NCBI GenBank assembly: GCA_903813345.2
Contig: CAIIXF020000007.1
Span: 29,001,564-29,065,563 of the forward strand
DNA: 64,000 nucleotides
Direction of reading: 5' to 3'
DNA from: Owenia fusiformis
Lineage: Eukaryota; Annelida; Polychaeta; Sabellida; Oweniidae
Below, one piece after another: positions 1-64,000 of the stretch (position 1 is its first letter; each line of letters begins with the position of its first letter). The translations under genes were made by a program, and so were the position numbers. Under the pieces are notes generated by a model, which saw nothing but the letters and a program-made list of their open reading frames with translations, searched no databases and was not told the DNA's origin.

Positions 1-301
1 TCACTTTGTCGTTAATCTTCTTGGCACTCGTGTTAGGTTTTACAGTTGTAGTGCTCGTTAAAATCCGCGTTATGAATTTTTCATTCAGGCTGTTTTGCAT
101 GTAGAAGCTGTCTAAAATATCAGGGCTGTCATCAGTCTCTCTTATGCTAACATCATAATTGTCCTGGAATATGTTGTTATTTTGAAGAATGGATCGGTCA
201 TCCTGCAACCACTCGATAGCGGCCAGGGACCACAATCCTAGATATACCCACGCTGTCACCACTATACAGACCAGCGATTTTAGCCTTTTACGACGGATCA
301 T
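1..301 (-). CDS. N-terminal exon of a type II (signal-anchor) membrane protein, partial
   Basis: An open frame of 100 codons reads leftward from an ATG at 301-299 and is still open at the window edge. The protein starts MIRRKRLKSLVCIVVTAWVY. Residues 1-8 are strongly basic and are followed by one hydrophobic segment (about residues 9-29) and then a polar stem rich in D, N, S and T. This is the layout of a type II Golgi or ER membrane protein, such as many glycosyltransferases. The ATG has A at -3, and an in-frame TAA lies upstream near 375 with no other Met between, which supports this start. G+C and codon use are more balanced than in the flanking DNA. The catalytic domain would lie outside the window, so the family (for example a GalNAc-transferase) is a guess. 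No splice donor is visible before the edge. Confidence 0.6.
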   Translation of the reverse strand, partial: MIRRKRLKSLVCIVVTAWVYLGLWSLAAIEWLQDDRSILQNNNIFQDNYDVSIRETDDSPDILDSFYMQNSLNEKFITRILTSTTTVKPNTSAKKINDKV

Positions 302-2370
302 TGTTTTTGTACTATTGTTGATTCTCCCTATACGAATCTCATAGTCCCATCCTCTTTGCACGGGTGATTAGCGCTGAAACGATAGAATTGCCAATCAAAT
401 TTTCTACTGTCTATGATTTTAGAAACTTCATTTCCTGCATTAAAATAATGATAACAAAATTATCGAGGGAATATCAACATCTGTGCATTATCTTGGCATT
501 TTCCGTTCTACAATAGGTGGGATTAATTCAATGTATGATCAATCATTTGTGTTAATTCTTTATTCCAAAAACTTACCTTTTTAATACCGCTGACATAGGC
601 TTCAATATATTGCATGTATTGCCATCTTGTACGTTAATTTTTGTTACCAGCATCTTTATATAATGTTGCTCATAAACTTTCCATAGCATATCCTATCTTA
701 ACCATCGTATTGTTTTAACTAACTTCGCACAGCTATGCGCTCGGTTTATTGGTAAAAGTGTCCACAAAAATATGTTACATTAAATAACTTGCCAGTAATT
801 GTCCCGCCGATACAGTTTATTTTTGATATTTACAGTCCAGTTGCGAGAATAGTATATATCTTGAGCTGGCCGTGTGCCATTTACTTTTTGCCATCCGCTG
901 AGCACGATTGCATTTACTATGAACGCCTATGGTAATTATGCACATATATTTATTAAGTGCAGGTGAATTCAGAGTTACGGTTTCATCCACTTCCAATGTC
1001 TAGCTGAAAATGAACTAACTAATTTAGATATGTTTTCAAAGATTGCCAATAGCGATATAGTTTAACATAACTGACAATTTCTATCATTATGTTCATTAAA
1101 TTAGTGTGTCATTACGATTTATTAATTGCATAGATTGTAATTGAGTTTTTACCTATAGAGATAAGGTACAAGGTATATAATTTGTATTGACAAAATTATT
1201 GGGCTTGCCTATGTCCTCAGCAAATACTTCAGTATCACCAGTTGTATGTTTGTTTTAAGGGTTTTCGTTTTAATGTCACTAATTATACGCAACTTTTGTT
1301 GATTACATCAGTTTTAGTTTTCCTTTGCGTGCACTATGTGATAGTTTTCAAAGTTCGTCGGTAGTATACGTTAAAATGTCTCTTGTGTATTTTTATTGAT
1401 ATTTCATTGATCCGAATATATCATTGATATTGGTTTTAGACATCGTATATGTTTAAGGCTATCATTTGCATTCGTCAGACTTCACTCCTTAAAAGGGAGC
1501 TTCGTCTTCTTATTATAAAATATCATTCTATTTGACTTCACAGGTTGTATTATTCAACCCACGGTGTTTTCAAATCGAGCTCTCTTCAAGGAACTATTTC
1601 CATGGTTTCTTTAGTCGCCTAAGTCACAGATATGAAGTGCAATTTGTTACAGAGGCCAAGTTCATCAGCCGTCAGGTAGTTGAAAATATGCGTCCAAAAA
1701 TATCAAAATGCGAAACATCGCCTTTCTTCTGATAAAATAGTTTCAAAGTTACATGATCGTTTTCAGCTTTCTTTGTACACTGCATGACTGCCTACTTTCC
1801 ATTACAATCAACAGAAATGCATAATTGTATGAAAATGATGGACTTGAAGATGACGAAAAAACGCTAAAAATTCCATTGGGTTGCTTTGGTTGACCTATTC
1901 TGACCCCACTCGACCTACTTTTGGAAATGAATATACATTCAAATAGACGGTGCCGGGGGTCAACTAAATTTATGGAAATGGCTTAGGGTTATGGTATAGG
2001 TTCATATATGTGACATTTCATACTTTACTTTAAATAATTTCGCTATATTTCGGGTATTATGAAATACTGTAGTTAAACACCATAAAGGTGTGATTTAATC
2101 AGCTAATGAATGGCGGATAAATACACCGAGGGTCGTTTGGTAAAATAACAGGCCACAATATAAGTGGTTTAACCATTGCATGGGGCTTTTAAACAAACAA
2201 AAGACTGTCACGCAAAATGAAAATCCAACATCAGTAAAAACTCCGCGGGTCAAAGTAACCAATTTCAATCAAACATCGATTTTTAACTATTGCCAAAGGT
2301 AATCGAAAGCCTATGTATATATTGATGAAAATATAAAATGGCAAGATCTGAAGATATCACAATCGAAAAA
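302..2370. other. Non-coding AT-rich DNA, upstream of the left-edge gene
   Basis: Unique-looking AT-rich sequence. It would hold the 5' UTR and promoter of the minus-strand exon ending at 301, but I see no convincing TATA box or CpG-rich stretch. The short open frames here (for example 1532-1732) lack an ATG start and any recognisable motif, so I see no gene. Confidence 0.5.
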
Positions 2371-2460
2371 ACAATACCAATACCAATACCAATTTTATTC
2401 ATAGTGAAGTCATAGCAATACATGTTGAAACACACATTTACCCTGTGTGAGAGGTTATCA
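2371..2460 (-). repeat. Retroposon 3' tail with short (AATACC)n run
   Basis: A short run of AATACC units (2374-2392) is followed by a stretch ending in GCAATACATGTTGA. The stretch at about 6330-6360 shares the same core (TGAAG-CAT-CAATACATGTTGA, one or two changes). On the minus strand both read as the end of an interspersed element followed by a simple-repeat or A-rich tail. This suggests 3' ends of a LINE or SINE. No coding part is present here. Confidence 0.35.
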
Positions 2461-3454
2461 TACCTGCGTAGTCAAGAAGTGGGAGGGGAAGTCAGAGGGA
2501 CTTGTGGCTAGACTACCATATTTCTGATAGTTTTGCATGGACCGTTTTCTCTTTGTGATTATTTTGATTATTACATTTAGTTATTCATATTTCAAAATAT
2601 ACTCTTATGCTGACTTCCTCACACTGATAAGTTTGTTATGCTTGAGTTCAAAGGCAGCGACGGCGTTTATACACTCAACTTCATAAGTTTGGAAACGGGG
2701 AGTTTTCTTCGGATACCATATTACCAAAGTCTGTAAAGATGCAGAATTGAACACAATTGATTGTGCGGCCATCGAGCGGAATCCCCATTAGTTGACAAGT
2801 GTCAACACGTGCTTTGAATCAGGCAGCCAATCAGATTCATGATAAAAAATTTAAAGACCAATCAGAGGATTTCCACTGTTTATTCAAACTTCAGATCTTA
2901 TTAATTTCGACGAAAATAATTCGATTGTTCTGTACAAACGCAAAATTAGCACAAACAGCGGCAGATTTGGTACTTCTTTGTTGGTGAGTAGATAGGTAAA
3001 TATGTGATACCACTCAACATGCAAAAAAACTCCAGGACGGTTCTTAATTGTGCTTTCCTATCGCAATATCCTTTAATGTTTGTGTCTGTTCCTTAATTGC
3101 AATATTTCGGAAATTTATGACAAAGACGATTGTTATAAATCACCAAACACAAACAAATTTCTTAATGAGTCATCTAAAAGGAGACTTCCATTTGCCAAAC
3201 ATACAGAGGGGAGTGTACATATGATACGGTATAGCACAAAGCAGGCTGTTACGCGTATCTATCATATGCATCTACCACTGGAAAATACATCTACTTGACT
3301 TTTATGGAAATACATAGTCATTTCAAATGATAATAATCTTGATAAAAAATAACAATAGTTGTAATGAATATGAATAAGACAATCATGTTTTGTGCTGGCG
3401 GTAATGACTAATGATCAATTTTCACATCAGCTTTGAAGCTGGTGGATGCTACAT
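2461..3454. other. Unrecognised non-coding DNA
   Basis: AT-rich sequence without a recognisable gene. Open frames at 2799-2987 and 3080-3298 have non-ATG or unsupported starts and no family resemblance. AACCAATCAG-like motifs around 2825-2865 (CCAATCAGA twice) look like CCAAT boxes, but nothing downstream supports a promoter. Confidence 0.4.
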
Positions 3455-3871
3455 ATAGTCTTGCTTCAAGACCACACTCTTAAAAATGAATTACTTGAGT
3501 ATTTCCCAAGTATAAAAATTACTTAAAGTTAAATACTTAGTTTTACTTCATTTTACTTAGGTTTAACTTATATTGTCATTTTGAGTTCTGTCATTGCTTA
3601 ACTATGTAAATGAGTATTACAATTACTACAGTAAGTATTTCAATTTCTCTCCTTGCATTAGTAAATTCACCATAATTGAATTACTTAAAAATTACTTAAA
3701 AATTATTCAGTAGTTCAAGATTATTTAAGTAATTTTTGACTTAAAATGAGTAGTACAATTTCTCAATATAAGGAAATCCAAGTAATAATTTTTAAGAGTG
3801 CATGGACGATCTTCTCTATCAACTGTGTTGTTTAGAAGAGAGACAGGTCTCCAGTATTGAAGCAAGACTAT
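3455..3871. mobile_element. Small TIR element (MITE-like), interrupted by a second MITE
   Basis: A perfect 15 bp inverted repeat, ATAGTCTTGCTTCAA at 3455-3469 and its complement at 3857-3871, bounds a 417 bp non-coding element. Most of the interior is a second inverted-repeat element (3475-3800), so the outer element would be only about 90 bp without it. I see no clear target-site duplication, so the superfamily is not assigned. Confidence 0.5.
3475..3800. mobile_element. MITE with CACTCTTAAAAAT inverted ends, inserted in another MITE
   Basis: The ends CACTCTTAAAAAT (3475 onward) and its complement (ending at 3800) form inverted repeats of about 23 bp with a few mismatches. The 326 bp interior is non-coding and full of degenerate AATTACTTAA-type repeats in both orientations. 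It lies just inside the left arm of the 3455-3871 element, so it inserted after that element. Confidence 0.5.
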
Positions 3872-4147
3872 TGCTCTGTATTACATAAGTGCATTTAATA
3901 GTAATTAAATGAATTATAGGCTAATTATTCGATTCCATCCTTTTAAGCTATATTTAATATTATATAATATGTGCTAGTATGTGCAGCTATTACAGGGTGT
4001 CCAAAAAAGGACCATGAGAAAGTTGAATAACTCGATCAATTTTGCATATTTTGCCTTGAAATTTAAGAATTATTTAATTCATTTAATGTGAATTTTGTTC
4101 TGAAAGTTTGATGATAATCTGTCAATTGTGTCAAAAACTACAGTCCT

Positions 4148-4283
4148 TTACAAAACATGCTCAAAGTGGGCACTTCTCTCTATGCACAAACGGATCCTAC
4201 GAACAAAGTTGTTAATATAAGGGTCACCTTCGAACCAAAAGGGACTGATGATTCCATGTTTCCTCATTGCCACCCAGGGAGTG
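4148..4283 (-). pseudogene. Mariner-type transposase remnant, left arm
   Basis: On the minus strand this stretch encodes a run containing WVAMRKHGIISPFWFEGD. This resembles the conserved W-G-I-G-P-F-F-F-E block downstream of the first catalytic Asp in IS630/Tc1/mariner transposases. It then jumps directly to a C-terminal block, YINNFVRRIRLCIERSAHFE, and ends at a TAA (complement of 4148-4150). The region between, including the second catalytic Asp and the third acidic residue, is deleted. The C-terminal block is the outward-reading counterpart of the right arm. Confidence 0.5.
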
Positions 4284-4284
4284 C

Positions 4285-4470
4285 ATTGTTCAGAATGCAA
4301 TGGATGCTGCAACACTTCACCAGGAGGATGTAAGCCCCAGTAGCAATTGTTTTTGGAACAAACTTGTCCATTCAGAAAGACATGTGTGTAGGAGGATCAT
4401 CAACAGCTTTGTTCGCCGGACTGAATTGTGCATAGAGATGAGATTTGCACATTTGGGGCATGTTTTGTAA
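4285..4470 (+). pseudogene. Mariner-type transposase remnant, right arm
   Basis: This plus-strand frame ends at TAA 4468-4470 and has the C-terminal block CRRIINSFVRRTELCIEMRF, closely matching the left-arm remnant. Upstream, DAATLH resembles the Q-D-G-A-x-x-H motif around the second catalytic Asp. A frameshift separates it from a preceding RMQ, and the segment between the two blocks is deleted. It is a non-functional fragment, useful for identifying the family. Confidence 0.5.
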
Positions 4471-4662
4471 GGAGCTGTAGTTTTTTACTCAATTGGTAGA
4501 TTATTATCAAACTTTCAAAACAAAATTCACATTAAATGAACTAAATAATTCTGAAATTTCAAGGCAAAATATGCAAAATTGACAGTTATTCAACTTTCTT
4601 ACGGTCCTGTTTTGTGGACACCCTGTAAATTAACATACCGGAATAACTGGGAAATCTGGGAA

Positions 4663-5274
4663 ATATATCGGGTGTCCCAAAAAATGAGACACTTTTTGAC
4701 AAGTATTTTCTCGGCAAAAGATGAACAAAATATTTTGAAAATTTGTACAAAGTAGCCCAGGAGTATCGTTAGCAAGGTACAGAAATATGAAAAAGATCAG
4801 TTCAAGATAGCATGTCAAAATGCTAAGTAGGCATGACACACAGACAAGCTTTTTTCACTTATTTACAAATGCTATCACCTGATAGCTGGTACAAACACTA
4901 TAGAGGTCTTATCGCAGAGCTCCGGTGTAAAAGGGTAGGAGGTCCTCTCAAATTATGGTCCTACTCTCCATTGATTTATATGGTGACCTAAATACAACTC
5001 TTTCCCTTATTATCTTATACACAATCAGGGCCAATAAGGGCCGTTTAGAAAGGGGACCATAATCCCAAGGGGACCATAATTTCTTTGATTTTGACATGTT
5101 ATTTTGAATTTCTTATTTCTCGCAGAATATTTGCTTGATCGTTTTTATATTTTTTTACAACTCTCTATTGATACTCTCAGGCTAATTTGTACCTATTCTC
5201 AGTGAATTTGGTTAATCAATTGCCGAGAAAATACTTGGCAAAAAGTGTCTCATTTTTTGGGACACCCGATATAT
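4663..5274. mobile_element. TIR element with ATATATCGGGTGTCCC ends
   Basis: The ends at 4663 and 5274 are inverted repeats (ATATATCGGGTGTCCC, then an AAAAAATGAGACACTTTTT stretch). They match almost perfectly for about 55 bp and more loosely for about 190 bp. The GGGTGTCC core resembles the neighbouring mariner-like element, and the palindromic ATATAT ends could hide a TA duplication. The 612 bp contain no recognisable transposase. It begins only 38 bp after the 3993-4625 element ends. Confidence 0.6.
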
Positions 5275-6252
5275 CAGTGAATATGTCCAGTGATTATCGA
5301 GTTATTTATGAAGACATTCAACAAGTCAACAAGAAAATTGATTTAACACAAGACAATTTTCTATTCTTAAGGTCATGTCTAAGAAACATGCGAGATAAAT
5401 TGATTACTTTTCAAAGTGTGATTACAATGAACTATTTTATTTTGCTACTCATTACATCTACATTATTTTAGTTAAATTACTTAGAATTGAAACTCATGTC
5501 CAATTACAATTTAGTAAAAAAATCAACAATATAAACAACATATAACAGAATTTACTTGCGTGGTTATTACACTTCATTTGATTTCGTAAGTACAGATGTT
5601 GTACTACAAAGTATTTAAAGGGATCATTAATTTATTGTTTTCTCAAAATATTTCTTTGCCAAAATCATGGGAAGATTTCATCTAAACAACCTTAAAACAT
5701 TTGACCTCATCTGTACTGTGAACTAACCATTTGTGATCATTGTTATCAGTTATTTTATCTCCATCAGTTAAAATTATAAATTATGCAGATAAGAATGTCT
5801 TGTTAATTTAAGTGAAAATATACCTATTGTGTTTATGCAAATATATGATAACTAACTTGTCGCTTTTGCAATACAATATATTGTGGGTTGGTCCTAAGGG
5901 TGTATCGATTATTTGAAATGTCAGCTGTCTGCACCATACGCGGCCTGTGGTCTAGGTCACGCTTGGAGTATCACTATTTGGCTGGCTTCGAAAATAATTC
6001 ATCAGTTAGGCAACAACAAAACCCCATTGGATAGCATGGTAAAATATGTAAGCGCAAAAATGCCAATAGGAAAGTACCAAAATTCAAAACAGAATACAGC
6101 AAGAAAAGAAAAACATCTACGACAAGACCGTTCATGAGGAAAACAAATCCCAACTATCCCAAATGACAATGCAACGTGAAAAGAAACAGCGTCTCATACC
6201 CAACTCCCCCACTATTCAAGTAGCAATATCACAATCCGATACTATAACACCA
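5275..6252. other. Unrecognised non-coding DNA
   Basis: AT-rich sequence. The open frame at 5187-5471 begins inside the 4663-5274 element and has no family resemblance. The frame at 5913-6137 (Lys/Gln-rich end) may be an eroded upstream part of the pseudogene at 6411, but I could not show this. Confidence 0.35.
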
Positions 6253-6363
6253 AGGGACATTTTTTTTATTATTCTTTATTCAATTTTAGTACATACAAAT
6301 TACACATGTAGTGACTGGACATTTCATTCATACTGAAGCCATTACAATACATGTTGAGGAATA
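6253..6363 (-). repeat. Second retroposon 3' tail
   Basis: On the minus strand this stretch ends with an A-rich run, GAATAATAAAAAAAATG, after an ATTGAATAAAG motif. It shares the TCAACATGTATTG-ATGGCTTCA core with the tail at 2371-2460. It therefore looks like another 3' end of the same interspersed element family, inserted just upstream of the pseudogene that follows. Confidence 0.3.
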
Positions 6364-6410
6364 AATCTAAAATTGATAGCCAATATTCATAACATAAAAA
6401 ATAGTTGTAG

Positions 6411-7295
6411 ATGGTAGAACCTGTTGATGTCTATCTTAATTTTGTTTCTCAATTTCTGCGTATAGCTTACAATGGAAATACAGTTGAGGTACATTCACAC
6501 AAGATTTGTAGAGAAGTTCTCAAATGTACACATTTGGAAGCAGATACCCAATTAATCACCCAAATGATTAATTTAGATAACTGTCTTGAGCAAGCTGGCA
6601 AACAAATCAGATTCATTCTACATACACAGGACACAGATGTATTTGTATTGGCACTGCACCATTTTGTCAATTTTAAAAATACGAAAGAAGTGTGGATTTA
6701 TCTTGGTGTTGTAACAAAAATAACAGACTAACGCAGGTTTTTCCCAGTCCACAAAGCAGTAGATACTCTTGGTGCAGATGTGTGTAACATACTACCGATG
6801 TTACATGCACTTACTGGATGTGATACCACGTCTAGCTTCTTTGGTATTGGAAAATCCAAGGCAATAACTAAAGTCCTGAAGAATCCCAATGATTTCATAG
6901 GTTTGGCAAGTCTAGCCTTATCCAATAAAAAGAAGGCAATTAAAGAATCCACCAAGGTAGTTAAAAACCTATATGGTGTTGATTCTAACGGGGGCAATCT
7001 AAACAAGATCAGAGCAAGTATGGTGAGAACCAATCCCTCGGTAAAATAAAAAATACCTTCATCTGAGCAGGCTTTGACCGAACATGTACTCAGAGCAATG
7101 TATCAGTCAAAAATCTGGACAGATGCAAATATCTCAGAACCAGTGGCAGTAGATCCAACAAAGTATGTTTGGGTACTTGACAACAGCATTCTCCAACCCG
7201 TCTATTTTTGTGGAAAGTCAGCTACAGAAGTGCAAGGAAGTATGGGCTGCTCAACAATATGCAGATGTGCATGTGATGGATGCGATAATGTTTGA
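6411..7295 (+). pseudogene. FEN1/XPG-like (PIN-fold) repetitive-family protein, decayed
   Basis: One reading frame runs through all 885 bases but is broken by in-frame stops at 6729-6731 and 7047-7049. Before the first stop it has HLEADTQL and HTQDTDVFVLALHHF. These resemble the XPG-I acidic motifs of flap nucleases (E-A-D/E-A-Q-L and D-x-D). After it comes LTGCDTTSSFFGIGKSKAI, which resembles the helix-2-turn-helix motif L-G-C-D-Y-x-x-x-I-x-G-I-G-x-x-x-A-L. The C-terminal part has W-x-x...EPV-DP and ends in a CRCACDGC cysteine cluster. I recognise the GCDTTSSFFG signature as one scattered through many invertebrate genomes, usually as uncharacterised or transposon-linked proteins. The nuclease link is inference from motif order. 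The stops and the lack of introns suggest a dead repeat copy. The true 5' end is not visible because a TAG lies directly before the ATG. Confidence 0.55.
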
Positions 7296-10200
7296 AACCT
7301 GCCAATAGAAGACATGCATGGTAGACACATCGCCAAAATTAGGTTGATAGCTAGCAAAATGTTTTATGAAGTGTGCCTTTATGCTCTCATTCATTTCGAT
7401 ATATTTTCGATCAGTCTGAGTTTACATGAGCATGACATAAACTGAACATAGTTGTTCATCAATTTAATTGATAATAAATCAATAAAGTGATATCACAATA
7501 CATATTGATGAAATAACTAACTAGTGGCTGAAATCACATGTAATAATTGAGAGGTGCTCATGTTAGAGAAGTATTTTGATATACAGGTTTAACTATAATT
7601 ATCAAAACGAATTTGAAAATTTGCATGGAATAACTGAAAGCATAGAAATATTACAGTGATTTATCATACAGTTAATGTACTAAAGTACTAAATTATTAAA
7701 TTATTATTATTAAATTATTACTAAAGTACTAAATTATTAATTAATTTATTAATGTACTAAAGTAATAACATTAAAAAATAAATTTGACATCTATTGGAAA
7801 TATGATATACTCTGGAAAACCAAGATACCAATGATGTTGTGACGATATACTCCGTTTACTAATTTCCGCCAAATTGAACTATTTGACATGAAATTTATTT
7901 TTCAATGATATAATACATTTAGCCTGTATGATAATAAAAACATCATGAACTTCACAAGTCGAGGAGTGCTTCGCTTTCTCGTGAATATATCAATATCACC
8001 TCGTAGATAAAAATGATATTCCTCAAAATCATAGGATATCCTATAAATATTATACTCACATCAACAATATCACTGCTGCTTATCACAATAATATTGAAAA
8101 TATTTTCTTGTTCAATACTATGACTGAAGATAAAGAAAATAGTGTGCCTTTATCCTCATCTTTATCCCGGTGCTAATTTAGATCACCATTATGCATGTTA
8201 ACATATATGTCTTATGTAAATAACTAGTATGCAGAAATATGGAAATACATTAATATTGTATGTATACATTTAAAATACAATTTGTTTATTCTTTATAAAC
8301 ATATGATTTATCCTAAAATGGATTTTGAATAAAATTAATAACATAGTTCTAGTACCAATATGATATTATTTAAAAAATATTAACTTCACACGGTAAATGA
8401 ATACATTTTGGTTTTAGTGCATTCTGCCCTCAATTCATTTCACCTAGAAATGCTATTTCTGGACAAGTTACCAATGAGGATACTTTTCATACCCATTTAT
8501 AAGTAGACTTATACACATTTAAAAGCTAATACTCAAATTATTTTTAGCATCAATAATGATATTTAAATAGTAGTTATTCTACAAGTTTATTAATAATTAT
8601 AACTAATATGTTATCATTAATATCTAAAACATCTCAAAATTCTTGAACAGAAGGACCTACTATCAATTATTCAGCTGCAGTTTCGACCCAGAAGGCCTCC
8701 ATCCTGGTAGCATTGACTATTTGGGTATTTTTTCTCGGAAAGTGCTCTTGTGGTGGACAATTGTAGGCGAAAGACCAGGTGCTGCACCACCCCCCCCCCC
8801 GCCCCCCCGTACAAATTTTCATAATTGGTACCATTGGAAAGCTCTTGATAATGCATTTATTCTTTACACCTGGAGGTTCTCATGAATGAAGTACAAAATA
8901 TGTCACTTGGCACTGGATCCATAAGCTCTGATATAGAATAGTTAAAAACAATGGAGCATCATGATTTGCCTCGATAGTCATTCAAGCACAATATCTGAGA
9001 TTGTATTGTCCTACAGCAAACTATATATTTTCCCTTACACATGGAAGTTCTCATAAATTAAGTGTGAAACTTGTCATTTGCAATCTTAAATGTACTGGGT
9101 GATATGTTACCGCTTGCCCAACCTATTTTATTTTATTTTAGATTAGTGTGTAATCAAACTACATACAATGCCTTGTCTTTCAAATAGACGAGGCAATTAC
9201 GCAGATGCGAGTAGGTAGTTACCAGTTTCGCCACCAGGTGGCTGATTCGGGGGAATTAACATGGCAGGGTATTACAAAATTCCCTTAAACTTGAATATGC
9301 ATCAGTTTTAATGGTTCACTTTTCATATTACCTTTATGTATCTGATAGTTATACAAATTAAAATATGTCCAGTAAAAGAAAACATTATCTGCCCAACACA
9401 AGAAGAGATATTTCAATTTTTTTGGTTTTACAACATGGGCTCTATGGGGAATCTCCCCGACCTAGAAGTCACATTTTCAAAGAAAACTAAATTTTCAAAG
9501 TTGATAAACTCTTTTCCAAACCACATTTCTAAATGTAATTTTGCATGTAGATTCCAAATATGACATCAGTTTGACTGAATTGTGAATTTTAATGGCGTAA
9601 ATCAAGATTATTTCTACTCGCATCTAGGATATTGCATTCTGGCAATAATTAAGCAAAGAGTTGGTGCTGATACAAGAACAAAGTCAAGTGAAAATGTGGC
9701 GATTTCTACGTTTTTGTTAAAATACACTGGTGAAAAACGGAGCTCCGGAGACCCCTAAGACAGGTGATAACTGCGCATGCTTCTTAAAATGTATGAAGAC
9801 ATTGTTGTATCATTTCAAAATATTTAATGAACATTAACTACATTCTCAGCAATATATATTGAAAATTTCAAAGATTTTACGTCAAAATCTGATTGGTTTT
9901 ACCAACATATGGGACACCCTGTATTTTGAAATGTGTGGGTTAATGTTTTGCCACGCCCTATACCATGCCCATAATAATGTTTCAAACCATCATTTGGAAT
10001 GTTTACAATTGCATAAATGCTCCAAACAAGTCTCTGAAAATATTTGTAAGCTCCACTTATTAAAACGTTGCAGTTGGTAAAATTACTGCATATGATAATA
10101 TGTCTTTCTTGTAATACAATTTATACCAGGTCTCATCCACGTTTAAAAAGTGACAAATTTATTGATCACAGTATATTACTTTATTTTCCCATTGAGATTT

Positions 10201-10653
10201 AAAGTAAGCCTTTCTGTGAAATGAAATTATGAGTTACGATATCCGTGGATTTGAAAAAAACGATAAAACACAACTGTAAGTCTTTTATGTCTTCTAACAT
10301 CTAATTGAAAGTATTCATACGCATTTCTCCACATAGTCGTTGGCGTAATTACAGTATTGTATATCTATGATATCGCAATTCAATATTTCGACCTTTAGAA
10401 TATCTTCATACAATACGTGATAAGCAAAGTTAAAACATTAAAATGGAAACAAAAACTCTTTGATCACTGCAAAATGATGCAAACAGTGGAAAATTGAAAA
10501 TTGGACAACTATAGGCTAATTCATTTATTTGTCAACTCGCTTTGATTCTGTGAAAATTGGGGAGCCAATCAAAAGTTAAAAAAGTACAACAACCATATAT
10601 TGGTTTTCAACTTATTTTGATGATACTAGTAAATTGCATTTAGTTTTATAATT
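7296..10653. other. Unrecognised non-coding DNA before the array
   Basis: AT-rich sequence with a low-complexity TACTAAAGTACTAAATTATTAA stretch (about 7677-7757) and a C-run broken by a single G (8790-8808). Open frames here are short and carry no family motifs. A GGGACACCCTGTA near 9911-9923 resembles one mariner-like terminus, but I found no partner. The sequence next to the array ends TTTTATAATT. Confidence 0.45.
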
Positions 10654-10952
10654 AGACTCCAGATTGAAAATCTGGAGTCTATTGTTTTTGCCTGTTTTCT
10701 TATTAGACTCCAGATGAAAATCTGGAGTCTATTGCTTTTGCCAGTTTTCTTATTAGACTCCAGATGAAAATCTGGAGTCTATTGCTTTCGTCAGTTTTCT
10801 TTATTATTATTATTATTATTAGACTCCAGATGAAAATCTGGAGTCTATTGCTTTCGTCAGTTTTCTTTATTATTAGACTCCAGATGAAAATCTGGAGTCT
10901 ATTGCTTTTGCCAGTTTTCTTTATTAGACTCCAGATTGAAAATCTGGAGTCT
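10654..10952 (+). repeat. Ladder of six 5' terminal hairpins
   Basis: Six hairpins start at 10654, 10705, 10765, 10821, 10875 and 10926. Each has an 11 bp stem (AGACTCCAGAT/ATCTGGAGTCT) and a 4-5 base loop. Each is followed by ATTGYTTTYG, a C/T-rich linker and TTATT, after which the next hairpin begins. Only the last runs on into a complete body. The other five look like 5' ends whose remainders were displaced downstream by later insertions. Linkers differ (GCCTGTTTTC, GCCAGTTTTC, GTCAGTTTTC), so they are not simply recent tandem copies of one unit. Confidence 0.7.
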
Positions 10953-13182
10953 ATTGTTTTTGCCTGTTTTCTTATTATTATTATTCTTTTTTCTTCCTCC
11001 TTACCAAATTTCTCGTCAACTATAACAGCTTACTTAATCCAACTTACATGGTTAACTTAAGACTGTATCCGGCTTTCTGGGAAATTAGGTCAAATTTTTA
11101 TCTAGGTCAAAGGTCAAGAACTAGGTCAAATCCAGTACTTTGTCACTTTTTCCCATTATCTCGGTCGTCCTTCAATATTTTTGATCCTGGTTTTTTTCAT
11201 TGTGTTCCTCATAAAAAAGTAGAAAACCTAGGGTCGATTTAGTTTTTTGGTATCTCAAACCGATTTCGAGATATCAGTGTCCGAAAACGAGGTCCAAAAA
11301 AAATTTCACCGAATCCAATGTCCAGGATATCAGTCTTATAGGAAATTTTCTCAGGATTCCGAATCTGAAAACCAAATTTCAATCTGACTTCCGGTTCAGA
11401 AGTTATGGCGTTTTGAAAATTCAAAAATCGCTAAATTTGGTGCCCCATGTTAATTCAATGGGAAAAAATATTTTTTTGAAGTGTAAAATACGAGATTTAG
11501 ACTAAGCACAGCTAAACATAATGGAAGCCCATAAAAGAAAGGGACCACAAGACCTTCTTTTCATAAAAATTTGGACACCAAAATGCCTAGGTCAAAATCT
11601 AGGTCAAATTCAAAGTTTTTCCTTATTTTTGCGATTCTGACACTACAGATTAATTATATTCTTCGAAAATTTGTATACATGTAGCCAAGAGTGTGCTAAT
11701 AGTGTTAGCCTTTTGCCGTCAGAAAGTATTTTGACCCACTTTTGAGATATGGTGTCCGAAAAGTAGGTCAAACTAAAAAGTTCTCCAAATTTAACATATG
11801 AGTTATGAATTAAGGGTAGAATTTTCTCAGGAATCCAAATCTGCAAACCAAATTTCAATCCGACTTTTGGTTTGGAATTTATGTCGTTTTGAAAGCTCAA
11901 AAATCGCTAAATTTGGTGCCCCATGTTATGGCAATGGGAAAAAAGATTTTTTTTGAAGTGTAAAATACGAGATAAACACTGAGTTCAGCTTCACATAATG
12001 AAAGCCTATAAAAGAAAGGGACCTCAAAAGCTAGCTAGCTTCACAATTTGGTCACCAAAATGCCTAGGTCAAAATCTAGGTCAAATTTATAGTTTTAACT
12101 TATTTTTGCGATTCTGACACTACACTTTAATTATTTGCTTCAAAAGTTTGTATACAAGTAGCAAAGAGTGTGCTAATAGTGTTAGCCTTTTGCCGTCAGA
12201 AAGTATTTTGACCCACTTTTGAGATATGGTGTCCGAAAAGTAGGTCAAAATAAAAAGTTCTCCAGATTCAACGTATGAGTTATGAATTAAGGGTAGAATC
12301 TTCTCAGGAATCCGAATCTGCAAACCAAATTTCGATCCGACTACCGGTTCGGAAGTTATGGCGTGTCCAAAAAGTAGGTCAAAATAAAAAAAATTCCAAA
12401 TTTAACGTATGAGTTATGAATTAGGGGTAGAATTTTGTCAGGAATCCAAATCTGCAAAAACAAATTACGATCCGACTTCCGGTTCGAAAGTTATGGGGTT
12501 TTGAAAGCTCAAAAATCGCTAAATTTGGTGCCCCATGTTATGTCAATGAGAAAAAGGATTTTTTGAAGTGTAAAATACCAGATAAAGACTGAGTACAGCT
12601 TAATATTCTGAAAGCCTATAAAAGGAGGGGACCTCGAAGGCTATCTAGCTTTAAAATTTGGACGCAAAAATGCCTTGGTCAAAATCTAGGTCAAATTCAT
12701 AGTTTTTCCTTATTTTTGCGATTCTGACATTACACTTTAAGGATTTGCTTCAAAAGTTTGTATACAGGTAGCAAAGAGTGTGCTTATAGTGTTAGCCTTC
12801 TGCCGTCAGAAAGTTTTTTGACCCACTTTTGAGATATGGTGTCCGAAATGTAGGTCAAAATAAAAAATTATCCAAATTTAACGTATGAGTTATGAATTAA
12901 GGGTAGTATTTTCTCAGGAATCAGAATCTTTAAACCAAATTTCGATCTAACTTCTGGTTAGATAGTTATAGCGGTTTGAAGTCTCGAAAAGTCGATATGA
13001 TGATATCCCCATGTTAAGCTAATAGAGTCGAAGATAGCCTTCTTAAAAGTTGTCTAAATGTCTATATTCTAGCTGACTCAGCTTATTCTGAATGACTCAG
13101 CTTACAAGTTCTGGATGACTCAGCTTAAAAAAAATGTGAAATCTGGAGTCTTAAATTGAACTTGTTCAATTTACATGTCTAG
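10926..13182 (+). mobile_element. Helitron-like element 1
   Basis: Contiguous from 5' hairpin to 3' end. The head carries a perfect AGGTCAAAGGTCA at 11104-11116. Three standard monomers follow (GCCGTCA near 11713, 12193 and 12800), with an extra partial unit between the second and third. The tail at about 13069-13128 has three GACTCAGCTTA units. The end is ATCTGGAGTCT, hairpin, ACATGTCTAG. Confidence 0.7.
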
Positions 13183-15000
13183 TTCTTTTTTCTTCCTCCT
13201 CACCAAATTTCTCGTTAACTATAACAGCTTACTTAATCCAACTTACATGGTTAACTAAGGACTGAATCCGGCTTTCTGGGAAATTAGGTCAAATTTTTAT
13301 CTAGGTCAAAGGTCAAGAACTAGGTCAAATCCGGTACTTTGTCACTTTTTCCCATTATCTCGGTCGTCCTTCAATATTTTTGATCCTGGTTTTTTTCATT
13401 GTGTTCCTCATAAAAAAGTAGAAAACCTAGGGTCGATTTAGTTTTTTGGTATCTCAAAGCGATTTCGAGATATCAGTGTCCGAAAACGAGGTCCAAAAAA
13501 AATTTCTCCGAATCCAATGTCCAGGATATCAGTCTTATAGAAAATTTTCTCAGGATTCCGAATCTGAAAACTAAATTTCGATCTGACTTCCGGTTCAGAA
13601 GTTATGGCGTTTTGAAAATTCAAAAATCGCTAAATTTGGTGCCCCATGTTAATTCAATGGGAAAAAATATTTTTTTGAAGTGTAAAATACGAGATATAGA
13701 CTAAGCACAACTAAACATAATGGAAGCCCATAAAAGAAAGGGACCACAAGACCTTCTTTTTATAAAAATTTGGACACCAAAATGCCTAGGTCAAAATCTA
13801 GGTCAAATTCAAAGTTTTTCCTTATTTTTGCGATTCTGACACTACAGATTAATTATATTCTTCGAAATTTTGTATACATGTAGCCAAGAGTGTGCTTATA
13901 GTGTTAGCCTTTTGCCGTCAGAAAGTATTTTGACCCACTTTTGAGATATGGTGTCCGAAAAGTAGGTCAAACTAAAAAATTCTCCAAATTTAACGTATGA
14001 GTTATGAATTAAGGGTAGAATTTTCTCAGGAATCCAAATCTGCAAACCAAATTTCAATCCGACTTTTGGTTTGGAAGTTAAGTCGTTTTGAAAGCTCAAA
14101 AATCGTTAAATTTGGTGCCCCATGTTATGGCAATGGGAAAAAAGATTTTTTTGAAGTGTAAAATACGAGATAAAGACTGAGTACAGCTTCACATAATGAA
14201 AGCCTATAAAAGAAAGGGACCTCAAAAGCTAGCTAGCTTCACAATTTGGTCACCAAAATGCCTAGGTCAAAATTTAGGTCAAATTTATAGTTTTAACTTA
14301 TTATTGCGATTCTGACACTACACTTTCATTATTTGCTTCAAAATTTTGTATACTGGTAGCAAAGAGTGTGCTAATAGTGTTAGCCTTTTGCCGTGAGAAA
14401 GTATTTTGACCCAATTTTGAGATATAGTGTCCGAAAAGTAGGTCAACATGAAAATTTCTCCAAATTTAACGTATGAGTTATGAATTAAGGGTAGAATTTT
14501 GTCAGGAATCCGAATCTGCAAATCAAATTTCAATCCGACACCCGGTGTGGAAGTAATGGTGTTTTGAAAAATTAAAAAATTGGTATTTTGATATCCAATG
14601 TTATGTCAATTATCTTTGTCACTATTTGTCGTTATTCCTTTATCTTTTTTTTCATCATGTAGCTTAAAGACAGTCCTTTCATTATTGTAACTGTCTTTTT
14701 TGATTACTCTTACCGATTTTGAGGAATGGCGTCCGGAAAGTAGGTCAACATAAAAAGTTCTCAAAATTTAATGTATGAGTTATGACACAAACGTAGAATT
14801 TTCTCAGAAATTCGAATCTGCAAACCAAATTTCGACCCAAATTCTGGTTAGATAGTTATAGCTGTTTGAAGTCTAGAAAAGTATTCTAGATAACTCAGCT
14901 TATTCCGAATGGCTCAGCTTACAGTATTTTGGATAACTCAGCTTAAAAAAAGTTTTAAATCTGGAGTCTTAAATTGAACTTGTTCAATTTACATGTCTAG
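13183..15000 (+). mobile_element. Helitron-like element 2 (5' hairpin upstream)
   Basis: The body begins directly after the CTAG of element 1 with TTCTTTTTTCTTCCTCC and has no 5' hairpin of its own. In the nested model its hairpin is the one at 10875. It has two standard monomers (13915, 14391) and a degenerate third block. The tail has DNA of the GACTCAGCTTA type at 14889-14945. It ends ACATGTCTAG. Confidence 0.65.
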
Positions 15001-17234
15001 TTATTATTATTCTTCTTCCTCCTTCCCAGATTTCTCACCAACTAGAAGAGCTTACTTTAAGCTGCTTACATGATTAACTAGGGAATGTATCTGGCTTTCT
15101 GGGAAATTAGGTCAAATTTTTATCTAGGTCAGAGGTCAAGAACTAGGTCAAATCCAGTACTTTGTCACTTTTTCCCATTATCTCGGTCGTCCTTCAATAT
15201 TTTTGATCCTGTTTTTTTTCATTGTGTTCCTCATAAAAAAGTAGAAAACCTAGGGTCGATTTAGTTTTTTGGTATCTCAAACCGATTTCGAGATATTAGT
15301 GTCCGAAAACGAGGTCCAAAAAAAATTTCACCGAATCCAATGTCCGGGATATCAGTCTTATAGGAAATTTTCTCAGAATTCCGAATCTGAAAACCAAATT
15401 TCGATCTGACTTCCGGTTCAGAAGTTATGGCGTTTTGAAAATTCAAAATCGCTAAATTTGGTGCCCCATGTTAATTCAATGGGAAAAAATATTTTTTTGA
15501 AGTGTAAAATACGAGATATAGACTAAGCACAGCTAAACATAATGGAAGCCCATAAAAGAAAGGGACCACAAGACCTTCTTTTCATAAAAATTTGGACACC
15601 AAAATGCCTAGGTCAAAATCTAGGTCAAATTCAAAGTTTTTCCTTATTTTTGCGATTCTGACACTACAGATTAATTATATTCTTCGAAAATTTGTATACA
15701 TGTAGCCAAGAGTGTGCTAATAGTGTTAGCCTTTTGCCGTCAGAAAGTATTTTGACCCACTTTTGAGATATGGTGTCCGAAAAGTAGGTCAAACTAAAAA
15801 GTTCTCCAAATTTAACGTATGAGTTATGAATTAGAGGTAGAATTTTATCAGGAATCTGAATCTGCAAACCAAATTTTGATTCGACCTCCTGTTCGGAAGT
15901 TATGGCGTTTTGAAAGCTCAAAAATCGCTAAATTTGCTGCCCCATGTTATGTCAATGGGAAAAAAGATTTTTTTTACGTGTAAAATACGAGATATAAACT
16001 GAGTACAGCTTAATATAATGAAAGCCTATTAAAGAAGGGGACCACGAAGGCTACTTAGCTTCAAAATTTGGACACCAAAATCCCTAGGTTAAAATCTAGG
16101 TCAAATTCATAGTTTTTCCTTATTTTTGCGATTCTGACACTATATTCAAATGATTTGCTTTAAAATTTTGTATACAGGTAGCAAAGAGTATGCTCATAGT
16201 GTTAGCCTTTTGCCGTCAGAAAGTATTTTGACCCACTTTTGAGATATGGTGTCCGAAAAGTAGGTCAAAATAAAAACTATCCAAATTTAATGTGTGAGAT
16301 ATGAATTAAAGGTATAATTTTCTCAGGAATCCAAATCTGCAAACCAAATTTCGATCCGACTTCTTGTTCTGAAGTTATGGCGTTTTGAAATCTCAAAAAT
16401 CGCTAAATTTGGTGCCCCATGTTAAATCAGTGGGACCGAATAATTTTTTGAAGTGTAAAAATACGAGATATAGAATGAGTACAGCTAAACATAATGAAAG
16501 CCCATAAAAGAAGGGGACCTCAAAAGCTACTTTCCTTCAAAATTTGGACACCAAAATACCTAGTTCAAAATCTAGGTCAAATTCTTAGTTTTTTCTTATT
16601 GTTGCAATTCGGACACTACACTTCAATGATATTCTTCGAAACTTTGTATACATGTAGCAAAGAGTGTGCTCATAACGTTAACTTGTTGCCGTCAAGAAGT
16701 GTTTTGACCCACTTTTGAGATATGGTGATCGAAATGTATGTCAAAATAAAAAGTTCTCCAAATTTAACGTATGAGTTATGAATTAGGGGTAGAATTTCCT
16801 AAGGAATCCGGATCTGAAATTAAAATTGCAATCCGACACCCGGCTAAGATTCTAAGCCATTTTGAAGTTTGAAATTCGCACTTGCCAGTACAGTATTCAC
16901 GATGCAGATTGATCAAATAAACTTTCAAAAATTCCTACATACCCTACTTTACCTCCCTACCTACTCAGCTACTTATTTGACTACTTACTCAATTGCTTAA
17001 TTAGTTATTACTTACTTAGCTACTTACTCAGCTACTAACTCAGGTACTTACTCAGCTACTTACTCAGCTACCTACTCAGCTTTTTACTCAGTTACTTACT
17101 CAGCTACTTACTCAACTACTACTAAGGTACTTACTCAGCTAATTACTCAGTTACTTACTCAGCTCTTTACTGATCTATCTAGGTCAAATAAATCTGGAGT
17201 CTTAAATTGAACTTGTTCAATTTCACAAATCTAG
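15001..17234 (+). mobile_element. Helitron-like element 3
   Basis: The body begins TTATTATTATTCTTCTTCC after the preceding CTAG. It has three standard monomers (15737, 16216, 16691). The tail is a degenerate CTACTTACTCAG simple repeat at about 16930-17170. The 3' end is the CACAAATCTAG subtype. The predicted displaced hairpin is at 10821. Confidence 0.65.
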
Positions 17235-17239
17235 TTATT

Positions 17240-19942
17240 AGACTCCAGATTGAAAATCTGGAGTCTATTGCTTTTGCCAGTTTTCTTATTATTATTATTC
17301 TCTCTTGTCACGTTTTCTCAGTAACTAGAAGACTTGGAGTAAATCTACTTACATGGTCAGTTAGGGTATGTGACCTAGTTTCTGGGAAATTAGGTCAAAT
17401 TTTTATCTAGGTCAAAGGTCAAAATCTAGGTCAAATTATCATTTTCTCAATTATCTTTGTCATTTTTCGATATTTTTTCAAAATTTTTTTTTCAACGTGT
17501 AGCCGAGAAAAAGACGATTCGACTGTGAGTAATCAATTTTTTGATTACTTTTACCGATTTTGAGATATTGCGTCCGGAAAGTAGGTCAAACGAAAAAGTT
17601 CTCCGAATTCAACGTATGAGTTATGAAATAAGTGTAAAATTTCCTCAGGAATCCAAATCTGCAAACCAAATTTCAATCTGACTTCCGGTTCGGAAGCTAT
17701 AGCGTTTTGAAATTGCTAAATTTGGTGCCCATGTAAAGCCAATGGGAAAAAAGACTTTTTCGAAGTGTAAAATACAAGATATAGACTGAGCACAGCTTAA
17801 CATAATGAATGTCCATAAAAGAAGGGGACCTCAAAAGCTACCTAGCTTCAAAATTTGGACACCAAAATGCCTAGGTCAAAATCTAGGTCAAATTCATAGT
17901 TTTTCCTTATTTTTGCGATTCTGGCACTACACTTTTAGGATTTGCTTCAAAATTTTGTATACAGGTAGCAAAGAGTGTGCTAATAGTGAGAGCCTTTTGC
18001 CGTCAGAAAGTATTTTGACCCACTTTTGAGATATGGTGTCCGTAAAGTAGGTCAAAATAAAAATTTCTCATAATTTAACTTATGAGTTATGAATTAAGGG
18101 TAGAATTTTCTCAGGAATCCGAATCTGCAAACCAAATTTCAATCCGACTTTTCGTTGGAAAGTTATGGCGTTTTAAAAGCTCAAAAATCGCTAATTTTGG
18201 TGCCCCATGTTATGTCAATGAGAAAAAAGATTTTTTTGAAGTGTAAAATACCAGATAAAGACTGAGTACAGCTTAAGATTCTGAAAGTCTATAAAAGAAG
18301 TGGACCTCGAAGGCTATCTAGCTTTAAAATTTGGACACCAAAATCCCTAGGTCAAAATCTAGGTCAAATACATATTTTTTGCTTATTTTTGCGATTCTGG
18401 CACTACACTTTTAGGATTTGCTTCAAAATTTTGTATAAAGGTAGCAAAGAGTGGGCTAATAGTGTTATCCTTTTGCCGTCAGAGAGTATTTTGACCCACT
18501 TTTGAGATATGGTGTCCGAAATGTAGGTCAAAATAAAAAATTCTCCAAATTTTACATATGAGTTATGAATTAAAAGTAGAATTTTCTCAGGAATCCGAAT
18601 CTGCAAACCAAATTTCGATCCGACTACCGGTTCCAAAGTTATGGCGTGTCCGAAAAGTAGGTCAAAATAAAAATTCGCCAAATTTAACGTATGAGTTATG
18701 AATAAGGGGTAGAATTTTGTCAGGAATCCGAATCTTTAAATCAAATTTCGATTCGACTTCCGGTTTGAAAGTTATGGCGTTTTGAAATTTCGAGAAAAAT
18801 CGATCTGATGTTATCCTGATAGAAAGTCAAGGAAAAAAGATTTTTTTGAAGTGTAAAATACGAGATATAGATTGAGTACAGCTTAAGATAATGAATTCCT
18901 ATAAAAGAAGGGGACCTCAAAAGCTACCTAGTTTCAATATTTGGACACCAAAATGCCTAGGTCAAAATCTAGGTCAAATCCATAGTTTTTCCTTATTTTT
19001 GCGATTCTGGCACTACACTTTTAGGATTTGCTTCAAAATTTTGTATACAGGTAGCAAAGAGTGTGCTAATAGTGTTAGCCTTTTGCCGTCAGGAAGTATT
19101 TTGACCCACTTTTGAGATATGGTGTCCGTAAAGTAGGTCTAAATAAAAATTTCTTATAATTTAACTTATGAGTTATGAATTAAGGGTAGAATTTTCTCAG
19201 GAATCCGAATCTGCAAACCAAATTTCAATCCGACTTTTCGTTGGGAAGTTATGGCGTTTTGAAAGCTCAAAAATCGCTAATTTTGGTGCCCCATGTTATG
19301 TCAATGAGAAAAAAGATTTTTTTGAAGTGTATAATACCAGATAAAGACTGAGTACAGCTTAAGATTCTGAAAGTCTATAAAAGAAGGGGACCTCGAAGGC
19401 TATCTAGCTTTAAAATTTGGACACCAAAATCCCTAGGTCAAAATCTAGGTCAAATACATAGTTTTTCCTTATTTTTGCGATTCTGGCACTACACTTTTAG
19501 GATTTGCTTCAAAATTTTGTATACAGGTAGCAAAGAGTGGGCTAATAGTGTTAGCCTTTTGCCGTCAGAGAGTATTTTGACCCACTTTTGAGATATGGTG
19601 TCCGAAAAGTAGGTAAAAATAAAAAATTCTCCAAATTTTACATATGAGTTATGTATTAAGAGTAGAATTTTCTCAGGAATCCGAATCTGCAAACCAATTT
19701 TCGATCAAACTTCTGGTTAGATAGTTATAGCGGTTTGAAGTCTCGAAAAGTCGATATGATGATATTCCCATGTCATGCATATGGAGTCGAAGATAACATT
19801 CTTAAGAGTTGTCTAAATGTCTATATTCTAGCTGACTCAGCTTATAGTGAATGACTCAGCTTACAAGTAATTGGATGACTCAGCTTAAAACAAGTCTTAA
19901 ATCTGGAGTCTTAAATTGAACTTGTTCAATTTACATGTCTAG
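17240..19942 (+). mobile_element. Helitron-like element 4 (contiguous, internal duplication)
   Basis: It has its own 5' hairpin at 17240-17266, and linker and head run on without interruption. There are four monomers (17998, 18475, 19086, 19560). The second pair repeats the first at an offset of about 1088 bp, indicating an internal two-monomer duplication. The tail has GACTCAGCTTA units near 19828-19890. It ends ACATGTCTAG. Confidence 0.7.
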
Positions 19943-22788
19943 TTATTATTATTCTTTCAGAATCTTCCTCCTTCCCAGATTTCTCACCAACTAAAAGAAT
20001 TTACTTTAAGCTGCTTACATGATCAACTAGGGGCAGTACCTGGGATGATGGGAAATTAGGTCAAATTTTTATCTAGGTCAAGGGTCAAGAACTAGGTCAA
20101 ATCAAGGTCAAATCAACATTCTGTCAATTATCTTCGTTGTTGTTTGTCGTAACTACTTCATCTTAGTTTCTACATGTAGCTTAGAAAAAAACAAATCGAG
20201 AGTGTGCCATCCGTTTTTTGATTACTCTTAGCGATTTTGAGATATGGCGTCCTGAAAGTAGGTCAAAACCAAAAAGTTCTCCAGATTTAACATATGAGCT
20301 ATGAAATAAGAGTAGAATTTTCTCAGGAATCCGAATCTGCAAACCAAATTTTGATCCGACTTCCCGTTCGGAAGTTATGGCGTTTTGAAAGCTCAAAAAT
20401 CGCTAAATTTGGTGCCCCATGTAAAGTCAATGGGAAAAAAGATTTTTTTGAAGTGAAAAATACGAAACATAGACTGAGTTCAGCTAAATATAATGAAAGC
20501 TTTTAAAAGAAGGGGACCTCATAAGCCATCTAGCTTCAAAATTTGGACACCAAAATGCCTAGGTCAAAATCTAGGTCAAATTCAAAGTTTTTCCTTATTT
20601 TTGCGATTCTGACACAACAGATTAATTATATTCTTCGAAATTTTGTATACATGTAGCTAAGAATCTGCTCATAGTGTTAGCCTTTTGCCGTCAGAAAGTA
20701 TTTTGCCCCATTTTTGAGATATGGTGTCCGAAAAGTAGGTCAAAATAAAAAATTCTCAAAATTTGACGTTTGAGTTATGAATTAAGTATAGAATTTTCTA
20801 AGGAATCCGAATCTGCAAACCAAATTTCGATCCGACTTCCGGTTTGGAAGTTATGGCGTGTCCGAAAAGTAGGTCAAAATAAAAAGTTTCCAAATTTAAC
20901 GTATGAGCTATGAATTAAGGATAAAATTTTCTCTGGAATCCAAATCTGCAAACCAAATTTCGATCCGACTTCCGGTTCGGAAGTTATGGCGTTTTGAAAG
21001 CTCAAATATCGCTTAATTTGGTGCCCCATGTTATGTCAATGGGAAAAAATATTTTTTTGAAGTGTAAAATACGAGATATAGACTAAGTACCGCTAAACAT
21101 AATGGAAGCCCATAAAAGAAGGGGACCTCAAAACCTTCTAATTTTGAAAATTTGGACAACAAAATGCCTAGGTCAAAATCTAGGTCAAATTCAAAGCTTT
21201 TCCTTATTTTTGCGATTCTGACACTACACTTTAATTATATTCTTCGAAATTGTGTATACTTGTAGCCAAGAGTGTGCTAATAGTGTTAGCCTTTTGCCGT
21301 CAAAAAGTATTTTGACCCACTTTTGAGATATGGTGTCCCAAAAGTAGGTCAAAATAAAAAAATCTTCAAATGTAACGTATGAGTTATGAATAAGGGGTAG
21401 AATTTTATCAGGAATCCGAATCTGCAAATCAAATTTTGATTCGACCTCCTGTTCGGAAGTTATGGTGTTTTGAAAGCTCAAAAATCGCTAAATTTGCTGC
21501 CCCATGTTATGTCAATGGGAAAAAAGATTTTTTTGAAGTGTAAAATACGAGATATAGACTGAGTACAGCTTAATATAATGAAAGCCTATTAAAGAAGGGG
21601 ACCTCGAAGGCTACTTAGCTCCAAAATTTGGACACCAAAATGCCTAGGTCAAAATCTAGGTCAAATTTATAGTTTTCCCTTATTTTTGTGATTCTGACAC
21701 TATATTTAAATGATATGCTTTAAAATTTTGTATACAAGTAGCAAAGAGTATGCTAATAGTGTTAGCCTTTTGCCGTCAGAAAGTATTTTGACCCACTTTT
21801 GAGATATGGTGTCCGAAAAGTAGGCCAAAGTTAAAAGTTTTCCAAATTTAACGTATGAGTTATGAATTAAGGGTAGAATTTTCTCAGAAATCTAGATCTG
21901 CAAACCAAATTTCGATCCGACTACTTGTTTTGAAGTTATGGCGTTTTGTAATCTCAAAAATCGCTAAATTTGGTGCCCCATGTTAAATCAATGGGACCGA
22001 ATAATTTTTTGAAGTATAAAAATACGAGATATAGAATGAGTACAGCTAAACATAATGAAAGCCCATAGAAGAAGGGGACCTCAAAAGCTACTTTCCTTCA
22101 AAGTTTGGACACCAAAATACCTAGTTCAAAATCTAGGTCAAATTCATAGTTTTTTTTATTTTGCGATTCTGACACTACACTTCAATGATATTCTCCGAAA
22201 TTTTGTAAACTTGTAGCAAAGAGTGTGCTAATAATGTTAACATTTTGCCGTCAATAAGTTTTTTGACCCACTTTTGAGATATGGTGTCCGAAATGTAGGT
22301 CAAAATAAAAAGTTCTCCAATTTTAAAGTATGAGTTATGAATTAGGGGTAGAATTTCCTAAGGAATCTGGATCTGAAATTAAAATTGCAATCCGACCCCC
22401 GGTTTAGATTCTACACCATTTTGAAGTTTGAAATTCACACTTGCCAGTATTCACGATGCAGATTGATCAAATATACTTTCAAAAATTCCTGCATACCCTA
22501 CTTTACCTCTCTACCTACTCAGCTACTTATTTGACTACTTACTCAATTACTTAATTAGTTATTACTTCCTTAGCAACTTACTCAGCTACTAACTCAGGTA
22601 CTTACTCAGCTACTTACTCAGCTACCTACTCAGCTTTTTACTCAGTTACTTACTCAGCTACTTACTCAACTACTACTAAGGTACTTACTCAGCTTATTAC
22701 TCAGTTACTTACTCAGCTCTTTACTGATCTATCTAGGTCAAATAAATCTGGAGTCTTAAATTGAACTTGTTCAATTTCACAAATCTAG
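19943..22788 (+). mobile_element. Helitron-like element 5 (segmentally duplicated type)
   Basis: The body starts TTATTATTATTCTTTCAGAA. The head differs from most: it has AGGTCAAGGGTCA and an extra TCAAGGTCA. Four monomers (20686, 21296, 21772, 22246) have spacings of about 610, 476 and 474 bp. The CTACTTACTCAG repeat lies at about 22496-22733 and the end is CACAAATCTAG. Elements 6 and 17 are near-identical relatives. Confidence 0.65.
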
Positions 22789-25700
22789 TTATTATTATTC
22801 TTTCAGAATCTTCCTCCTTCCCAGATTTCTCACCAACTAAAAGAATTTACTTTAAGCTGCTTACATGATCAACTAGGGGCAGTACCTGGGATGATGGGAA
22901 ATTAGGTCAAATTTTTATCTAGGTCAAGGGTCAAGAACTAGGTCAAATCAAGGTCAAATCAACATTCTGTCAATTATCTTCGTTGTTGTTTGTCGTAACT
23001 ACTTCATCTTACTTTCTACTTGTAGCTTAGAAAAAAACAAATCGAGAGTGTGCCATCCGTTTTTTGATTACTCTTAGCGATTTTGAGATATGGCGTCCTG
23101 AAAGTAGGTCAAAACCAAAAAGTTCTCCAAATTTAACATATGAGCTATGAAATAAGGGTACAATTTTCTCAGGAATTCGAATCTGCAAACCAAATTTTGA
23201 TCCGACTTCCCGTTCGGAAGTTATGGCGTTTTGAAAGCTCAAAAATCGCTAAATTTGGTGCCCATGTAAGTCAATGGGAAAAAAGATTTTTTTGAAGTGA
23301 AAAATACGAAATATAGACTGAGTTCAGCTAAATATAATAAAAGCTTTTAAAAGAAGAGGACCTCATAAGCCATCTAGCTTCAAAATTTGGACACCAAAAT
23401 GCCTAGGTCAAAATCTAGGTCAAATTCAAAGTTTTTCCTTATTTTTGCGATTCTGACACAACAGATTAATTATATTCTTCGAAATTTTGTATACATGTAG
23501 CTAAGAGTCTGCTAATAGTGTTAGCCTTTTGCCGTCAGAAAGTATTTTGCCCCATTTTTGAGATATGGTGTCCGAAAAGTAGGTCAAAATAAAAAGTTAC
23601 CAAATTTAACGTATGAGCTATGAATTAAGGATAGAATTTTCTCTGGAATCCAAATCTGCAAACCAAATTTCGATCCGACTTCCGGTTCGGAAGTTATGGC
23701 GTTTTGAAAGCTCAAAAATCGCTAAATTTGGTGCCCCATGTTATGTCAATGGGAAAAAATATTTTTTTGAAGTGTAAAATACGAGATATAGACTAAGTAC
23801 AGCTAAACATAATGGAAGCCCATAAAAGAAGGGGACCTCAAAACCTTCTAATTTTGAAAATGTGGACAACAAAATGCCTAGGTCAAAATCTAGGTCAAAT
23901 TCAAAGCTTTTCCTTATTTTTGCAATTCTGACACTACACTTTAATTATATTCTTCGAAATTGTGTATACATGTAGCCAAGAGTGTGCTTATAGTGTTAGC
24001 CTTTTGCCGTCAAAAAGTATTTTGACCCACTTTTGAGATATGGTGTCCCAAAAGTAGGTCAAAATAAAAAAATCTTCAAATGTAACGTATGAGTTATGAA
24101 TAAGGGGTAGAATTTTATCAGGAATCCGAATCTGCAAATCAAATTTTGATTCGACCTCCTGTTCGGAAGTTATGGTGTTTTGAAAGCTCAAAAATCGCTA
24201 AATTTGGTGCCCATGTAAGTCAATGGGAAAAAAAGATTTTTTTGAAGTGAAAAATACGAAATATAGACTGAGTTCAGCTAAATATAATAAAAGCTTTTAA
24301 AAGAAGAGGACCTCATAAGCCATCTAGCTTCAAAATTTGGACACCAAAATGCCTAGGTCAAAATCTAGGTCAAATTCAAAGTTTTTCCTTATTTTTGCGA
24401 TTCTGACACAACAGATTAATTATATTCTTCGAAATTTTGTATACATGTAGCTAAGAGTCTGCTAATAGTGTTAGCCTTTTGCCGTCAGAAAGTATTTTGC
24501 CCCATTTTTGAGATATGGTGTCCGAAAAGTAGGTCAAAATAAAAAGTTACCAAATTTAACGTATGAGCTATAAATTAAGGATAGAATTTTCTCTGGAATC
24601 CAAATCTGCAAACCAAATTTCGATCCGACTTCCGGTTCGGAAGTTATGGCGTTTTGAAAGCTCAAAAATCGCTAAATTTGGTGCCCCATGTTATGTCAAT
24701 GGGAAAAAATATTTTTTTGAAGTGTAAAATACGAGATATAGACTAAGTACAGCTAAAAATAATAGAAGCCCATAAAAGAAGGGGACCTCAAAACCTTCTA
24801 ATTTTGAAAATGTGGACAACAAAATGCCTAGGTCAAAATCTAGGTCAAATTCAAAGCTTTTCCTTATTTTTGCGATTCTGACACTACACTTTAATTATAT
24901 TCTTCGAAATTGTGTATACATGTAGCCAAGAGTGTGCTTATAGTGTTAGCCTTTTGCCGTCAAAAAGTATTTTGACCCACTTTTGAGATATGGTGTCCCA
25001 AAAGTAGGTCAAAATAAAAAATCTTCAAATGTAACGTATGAGTTATGAATAAGGGGTAGAATTTTATCAGGAATCCGAATCTGCAAATCAAATTTTGATT
25101 CGACCTCCTGTTCGGAAGTCATGGTGTTTTTAAAGCTCAGAAAACGCTAAATTTGCTGCCCCATGTTATGTCAATGGGAAAAAAGATTTTTTTGAAGTGT
25201 AAATTACGAGTTATAGACTGAGTATAGCTTAATATAATGAAAGCCTATTAAAGAAGGGGACCTCGAAGGCTACTTAGCTCCAAAATTTGGACACCAAAAT
25301 GCCTAGGTCAAAATCTAGGTCAAATTTATAGTTTTCCCTTATTTTTGCGATTCTGACACTATATTTTAATGATTTGCTTTAAAATTTTGTATACAGGTAG
25401 CAAAGAGTATGCTAATAGTGTTAGCGTTTAGCCGTCAGAAAGTATTTTGACCCACTTTTGAGATATGGTGTCCGATAAGTAGGCCAAAGTTAAAAAAATT
25501 CCAAATTTAACGTATGAGTTATGAATTAAGGGTAGAATTTTCTCAGAAATCTAGATCTGCAAACCAAATTTCGATCCGACTACTTGTTTTGAAGTTATGG
25601 CGTTTTAAAATCTCAAAAATCGCTAAATTTGGTGCCCCATGTTAAATCAATGGGACCGAATAATTTTTTGAAGTATAAAAATACGAGATATAGAATGAGT

Positions 25701-26437
25701 ACAGCTAAACATAATGAAAGCCCATAGAAGAAGGGGACCTCAAAAGCTACTTTCCTTCAAAGTTTGGACACCAAAATACCTAGTTCAAAATCTAGGTCAA
25801 ATTCATAGTTTTTTTTATTTTGCGATTCTGACACTACACTTCAATGATATTCTCCGAAATTCTGTAAACTTGTAGCAAAGAGTGTGCTAATAATGGTAAC
25901 ATTTTGCCGTCAATAAGTTTTTTGACCCACTTTTGAGATATGGTGTCCGAAATGTGTAGGTCAAAATAAAAAGTTCTCCAATTTTAAAGTATGAGTTATG
26001 AATTAGGGGTAGAATTTCCTCAGGAATCTGGATCTGAAATTCAAATTGCAATCCGACCCCCGGTTTAGATTCTACGCCATTTTGAAGTTTGAAATTCGCA
26101 CTTGCCAGTATTCACGATGCAGATTGATCAAATATACTTTCAAAAATTCCTGCATACCCTACTTTACCTCTCTACCTACTCAGCTACTTATTTGACTACT
26201 TACTCAATTACTTAATTAGTTATTACTTCCTTAGCAACTTACTCAGCTACTAACTCAGGTACTTACTCAGCTACCTACTCAGCTTTTTACTCAGTTACTT
26301 ACTCAGCTACTTACTCAACTACTACTAAGGTACTTACTCAGCTAATTACTCAGTTACTTACTCAGCTCTTTACTGATCTATCTAGGTCAAATAAATCTGG
26401 AGTCTTAAATTGAACTTGTTCAATTTCACAAATCTAG
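22789..26437 (+). mobile_element. Helitron-like element 6 (expanded to six monomers)
   Basis: Same head and tail type as element 5, but with six monomers (23532 to 25905). A stretch of about 949 bp starting near 23233 is repeated almost exactly from 24182, a recent tandem duplication of two monomers. The CTACTTACTCAG repeat lies at about 26150-26383 and the end is CACAAATCTAG. Confidence 0.65.
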
Positions 26438-26445
26438 TTATTATT

Positions 26446-26586
26446 AGACTCCAGATTGAAAATCTGGAGTCTATTGCTTTTGCCAGTTTTATTATTATTA
26501 GACTCCAGATTGAAAATCTGGAGTCTATTGTTTTTGCCAGTATTCTTCTTCTTATTATTAGACTCCAGATTGAAAATCTGGAGTCT
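26446..26586 (+). repeat. Ladder of three 5' hairpins
   Basis: Hairpins start at 26446, 26500 and 26560. The first linker is the GCCAGTTTTATTATT type seen in element 4. The second and third are the GCCAGTATTCTTCTT type. In the nested model the first belongs to element 10, the second to element 9 and the third to element 7. The linker and body types agree with this. Confidence 0.65.
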
Positions 26587-28374
26587 ATTGTTTTTGCCAG
26601 TATTCTTCTTCTTCTTCTTATTATTTTTCTTTAAGAGTTTTTTCAATAACTATAAGGTATCCAGTAAAGACCATTATACAGTTCATTTAGGTTCAGTATC
26701 TAGTTGGTGGGAAATTGGGTCAAATTTTTATCTAGGTCAAAGGTCAAGAACTAGGTCAAATCCAGTACTTTGTCACTTTTTTCGATTTTCTCGGTCGTCC
26801 TTCAATATTTTTGATCCGGGTTTTTTTCATTGTGTTCCTCATAAAAAAGTAGAAAATCTGGGGTCGATTTAGTTTTTTGGTATCTCAAACCAATTTCGAG
26901 ATATCAGTGTCCGAAAACGAGGTCCAAAAAAAAGTTCTCCGAATCCAATGTCCAGGATATCAGTCTTATAGGAGATTTTCTCAGGATTCCGAATCTGAAA
27001 ACCAAATTTCGATTTGACTTCCGGTTCAGAAGTTATGGCGTTTTGAAAATTCAAAAATCGCTAAATTTGGTACCCCATGTTAATTCAATGGGAAAAAATA
27101 TTTTTTTGAAGTGTAAAATACGAGATACAGACTAAGCACAGCTAAACATAATGGAAGCCCATAAAAGAAAGGGACCTCAAAACCTTCTTTTCATAAAAAT
27201 TTGGACACCAAAATGCCTAGGTCAAAATCTAGGTCAAATTCAAAGTTTTTCCTTATTTTTGCGATTCTGACACTACAGATTAATTATATTCTTCAAAATT
27301 TTGTATACATGTAGCCAAGAGTGTGCTAATAGTGTTAGCCTTTTGCCGTCAAAAAGTATTTTGCCCCACTTTTGAAATATGGTGTCCGAAAAGTAGGTCA
27401 AAATAAAAAATTCTCCAAATTTAACGTTTGAGTTATGAATTAAGTATAGAATTTTCTCAGAAATCCGAATCTGCAAATCAAATTTCGATCCGACTTCCTG
27501 TTCGGAAGTTATGACATTTTGAAAGCTCAAAAATCGCTAAATTTTGTGCCCCATGTTATGTCAATGGGAAAAAAGATTTTTTTGAAGTGTAAAATTCGAG
27601 ATATAGACTAAGTACAGCTTAAAATAATGAAAGCCTATGAAAGAAAGGGACCTCGAAGGCTACCTAACTTCAAAATTTGGACACCAAAATCCCCAGGTCA
27701 AAATCTAGGTCAAATTCATAGTTTTTCCTTATTTTTGCGATTCTGACACTATGTTTAAATGATTTGCTTCAAAATTTTGTATACAGGTAGGAAAAAGTGT
27801 GCTTATAGTGTTAGCCTTTTACCGTCAGAAAGTATTTCTACCCACTTTTGAGATATGGTGTCCGAAAAGTAGGTCAAAATAAAAAGTTCTCCAAATTTAG
27901 CATATGAGTTATGAATTAAGGGTAGAATTTTCTCAGGAATCCGAGTCTGCAAACCAAATTTCGATCCGACTTCCGATTCGAAAGTTATGGCGTTTTGAAA
28001 TTTCGAGAAAAATCGATTTGATGGTATCCTGATAGAAAGTCAAGAGTAGAGAAGAAAATATTGAAAAATGCATCCATCCTTCCTTTGTGATCCTATCGTA
28101 TCCTTCTTATCTACCTTTCCTTCATATCCTCTCCTTCCTATCCTTCCTATTCTATTCCTTCTTCATATTCTATTCTATCATTCTTTCCTATTCTATCCTA
28201 TCGTTCCTTCCTATTCTAGCCTATCCTTCCTTCCTTTTTCATCCATCCATCCATCCATCTTTTTCTGGATGACTCAGCTTATTTTGGATGACTCGGCTTA
28301 TTCTGGATGACTCGGCCAAAAAAAGTATAGATCTGGAGTCTGAAATTGAACTTCGTTCAATTTCCAAAGTCTAG
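26560..28374 (+). mobile_element. Helitron-like element 7 (contiguous)
   Basis: The 5' hairpin is followed without a break by a TTC-rich linker and TTATTTTTCTTTAAGAG, so this copy shows the uninterrupted junction of its subfamily. It has two monomers (27346, 27829). The tail is a TCCTATCCTTCC simple repeat at about 28068-28260 with CATC repeats. The 3' hairpin loop is longer (AAATTGAAC-TTC-GTTCAATTT) and it ends CCAAAGTCTAG. Confidence 0.7.
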
Positions 28375-28379
28375 TTATT

Positions 28380-30183
28380 AGACTCCAGATGTCAATCTGG
28401 AGTCTATTGTTTTTGCCAGTATTCTTCTTCTTCTTCTTCTTCTTCTTATTATTTTTCTTTAAGAGTTTTTTCAATAACTATAAGGTATCCAGTAAAGACC
28501 ATTATACAGTTCATTTAGGTTCAGTATCTAGTTGGTGGGAAATTGGGTCAAATTTTTATCTAGGTCAAAGGTCAAGAACTAGGTCAAATCCAGTACTTTG
28601 TCACTTTTTTCGATTTTCTCGATCGTCCTTCAATATTTTTGATCCGGGTTTTTTTCATTGTGTTCCTCATAAAAAAGTAGAAAATCTAGGGTCGATTTAG
28701 TTTTTTGGTATCTCAAACCAATTTCGAGATATCAGTGTCCGAAAACGAGGTCCAAAAAAAAGTTCTCCGAATCCAATGCCCAGGATATCAGTCTTATAGA
28801 AGATTTTCTCAGGATTCCGAATCTGAAAACCAAATTTCGATTTGACTTCCGGTTCAGAAGTTATGGCGTTTTGAAAATTCAAAAATCGCTAAATTTGGTA
28901 CCCCATGTTAATTCAATGAGAAATAATATTTTTTTGAAGTGTAAAATACAAGATACAGACTAAGCACAGCTAAACATAATGGAAGCCCATAAAAGAAAGG
29001 GACCTCAAAACCTTCTTTTCATAAAAATTTGGACACCAAAATGCCTAGGTCAAAATCTAGGTCAAATTCAAAGTTTTTCCTTATTTTTGCGATTCTGACA
29101 CTACAGATTAATTATATTCTTCAAAATTTTGTATACATGTAGCCAAGAGTGTGCTAATAGTGTTAGCCTTTTGCCGTCAGAAAGTATTTTGCCCCACTTT
29201 TGAAATATGGTGTCCGAAAAGTAGGTCAAAATAAAAAATTCTCCAAATTTAACGTTTGAGTTATGAATTAGGGGTAGAATTTTGTCAGGAATCCGAATCT
29301 GCAAATCAAATTTCAATCCGACTTCCTGTTCGGAAGTTATGACATTTTGAAAGCTCAAAAATCGCTAAATTTGGTTCCCCATGTTATGTCAATGGGAAAA
29401 AAGATTTTTTTGAAGTGTAAAATTCGAGATATAGACTAAGTACAGCTTAAAATAATGAAAGCCTATGAAAGAAAGGGACCTCGAAGGCTACCTAACTTCA
29501 AAATTTGGACACCAAAATCCCCAGGTCAAAATCTAGGTCAAATTCATAGTTTTTCCTTATTTTTGAGATTCTGACACTATGTTTAAATGATTTGCTTCAA
29601 AATTTTGTATACAGGTAGGAAAAAGTGTGCTAATAGTGTTAGCCTTTTGCCGTCAGAAAGTATTTCTACCCACTTTTGAGATATGGTGTCCGAAAAGTAG
29701 GTCAAAATAAAAAGTTCTCCAAATTTAGCATATGAGTTATGAATTAAGGGTAGAATTTTCTCAGGAATCCGAGTCTGCAAACCAAATTTCGATCCGACTT
29801 CCGATTCGAAAGTTATGGCGTTTTGAAATTTCGAGAAAAATCGATCTGATGGTATCCTGATAGAAAGTCAAGAGTAGAGAAGAAAATATTGAAAAATGCA
29901 TCCATCCTTCCTTTGTGATCCTATCGTATCCTTCTTATCTACCTTTCCTTCATATCCTCTCCTTCCTATCCTTCCTATTCTATTCCTTCTTCATATTCTA
30001 TTCTATCATTCTTTCCTATTCTATCCTATCGTTCCTTCCTATTCTAGCCTATCCTTCCTTCCTTTTTCATCCATCCATCCATCCATCTTTTTCTGGATGA
30101 CTCGGCTTATTCTGGATGACTCGGCCAAAAAAAGTCTAGATCTGGAGTCTGAAATTGAACTTCGTTCAATTTCCAAAGTCTAG
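28380..30183 (+). mobile_element. Helitron-like element 8 (near-copy of element 7)
   Basis: It starts five bases after the CTAG of element 7 with its own hairpin (28380-28405, loop variant GTC). It matches element 7 at an offset of about 1828 bp through head, two monomers (29174, 29651) and the TCCTATCC tail (29896-30090). It ends CCAAAGTCTAG. Confidence 0.7.
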
Positions 30184-31611
30184 TTATTATTATTATTTTT
30201 CTTTAAGAGTTTTTTCAATAACTATAAGGTATCCAGTAAAGACCATTATACAGTTCATTTAGGTTCAGTATCTAGTTGGTGGGAAATTGGGTCAAATTTT
30301 TATCTAGGTCAAAGGTCAAGAACTAGGTCAAATCTTACATTTTCAACCTTCTGTCTATTATCTTCGTCGTTTTTTCTCGAAACGTCTTCATCTTTTTTTC
30401 ATCTTGTAGCTTACAAACAGCCCTTTCATAAGTGTGCCATCCGTTTTTTGATTACTCTTACCGATTTTGAAATATGGCGTCCGGAAAGTAGGTCACACCA
30501 AAACGTGCTCCAAATTCAATGTATGAGTTATGAATTAGGAGTAGAATTTTGTGAGGAATCCGAATCTGCAAACCAAATTTCGATCCGATTTCCGGTTCGG
30601 AAGTTATGGCGTTTTAAAAGCTCAAAAATCGCTAAATTTGGTGCCCATGTTAAGTCAATGGGAAAAAAGATTTTTTTGAAGTAAAAAATTCGAAATATAG
30701 ACTGAGTACGGCTTAATTTAATGAAAGCCTTTAAAAGAAGGGGACCTCAAAAGCCATCTAGCTTCAAAATCTGGACACCAAAATGCCTAGGTCAAAATCT
30801 AGGTCAAATTCAAAGGTTTTCCTTATTTTTGCGATTCTGACACTACACTTCAATTATATTCTTCGAAATTGTGTATACATGTAGCCAAGAGTGTGCTTAT
30901 AGTGTTAGCCTTTTGCCGTCAGAAAGTATTTTGACCCACTTTTGAGATATGGTGTCCGAAAAGTAGGTCAAAATATAAAGTTCTCCAAATTTAACGTATG
31001 AGTTATGAATTAGGGGTAGAATTTTGTAAGGAATCCGAATCTGCAAACCAAATTTCGATCCAACTTCCGGTTCCGAAGTTATGCCATGGCGTGTCCAAAA
31101 AGTAGGTCAAAATAAAAATTCGCCAAATTTAGCGTATGAGTTATGCATTAGGGGTAGAATTTTGTCAGGAATTCGAATCTTTAAATCAAATTTAGATCTG
31201 ACTTCCGGTTCGGAAGTTATGGCATTTTGAAATTTCGGAAAATCGATCTGATGGTATTATGATAGAAAGTCAAGAGTAGAGAAGAAAATATTGAAAAATT
31301 CATCCATCCTTCCTATCTTATCCTATCCTATCCTTCCTATCTATCCTTCCTTCGTATCCTTTCCTTCCTATCCTTCCTATCCTCTCCTATCATATCCTTT
31401 CTTCCTATTCTGTTCTATTCTATCCTTCTTTCTTATTCTATCCTATCGTTCCTTCCCATTCTATCCTATCCTACCTTCCTATTTTATCCATCCATCTAAT
31501 TCTGGATGACTCAGCTTATTCTGGATGACTCGGCTTATTTTAGATGACTGGGCTTAAAAAAGTCTAGATCTGGAGTCTGAAATTGAACTTCGTTCAATTT
31601 CCAAAGTCTAG
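30184..31611 (+). mobile_element. Helitron-like element 9 (5' hairpin upstream)
   Basis: The body starts TTATTATTATTATTTTTC and then CTTTAAGAG, the same body start as elements 7 and 8, but without hairpin and TTC linker. The hairpin and matching linker at 26500 would complete it. It has one monomer (30916) plus a partial unit and a TCCTATCC tail (about 31301-31495). It ends CCAAAGTCTAG. Confidence 0.65.
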
Positions 31612-33827
31612 TTATTATTATTCTTTCCGAACCAGTTTTCTCAGCAACTAGAAGACCTTACTCAAATCTACTTACAGGGTCAGTAAGGAGATGAGATCTA
31701 GTTTCTGGGAAATTAGGTTAAATTTTTATCTAGGTCAAAGGTCAAAATCTAGGTCAAATTTATAGTTTTCCTTATTTTTACGATTCTGACACTACACTTT
31801 AATAATTTGCTTCAAAATTTTGTATACAGATAGCAAAGAGTGTGCTAATAGTGTTAGCCTTTTGCCGTCAGAAAGTATTTTGACCCACTTTTGAGATATG
31901 GTGTCCGAAAAGTAGGTCAAAATAAAAAGTTCTCCAAATTTAACGTATGAGTTATGAATTAAGAGTAGAATTTTCTCAGGAATCCGAATCTGCAAACCAA
32001 ATTCCGATCCGACTTTCGATTCGGAAGTTATGGCGTTTTGAAAGCTCAAAAATCGCTAAATTTGGTGCCTATGTTAAGTCAATGGGAAAAAAGACTTTTT
32101 CGAAGTGTAAAATACAAGATATAGACTGAGTACAGCTTAATATAATGAATGCTTATAAAAGAAGGGAACCTCAAAAGCTACATAGCTTCAAAATTTGGAC
32201 ACCAAAATGCCTAGGTCAAAATCTAGGTCAAATTCATAGTTTTTCCTTATTTTAACGATTCTGACACTACACTTTAATAGTTTACTTCAAAATTTTGTAT
32301 ACAGGTAGGAAAGAGTGTGCTAATAGTGTTAGCCTTTTGCCGTCAGAAAGTATTTTGACCCACTTTTGAGATATGGTGTCCGAAAAGTAGGTCAAAATAA
32401 AAAGTTCTCCAAATTTAACGTATGAGCTATGAATTAAGGTTAGAATTTTCTGAGGAATCTGAATCTGCAAACCAAATTTCGATCTGACTGCCGGTTCGGA
32501 TGTTATGGCGTTTTGAAATCTCAAAAATCGCTAAATTTGGTGCCCCATGTTAAGTCAATGGGAAAAAAGACTTTTTCGAAGTGTAAAGTACAAGATATAG
32601 ACTGGGTACAGCTCAACATAATGAACTTTTGTAAAAGAAGGGGACCTCAAAAGCTACATAGCTTCAAAATTTGGACACAAAAATGCCTAGGTCAAAATCT
32701 AGGTCAAATTCATAGTTTTTCCTTATTTTTATGATTCTGACACTACACTTTAATAATTTTCTTCAAAATTTTATATACAGGTAGCAAAGAGTGTGCTAAT
32801 AGTGTAAGCCTTTTGCCGTCAGAGAGTATTTTGACCCACTTTTGAGATATGGTGTCCGAAAAGTAGGTCAAAATAAAAAGTTCTCCAAATTTAACATATG
32901 AGTTATGAATTAAGAGTAGAATTTTCTCAGGAATCCGAATCTGCAAACCAAATTTCGATCCGACTTCCGATTCTAAAGTTATGGCGTGTCCGAAAAGTAG
33001 GTCAAAATAAAAATTCGCCAAATTTAACGTATGAGTTATGAATAAGGGGTAGAATTTTCTCAGGAATCCGAATCTGCAAACCAAATTTCAATCCGACTAT
33101 CGGTTCCAAAGTAATGGCTCGAAAATCGCTAAATTTGGTGCCCCATGTTATGTCAATGAGAAAAAAGATTTTTTTGAAGTGTAAAATACAAGATATAGAC
33201 TGAATACAGCTTAACATTCTGAAAGCCTATGAAAGAAGGGGACCCCGAAGCCTATCTAGCTTTAAAATTTGGACACCAAAATGCCTAGGTCAAAATCTAG
33301 GTCAAATTCATAGTTTTTCCTTATTTTTGCGATTCTGACATTACACTTTAATGATTTACTTCGAAATTTTGTATACAGGTAGCAAAGAGTGTGCTTATAG
33401 TGTTAGCCTTTTGCCGTCACAAAGTATTTTGACCCACTTTTGAGATATGGTGTCCTAAAAATAGGTCAAAATAAAAAATTCTCAAAATATCCCTTATGAG
33501 TTATGAATTAAAGGTAAAATTTTCCCAGGAATCCGAATCTGCAAACCAAATTTCAATCCGACTTCCGGTCAAAAATTCCTACTTAACTGCCTACCTACAT
33601 ACCTACTTGGCTACCTACTTAGCTACCTACTTCTCAGCTACTTGGCTACCTACTCAGCTACTTACTCAGCTACCTACTCAGCTGCTTACTCAGCTACCTA
33701 CTCAGCTACTTACTCAATTACTTAATCATCTACGTACTCAGCTTCCTACTCAGTTACTTACTCAGCTCTTTACTCAAGTAAATCAATCTGGAGTCTTAAA
33801 TTGAACTTGTTCAATTTACATGTCTAG
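31612..33827 (+). mobile_element. Helitron-like element 10
   Basis: The body start (CTTTCCGAACC, then TTTTCTCAGCAACTAGAAGA) is the element 4 type. Its predicted hairpin, 26446, also has the element 4 linker type. It has four monomers (31866, 32338, 32816, 33413). The CTACTTACTCAG repeat lies at about 33574-33780 and it ends ACATGTCTAG. Confidence 0.65.
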
Positions 33828-33832
33828 TTATT

Positions 33833-35174
33833 AGACTCCAGATGTAAATCTGGAGTCTATTACTTTCGTCATTATTCTTCTTTATTATTATTATTTTTCT
33901 TAACACGTTTTCTCCTTAACTAGAAGATATTAAGTTAAGTCCTGTATATGGTCAATTTAGGTCCAGTATCTAGTTTCTCGGAAATTGGGTCAATTTTTTA
34001 TCTAGGTCAAAGGTCAAGAACTAGGTCAAATCTTACATTTTCATCATTCTATCAATTATCTTCGTCGTTATTTATCGAAATGTCTTCGTCTTTTTTTCAT
34101 CATGTAGCTTAGAAAAAGCCCTTTCATAAATGTCCCTGTTTTTTTTTAATTACTCTTACCGATTTTGAAATATGGCGTCCAGAAAGTAGGTCAAAACAAA
34201 AATTCTCCAAATTCAGGGTATGAGTTATGAATTAGGTGTAGAATTTTGTCAGGAATCTGAATCTGCAAACAAAATTTCGATCCGACTTCCGGTTCGGAAG
34301 TTATGTCGTTTTAAAAGCTCAAAAATCGCTAAATTTGGTGCCCATGTTAAGTCAATGGGAAAAAAGATTTTTTTGAAGTGAAGAATACGAAATATAGACT
34401 GAGTTCAGCTTAATCTAATGAAAGCTTTTAAAAGAAGGGAACCTAAAAAGCCATCTAGCTTCAAAGTTTGTACACCAACATGCCTAGGTCAAAATCTAGG
34501 TCGAATTCAAAGGTTTTCCTTATTTTTGCGATTCTGACACTACACTTCAATAATTTTCTTCGAAATTGTGTATACATGTAGCCAAGAGTGTGCTAATAGT
34601 GTTAGCCTTTTGCCGTCAGAAAGTATTTTGATCCACTTTTGAGATATGGTGTCCGAAAAGTAGGTCAAAATAAAAATTCGCCAAATTTAACGTATGAGTT
34701 ATGAATTAGGGGTAGAATTTTGTCAGGAATCCGAATCTTTAAATCAAACTTCGATCCAACTACCGGTTCGGAAGTTATGGCGTTTTGAAATTTCGGAAAA
34801 TCGATCTGATGGTATCCTGATACAAAGTCAAGAGTAGAGAAGAAAATATTGAAAAATTCATCCATCCTTCCTATCTGATCCTATCCTATCCTATCCTTCC
34901 TATCTATCCTTCCTTCGTATCCTTTCCTTCCTATCCTTCCTATCCTCTCCTATCATATCCTTTCTTCCTATTCTGTTCTATCCTATCCTTCTTTCTTGAT
35001 CTATCCTATCGTTCCTTCCCATTCTATCCTATCCTACCTTCCTATTTTATCCATCCATCTAATTCTGGATGACTCAGCTTATTCTGGATGACTCGGCTTA
35101 TTTTAGATGACTGGGCTTAAAAAAGTCTAGATCTGGAGTCTGAAATTGAACTTCGTTCAATTTCCAAAGTCTAG
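33833..35174 (+). mobile_element. Helitron-like element 11 (contiguous, short)
   Basis: Its own hairpin is at 33833-33858 and is followed by TTACTTTCGTCATTATTC and the body. It has one standard monomer (34613) plus diverged ones, a TCCTATCC tail (about 34859-35055), and ends CCAAAGTCTAG. Confidence 0.65.
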
Positions 35175-35188
35175 TTATTATTATTATT

Positions 35189-35277
35189 AGACTCCAGATT
35201 GAAAATCTGGAGTCTATTGTTTTTGCCAGTATTCTTCTTCTTCTTCTTATTAGACTCCAGATGTCAATCTGGAGTCT
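35189..35277 (+). repeat. Pair of 5' hairpins
   Basis: Hairpins are at 35189-35215 and 35252-35277. The linker after the first (GTTTTTGCCAGTATTC plus TTC repeats, then TTATT) is the one that in elements 7 and 8 runs straight into ATTTTTCTTTAAGAG. Here it is cut off by the second hairpin. The missing continuation appears at 36745, at the start of element 13. Confidence 0.7.
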
Positions 35278-36744
35278 ATTGTTTTTGCCAGTATTCTTAT
35301 TCTTCTTATTCTTCTTATTATTCTTTGGGAGTTTTTTCAGTATCTATGAGGTATCGAGTAAGGACCATAATACAGTTTATTTAGGTTTAGTATCTAGTTG
35401 ATGGGAAATTGGGTCAAATTTTTATCTAGGTCAAAGGTCAAGAACTAGGTCAAATCCAGTACTTTGTCAATTTTTTCGATTTTCTCGGACGTCCTTCAAT
35501 ATTTTTGATCCGGGTTTTTTTCATTGTGTTTCTAATAAAAAAGTAGGTTAGGACATTGTCGATTTTATTTTTTGATATCTCTTACCGATTTTGAGATATG
35601 GCGTCCGGAAAGTAGGTCAGAACAAAAAGTTCTCCAAATTCAACATGTGAGTTATGGAATAAGTGTAGAATGTTCTCAGAAATCCGAATCTGCAAACTAA
35701 ATTTGGATCCGACTTCCGGTTCTGAAGTTATGGCGTTTTGAAAGCTCAAAAATCGCTAAATTTGGAGCCCATGTTAAGTCAATGGAAAAAAAGATTTTAT
35801 TGAAGTGAAAAATACGAAATATAGACTGAGTTCAGCTAAATATAATGAAAGCTTTTAAAAGAATTGGACCTCAAAAGCCATCTAGCTTTAACATTTGGAC
35901 ACCAAAATGCCCAGGTCAAAATCTAGGTCAAATTCAAAGTTTTTCCTTATTTTTGCGATTCTGACACTACAGATTAATTATATTCTTCGAAATTTTGTAT
36001 ACATGTAGCCAAGAGTGTGCTAATAGTGTTAGCCTTTTGCCGTCAGAAAGTATTTTGCCCCACTTTTGAGATATGGTGTCCGAAAAGTAGGTCAAAATAA
36101 AAAGTTCTCCAAATTTAACGTTTGAGTTATGAATTAAAAATAGAATTTTCTCAGAAATCCGAATCTGCAAACCAAATTTCGATCCGACTTCCGGTTTGGA
36201 AGTTATGGCGTGTCCAAAAAGTAGGTCAAAATAAAAATTCGCCAAATTTAACGTATGAGTTATGAATTAGAGGTAGAATTTTGTCAGGAATCCGAATCTT
36301 TAAATCAAATTTATATCCGACTTCCGGTTCGGAAGTTATGGCGTTTTGAAATTTTGGAAAATCGATCTGATGGTATCCTGATAGAAAGTCAAGAGTAGAG
36401 AAGAAAATATTGAAAAATTCATCCATCCTTCCTATCTGATCCTATCCTGTCCTTCCTATCTATCCTTCCTTCGTATCCTTTTCTTCCTATCCTTCCTATC
36501 CTCTCCTATCATATCCTTTTCTTCCTATCCTTCCTATCCTCTCCTATCATATCCTTTCTTCCTATTCTGTCCTATCCTTCTTTCTTATTCTATCCTATCG
36601 TTCCTTCCCATTCTATCCTATCCTACCTTCCTATGTTATCCATCCATCTTATTCTGGATGAGTCGGCTTATTTTAGATGACATGGCTTAAAAAAGTCTAG
36701 ATCTGGAGTCTGAAATTGAACTTCGTTCAATTTCCAAAGTCTAG
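35252..36744 (+). mobile_element. Helitron-like element 12 (contiguous, short)
   Basis: It starts with the second hairpin of the pair. The linker runs into TTCTTTGGGAGTTTTTTCAG. It has one monomer (36038) plus a partial unit, a TCCTATCC tail with an internal duplication (about 36419-36650), and ends CCAAAGTCTAG. In the nested model it is the insertion that split element 13. Confidence 0.65.
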
Positions 36745-38153
36745 TTATTTTTCTTTAAGAGTTTTTTCAATAACTACAAGGTATCCAGTAAAGATCATAA
36801 TACAGTCTATTTAGGTTCAGTATCTAGTTGGTGGGAAATTGGGTCAAATTTTTATCTAGGTCAAAGGTCAAGAACTAGGTCAAATCCAGTACTTTGTCAC
36901 TTTTTTCGATTTTCTCGGTCGTCCTTCAATATTTTTGATCCGGGTTTTTTCCATTGTGTTCCTAATAAAAAAGTAGGTTAGGACATTGTCGATTTTATTT
37001 TTTGATATCTCTTACCGATTTTGAGATATGGCGTCCGGAACGTAGGTCAGAACAAAAAGTTCTCCAAATTCAACATGTGAGTTATGGAATAAGTGTAGAA
37101 TGATCTCAGCAATCCGAATCTGCAAACCAAATTTCGATCCGACTACCGGTTCGGAAGTTATGGCGTTTTAAAAACTCAAAAATCGCTAAATTTGGTGCCC
37201 ATGTTAAGTCAATGGGAAAAAATATTTTTTTGAAGTGAAAAATACGGAATATAGACTGAGTTCAGCTTCATATAATCAAAGCCTTGAAAAGAAGGGGACC
37301 TCAAAAGCCATCTAGCTTCAAAATTTGAACACCGAAATGCCTAGGTCAAAATCTAGGTCAAATTCATAGGTTTTCCTTATTTTTTCGATTCTGACACTAC
37401 ACTTTAATTATATTCTTCGAAATTGTGTATACATGTAGCCAAGAATATGCTTATAGTGTTAGCCTTTCGCCGTCAGAAAGTATTTTGACCCACTTTTGAG
37501 ATATGGTGTCCGAAAAGTAGGTCAAAATAAAAAGTTCTCCAAATTTAATATCTGAGTTATGAATTAAGAGTAGAATTCTGTCAGGAATCCGAATCTGCAA
37601 ACCAAATTTCGATCCGACTTCCGGTTCGGAAGTTATGGTGTGTCCAAAAAGTAGGTCAAAATAAAAAAATCTCCAAATTTAACGTATGAGTTATGAATTG
37701 GGGGTAGAATTTTGTCAGGAATCCGAATCTGCAAACCAAATTTTGATCCGACTTCCGGTTCGGAAGTTATGGCGTTTTGAAATTTCGAGAAAAATCGATC
37801 TGATGGTATCCTGATAGAAAGTCAAGAGTAGAGAAGAAAATATTGAAAAATTCATCCATCCTTCCTATCTCATCCTATCCTATCCTTCCTATCTATCCTT
37901 CCTTCATATCTTTTCCTTCCTATCCTTCCTATCCTATCCTTTCTTCCTATTCTATTCTATCCTATCCTTCTTTCTTATTCTATCCTATCGTTCTTTCCTA
38001 TTCTATCCTATCCTACCTTCCTATTTTATTTATCCATCTCTTTCTAGATGACTCAGCTTATTCTGGATGACTCGGCTTATTCTGGATGACTCGGCTAAAA
38101 AAAGTCTAGATCTGGAGTCTGAAATTGAACTTCGTTCAATTTCCAAAATCTAG
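36745..38153 (+). mobile_element. Helitron-like element 13 (split from its 5' hairpin)
   Basis: The body begins TTATTTTTCTTTAAGAG immediately after the CTAG of element 12. Placed behind the linker at 35216-35251, it recreates the contiguous element 7/8 junction to within a couple of bases. It has one monomer (37469) and partial units, a TCCTATCC tail (about 37854-38040), and ends CCAAAATCTAG. Confidence 0.7.
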
Positions 38154-40226
38154 TTATTTTTCTTCTTATTCTTCCTCCTTACAAGATTTCTCACCAACTA
38201 GAAGAACTTACTTTAAGCTGCTTACATGATCAACTAGGGAATGTATCTTGGATTATGGGAAATTAGGTCAAATTTTTATCTAGGTCAAAGGTCAAGAACT
38301 AGGTCAAATCCAGTACTTTGTCACTTTTTCCCATTATCTCGGTCGTCCTTCAATATTTTTGATCCTGGTTTTTTTCATTGTGTTCCTCATAAAAAAGTAG
38401 AAAACCTAGGGTCGATTTAGTTTTTTGGTATCTCAAACCGATTTCGAGATATCAGTGTCCGAAAACGAGGTCCAAAAAAAATTTCACCGAATCCAATGTC
38501 TAGGATATTAGTCTTATGGGAAATTTTCTCAGGATTCCGAATCTGAAAACCAAATTTCGATCTGACTTCCGGTTCAGAAGTTATGGCGTTTTGAAAATTC
38601 AAAAATCGCTAAATTTGGTGCCCCATGTTAATTCAATGGGAAAAAATATTTTTTTGAAGTGTAAAATACGAGATATAGACTAAGCACAGCTAAACATAAT
38701 GGAAGCCCATAAAAGAAAGGGACCACAAGACCTTCTTTTCATAAAAATTTGGACACCAAAATGCCTAGGTCAAAATCTAGGTCAAATTCAAAGTTTTTCC
38801 TTATTTTTGCGATTCTGACACTACAGATTAATTATATTCTTCGAAAATTTGTGTACATGTAGCCAAGAGTGTGCTAATAGTGTTAGCCTTTTGCCGTCAG
38901 GAAGTATTTTGACCCACTTTTGAGATATGGTGTCCGAAAAGTAGGTCAAACTAAAAAGTTCTCCAAATTTAACGTATGAGTTATGAATTAAGGGTAGAAT
39001 TTTCTCAGGAATCCAAATCTGCAAACCAAATTTCAATCCGGCTTTTGGTTTGGAATTTATGTCCTTTTGATAGCTCAAAAATCACTAAATTTGGTGCCCC
39101 ATGTTATGGCAATGGGAAAAAAGATTTTTTTGAAGTGTAAAATACAAGATATAGACTGAGTACAGCTTAATTTAATGAAAGCCTATTAAAGAAGGGGACC
39201 TCGAAGGCTACTTAGCTCCAAAATTTGGACACCAAAATGCCTAGGTCAAAATCTAGGTCAAATTTATAGTTTTCCCTTATTTTTGCGATTCTGACACTAT
39301 ATTTAAATGATTTGCTTTAAAATTTTGTATACAGGTAGCAAAGAGTATGCTAATAGTGTTAGCGTTTTGCCGTCAGAAAGTATTTTGACCCACTTTTGAG
39401 ATATGGTGTCCAAAAAGTAGGCCAAAGTGAAAAGTTTTCCAAAATTAACGTATGAGTTATGAATTAAGGGTAGAATTTTCTCAGAAATCTAGATCTGCAA
39501 ACCAAATTTCGATCCGACTACTTGTTCTGAAGTTATGGCGTTTTGAGATCTCAAAAATCGCTAAATTTGGTGCCCCATGTTAAATCATTGGGACCGAATA
39601 ATTTTTTGAAGTGTAAAAATACGAGATATAGAATGAGTACAGCTAAACATAATGAAAGCCCATAGAAGAAGGGGACCTCAAAAGCTACTTTCCTTCAAAG
39701 TTTGGACACCAAAATACCTAGTTTAAAAAATCTAGGTCAAATTCATAGTTTTTTCTTATTTTGCGATTCTGACACTACACTTCAATGATATTCTCCGAAA
39801 TTTTGTATACTTGTAGCAAAAATAGCAATCCGACCCCAGGTTTAGATTCTACGCCATTTTGAAGTTTGAAATTCGCACTTGCCAGTATTCACGATGCAGA
39901 TTGATCAAATATACTTTCAAAAATTCCTGCATACCCTACTTTACCTCTCTACCTACTCAGCTACTTATTTGACTACTTACTCAATAACTTAATTAGTTAT
40001 TACTTACTTAGCAACTTACTCAGCTACTAACTCAGGTACTTACTCAGCTACTTACTCAGCTACCTACTCAGCTTTTTACTCAGTTACTTACTCAGCTACT
40101 TACTCAACTACTACTAAGGTACTTACTCAGCTAATTACTCAGTTACTTACTCAGCTCTTTACTGATCTATCTAGGTAAAATAAATCTGGAGTCTTAAATT
40201 GAACTTGTTCAATTTCACAAATCTAG
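38154..40226 (+). mobile_element. Helitron-like element 14
   Basis: The body starts TTATTTTTCTTCTTATTC and then CTTCCTCCTTAC. It has two monomers (38893, 39371) and a truncated third. The CTACTTACTCAG repeat lies at about 39930-40170 and it ends CACAAATCTAG. Bracket counting pairs it with the very first hairpin (10654), making it the outermost element of the first nested block. Confidence 0.6.
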
Positions 40227-40231
40227 TTATT

Positions 40232-40368
40232 AGACTCCAGATGAAAATCTGGAGTCTATTGCTTTCGTCAGTTTTCTTTATTATTATTAGACTCCAGATG
40301 AAAATCTGGAGTCTATTGCTTTTGCCAGTTTTCTTATTATTAGACTCCAGATTGAAAATCTGGAGTCT
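40232..40368 (+). repeat. Ladder of three 5' hairpins
   Basis: Hairpins start at 40232, 40289 and 40342. The order of linkers (GTCAGTTTTC, GCCAGTTTTC, GCCTGTTTTC) is the same as for the last three hairpins of the first ladder (10821-10952), and the following head is also the same. This ladder is therefore probably a segmental copy of the first, not an independent series of insertions. Confidence 0.65.
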
Positions 40369-42288
40369 ATTGTTTTTGCCTGTTTTCTTATTATTATTAT
40401 TCTTTTTTCTTCCTCCTTACCAAATTTCTCGTCAACTATAACAGCTTACTTAATCTAACTTACATGGTTAACTTAAGACTGTATCCGGCTTTCTGGGAAA
40501 TTAGGTCAAATTTTTATCTAGGTCAAAGGTCAAGAACTAGGTCAAATCCAGTACTTTGTCACTTTTTCCCATTAACTCGGTCGTCCTTCAATATTTTTGA
40601 TCTTGGTTTTTTTCATTGTGTTCCTCATAAAAAAGTAGAAAACCTAGGGTCGATTTAGTTTTTTGGTATCTCAAACCGATTTCGAGATATCAGTGTCCGA
40701 AAACGAGGTCCAAAAATTTTTTCTCCGAATCCAATGTCCAGCATATCAGTCTTATAGGAAATTTTCTCAGGATTCCGAATCTGAAAACCAAATTTCAATC
40801 TGACTTCCGGTTCAGAAGTTATGGCGTTTTGAAAATTCAAAAATCGCTAAATTTGGTGCCCCATGTTAATTCAATGGGAAAAAATATTTTTTTGAAGTGT
40901 AAAATACGAGATATAGACTAAGCACAGCTAAACATAATGGAAGCCCATAAAAGAAAGGGACCACAAGACCTTCTTTTCATAAAAATTTGGACACCAAAAT
41001 GCCTAGGTCAAAATCTAGGTCAAATTCAAAGTTTTTCCTTATTTTTGCGATTCTGACACTACAGATTAATTATATTCTTCCAAATTTTGTATACATGTAG
41101 CCAAGAGTGTGCTAATAGTGTTAGCCTTTTGCCGTCAGAAAGTATTTTGACCCACTTTTGAGATATGGTGTCCGAAAAGTAGGTCAAACTAAAAAGTTCT
41201 CCAAATTTAACGTATGAGTTATGAATTAAGGGTAGAATTTTCTCAGGAATCTGAATCTGCAAACCAAATTTCAATCCGACTTTTGGTTTGGAAGTTATGT
41301 TGTTTTGAAAGCTCAAAAATCGCTAAATTTGGTGCCCCATGTTATGGCAATGGGAAAAAAGATTTTTTTGAAGTGTAAAATACGAGATAAAGACTGAGTA
41401 CAGCTTCACATAATGAAAGCCTATAAAAGAAAGGGACCTCAAAAGCTAGCTAGCTTCACAATTTGGTCACCAAAATGCCTAGGTCAAAATCTAGGTCAAA
41501 TTTATAGTTTTAACTTATTTTTGCGATTCTGACACTACACTTTAATTATTTGATTCAAAATTTTGTATACAGGTAGCAAAGAGTGTGCTAATAGTGTTAG
41601 CCTTTTGCCGTCAGAAAGTATTTTGACCCACTTTTGAGATATAGTGTCCGAAAAGTAGGTCAACATGAAAGTTTCTCCAAATTTAACGTATGAGTTATGA
41701 ATTAAGGGTAGAATTTTCTCAGAAATCCAAATCTGCAAATCAAATTTCAATCCGACACCCGGTTTGGAAGTAATGGCGTTTTGAAAAATTAAAAAATTGG
41801 TATTTTGATATCCCATGTTATGTCAATTATCTTTGTCACTATTCGTCGTTATTCCTTTCTCTTTTTTCATCATGTAGCTTAAAGACAGTCCTTTCATTAT
41901 TGTAACTGTCTTTTTTGATTACTCTTACCGATTTTGAGGAATGGCGTCCGGAAAGTAGGTCAACATAAAAAGTTCTCAAAATTTAATGTATGAGTTATGA
42001 CACAAACGTAGAATTTTCTCAGAAATTTGAATCTGCAAACCAAATTTCGACCCAAATTCTGGTTAGATAGTCATAGCTGTTTGAAGTCTCGAAAAGTCGA
42101 TATTATGATATCCCCATGTTAAGCCAATGTAGACGAAGATAAGCTACTTAAGAGTTGTCTAAATGTCTGTATTCTAGATGACTCAGCTTATTCTGAATTT
42201 TTCAGCTTACAGTATTTTGGATGACTCAGCTTAAAAAAAGTTTTAAATCTGGAGTCTTAAATTGAACTTGTTCAATTTACATGTCTAG
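40342..42288 (+). mobile_element. Helitron-like element 15
   Basis: Contiguous from the third hairpin. The head and first monomers match element 1. It has two monomers (41128, 41607), then a block resembling the end of element 2. The tail has GACTCAGCTTA units near 42170-42235. It ends ACATGTCTAG. Confidence 0.65.
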
Positions 42289-43954
42289 TTATTATTATTT
42301 TTTTTCTTATTCTTCCTCCTTACAAGATTTCTCACCAACTAGAAAAACTTACTTTAAGCTGCTTACATGATCAACTAGGGAATGTATCTGGGATTATGGG
42401 AAATTAGGTCAAATTTTTGTATAGGTCAAAGGTCAAGAACTAGGTCAAATCCAGTACTTTGTCACTTTTTCCCATTATCTCGGTCGTCCTTCAATATTTT
42501 TGATCCAGGTTTTTTTCATTGTGTTCCTCATAAAAAAGTAGAAAAGCTAGGGTCGATTTAGTTTTTTGGTATCTCAAACCGATTTCGAGATATCAGTGTC
42601 CGAAAACGAGGTCCAAAAAAAAGTTCTCCGAATCCAATGTCCAGGATATCAGTCTTATAGGAAATTTTCTCAGGATTCCGAATCTGAAAATCAAATTTCG
42701 ATCTAACTTCCGGTTTAGAAGTTATGGCGTTTTGAAAATTCAAAAATCGCTAAATTTGGTGCCCCATGTTAATTCAATTGGAAAAAATATTTTTTTGAAG
42801 TGTAAAATACGAGATATAGACTAAGCACAGCTAAACATAATGGAAGCCCATAAAAGAAAGGGACCTCAAGACCTTCTTTTCATAAAAATTTGGACACCAA
42901 AATGCCTAGGTCAAAATCTAGGTCAAATTCAAAGTTTTTCCTTATTTTTGCAATTCTGACACTACAGATTAATTATATTCTTCGAAATTTTGTATACATG
43001 TAGCCAAGAGTGTGCTTATAGTGTTAGCCTTTTGCCGTCAGAAAGTATTCTGACCCACTTTTGAGATATGGTGTCCGAAAAGTAGGTCAAAATAAAAATT
43101 TCTCCAAACTCAACGTATGAGTTATGAATTAAGGATAGAATTTTCTCAGGAATCCGAATCTGCAAACTAAATTTCGATCCGACTTCCCGTTCGGAAGTTA
43201 TGGTGTTTTGAAATTTTGAGAAAAATCGATCTGATGGTATCCTGATAGAAAGTCAAGGAAAAAAGATTTTTTTTGAAGTGTAAAATACGAGATATAGACT
43301 GAGTACAGCTTAAGATAATGAATTCCTATAAAAGAAGGGGACCTCAAAAGCTACCTAATTTCAATATTTGGACACCAAAATGCCTAGGTCAAAATCTAGG
43401 TCAAATTCATAGTTTTTCCTTATTTTTAAGATTCTGGCACTACACTTTTAGGATTTGCTTCAAAATTTTGTATACATGTAGAAAAGAGTGTGCTAATAGT
43501 GATAGCCTTTTGCCGTCAGAAAGTATTTTGACCCATTTTGAGATATGGCGTCCTAAAAGTGGGTCAAAATAAAAATATCTCCAAATTTAATGTATGAGTT
43601 ATGAAATAAGGGTAGAATTTTCCCAGAAATCTGAATCTGCAAACTAAATTTCAATCCGACTTTCGGTCAAAAATTCCTACTTACCTACCTACCTACATAC
43701 CTACTCGGCTACCTACTTGGCTACCTACTTAGCTACCTACTTCTCGGCTACCTACTCAGCTACTTACTCAGCTACCTACTCAGCTACCTACTCAGCTGCT
43801 TACTCAGCTTCCTTCTCAGCTACCTACTCAGCGACTCACTCAATTACTTAATCATCTACTTACTCAGCTTGCTACTCAGTTACTTACTCAGCTACCTACT
43901 CAAGCAAATCAATCTGGAGTCTTAAATTGAACTTTGTTCAATTTACCAATCTAG
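42289..43954 (+). mobile_element. Helitron-like element 16
   Basis: No hairpin of its own. The body starts after CTAG with TTATTATTATTTTTTTTC. It has two monomers (43035, 43514). The CTACTTACTCAG repeat lies at about 43670-43910. The 3' end is a variant, with loop TTT and ACCAATCTAG. Confidence 0.6.
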
Positions 43955-46382
43955 TTATTATTATTCTTTCAGAATCTTCCTCCTTCCCAGATTTCTCACC
44001 AACTAAAAGAATTTACTTTAAGCTGCTTACATGATCAACTAGGGGCAGTACCTGGGATGATGGGAAATTAGGTCAAATTTTTATCTAGGTCAAGGGTCAA
44101 GAACTAGGTCAAATCAAGGTCAAATCAACATTCTGTCAATTATCTTCGTTGTTGTTTGTCGTAACTACTTCATCTTAGTTTCTACATGTAGCTTAGAAAA
44201 AAACAAATCGAGTGTGTGCCATCCGTTTTTTGATTACTCTTAGCGATTTTGAGATATGGCGTCCTGAAAGTAGGTCAAAACCAAAAAGTTCTCCAGATTT
44301 AACATATGAGCTATGAAATAAGGGTAGAATTTTCTCAGGAATCCGAATCTGCAAACCAAATTTTGATCCGACTTCCCGTTCGGAAGTTATGGCGTTTTGA
44401 AAGCTCAAAAATCGCTAAATTTGGTGCCCCATGTAAAGTCAATGGGAAAAAAGATTGTTTTGAAGTGAAAAATACGAAACATAGACTGAGTTCAGCTAAA
44501 TATAATGAAAGCTTTTAGAAGAAGGGGACCTCATAAGCCATCTAGCTTCAAAATTTGGACACCAAAATGCCTAGGTCAAAATCTAGGTCAAATTCAAAGT
44601 TTTTCCTTATTTTTGCGATTCTGACACAACAGATTAATTATATTCTTCGAAATTTTGTATACATGTAGCTAAGAATCTGCTCATAGTGTTAGCCTTTTGC
44701 CGTCAGAAAGTATTTTGCCCCATTTTTGAGATATGGTGTCCGAAAAGTAGGTCAAAATAAAAAATTCTCAAAATTTGACGTTTGAGTTATGAATTAAGTA
44801 TAGAATTTTCTCAGGAATCCGAATCTGCAAACCAAATTTCGATCCGACTTCCGGTTTGGAAGTTATGGCGTGTCCGAAAAGTAGGTCAAAATAAAAAAGT
44901 TTCAAATTTAACGTATGAGCTATGAATTAAGGATAGAATTTTCTCTGGAATCTAAATCTGCAAACCAAATTTCGATCCGACTTCCGGTTCGGAAGTTATG
45001 GCGTTTTGAAAGCTCAAAAATCGCTAAATTTGGTACCCCATGTTATGTCAATGGGAAAAAATATTTTTTTGAAGTGTAAAATACGAGATATAGACTAAGT
45101 ACAGCTAAACATAATGGAAGCCCATAAAAGAAGGGGACCTCAAAACCTTCTAATCTTGAAAATTTGGACAACAAAATGCCTAGGTCAAAATCTAGGTCAA
45201 ATTCAAAGCTTTTCCTTATTTTTGCGATTCTGACACTACACTTTAATTATATTCTTCGAAATTGTGTATACATGTAACCAAGAGTGTGCTAATAGTGTTA
45301 GCCTTTTGCCGTCAAAAAGTATTTTGACCCACTTTTGAGATATGGTGTCCCAAAAGTAGGTCAAAATAAAAAAATCTTCAAATGTAACGTATGAGTTATG
45401 AATAATGGGTAGAATTTTATCAGGAATCCGAATCTGCAAATCAAATTTTGATTCGACCTCCTGTTCGGAAGTTATGGTGTTTTGAAAGCTCAAAAATCGC
45501 TAAATTTGGTGCCCCATGTTATGTCAATGGGAAAAAATTTTTTTTTGAAGTGTAAAATACGAGATATAGACTGAGTACAGCTTAATATAATGAAAGCCTA
45601 TCAAAGAAGGGGACCTCGAAGGCTACTTAGCTCCAAAATTTGGACACCAAAATGCCTAGGTCAAAATCTAGGTCAAATTTATAGTTTTCCCTTATTTTTG
45701 CGATTCTGACATTATATTTAAATGATTTGCTTTAAAATTTTGTATACAGGTAGCAAAGAGTATGCTAATAGTGTAAGCGTTTTGCCGTCAGAAAGTATTT
45801 TGACCCACTTTTGAGATATGGTGTCCGAAAAGTAGGCCAAAGTTAAAAGTTTTCCAAATTTAACGTATGAGTTATGAATTAAGGGTAGAATTTTCTCAGA
45901 AATCTAGATCTGCAAACCAAATTTCGATCCGACTACTTGTCCTGGAGTTATGGCGTTTTGAAATCTCAAAAATCGCTAAATTTGGTGCCCAATGTTAAAT
46001 CAATGGGACCGAATAATTTTTTGAAGTATATAAATACGAGATATAGAATGAGTACAGCTAAACATAATGAAAGCCCATAGAAGAAGGGGACCTCAAAAGC
46101 TACTTTCCTTCAAAGTTTGGACACCAAAATACCTAGTTCAAAATCTAGGTCAAATTCATAGTTTTTTTATTTTGCGATTCTGACACTACACTTCAATGAT
46201 ATTCTCCGAAATTTTGTAAACTTGTAGCAAAGAGTGTGCTAATAATGTTAACGTTTTGCCGTCAATAAGTTTTTTGACCCACTTTTGAGATATGGTGTCC
46301 GAAATGTAGGTCAAAATAAAAAGTTCTCCAATTTTAAAGTATGAGTTATGAATTAGGGGTAGAATTTCCTCAGGAATCCGGA

Positions 46383-47520
46383 GGGTGTCTACAAAACTAA
46401 GACCTAAGACCTAAGACCTACAAAACTAAGACCCCTACGTAATAAAACTAAGACCCTGTTATAAAACTAAGACCCCCACGTTATAAAACTAAGACCCTGT
46501 TATAAAACTAAGACCCCCCACGTAATAAAACTAAGACCCTGTTATAAAACTAAGACCCCCCACGTAATAAAACTAAGACCCTGTTATAAAACTAAGACCC
46601 CCACGTAATAAAACTAAGACCCTGTTATAAAACTAAGACCCCTCACGCTATAAAACTAAAACCCCCCACGTAATAAAACTAAGACCCTGTTATAAAACTA
46701 AGACCCCCCACGTTATAAAACTAAGACCCTGTTATAAAACTAAGACCCCCCACGTAATAAAACTAAGACCCTGTTATAAAACTAAGACCCCCCACGTTAT
46801 AAAACTAAGACCCTGTTATAAAACTAAGACCCTCCACGTAATAAAACTAAGACCCTGTTATAAAACTAAGACCCCCACGTTTTAAAACTAAGACCCTGTT
46901 ATAAAACTAAGACCCCCCACGTAATAAAACTAAGACCCTGTTATAAAACTAAGACCCCCCACGTAATAAAACTAAGACCCTGTTATAAAACTAAGACCCT
47001 CCACGTAATAAAACTAAGACCCTGTTATAAAACTAAGACCCCCCACGTTATAAAACTAAGACCCTGTTATAAAACTAAGACCCCCCACGTAATAAAACTA
47101 AGACCCTGTAATAAGACTAAGACCCCCCACGTAATAAAACTAAGACCCTGTTATAAAACTAAGACCCCCCCACGTTTTAAAACTAAGACCCTGTTATAAA
47201 ACTAAGACCCCCCACGTAATAAAACTAAGACCCTGTTATAAAACTAAGACCCCCCACGTAATAAAACTAAGACCCTGTTATAAAACTAAGACCCTCCACG
47301 TAATAAAACTAAGACCCTGTTATAAAACTAAGACCCCCCACGTTATAAAACTAAGACCCTGTTATAAAACTAAGACCCCCCACGTAATAAAACTAAGACC
47401 CTGTTATAAAACTAAGACCCCCCCACGTTATAAAACTAAGACCCTGTTATAAAACTAAGACCCCCCACGTTGTAAAACTAAGACCCTGTTATAAAACTAA
47501 GACCCTGTTATAAAACTAAG
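46383..47520 (+). repeat. Foldback left arm: tandem AAAACTAAGACC units
   Basis: The outermost 50 bases have shorter units (AAGACCTAAGACCTA, CAAAACTAAGACC). The arm then settles into a two-part unit of about 42 bp, AAAACTAAGACCCTGTTAT plus AAAACTAAGACCCCCCACGTAAT. Variation is mostly in C-run length (4-7), ACGTAAT versus ACGTTAT, and a few CCTCC changes. ACGT occurs in almost every second unit. Confidence 0.85.
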
Positions 47521-48149
47521 AATCAATCATCGTGCCTTGCTCTGCTCGCGAGGTAGTCTTGCCTCTGGCACATGTGTTCCCCAGTAACATACAGATTCTA
47601 CAAAAGATAGTCTTATAGATATAGATATAAAGATTAGCTTAAGGTCTTGGAGAAGTTATTCGAAATTTACACCAAACAGGAAATTAAAAAACCATGTGAT
47701 TTTAGATTTTTTGAACTAAGATAGCAGAGTTCTGCTTTGATCTTCTGTCATTTTTACTACTCCCATTTATCATTTACATGACCAGGATCACAATGGTCAT
47801 GTCAAAATGACCCTAACCATGCTGAAATGGTTTTTCAGCCCTCTGAAAATGTGACTGAAAAAAAGTTAAAAGTAAGGGTATCGGTAAGTCACTGAACATA
47901 ATATTTTGATTTTTTCAGAAAATGTGCCCAATATATTGCTTCAAATGATAGGAGCTTTGAAAATAAGAAAAATTGTCTGAAACAAAAATTGTGGTCAGAT
48001 AAAGGAAAATAGACCTCTTTTCAAATAATTTTTTTCATTTTTTTTCATTTTTTCTCTAGACTATTTCTAGAAATTTAATCAAAATTTCAAAGCTCCTATC
48101 ATTTAGAGCAATATGTTGGACACATTTTCTGAAAAATTCAAAATATTCT
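47521..48149. repeat. Foldback central spacer with inner palindrome
   Basis: A non-coding spacer between the arms. Its right part is itself an imperfect inverted repeat. The stretch at about 47902-47966 (with CAGAAAATGTGCCCAATATA and GATAGGAGCTTTGAAA) is repeated inverted at about 48075-48147. The left part (GTGCCTTGCTCTGCTCGCGA, 47530 onward) is unlike anything else in the window. Confidence 0.7.
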
Positions 48150-49216
48150 GGGGGGGTCTTAGTTTTATAACAGGGTCTTAGTTTTATTACGTGGGGGTCT
48201 TAGTTTTGTAACAGTGTCTAAGTTTTATAACGTGGGGGTCTTAGTTTTATAACAGGGTCTTAGTTTTATTACGTGGGGGGGGGTCTTAGTTTTATAACAG
48301 GGTCTTAGTTTTATAACGTGGGGGGTCTTAGTTTTGTAACAGGGTCTTAGTTTTATAACATGGGGGGTCTTAGTTTTATAACGTGAGGGGTCTTAGTTTT
48401 ATAACAGGGTCTTAGTTTTATAACGTGGGGGGTCTTAGTTTTGTAACAGGGTCTTAGTTTTATAACGTGGGGGGTCTTAGTTTTATAACAGGGTCTTAGT
48501 TTTATAACGTGGGGGGGTCTTAGTTTTATTACGTGGGCGGTCTTAGTTTTATAACAGGGTCTTAGTTTTATTACGTGGAGGGTCTTAGTTTTATTACGTG
48601 GAGGGTCTTAGTTTTATAACAGGGTCTTAGTTTTATTACAGGGTCTTAGTTTTATAACGTGGGGGGGTCTTAGTTTTATAACAGGGTCTTAGTTTTATAA
48701 CGTGGGGGGTCTTAGTTTTATAACAGGGTCTTAGTTTTATTACGTGGGGGGTCTTAGTTTTATAACAGGGTCTTAGTTTTATAACGTGGGGGGTCTTAGT
48801 TTTATAACAGGGTCTTAGTTTTATTACGTGGAGGGTCTTAGTTTTATAACGTGGGGGTCTTAGTTTTATAACAGGGTTTTAGTTTTATTACGTGGGGGGT
48901 CTTAGTTTTATAACAGGGTCTCAGTTTTATTACGTGGGGGGTCTTAGTTTTATAACAGGGCCTTAGTTTTATAACGTGGGGGGGTCTTAGTTTTATTACG
49001 TGGGTGGTCTTAGTTTTATAACAGGGTCTTAGTTTTATAACGTGGGGGTCTTAGTTTTATAACAGGGTCTTAGTTTTATTACATGGGGGGTCTTAGTTTT
49101 ATAACAGGGTCTTAGTCTTATAACGTGGGGGGTCTTAGTTTTATAACAGGGTCTTAGTTTTATTACGTGGGGGGTCTTAGTTTTGTAGGTCTTAGGTCTT
49201 AGTTTTGTAGACACCC
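48150..49216 (-). repeat. Foldback right arm, inverted
   Basis: The complement of the left-arm units (GGTCTTAGTTTTATAACAGG and GGTCTTAGTTTTATTACGTGGG). It is about 70 bases shorter than the left arm, with units lost or rearranged (for example two ACGTGGAGGG units in a row near 48580). It ends TTTTGTAGACACCC. Confidence 0.85.
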
Positions 49217-49643
49217 GGAATCCGGATCTGAAATCAAAATTGCAATCCGACCCCCGGTTTAGATTCTACGCCATTTTGAAGTTTGAAATTCGCACTTGCC
49301 AGTATTCACGATGCAGATTGATCAAATATACTTTCAAAAATTCCTGCATACCCTACTTTACCTCTCTACCTACTCAGCTACTTATTTGACTACTTACTCA
49401 ATTACTTAATTAGTTATTACTTACTTAGCAACTTACTCAGCTACTAACTCAGATACTTACTAAGCTACTTACTCAGCTACCTACTCAGCTATTTACTCAG
49501 TTACTTACTCAGCTACTTACTCAACTACTACTAAGGTACTTACTCAGCTAATTACTCAGTTACTTACTCAGCTCTTTACTGATCTATCTAGGTAAAATAA
49601 ATCTGGAGTCTTAAATTGAACTTGTTCAATTTCACAAATCTAG

Positions 49644-51541
49644 TTATTATTCTTCTTTCTTTCTTCCTCCTAACAGATTTTCTCTCCAACTATAACATCT
49701 TACTTAATCCAACCTACATGGTTGACTAGGGAATGTATCTGGCTTTCTGGGAAATTAGGTCAAATTTTTATCTAGGTCATAGGTCAAGAACTAGGTCAAA
49801 TCTTGGATTTTCACTAATTCACCACTTTTCTCAGTCGGCTTTCAATATTTTTGCTCCGGGTTTTTTTCATCATGTTCCTTGGAAAAAACGCTAATTCCGT
49901 AAGGCAAATCGTTTTTTGATCACTCTTACCGATTTTGAGATATTGCGTCCGAAAAGTAGGTCAGAACAAAAAGTTCTCCAAATTCAACATGTGAGTTATG
50001 AAATAAGTGTAGAATGATCTCAGGAATCCGAATCTGCAAACCAAATTTGGATCGGACTTCCGGTTCGGAAGTTATGGCGTTTTGAAAGCTCAAAATTCGC
50101 TAAATTTGGTGCCTATGTTAAGTCAATGGGAAAAAAGACTTTTTCGAAGTGTAAAATACAAGATATAGACTGAGTACAGCTTAACATAATGAATGCTTAT
50201 AAAAAAAATTGACCTCAAAAGCTACATAGCTTCAAAATTTGGACACCAAAATACCTAGGTCAAAATCTAGGTCAAATTTATAGTTTTTCCTTATTTTTAT
50301 GATTCTGACACTACACTTTAATAATTTACTTCAAAATTTTGTATACAGGTAGCAAAGAGTGTGCTAATAGTGTTAGCTTTTTGCCGTCAGAAAGTATTTT
50401 GACCCACTTCTAAGATATGGTGTCCGAAAAGTAGGTCAAAATGAAAAGTTCTCCAAATTTAACATATGAGCTATGAATTAAGGGTAGAATTTTCCCAGGA
50501 ATCCGAATCTGCAAACCAAATTCCAATCCGACTTTCGGTTCGGAAGTTATGGCGTTTTGAAAGCTCAAAAATCGCTAAATTTGGTGCCCCATGTTATGTC
50601 AATGAGAAAAAAGATTTTTTTGAAGTGTAAAATACCAGATATAAACTGAGTACAGCTTAACATTCTGAAAGCCTATAAAAGAAGGGGACCTCGAAGGCTA
50701 TCTAGCTTTAAAATTTGGACACCAAAATTCCTAGGTCAAAATCTAGGTCAAATTTATAGTTTTTCCTTATTTTTGCGATTCTGACATTACACTTTAATGA
50801 TTTGCTTCGAAATTTTGTATACAGGTAGCAAAGAGTGTGCTCATAGTGTTAGCCTTCTGCCGTCAGAAAGTATTTTGACCCACTTTTGAGAAATAGTGTC
50901 CGAAAAGTAGGTCAACATGAAAGTTTCTCCAAATTTAACGTATGAGTTATGAATTAAGGGTAGAATTTTCTCAGGAATCCGAATCTGCAAATCAAATTTC
51001 AATCCGACACCCGGTTTGGAAGTAATGGCGTTTTGAAAAATTAAAAAATTGGTATTTTGATATCCCATGTTATGTCAATTATCTTTGTCACTATTCGTCG
51101 TTATTCCTTTATCTTTTTTTCATCATGTAGCTTAAAGACAGTCCTTTCATTATTGTAACTGTCTTTTTTGATTACTCTTACCGATTTTGAGGAATGGCGT
51201 CCGGAAAGTAGGTCAACATAAAAAGTTCTCAAAATTTAATGTATGAGTTATGACACAAACGTAGAATTTTCTAAGAAATTAGAATCTGCAAACCAAATTT
51301 CGACCTAAATTCTGGTTAGATAGTTATAGCTGTTTGAAGTCTCGAAAAGTCGATATTATGATATCCCCATGTTAAGCCAATGTAGACAAAGATAAGCTAC
51401 TTAAGAGTTGTCTGAATGTCTGTATTCTAGATGACTCAGCTTATTCTGAATGGCTCAGCTTACAGTATTTTGGATGACTCAGCTTAAAAAAAGTTTTAAA
51501 TCTGGAGTCTTAAATTGAACTTGTTCAATTTACAAGTCTAG
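49644..51541 (+). mobile_element. Helitron-like element 18, last of the array
   Basis: The body starts TTATTATTCTTCTTTC after CTAG. The head has AGGTCATAGGTCA in place of the usual AGGTCAAAGGTCA. It has two monomers (50385, 50870). The tail at about 51425-51487 has GACTCAGCTTA units. It ends TACAAGTCTAG, directly followed by TTATAAATG of the right flank. No 5' hairpin is left to pair with it. Confidence 0.65.
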
Positions 51542-53814
51542 TTATAAATGTTTCATCAAATAGAACAATCAATCACAATCAAGTATAATTAATGATCTAT
51601 CTTCTCGATGTATGGAATTTAATTGTTCGGGTTTCAAGGAAGCAATGCTTTCAAAGAGCGTGACAAATGGGATGGCTGATCACTGAAGGTTGAAGATGAA
51701 GAAGTGTCAAAATATCCCTGAATTGAAATAAAGGTCATCCCCTTTTCAAAACTTTGCCCGATAACCTTAAAATTGAAGAGTTATACTGAAACATACCAAG
51801 CACGGTTAGTCTTTATGAGACCGTTAGATAATAGGCATGGCATGGAACATGGGAATGATAAAAAATATTTCAATATTGTAACATTTTTTCCTCGTCTCGT
51901 TTCTTACCCTAGGCCTTCTTATCCCTTTAATGTCAATCACCCTTAAGCATCCCAGTCTCATTCACATCAAACACTGGAAGATGAATGTGAGAAATACAGA
52001 TAAGACAATGATGTTGACTGGGCTGTGTTTTAAGCAGGCGATGATGCTTAGTAACAACTGAGACTACTACTACTGAGACAACTTAGTAACAACTGAGACT
52101 AATGATGAGCAACTGAAAGATGTATCCTTTTCGGTTTAATGAATCAAAGAACTTTAATGAAGTTTGAAGATTGTGGAAATTTTTCAACAGGACTAAGGTA
52201 CTCACAGGCTCGTGGCCAGGGGGATGGGGTCAGTGGACCCCCCTCCCCCCACACACAAACCCACCTTCTTTCAAATTCATATAATTTCTCACCATTCTAA
52301 GCACCTTTTCAAGTGATTTGAGCCAAATATGACCCCACTGGAAATTTTTGAAAAGTGACCACCTTAATACCTTAGTATGAATGAAATGTCCCTTGGTGTT
52401 CTGGTCCTGGATTGTGATATTGGTTCTCGATTGGAGGGAGGAGGGGGATGTTAGACATTGTTTCTTTTCACGTTAGATCATGGTTTTGGGATATATAGGG
52501 TCTACTTTTCTTATGACAGATTTACACTTACAGTTTGCTTTTCTTGTTGGGTTTCTTTAAAGTTTTTAGTCACCCTTCCCTTTGGCATTTGTGCTTATAT
52601 ATCAACAAAGTCTGGCTACGGGCTTGATTTAAAAAATGTAAATATCAAGCCAGGATGAGTAATAAATCGAATCATTTATTTTAATAGTAGTATTAATATC
52701 ATAATTTCCATTCTGTTTAAAATCGTCACCTAAGTAGAGGAAATAAATTAACAAGTCATATGATATGACAAACTGAAACGGGGTACAAATCACATATGTA
52801 CATGTAAATGGTATAAAGCCTACAGGTAAATCAATCAATTTAGACATGTAGTTATGAAAGTCATTGACGGGAAAGATAAATGCCGACATATAGCAAATAT
52901 GTGTTTGTATACTGCTCATAGAAATCATATCTGACAAAGGAATCTCGTATAACAGATGATGTTGGTGTGTTGATGCAGATGTCTGTGTTTACCGATGTAC
53001 AATTTCAATTCCGGGGTTTCAATAATCCTATCGTGAGCAAACTGTTAAACCAGTTTATTCCTTCAGTCATATATGAAATGCCTGGCTGGCATTCTGATTT
53101 ATCAGAGTCCCTCTTTACCTAACGCTTTTGAACTATTCCAAAAGGATAGTAAAGGCTGTGGATCCCACAATGCCTGGCTGGTCCATCAAGGTGTTGTTGA
53201 GTCTAAATACGGGTGAATACGAATCATCCAGATCTCCGGGTCCAGATCGCTATTCGAAGCCATGTGGGCACGTGGGGTATCTTTTGAACCCTATTGCACA
53301 TGAGGCTAACTGTTGATAAAGAGAAATAAATTGAAAAATGATGTCACATACTATATCTAGTCGTACTTGATTCTATGCAATAAAATACCAAGTAAATGAC
53401 CATTTTCACCCCTAAACATACGTTTCATCGTACCCATGAGTGCTATATTGTAATCTGTTTGCCCAGCAGTTGCAACGGGCGTCCCGAAATCGTGTCTACG
53501 TGTTTCCAAGGATGCAGAACAAACCGTTCGATGGATCAATTTCATTGTAATGGTCCCATAACATAAGACATTAAATCTGCTCCCAAAGGGCCAGACTAGA
53601 ATAACTATGATTTAGTGATTCGTAACATTTATGAATACATCTGATACTATTAGGTCATTGTAATTTGACTTGCCTTTTGTCTAAATAAGATAAAATAATC
53701 GTAGTAATCTATAAATGCTAATTGATAAAACACAAAGGGCAACATGCTGGAGACACACATCATAAAAATAACTTTAAGAACAAAGAAAATGAAATCATTT
53801 TGGATAGTGTACAT
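51542..53814. other. Unrecognised DNA between array and hAT element
   Basis: Non-repetitive AT-rich sequence with a C-rich stretch (52226-52248). Around 53128-53560 the sequence is richer in G+C, and open frames exist on both strands (53128-53316 plus, 53357-53545 minus), but neither matches a family I know, so I do not call a gene. Confidence 0.4.
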
Positions 53815-56238
53815 TAGAGGTGTCAAGTATTAACCGGTTAACCGGTTAATCGCCGATAATGCCTTGACCGGTCTGCGTTTTTATGGGCGGTTAGTTGACC
53901 GTGTATAATTCTGTTATTTCCCGCGCTTATTTTCAAGTGCATGCTAATCCCACAGCGAAAAATGATACAATATCCTGCCTGGATATTTGCGAAATATTAT
54001 AGTGATATGGAACGTATCCTTAAGAATCCGTGACAAATACTCTAAGTATCGCGATTTTGGAGATTCACGGATATTAGTGAGAGACGGAACACTGGTATCC
54101 TGAAATATCCATAGTTCTGGATACTACTGATATACATCACGTCTTTTCGCGTATTCTTAGGGGTATGACTAATATATGATTCGAATACTCACAAATATAG
54201 CTGAATATTCAACAATTTTCCGGGATATTTAGGGATACAGTTCGTAATATTTTTGGGATATTCACGAATACGGTCGGGATTGCAAGGAGATTTTCGTTCA
54301 TATTACCTAACAAACTAAACACGAAATGACGCATTTAAATACGTACAGTTTATTATCTCATCAATACAAATGAGATGTACGATAGGTGTAAGCATTAAAA
54401 CATCTGATCACAAGGATGTATAACAATGACCACATCGATGTACTTAGGCTGTTCTGCTACTTTTACATCTCCTACTTGACGTCCTTCTTCACTTAGGAAC
54501 TGATGTGGCTGCCATGCTGATCATTGTGTGTTCAATAATTTGAATTTCGACTTGTAGGAAAATGCTCGATGTTTAAATTAGGGGCATTGATAACGTTGTA
54601 AGTTGTAACGATATTTCGTCTCAATTTATTGATAGCGCGCGGACGTCAGAGAGCAAACTTCCGGTTTGATTGCAATGTTTTAATGGCGACTAATATTTGT
54701 GTTTGTTACCTTATTTAAAAGCCATTTTCAGTGTCTACGAATATCGAAATGTAGTAAACAAAAGTTTCCTAGTAAAGTTCATAAGATTCTCTACAAGATG
54801 AATTCACGTTTATATCTTGAAAGTACGACCGAAGCCAGATATAATGAAAAAACTACGAAATGTACAAGCTAAAATTCGACAGATTCACGGTATTATTGAA
54901 ACAAATCAGTTGACATGAAGGAAATGTTGTTTCTACTTTAGTTGTTATAAACGTTAATATACCCTCCATGCTTAGAAGCAAACTTTTCTTCGAAGCGCAG
55001 CTTATTGTCGATGAAATCGTTGATTGAATTTCCCAAACAAACACAAGTTGGAGTACCCAAAAATATCCTTTCGAGGATATTTCCGGATATTCGAAGTATC
55101 GGTGTCTATGTCTATGTCGATAATCTGCAAAAGGCCCATAAGCCCATATGAAGCAGATATATGATTTAACAGTAATAGAATTTGAAAAGAATATAACTTA
55201 AAACCTTAACATTTAAGAATAGATATATTTTAGACAATATCCCAGGAACTTTATTTAATATTATCTTCCATGCTTAGAAGCAAACTTTTCTTCGAAGATC
55301 AGCTTATTGACGATGTAATCTTCGGTCATCATGAATTTCCTGTCTTACATATGTCTGAATTTCCCAAACACAAGTTTTTCGATGGCAGCCATTTTGAGCA
55401 GTTAAGATATCACGAGGAGAATGTTGTTTCACTGCAGAAATTCATACAAGATATTCCACATTCTATATGGCGAAACAAATGTTTCAATGACACTAAAATT
55501 GTTAATTGAACGTTATAATTTATGTACTAGCATAATTTCCAGGAATCAATATTCCGGATACTTAAAAAATTTTCTGGATACTAGGGTAGTCAACTATCCT
55601 GAAATATCCTTAATTCGGATATGTTGAAAGTTGGAAACTTGGAGTATCCAAAAATATCCCTTTGAGGATATTTCCGGATGTTCGAAGTATCGGTATATTT
55701 TAGGTTATTCAAGGATACCTCAAATATCCGGGATTTGCGATACGTACGGAAACTATAGGATATTACACCATTTTTCGCTGTGTCCGTTGGGTTTTATGGT
55801 GTCAGTTTCACGTAAGCTACTCATACATGTCATAAGTCCCATAACTCCTTACAAACATCCAATCAGCAACTTTAATCCCTGCCACATTGTTCTCCCGCGC
55901 TTACTTTGCATTTTAATCTGTTTGTTTTTCAAGCGTCAGTTTCATGTGAGCTACTCATACATGTGATAGGTCCGATAGTTCCTTACGAACATCCAATCAG
56001 CAACTTTAATCCCTGCAACATTGCTTTCCCGCGCTTACTTACATAGAATAGCGTAAAGCTTGACGAACGTAAAAAATAAACGCCGATATATCATTTTTCC
56101 ATTTTTTCAACTTTCAAGATCGAAGATGAAGATATCATTTGAAATTATAAGTTCAAATTTCCCGCCGGTTAACCGACTTTAACCGGTAAAAAACCCCGGT
56201 TAACCGGTTAATGCTCAAGCGGTTAATTGACACCACTA
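53815..56238. mobile_element. Non-autonomous hAT-type transposon
   Basis: The ends are TAGAGGTGTCAAGTATTAAC on the left and the complement of TAGTGGTGTCAATTAACC on the right. A perfect 8 bp duplication, GTGTACAT, lies at 53807-53814 and 56239-56246. An 8 bp duplication with YAG-R/T-GGTGTCAA ends is the hAT signature. The subterminal DNA repeats TTAACCGGTTAACCGGTTAA and its inverse. The interior has no transposase. It has a direct repeat beginning CATGCTTAGAAGCAAACTTT at 54967 and 55269, and a tandem duplication of about 132 bp (55805 and 55937, containing CATCCAATCAGCAACTTTAA). GGATAT/ATATCC motifs recur throughout. The 79-codon frame at 55270-55509 lies over the internal repeat and is not recognisable. 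Confidence 0.8.
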
Positions 56239-57833
56239 GTGTACATACGTATATTTATCAACGTATAAAAAACCTAAAAACGTACATCGAGAGGTTTACT
56301 TATATCAAGGCAGCCTAGTGTTTATTGACCAACAACTGAATTCATTTTTGAATTTGTTGAGGGGACATTTAAGTTAATAATACATGTACTCTAATGTCAT
56401 AAAAAGTTACATTGAGGACTTATCTAGCTTTATACAATAAATGAATAATGACATATAAATATGCTGAATTCGAGTCCCATACAAGAATGAACAAGCAATA
56501 TTATATCAGTATATAAAGTGCACACGCTTAGTATTGATACAGTGTACCTCATCATTTCCCTTTATATGATATCGAAATGCACGTTCAGTGTTTTTCTGTC
56601 CGAAAATATTTCCAGAAAGTTAAGTGATATTCAACCTAACAATTCAGAAAAATTGTTTTCGTCTTGTAAATAATACCAGGGGATATCTTAACCTTATTAT
56701 AAACATATTTTGCCGGAGACATGTCCCCTAAGTCAATGATTATCTTCCAACTATCATAGCTAATGCAATTTAAGGTCTCTTGTAGGTCCATCATTATTTT
56801 CAATTTGCAAACTTAAAAAATGACGGGTCTTGCCAGTACTGGTCTCATCTGTCATCAGTGTCAGGCTTAGCCCCCCCCCACGTAACCAGTAATCCGTCAC
56901 ACCGAATCAACTCGGTAATTCATAAAAATAATAAATAATTACTCAATGGCGTCAGTTCCAAAAGTCCCCAACCATTTTTATGTACAATGTACTCATTTTT
57001 GAGATATAGTAAAAGGACGGGTGTCAATAAGGGCCCTTTTTAGCCCCAAAAGATATCTGATAATAATGCATATCATATTGAACAAAAATCATTTGTGCTT
57101 TATAAAAATACAATTTCAGCGAATTTTGAGCTTTGATGTTCACACAACAGTCATTTAAAGATCATATACCATTTTTGGTGTTTTTACAAAAAAATCTTTA
57201 TTTATTGCTGTCTAAGTAAATAATATATAGATATAAACCAATTTAGATATATTAAAATGTAATATATGAAATACTGAAGAAAAGATACGATTAAAACTAT
57301 TTTCATGGAAAAGCACATAGGGCAATATTGGCAAAATGCAAATGCTATTTTTGTAGGTTCTGGGCTAGCAATGGGTACATTTCAACTGTGACTGTAGTGG
57401 ATACTATTGACTTTTATCACATAACAGGGCAACATTTAAGCAACTCAAATACAAGGAAAATCAAAGATTTCCTCTCACTTCTAAAACGAGGAACAAAAGC
57501 ATGAATTCAAGGAAAATTAATGATGGCCTGTGCCAAAATATAACATATGAGAAAGTTGTGGCACAGTAAAGGATATGTATAGGATATCATATGATTTTAA
57601 ATGATTTTATCTTTATCTCCGAGTTGATATCAATATCTTGCCAAGTTAGTATAGCCAATTAGCGCAGATATTGATATCAATGAGTGGATGAACACGATAT
57701 CACGAACATTCATAGGATGTTCTATTTATCCCATAGTTCACCTATAAACTAAACAAAACATATCAAAACAACATCCATTTATTCAATCATCCCCGTGATG
57801 TCATGAAATCACTATGTAACAAAACACATCATA
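56239..57833. other. Unrecognised DNA between hAT element and LINE
   Basis: AT-rich sequence without a gene. It has a C-run (about 56871-56880) and a small perfect inverted repeat, TTGATATCAATATCT at 57624-57638 with its complement at 57666-57680. The 5' limit of the LINE that follows is not visible, and part of this stretch may be eroded LINE sequence. Confidence 0.4.
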
Positions 57834-59145
57834 TTGGTGGTAGTTTTCAAATCCCTGGCAAAAGGTGATATCTGTGAAATATTTGCCGTATTCCAAAGAT
57901 ATATCACTTTTTCCACGCATTTGCAAAATATCATAAATATGTTTTCATATGCAATTAACGAATCATTTTATACTGGCACATTGCCAACCTCATTTAGAAA
58001 AATCATTATTTCACTTTTATACAAAAAAGGTGATAGAGAATTGTTAAAGAACTATAGACCAATAAGCTTATCAAATACTGACTATAAAATATTAGCCTTT
58101 GTACTTGCAGACAGGCTACAGTTAGTAGTTGGGAAACTTATCAGTTTACATCAAACTGCATATATAAATGGTAGATACATTGGCAATAGTTGTCGCTTGG
58201 TAATAGATATTTTTGATTATTTTAACAACAATAACACGGAACAAGGAACAATTCTATTTTTAGATTTTCAAAAAGCGTTTGATTCTATTGAATGGAACTT
58301 TATGTTTGAAACTTTAAAAAAATTTAATTTTAATGATAACATCATAAAATGGCTCAAATTATTATATACAAATCCATTTATTAATATTAAACAAAATGGA
58401 TGGCTATCTCATAATATTCCTATGGAACGCTCATGTCGGCAGGGCTGCCCCGTTTCTGCAATCGCATTCATATTATGCTGCGAAGTTATGTCTTTAAAAC
58501 TGATTCAAAATGAAAAAATCAAAGGAATTGAAATTGATAACACAGAGTATAAAATATCACAATCAGCAGATGATACATCATTATTTATGAAAGACAAAGC
58601 ATCCATAAGTGAAGCATTAAAAACCATTAAACAGTTTTCAAAATACTCAGGCCTACAACTCAATTTAAATAAAACAGAAGGAATATGGCTTGGAACCAAT
58701 CGTGCTTTTGAAAGTAAATTTGAAAATATTAATTTTACAGATGAACCTGTAAGATATTTAGGCATATACATAGGTCACAATGAAAATAAATGCTATGATT
58801 TAAACTGGAATGAGAAAATAAATGACCTTGAAAAAACATTAGATTCTTGGAAAAAACGCTACCTTACTTTATTTGGAAAAATCACTATTGTAAAGTCTTT
58901 AGCCATATCAAAACTTGTATATTCAGCATCTATTTTATCATTTAAAGAAGAAATTATTAAACGAATTAACAATTTAATATACAACTTTTTATGGGATGGG
59001 AAGAAAGACAAGATTAGACGAACTATTGTAATAAACTCTATAGACAGTGGAGGTCTAAACATGTTAGATTTTCAATCACAGCTAAATGCTCTTAAAGCTG
59101 TATGGATTAGTCGTATATATGACAAAAACAACACATTTAACAGTA
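57834..59145 (+). pseudogene. Tx1/L1-like LINE ORF2, reverse transcriptase part (5' truncated, split)
   Basis: An uninterrupted frame of 437 codons up to the insertion point. Residue numbers count from 57834, which is not a true start. Visible RT motifs are LLYKKGD and NYRPISLSNTDYKILA (61-88), QTAYINGRYIGNS (107-119), motif A LFLDFQKAFDSIEW (141-154, catalytic Asp 144), RQGCPVS (202-208), and motif C SADDTSLF (244-251, Asp 246 and 247). Thumb-like KYSGLQLNLNKTEG and WKKRYLTLFGKI follow. This order and wording fit the Tx1/L1 group of LINEs. The endonuclease domain is missing upstream, so the copy is 5' truncated. The residue before ADD is Ser instead of the usual Tyr/Phe. At 59146 another transposon begins, and the frame ends in its TIR at 59157-59159. 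Confidence 0.85.
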
Positions 59146-62100
59146 GGACGGCACATTGAAAAAACCCATTGTTGTTTACCAAACTTTATATCAAAGTGGT
59201 GTAGCGATATATGACGTCATCGCACTACTTGTTTCTGGTCCGTTGGCTACCATCTTTATGAGGTCCAATGAAACGGGAAACATTTAAACATTTGAAAATG
59301 AAAGTGACGGATAGAATTCTACTGATCTCTTCTTTCCAACTATCTCGTTTTAATGTTAGAAAAATGCACATAAATGGGAGTAAAATGCAATCAAACACGT
59401 GGGACTTTCACTCATTTTGTACCCTATATTCGTGCGAAATTAACATTGATTAAACATAATTTTTTAAAATGTCTGAATCGCTTAAAAGTTAAAGTAAATA
59501 CGATATTCTATAAGTACCAAATATCAATCAGTTCCGATAAAATGCCTTCATTTGTTACATTTTCTACGAAAACGGCTGGGCATAATTTCGGTAGAAATGT
59601 GTATTTTACGACGTTATATGCATGGTTGAATCCAAAAAGTAGCGTCATTCAGGAAATTATCATGTGTGCATAAAATCATGTGGATATTTCATTTTGAGTA
59701 ACTGAATTATCAAATTGACATATATATTGTCTTTGGAATATCACCTTTACACAGAATTATTTTCATAATGATTGCTCGATTTGCTCCATGATGAAATGCA
59801 ATTTTAGACCTGGAGCTGACTCGTATCAAAAAGTATTTAGCAATGAGTTCAGGCTCACTGATTTTAAAGATAGATAAAATGAACGAAAGGGAAAGGGTTA
59901 TGTGTGCCTAAAAGCATGTGGATATTTAACCTTTAATAAATGAATTACAATTTTGATGTTTATATAATCTGAAGAACATCACCTTTACACATAATTATTT
60001 TATGATAATTGTTCGATTTTTTCATGATAAACTGCAATTTTAGACCTGACACATATTAAAGAAGTATCGGACAATGTATTTAGGCCTACTGATTTTGAGG
60101 ATAAATAAAATGAGCAAAAGAAGAAAAGGTCACGTGTGCGCAAAAGCGTGTCAGTATTTGGATTTGAAGAAATGAATTAAAGTTTTGACATTAATATTAT
60201 TTGTGAAGCATCACCTTAACATAGAATTATTTTCATAATTTTTGCTTGATTCCTTCCATGAGAAAATGCAATTATAGACCTGGCACGCGTATCAAAGAAG
60301 TATTTGGCAATTTCGTCCAGTCTCATATTGGTTTTCAAGGTAAATGAAATAAGCAAAACTGGAAAAGGTCATGTGTGCGTAAATGCGTGTCAGTATTTAA
60401 TTTTGAAGAAATGAATTCATTTTTTGACATCAATATTATTTGTGAAGCATCATCTTAACATAGAATTATTTTTATAATTTTTGCTTGATTCCTTCTATGA
60501 AAAAATGCAATTATAGACCTGGCACGCGTATCAAAGAAGTATTTGGCAATTTCGTCCAGTCTCATATTGGTTTTCAAGGTAAATGAAATAAGCAAAACTG
60601 GAAAAGGTCATGTGTGCGTAAATGCGTGTCAGTATTTGGATTTGAAGAAATGAATTAAAGTTTTGACATTAATATTATTTGTGAAGCATCGCCTTAACAA
60701 GGAATTATTTTTATAATTTTTGCTTGATTCCTTCCATGAGAAAATGCAATTATAGACCTGGCACGCGTATCAAAGAAGTATTTGGCAATTTCGTCCAGTC
60801 TCATATTGGTTTTCAAGGTAAATGAAATAAGCAAAACTGGAAAAGGTCATGTGTGCGTAAATGCGTGTCAGTATTTAATTTTGAAGAAATGAATTAATTT
60901 TTTGACATAAATATTATTTGTGAAGCATCACCTTGACATAGAATTATTTTTATAATTTTTGCTTGATTCCTTCCATGAGAAAATGCAATTATAGACCTGG
61001 CACGCGTATCAAAGAAGTATTTGGCAATTTCGTCCAGTCTCATATTGGTTTTCAAGGTAAATGAAATAAGCAAAACTGGAAAAGGTCATGTGTGCGTAAA
61101 TGCGTGTCAGTATTTAATTTTGAAGAAATGAATTAATTTTTTGACATAAATATTATTTGTGAAGCATCACCTTGACATAGAATTATTTTTATAATTTTTG
61201 CTTGATTCCTTCCATGAGAAAATGCAATTATAGACCTGGCACGCGTATCAAAGAAGTATTTGGCAATTGCATCCAGTCTCATTGATTTTCAAGGTAGATG
61301 AAATAAGAAAAACTGGAAAAGGTCATGTGTGCGTAAATGCGTGTCAGTATTTAATTTTGAAGAAATGAATTCATTTTTTGACATTAATATTATTTGTGAA
61401 GCATCACCTTAACATAGAATTATTCTTGATTCCTTCCATTAGAAAATGCAATTATAGACCTGGCACGCATATTAACGAAGTATTTGGCAATTGCGTCCAG
61501 TCTCATTGGTTTTCAAGGTCAATGAAATATGCAAAACTGGAAAAGGTCATGTGTGCGTAAATGCGTGTCAGTATTTAATTTTGAAGAAATTAATTAATTT
61601 TTTTACATTAATATTATTTGTGATGCATCACCTCTACGCAGAATTATTTTTATAATTTTTGCTTGATTCCTTCCATGAGAAAATGCAATTATAGACCTGG
61701 TACACGTATCAAGGTTGTATTTAGAAATTGAGTTCGGTCTCCTTGGTTTTCAAGGTAAATTAAATGAGCAAAACTGGAAAAGGTGTGCTAAAAAGCGTGT
61801 GAGTATTTAATTTTTGATAATTTTTTTGACATTTTTGACATTTATTATATCTATGGGGAATCATCTTTACACAGAATTATTTTTCGATTCAAATTTAGTT
61901 CCTTTATTAGAAAGGCATGGCTAAGATTGGTTCTTATGTACAACTGTAATGAGATTTTTATGTTTGAATCGCAATAATGTCAAATGTGCGTGAATGCATG
62001 TCAATATCTTTTTTTTAAAAATTGAATTATGATTTTGACATTTTCATAAGCTTTAAACCATTGCCTTTCCACATATTTATTTATTTTAACATGAGAACTT

Positions 62101-63565
62101 TAAAAACGTTCATAACTGAACGGTCAATGTGAGTTGAATTAAAATAAAAAATATCAATTATCTGAGCATTTTCGTTACATTACGTCATACGGGATTTCGT
62201 GCTTTAAGTGGGCTGAAAGTGGAAATGGCACGTGTGCAAAAACGTTTGTTATCAATTCATCTTTCAAAACACATTTTTATTTTTTACATATCTATGATCT
62301 ATGATATATAACCTATGAAAAGAATTATTTTCAAATTAATTGCTAGGTTAATTCAATAAGCAATTCTGAGGTATATTTGAACTTTAATTCCATAGCAGAT
62401 AGAAAATGAAAGAAAATCGCGTTATAACACGAGTAATTGTCAAGTTCACGTCTTAAGTTTGATGTGGTAAAAAGCATTCTTCATAAGTCACACATTTAAG
62501 TTAAGGGAAGCCAAGATCATTTTAAAAATGAAACATTTGAATAGATATTTTTAACATTGAAATAAGAAAGAAAGTAAGCTTATACTAGTAGATTTGCTAG
62601 AACTAGCTGTTTGGAATTCATCAACTTTTCTCCACAGGATCATTTTGTAGTACAAATGCAGGTCATTCAAAGAAAATGTAGGTTTCAACATCCCCGTCTA
62701 TGAATATTGATCTTTTTCAGACAGCAAAGGTAAGTTTAAAATAGAATTACTTCTTACGAATCCAAATTACATTTAAACTTAGAATTGTGATCTACGATCT
62801 TATGGGTATGTCACAAATTTGATTAGATACATTCACTCAGCAGGCCGTTAAACATGTAATTAACTTTACAAGCGTAACTATAGGCAACTTCGATTTTAGT
62901 ATGTTCAAGTTCAAGTTCTGTAGTCTCGAGAGTCAAACGATTATCATAGTTTATTTGGTCTGCTTTTAGAATTGGGAAAACGAAGGCAAGGTTTATGTTT
63001 TATGAACATTCCGATTTGATAGCAAACTTTATTTTTGAGTGTATTAAATCAAATAAAGCTTATTGCGTCGGAACCTGTACGTTCGCCCAATTAAAAGCAA
63101 ATGTGCCGTCAATTAAAGAAACATGCACAGTGGTACACCCTTTTTGGAAAACATAACACTGATAATAAAAATTCATCAATTGTTATGAAATTTGCACCAT
63201 CATTAAAAAGAATCTCGAATTTCATGATGACAAAATATCGGATAAATATGACAAGAAATAAAAATTTGTTACATTTTTTCCCAAAAAGTTGTAAAATAAA
63301 AATAAACTAAAAAAATAATATTTTCACGACAAAAAATAGATAGGTCAACTATATTGATTATACATGACGTTTTCAAAGAGTAGAGAGCTAGATTCAAAGC
63401 ACCGTTCCTGCAAGTTTCAAATGAAAATATTAAAAACTGCGCGAGTAAGAGGACCGCAACTTTTTATGTCTACACTGACAAAAACTTGAAATTCACGTTG
63501 TAAAGATATAGTCCATCGCGGAAGTGCACGTCATAAAGCTGATGGGTTAAGGCAATGTGCCGTCC
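59146..63565. mobile_element. 4.4 kb non-autonomous TIR transposon inserted in the LINE
   Basis: The ends are GGACGGCACATTG at 59146 and its exact complement ending at 63565. Similarity continues through AACCCAT to about 24 bp. The flanks are AACAGTA (59139-59145) and AACTGTA (63566-63572), a 7 bp duplication with one mismatch, and LINE coding continues in frame outside both. The interior has no transposase. It has TGACGTCA near the left end, a tandem array (59660-62350) and an unrecognised stretch at 62350-63500. The duplication length fits P, hAT-like or Dada elements, but I cannot choose between them. Confidence 0.75.
59660..62350 (+). repeat. Tandem array of about 239 bp units
   Basis: About twelve units, recognised by GTGTGCGTAAATGCGTGTCA and AATTATAGACCTGGCACGCG. 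The central units (starts near 60373, 60612, 60851 and 61090) are spaced exactly 239 bp and are nearly identical. Units towards either end are diverged or shortened (spacings 237, 224, 233). This edge-to-centre gradient is what unequal crossing-over produces. The unit is non-coding. Confidence 0.85.
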
Positions 63566-64000
63566 AACTGTAATAAAATTCCGTACTTTTATTTTAACAA
63601 ACTGGCTCCGAATATGGACATTTTATTAAAAATGAATGTTTTCTCTAATGAGCATCTTGATAAACTGCCTGTGTTCTATAAACAAGTTCTAAAAGCATAT
63701 AATAGTTGTAAAGACCATGATATAATCAATAAATTAAAACACCATGAAATAATCCAACAAACCATATGGAATAACAGATTATTTCAATTGAAAGGCAAAC
63801 CAATTTTCTTCAAATCTTGGATAGATAGTGATATTATCTATGTCAAAGATCTCATAACTCAAAATGAATTTTTAAATGTTAACTATATTTTTGAAAAGTT
63901 AAAAAATAAAAAAAATTGGATTTCTGAATATTTTCAAGTCCTAACTGTAATGAAATCAATAAAAGGCTTTATTAATATAGAACAAGTAAAATTCACAAAT
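63566..64000 (+). pseudogene. Tx1/L1-like LINE ORF2, downstream part
   Basis: An open frame from the target duplication to the window edge, including PYFYFNKLAPNMD, LPVFYKQVLKAYNSC, IWNNRLFQLKGKPIFFKSW and WISEYFQVLTVMKS. These correspond to the conserved region after the RT thumb in Tx1/L1-type ORF2. It follows in phase and in order from the part ending at 59145, with no residues obviously lost, so both are one copy split by the 59146-63565 element. The C-terminal end lies beyond the window. Confidence 0.8.

Follow-up and report, generated by a model that had tools for sequence, protein, structure and literature searches.

Transposable elements of the annelid Owenia fusiformis, best read from their sequence as non-autonomous Helentron-like elements (HINEs), appear to land repeatedly in a TTATT slot behind their own 5' hairpin or that of a relative, with slippage and duplication partly explaining the imbalance between hairpins and bodies; we put the probability of this reading at about 90%. 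Such nesting was proposed in a first-pass annotation of the window, the 64,000-nucleotide stretch of contig CAIIXF020000007.1 analysed here, and it is supported by independent arrays, by their same-strand order and by the target motif. The proposal of nesting pure and simple has to be amended, because ladders and bodies have also been altered by slippage or duplication (loci A7 and A10).

Structure of the elements

Each element opens with a 5' hairpin, in which a subterminal repeat of 11-12 nt is joined by its inverse. A linker and a stretch of (TTA)n/(TTC)n lead to the body, behind which come the inverted form of the subterminal repeat, a palindrome at the 3' side and finally CTAG. The following traits of HINEs are present: subterminal inverted repeats of 11-12 nt (AGACTCCAGAT at the 5' side and ATCTGGAGTCT at the 3' side), an inverse repeat beside the 5' copy in the 17 window hairpins, a palindrome of the TTGAACTTGTTCAA type, with small variants, behind the 3' copy at the 18 window ends, and central tandem repeats or microsatellites, with body units of about 476, 133, 12 and 5 nt. 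TT is present at 28 of 28 insertion sites (28 used of 32; the flanks were joined, and a duplicated TT would look alike). Canonical Helitrons end at the 3' side in a hairpin followed by CTRR, and here too a palindrome is followed by CTAG, with insertion at A|TT in 27 of 28 sites (again 28 used of 32). The 5' end is TTAGACTCC and not the TC that, together with an AT target, is given as a canonical Helitron feature in the available part of PMC5148889. About 18-40 nt behind its hairpin, the element itself has a run of (TTA)n.

A bracket-ordered array in the window

The window holds 17 5' hairpins (10652 to 40368) and 18 3' ends (13182 to 51541) in the one-strand, bracket-like order that had been described. 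All 18 3' ends lie on the + strand, a scan of the - strand of the window for 3' ends found none, and bracket depth stays at or above zero until the last end, which brings it to -1. Hairpin orientation was taken from the linker that follows, because the hairpins are near-palindromes. Seven bodies lie directly behind a hairpin and 11 begin right after the preceding CTAG, with surplus hairpins standing upstream in ladders (for example 10652-10900). The hairpin core, allowing up to 3 mismatches, matched the window 8 times and the 3' end 11 times, against 0 matches in 100 shuffles for each. The parts of the array are as follows.

10652-10680, +, 5' hairpin 1, linker a, outermost; probable partner the last body, 49644-51541
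10703-10730, +, 5' hairpin 2, linker b; bracket partner body 22789-26437
10753-10780, +, 5' hairpin 3, linker c; bracket partner body 19943-22788
10819-10846, +, 5' hairpin 4, linker c; bracket partner body 15001-17234
10873-10900, +, 5' hairpin 5, linker b; bracket partner body 13183-15000
10924-13182, +, complete element: hairpin 6, linker a, body type A, 3' end
13183-15000, +, hairpin-less body type A, start adjoining the previous CTAG
15001-17234, +, hairpin-less body type B
17238-19942, +, complete element, linker b, body type C
19943-22788, +, hairpin-less body type B
22789-26437, +, hairpin-less body type B
26444-26472, +, 5' hairpin, linker b; partner body 31612-33827 (type D3)
26498-26526, +, 5' hairpin, linker d; partner body 30184-31611 (type E)
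26558-28374, +, complete element, linker d, body type E
28378-30183, +, complete element, linker d, body type E
30184-31611, +, hairpin-less body type E
31612-33827, +, hairpin-less body type D3
33831-35174, +, complete element, linker f, body type I
35187-35215, +, 5' hairpin, linker d, cut at TTATT; partner body 36745-38153
35250-36744, +, complete element, linker d, body type E
36745-38153, +, hairpin-less body type E, continuation of hairpin 35187
38154-40226, +, hairpin-less body type B; most likely owner of the lost hairpin
40230-40257, +, 5' hairpin, linker c; partner body 43955-49643
40287-40314, +, 5' hairpin, linker b; partner body 42289-43954
40340-42288, +, complete element, linker a, body type A
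42289-43954, +, hairpin-less body type B
43955-49643, +, hairpin-less body type B, split by an unrelated insert at 46383-49216
49644-51541, +, hairpin-less body type A2, with the array's last 3' end; unmatched in plain bracket pairing

The insert that splits body 17 (43955-49643) is 2.8 kb long, and the body of element 40340-42288 is 99.4% identical to a hairpin-less body on contig C1.

The junctions behave as had been claimed. When the linker of hairpin 35189 is joined to body 36745, 99 of 104 positions match the uninterrupted element at 26560, and there is no difference in the linker, the microsatellite or the first bases of the body. The joins of 26500 with 30184 and of 26446 with 31612 hold in the same manner, as judged by eye, and rejoined halves restore an intact linker.

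Of the two explanations offered for the 18th end, a lost hairpin or a segmental duplication, the former explains it best. Plain pairing gives the first hairpin (linker a) to the type-B body at 38154, yet linker a occurs in 0 of 8 type-B elements among those with adjacent hairpin and body; it occurs in the single type-A2 element (1/1) and, for the related type A, in 6 of 7. A lost hairpin is favoured because giving the first hairpin to the last body (type A2) restores the association of linker and body, although this assignment was a post hoc choice.

Last-in-first-out pairing across arrays

Linker type and body type are associated in 52 elements in which hairpin and body are adjacent, and these served as the training set. 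Because a first clustering of bodies by overall similarity mixed types, body classes were set by hand from motifs at the body start, before the pairing test but after the arrays had been read and reverse-order matches noticed; array borders were likewise drawn by the analyst, and the extension of five loci and of the largest array's gap came after open bodies or brackets had been noticed. Last-in-first-out pairing of 50 ladder-hairpin/body pairs from 13 loci scored -79.2, as against a mean of -110.6 and a best of -80.0 in 20,000 within-array shuffles (0/20,000), and first-in-first-out pairing of those 50 pairs scored -115.3, no better than the shuffles. Combinations of linker and body known from training make up 32 of the 50 pairs last-in-first-out and 21 first-in-first-out (shuffle mean 22.6, most 31); linker c never stands beside its own body in the training set. 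The test covers stretches with a recognised body start and omits 7 others, of which 6 follow an end (5 flanks and 1 foreign element) and 1, a foreign element, follows a hairpin. With the window removed, the last-in-first-out score is -60.1 against a best shuffle of -61.6 (0/20,000), and with the largest array removed as well the score is reached by 117 of 20,000 shuffles. The comparison of paired halves suggested in the first-pass annotation thus favours nesting when 12 other loci are pooled with the window; the window's pairing taken alone is weak and suggestive, with 1,378 of 20,000 shuffles scoring as well.

Hairpins and bodies are nearly balanced. Sixteen multi-unit loci contain 91 hairpins, 93 recognised ends and 96 typed bodies, and the numbers of hairpins and bodies are correlated (Pearson 0.97, Spearman 0.72), being equal in 6 loci and differing by at most one in 13. 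The loci off by more than one are A3 (4 hairpins, 8 bodies), A4 (2 and 4) and A11 (5 and 1 as far as read, another body starting past the last end). The largest array, on C1, spans 53 kb and counts 24 hairpins against 25 bodies, the end of one body being truncated and missed by the scan; its open brackets close after a stretch of about 10 kb in which no hairpin or end of the family was found.

Genome-wide occurrence and target site

Exact patterns found at least 2,632 hairpins and at least 2,415 3' ends in the genome, which are lower bounds because matching was exact. A ladder-junction pattern matched at 964 places, and adjacent hairpin matches occur on several contigs; this pattern misses spacings under 25, and its count is not a strict subset of the 2,632 because it needs one hairpin arm only. 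Among the first 100 hairpins listed on C1, 46 lie behind another hairpin at ladder spacing and 9 behind a 3' end, and neighbouring hairpins less than 30 kb apart are on the same strand in 60 of 60 cases.

Thirty-two loci were read (31 on C1 plus the window), chosen from the first 100 listed C1 hairpins and ends and including single-looking copies as well as clusters; 9 first insertions below 19.93 Mb on C1 are unread. First insertions share the motif T(T/A)A|TTAT: of 28 first hairpins, all have T at -3 and TT at 0/+1, 27 have A at -1 and 25 have A at +2. The tally omits four loci (S_L018, A7, A11 and S_L004) because the outer border lies elsewhere than at the last end found, or because a broken hairpin forms the flank. 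The loci contain 107 hairpins, of which 32 are the first in their locus. Of the other 75, a linker precedes 55, a 3' end precedes 17 and ends missed by the scan (1 truncated, 1 foreign) precede 2, while 1 is ambiguous. Not one nested hairpin out of 74 was located within a body, though bodies hold 92 TWATTAT sites, an outcome with a chance of about 1e-10 assuming equal use per site. The slot is also used by other subfamilies and by a second hairpin family, which occupies it at 29 places and has 12 ladder-like matches of its own. The idea of self-targeting therefore stands as regards nesting behind the 5' hairpin and the TTATT target, but the slot is not strictly the element's own.

A model for array growth

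Each step was probably made by insertion rather than by another process. An element would carry a run of preferred sites, T(T/A)A|TTAT, behind its own hairpin, and Russian-doll stacks would form because the landing site sits behind the element's own front end. A newcomer would land in a resident's slot in the same orientation, since the site is strand-specific, leaving the host's hairpin and linker stub upstream and pushing the host's body downstream, so that it would begin directly behind the newcomer's CTAG. Repetition would build ladders of hairpins and then runs of hairpin-less bodies pairing last-in-first-out, with slippage in the ladders of about 50-nt hairpin units and duplication of bodies producing part of the imbalance.

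A tentative extension, which we consider possible rather than probable, is that slot choice depends on the hairpin and not on (TTA)n alone. The enzyme would dock on the resident 5' hairpin, cut the adjacent TTATT run and feed in new circles, so that every resident copy would be a docking port for its own and related families, and more than half of insertions would occur at such ports (55 of the first 100 C1 hairpins). Docking draws support from the 0 of 74 nested hairpins in bodies despite 92 matching heptamers. On C1 below 19.93 Mb, 22 of 53 hairpins are in a family slot, whereas other (TTA)n runs show 3 hits and 41 intact sites (p 1e-4; p = 0.06 if all 9 unread first insertions were in (TTA)n), these 41 being more than 150 bp from a listed hairpin or end and some perhaps lying in decayed copies.

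The enzyme presumably came from a Helentron-type Rep/helicase. Of three regions followed up among the 58 Helitron_like_N matches in the genome, those at C5:12.4 Mb and C1:4.67 Mb combine Rep and PIF1 domains with an endonuclease domain, and the one at C10:10.9 Mb has Rep and PIF1 domains. The upstream parts of seven Rep-helicase regions (for three also the downstream parts) contain no 5' hairpin, only loose matches to its arm when up to two errors are allowed, a scan of three 3' tails for CTAG and inverted repeats found nothing like the family's end, and no autonomous copy sharing the family's ends was found among the Rep-helicase regions read of the 58 matches. On C1 the two matches, at 4.67 and 21.1 Mb, are separated by tens of kilobases from any listed hairpin or end, and in the longest of the bodies read (8.3 kb, in A11) there is no closed ORF of 150 aa.

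Alternative origins of the arrays

The arrays might instead be rolling-circle products, in which concatemers or truncated circles yield many 5' hairpins and few 3' ends, a mechanism published for plant centromeric Helitrons (PMC12628747, in the part available) and one that would suit the loci with surplus hairpins (L019 with 2 hairpins and 1 end, A12 with 4 and 3, A11 with 5 and 1 as read). It is made extremely unlikely by the near balance of hairpins with bodies in the 16 loci and with ends genome-wide, and by ladder hairpins of differing linker types that match later bodies in reverse order when loci are pooled. Head-to-tail concatemers or ladder amplification are rejected on the comparison of last-in-first-out with first-in-first-out pairing and with shuffles, in line with the earlier argument that simple concatemers would not give ladders. 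In composite transposition, once one nesting has taken place, the enzyme would start at the outer hairpin and stop at the inner 3' end, moving several hairpins and a single body as one unit, so that ladders would be carried rather than built in place. This has a precedent in Fusarium FoHelis (PMC5148889, as far as its available text goes) and fits L019, where two identical hairpin-linker units and one body stand between unrelated flanks. It may lie behind single hairpin-surplus loci, but as the general origin it is very unlikely, since it yields neither downstream hairpin-less bodies nor near balance.

Segmental or tandem duplication with unequal exchange between repeats has left traces: adjacent bodies in A10 are 99.93% identical with one body in surplus, two bodies in A1 are 99.86% identical at a distance of 43.5 kb, three neighbouring same-type pairs in the window are 96.6-98.7% identical, and A7 has identical ladder units (three type-c hairpins, two with an identical 34-nt linker, and only two type-B bodies before a type-G body). 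That it built the arrays is exceedingly improbable, given that 57 of 80 neighbouring body pairs in the 16 loci differ in type, that 18 of 22 compared same-type neighbours are 82-95% identical by best local alignment, that the flanks of first insertions differ and that mixed subfamilies are observed in bracket-following order. Repeats of this kind are difficult to assemble, but the recurrence of the grammar in independent C1 arrays, the 964 ladder-junction matches and the adjacent hairpins on several contigs leave an assembly artefact with almost negligible probability.

Insertion into the slot thus remains the preferred reading, and it provides a testable grammar for how rolling-circle-type transposons could form large one-stranded repeat blocks with unbroken bodies. 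If it is true, bracket order gives relative insertion ages within an array, a rare internal clock, and target-site choice by Helentrons becomes directly testable. It may also explain multi-hairpin 5' ends that could be mistaken for many elements or tandem repeats.

Comparison with known systems

The Owenia elements resemble HINE/DINE-1 elements, including oyster Cg_HINE, which likewise have 11-13 nt subterminal inverted repeats, a 5' inverse repeat, a palindrome near the 3' end, central satellite-like repeats, a microsatellite and a TT-type target; the available portions of the two sources (PMC7492417, PMC4067079) describe no ladders or bracket nesting, and in Owenia a (TTA)n landing run lies directly behind the 5' hairpin. 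The suggestion that this mode of growth was undescribed holds in part: the nested grammar is absent from the literature searched, but self-insertion giving multiple 5' termini had been proposed for Fusarium Helitrons. According to the accessible text of PMC5148889, FoHelis have short duplicated 5' ends, for which the legend of Fig. 7 proposes self-insertion, and multiple 5' ends with a single 3' end, and Metarhizium has three tandem copies attributed to double insertion into the 5' end or to a rolling-circle product. In Owenia, by contrast, many loci show complete bodies that match the hairpins and come after them in reverse order. Plant centromeric Helitrons (Xiong et al. 2016) also form arrays with multiple 5' ends, ascribed in the parts available of PMC12628747 and PMC6591975 to rolling-circle amplification of truncated units and not to nesting. 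SaTar MULE arrays likewise stack several families through landing in microsatellites and are explicitly non-nested in the available text of PMC5907723, whereas the Owenia arrays are nested and one-stranded.

Organization of the window array

The first-pass annotation described 17 hairpins and 18 3' ends of helitron-like elements in bracket-like order in the window (C7:29001564-29065563), and this observation stands; the elements belong to a family here called family 1. Bracket depth is six at the start, zero at 40226 and minus one at the end.

Features of the window
17 hairpins: form AGACTCCAGAT-loop-ATCTGGAGTCT, near-palindromic, orientation taken from the linker behind each
18 3' ends, all + strand: each a subterminal repeat, a TTGAACTTGTTCAA-type palindrome and CTAG
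18 bodies: 7 directly behind a hairpin, 11 beginning immediately past the preceding CTAG
46383-49216: 2.83-kb insert within body 17, bounded by the perfect terminal inverted repeat GGGTGTCTACAAAACTAAGACC and flanked on both sides by GGAATCCGGA as a 10-nt direct repeat; its subterminal tandem arrays are long and inverted in orientation
57807-59159: open frame of 450 aa, on reading similar to a non-LTR reverse transcriptase
59740-61784: tandem repeat array, unit 239 bp, 8.7 copies

The insert in body 17 we take to resemble a MULE- or foldback-type element.

Exact patterns recover 2,632 hairpins and 2,415 3' ends across the 498-Mb genome, against 0 for reversed-pattern controls. Genome patterns also give 964 hairpin-to-hairpin junctions at ladder spacing (25-55), that is, hairpins in a row without bodies between. 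A CTAG end adjoins a hairpin at another 370 places, and the sum of 1,334 is a lower bound. On C1, the first 100 hairpins in the list comprise 46 ladder steps, 9 hairpins behind an end and 45 in neither position, and all 60 neighbouring pairs less than 30 kb apart share a strand. Thus, many such arrays exist in this genome besides that of the window.

Balance of hairpins and bodies

The loci examined were 31 on C1 (20 initially taken as single or near-single elements, and 11 arrays) and the window, with the tally restricted to the 16 holding more than two marks.

Hairpins/bodies at 16 loci (A, arrays; L, other loci)
Equal: A5 8/8, A7 6/6, A8 4/4, A6 3/3, L020 2/2, L018 2/2
Bodies in excess: A1 24/25, window 17/18, A9 4/5, A10 3/4, L015 1/2
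Bodies in larger excess: A3 4/8, A4 2/4
Hairpins in excess: A12 4/3, L019 2/1, A11 5/1 (count stops before a further body beginning past the last end)

Together these loci contain 91 hairpins, 93 3' ends that the scan recognised and 96 bodies assigned to a type; one body in A1 closes with a truncated end that the scan missed, and the final bodies of A7 and L018 have no recognised end. Hairpin and body numbers are correlated (Pearson 0.97, Spearman 0.72), equal in 6 of 16 loci and within one of each other in 13, with the qualification that array borders were drawn by us and extended where something stayed open, which biases the tally towards balance. A1, the largest array, was initially read as two pieces with bracket balances of +6 and -6, and in the 10 kb between them neither a family hairpin nor a recognised end was found.

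Pairing of linkers and bodies

Linker (types a-g) and body (types A-I, sorted by hand-set motifs at the body start) are associated in the 52 elements with adjacent hairpin and body: counted by body, linker a accompanies body A in 6 of 7 cases and A2 in 1 of 1, linker b bodies B, C, D, D2 and D3 (19/19), d body E (11/11), e body F (7/7) and f body I (2/4). Ladder linkers were scored for their fit to later hairpin-less bodies, with training on adjacent pairs from other loci only. Last-in-first-out pairing scores -79.2 (50 pairs, 13 loci), which none of 20,000 within-array shuffles reached (mean -110.6, best -80.0), whereas first-in-first-out pairing scores -115.3. Combinations seen in training make up 32 of the 50 last-in-first-out pairs, versus 21 for first-in-first-out and a mean of 22.6 (maximum 31) in 5,000 shuffles. 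Without the window the score is -60.1, again reached by 0 of 20,000 shuffles; without the largest array it is matched by 30, and without both by 117. The window alone is matched by 1,378 of 20,000, so the case for nesting, strong as it is, comes from pooling arrays within this genome, and the window by itself is no proof. On that pooled footing the earlier interpretation, insertion behind the 5' hairpin, is upheld, and the linker-body check proposed for it agrees. The clearest array is A5, in which the last-in-first-out partners are b-B, b-B, a-A, g-I and d-I (g-I being absent from the training set) and a foreign element occupies one slot.

The unmatched 18th end had been ascribed to a lost hairpin or a segmental duplication. 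Plain pairing joins the first window hairpin (linker a) to the type-B body at 38154, a combination found in 0 of 8 type-B training elements. If that body had lost its hairpin, a choice made post hoc, the last body (A2) would become the partner of the first hairpin, and joining the outer flanks would give TATAA|TTATAA. In A10 the surplus body has a neighbour 99.93% identical to it, pointing to duplication rather than hairpin loss. Taken together, the two cases indicate that both processes seem to occur among the arrays.

Target site and use of the slot

At first hairpins, the outermost of a locus, the joined site is T(T/A)A|TTA(T) (28 of 32 used), and an element's own linker holds several such sites within its (TTA)n run. 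The 75 later hairpins stand behind a linker in 55 cases, behind an end in 17 and behind an end missed by the scan in 2 (a truncated one and a foreign one); one further case is unclear, and no body contains any of them. TWATTAT sites number 92 in bodies versus 177 within 90 nt behind a hairpin or end, and equal use per site would put about 20 of 74 hairpins in bodies; the slot, a TTATT-type site some 18-40 nt behind the hairpin, is therefore preferred beyond the mere heptamer. It may also be preferred over other (TTA)n sites, for which the evidence is weaker: on C1 below 19.93 Mb, 22 of 53 hairpins are in a family slot, against 3 hits observed and 41 intact (TTA)n sites elsewhere (p 1e-4; counting every one of the 9 unread first insertions as a hit raises it to 0.06). 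The choice may depend on (TTA)n alone, or on the hairpin standing beside the slot.

Self-targeting, as first proposed, holds in that the family inserts behind its own hairpins, but the slot is shared. Family-1 subfamilies insert into each other's linkers, and a second HINE-like family (hairpin AGAATGCCG..CGGCATTCT, followed by a (TTA)n run of its own, and a GTCTAG 3' end) occupies a family-1 slot in A5 (L030/L031, C1:3.414-3.431 Mb), where it stands immediately behind a type-a hairpin. By pattern match, its hairpin follows a family-1 hairpin in 29 places. Ladder-like matches within the second family number 12, of which one (C11) has a linker unlike the others. Near C1:22612750 (L023), a further related element with hairpin TGATTTTTGCTT..AAGCAAAAATC starts immediately past a family-1 3' end.

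Relation to known elements

Helentron-type reading frames are present in the O. fusiformis genome. A region at C5:12.40-12.41 Mb (L052 with L054), with a long open frame, matches OTU, DUF6570 and Herpes_teg_N, then Helitron_like_N, PIF1 and Exo_endo_phos, and is apparently an intact coding region of this type. The C1:4.67 Mb region has Helitron_like_N, PIF1 and Exo_endo_phos, and that at C10:10.9 Mb matches Helitron_like_N and PIF1 but no endonuclease; in the parts examined, none of the three was linked to family-1 ends.

The mode of growth had been put forward as one not known from earlier descriptions. In the open-licence part of PMC no description of bracket-nested arrays behind a 5' hairpin was found, but self-insertion as such has been proposed as the cause of repeated short 5' ends in Fusarium FoHelis, whose composites with a single 3' end are proposed to transpose afterwards (PMC5148889); L019, with two hairpins and one body, could by analogy be such a composite. 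SaTar arrays are stacked in microsatellites and explicitly non-nested (PMC5907723), and rolling-circle amplification is the explanation given for plant Helitron arrays that have multiple 5' ends (PMC12628747, PMC6591975). Family 1 resembles canonical Helitrons in its CTAG end and A|TT target and differs in a 5' end that is not TC. Its subterminal repeats, the inverse repeat at the 5' end, the palindrome at the 3' end and the repeats in the centre are like those described for oyster and Drosophila HINE elements (PMC7492417, PMC4067079), with which its structure is consistent.
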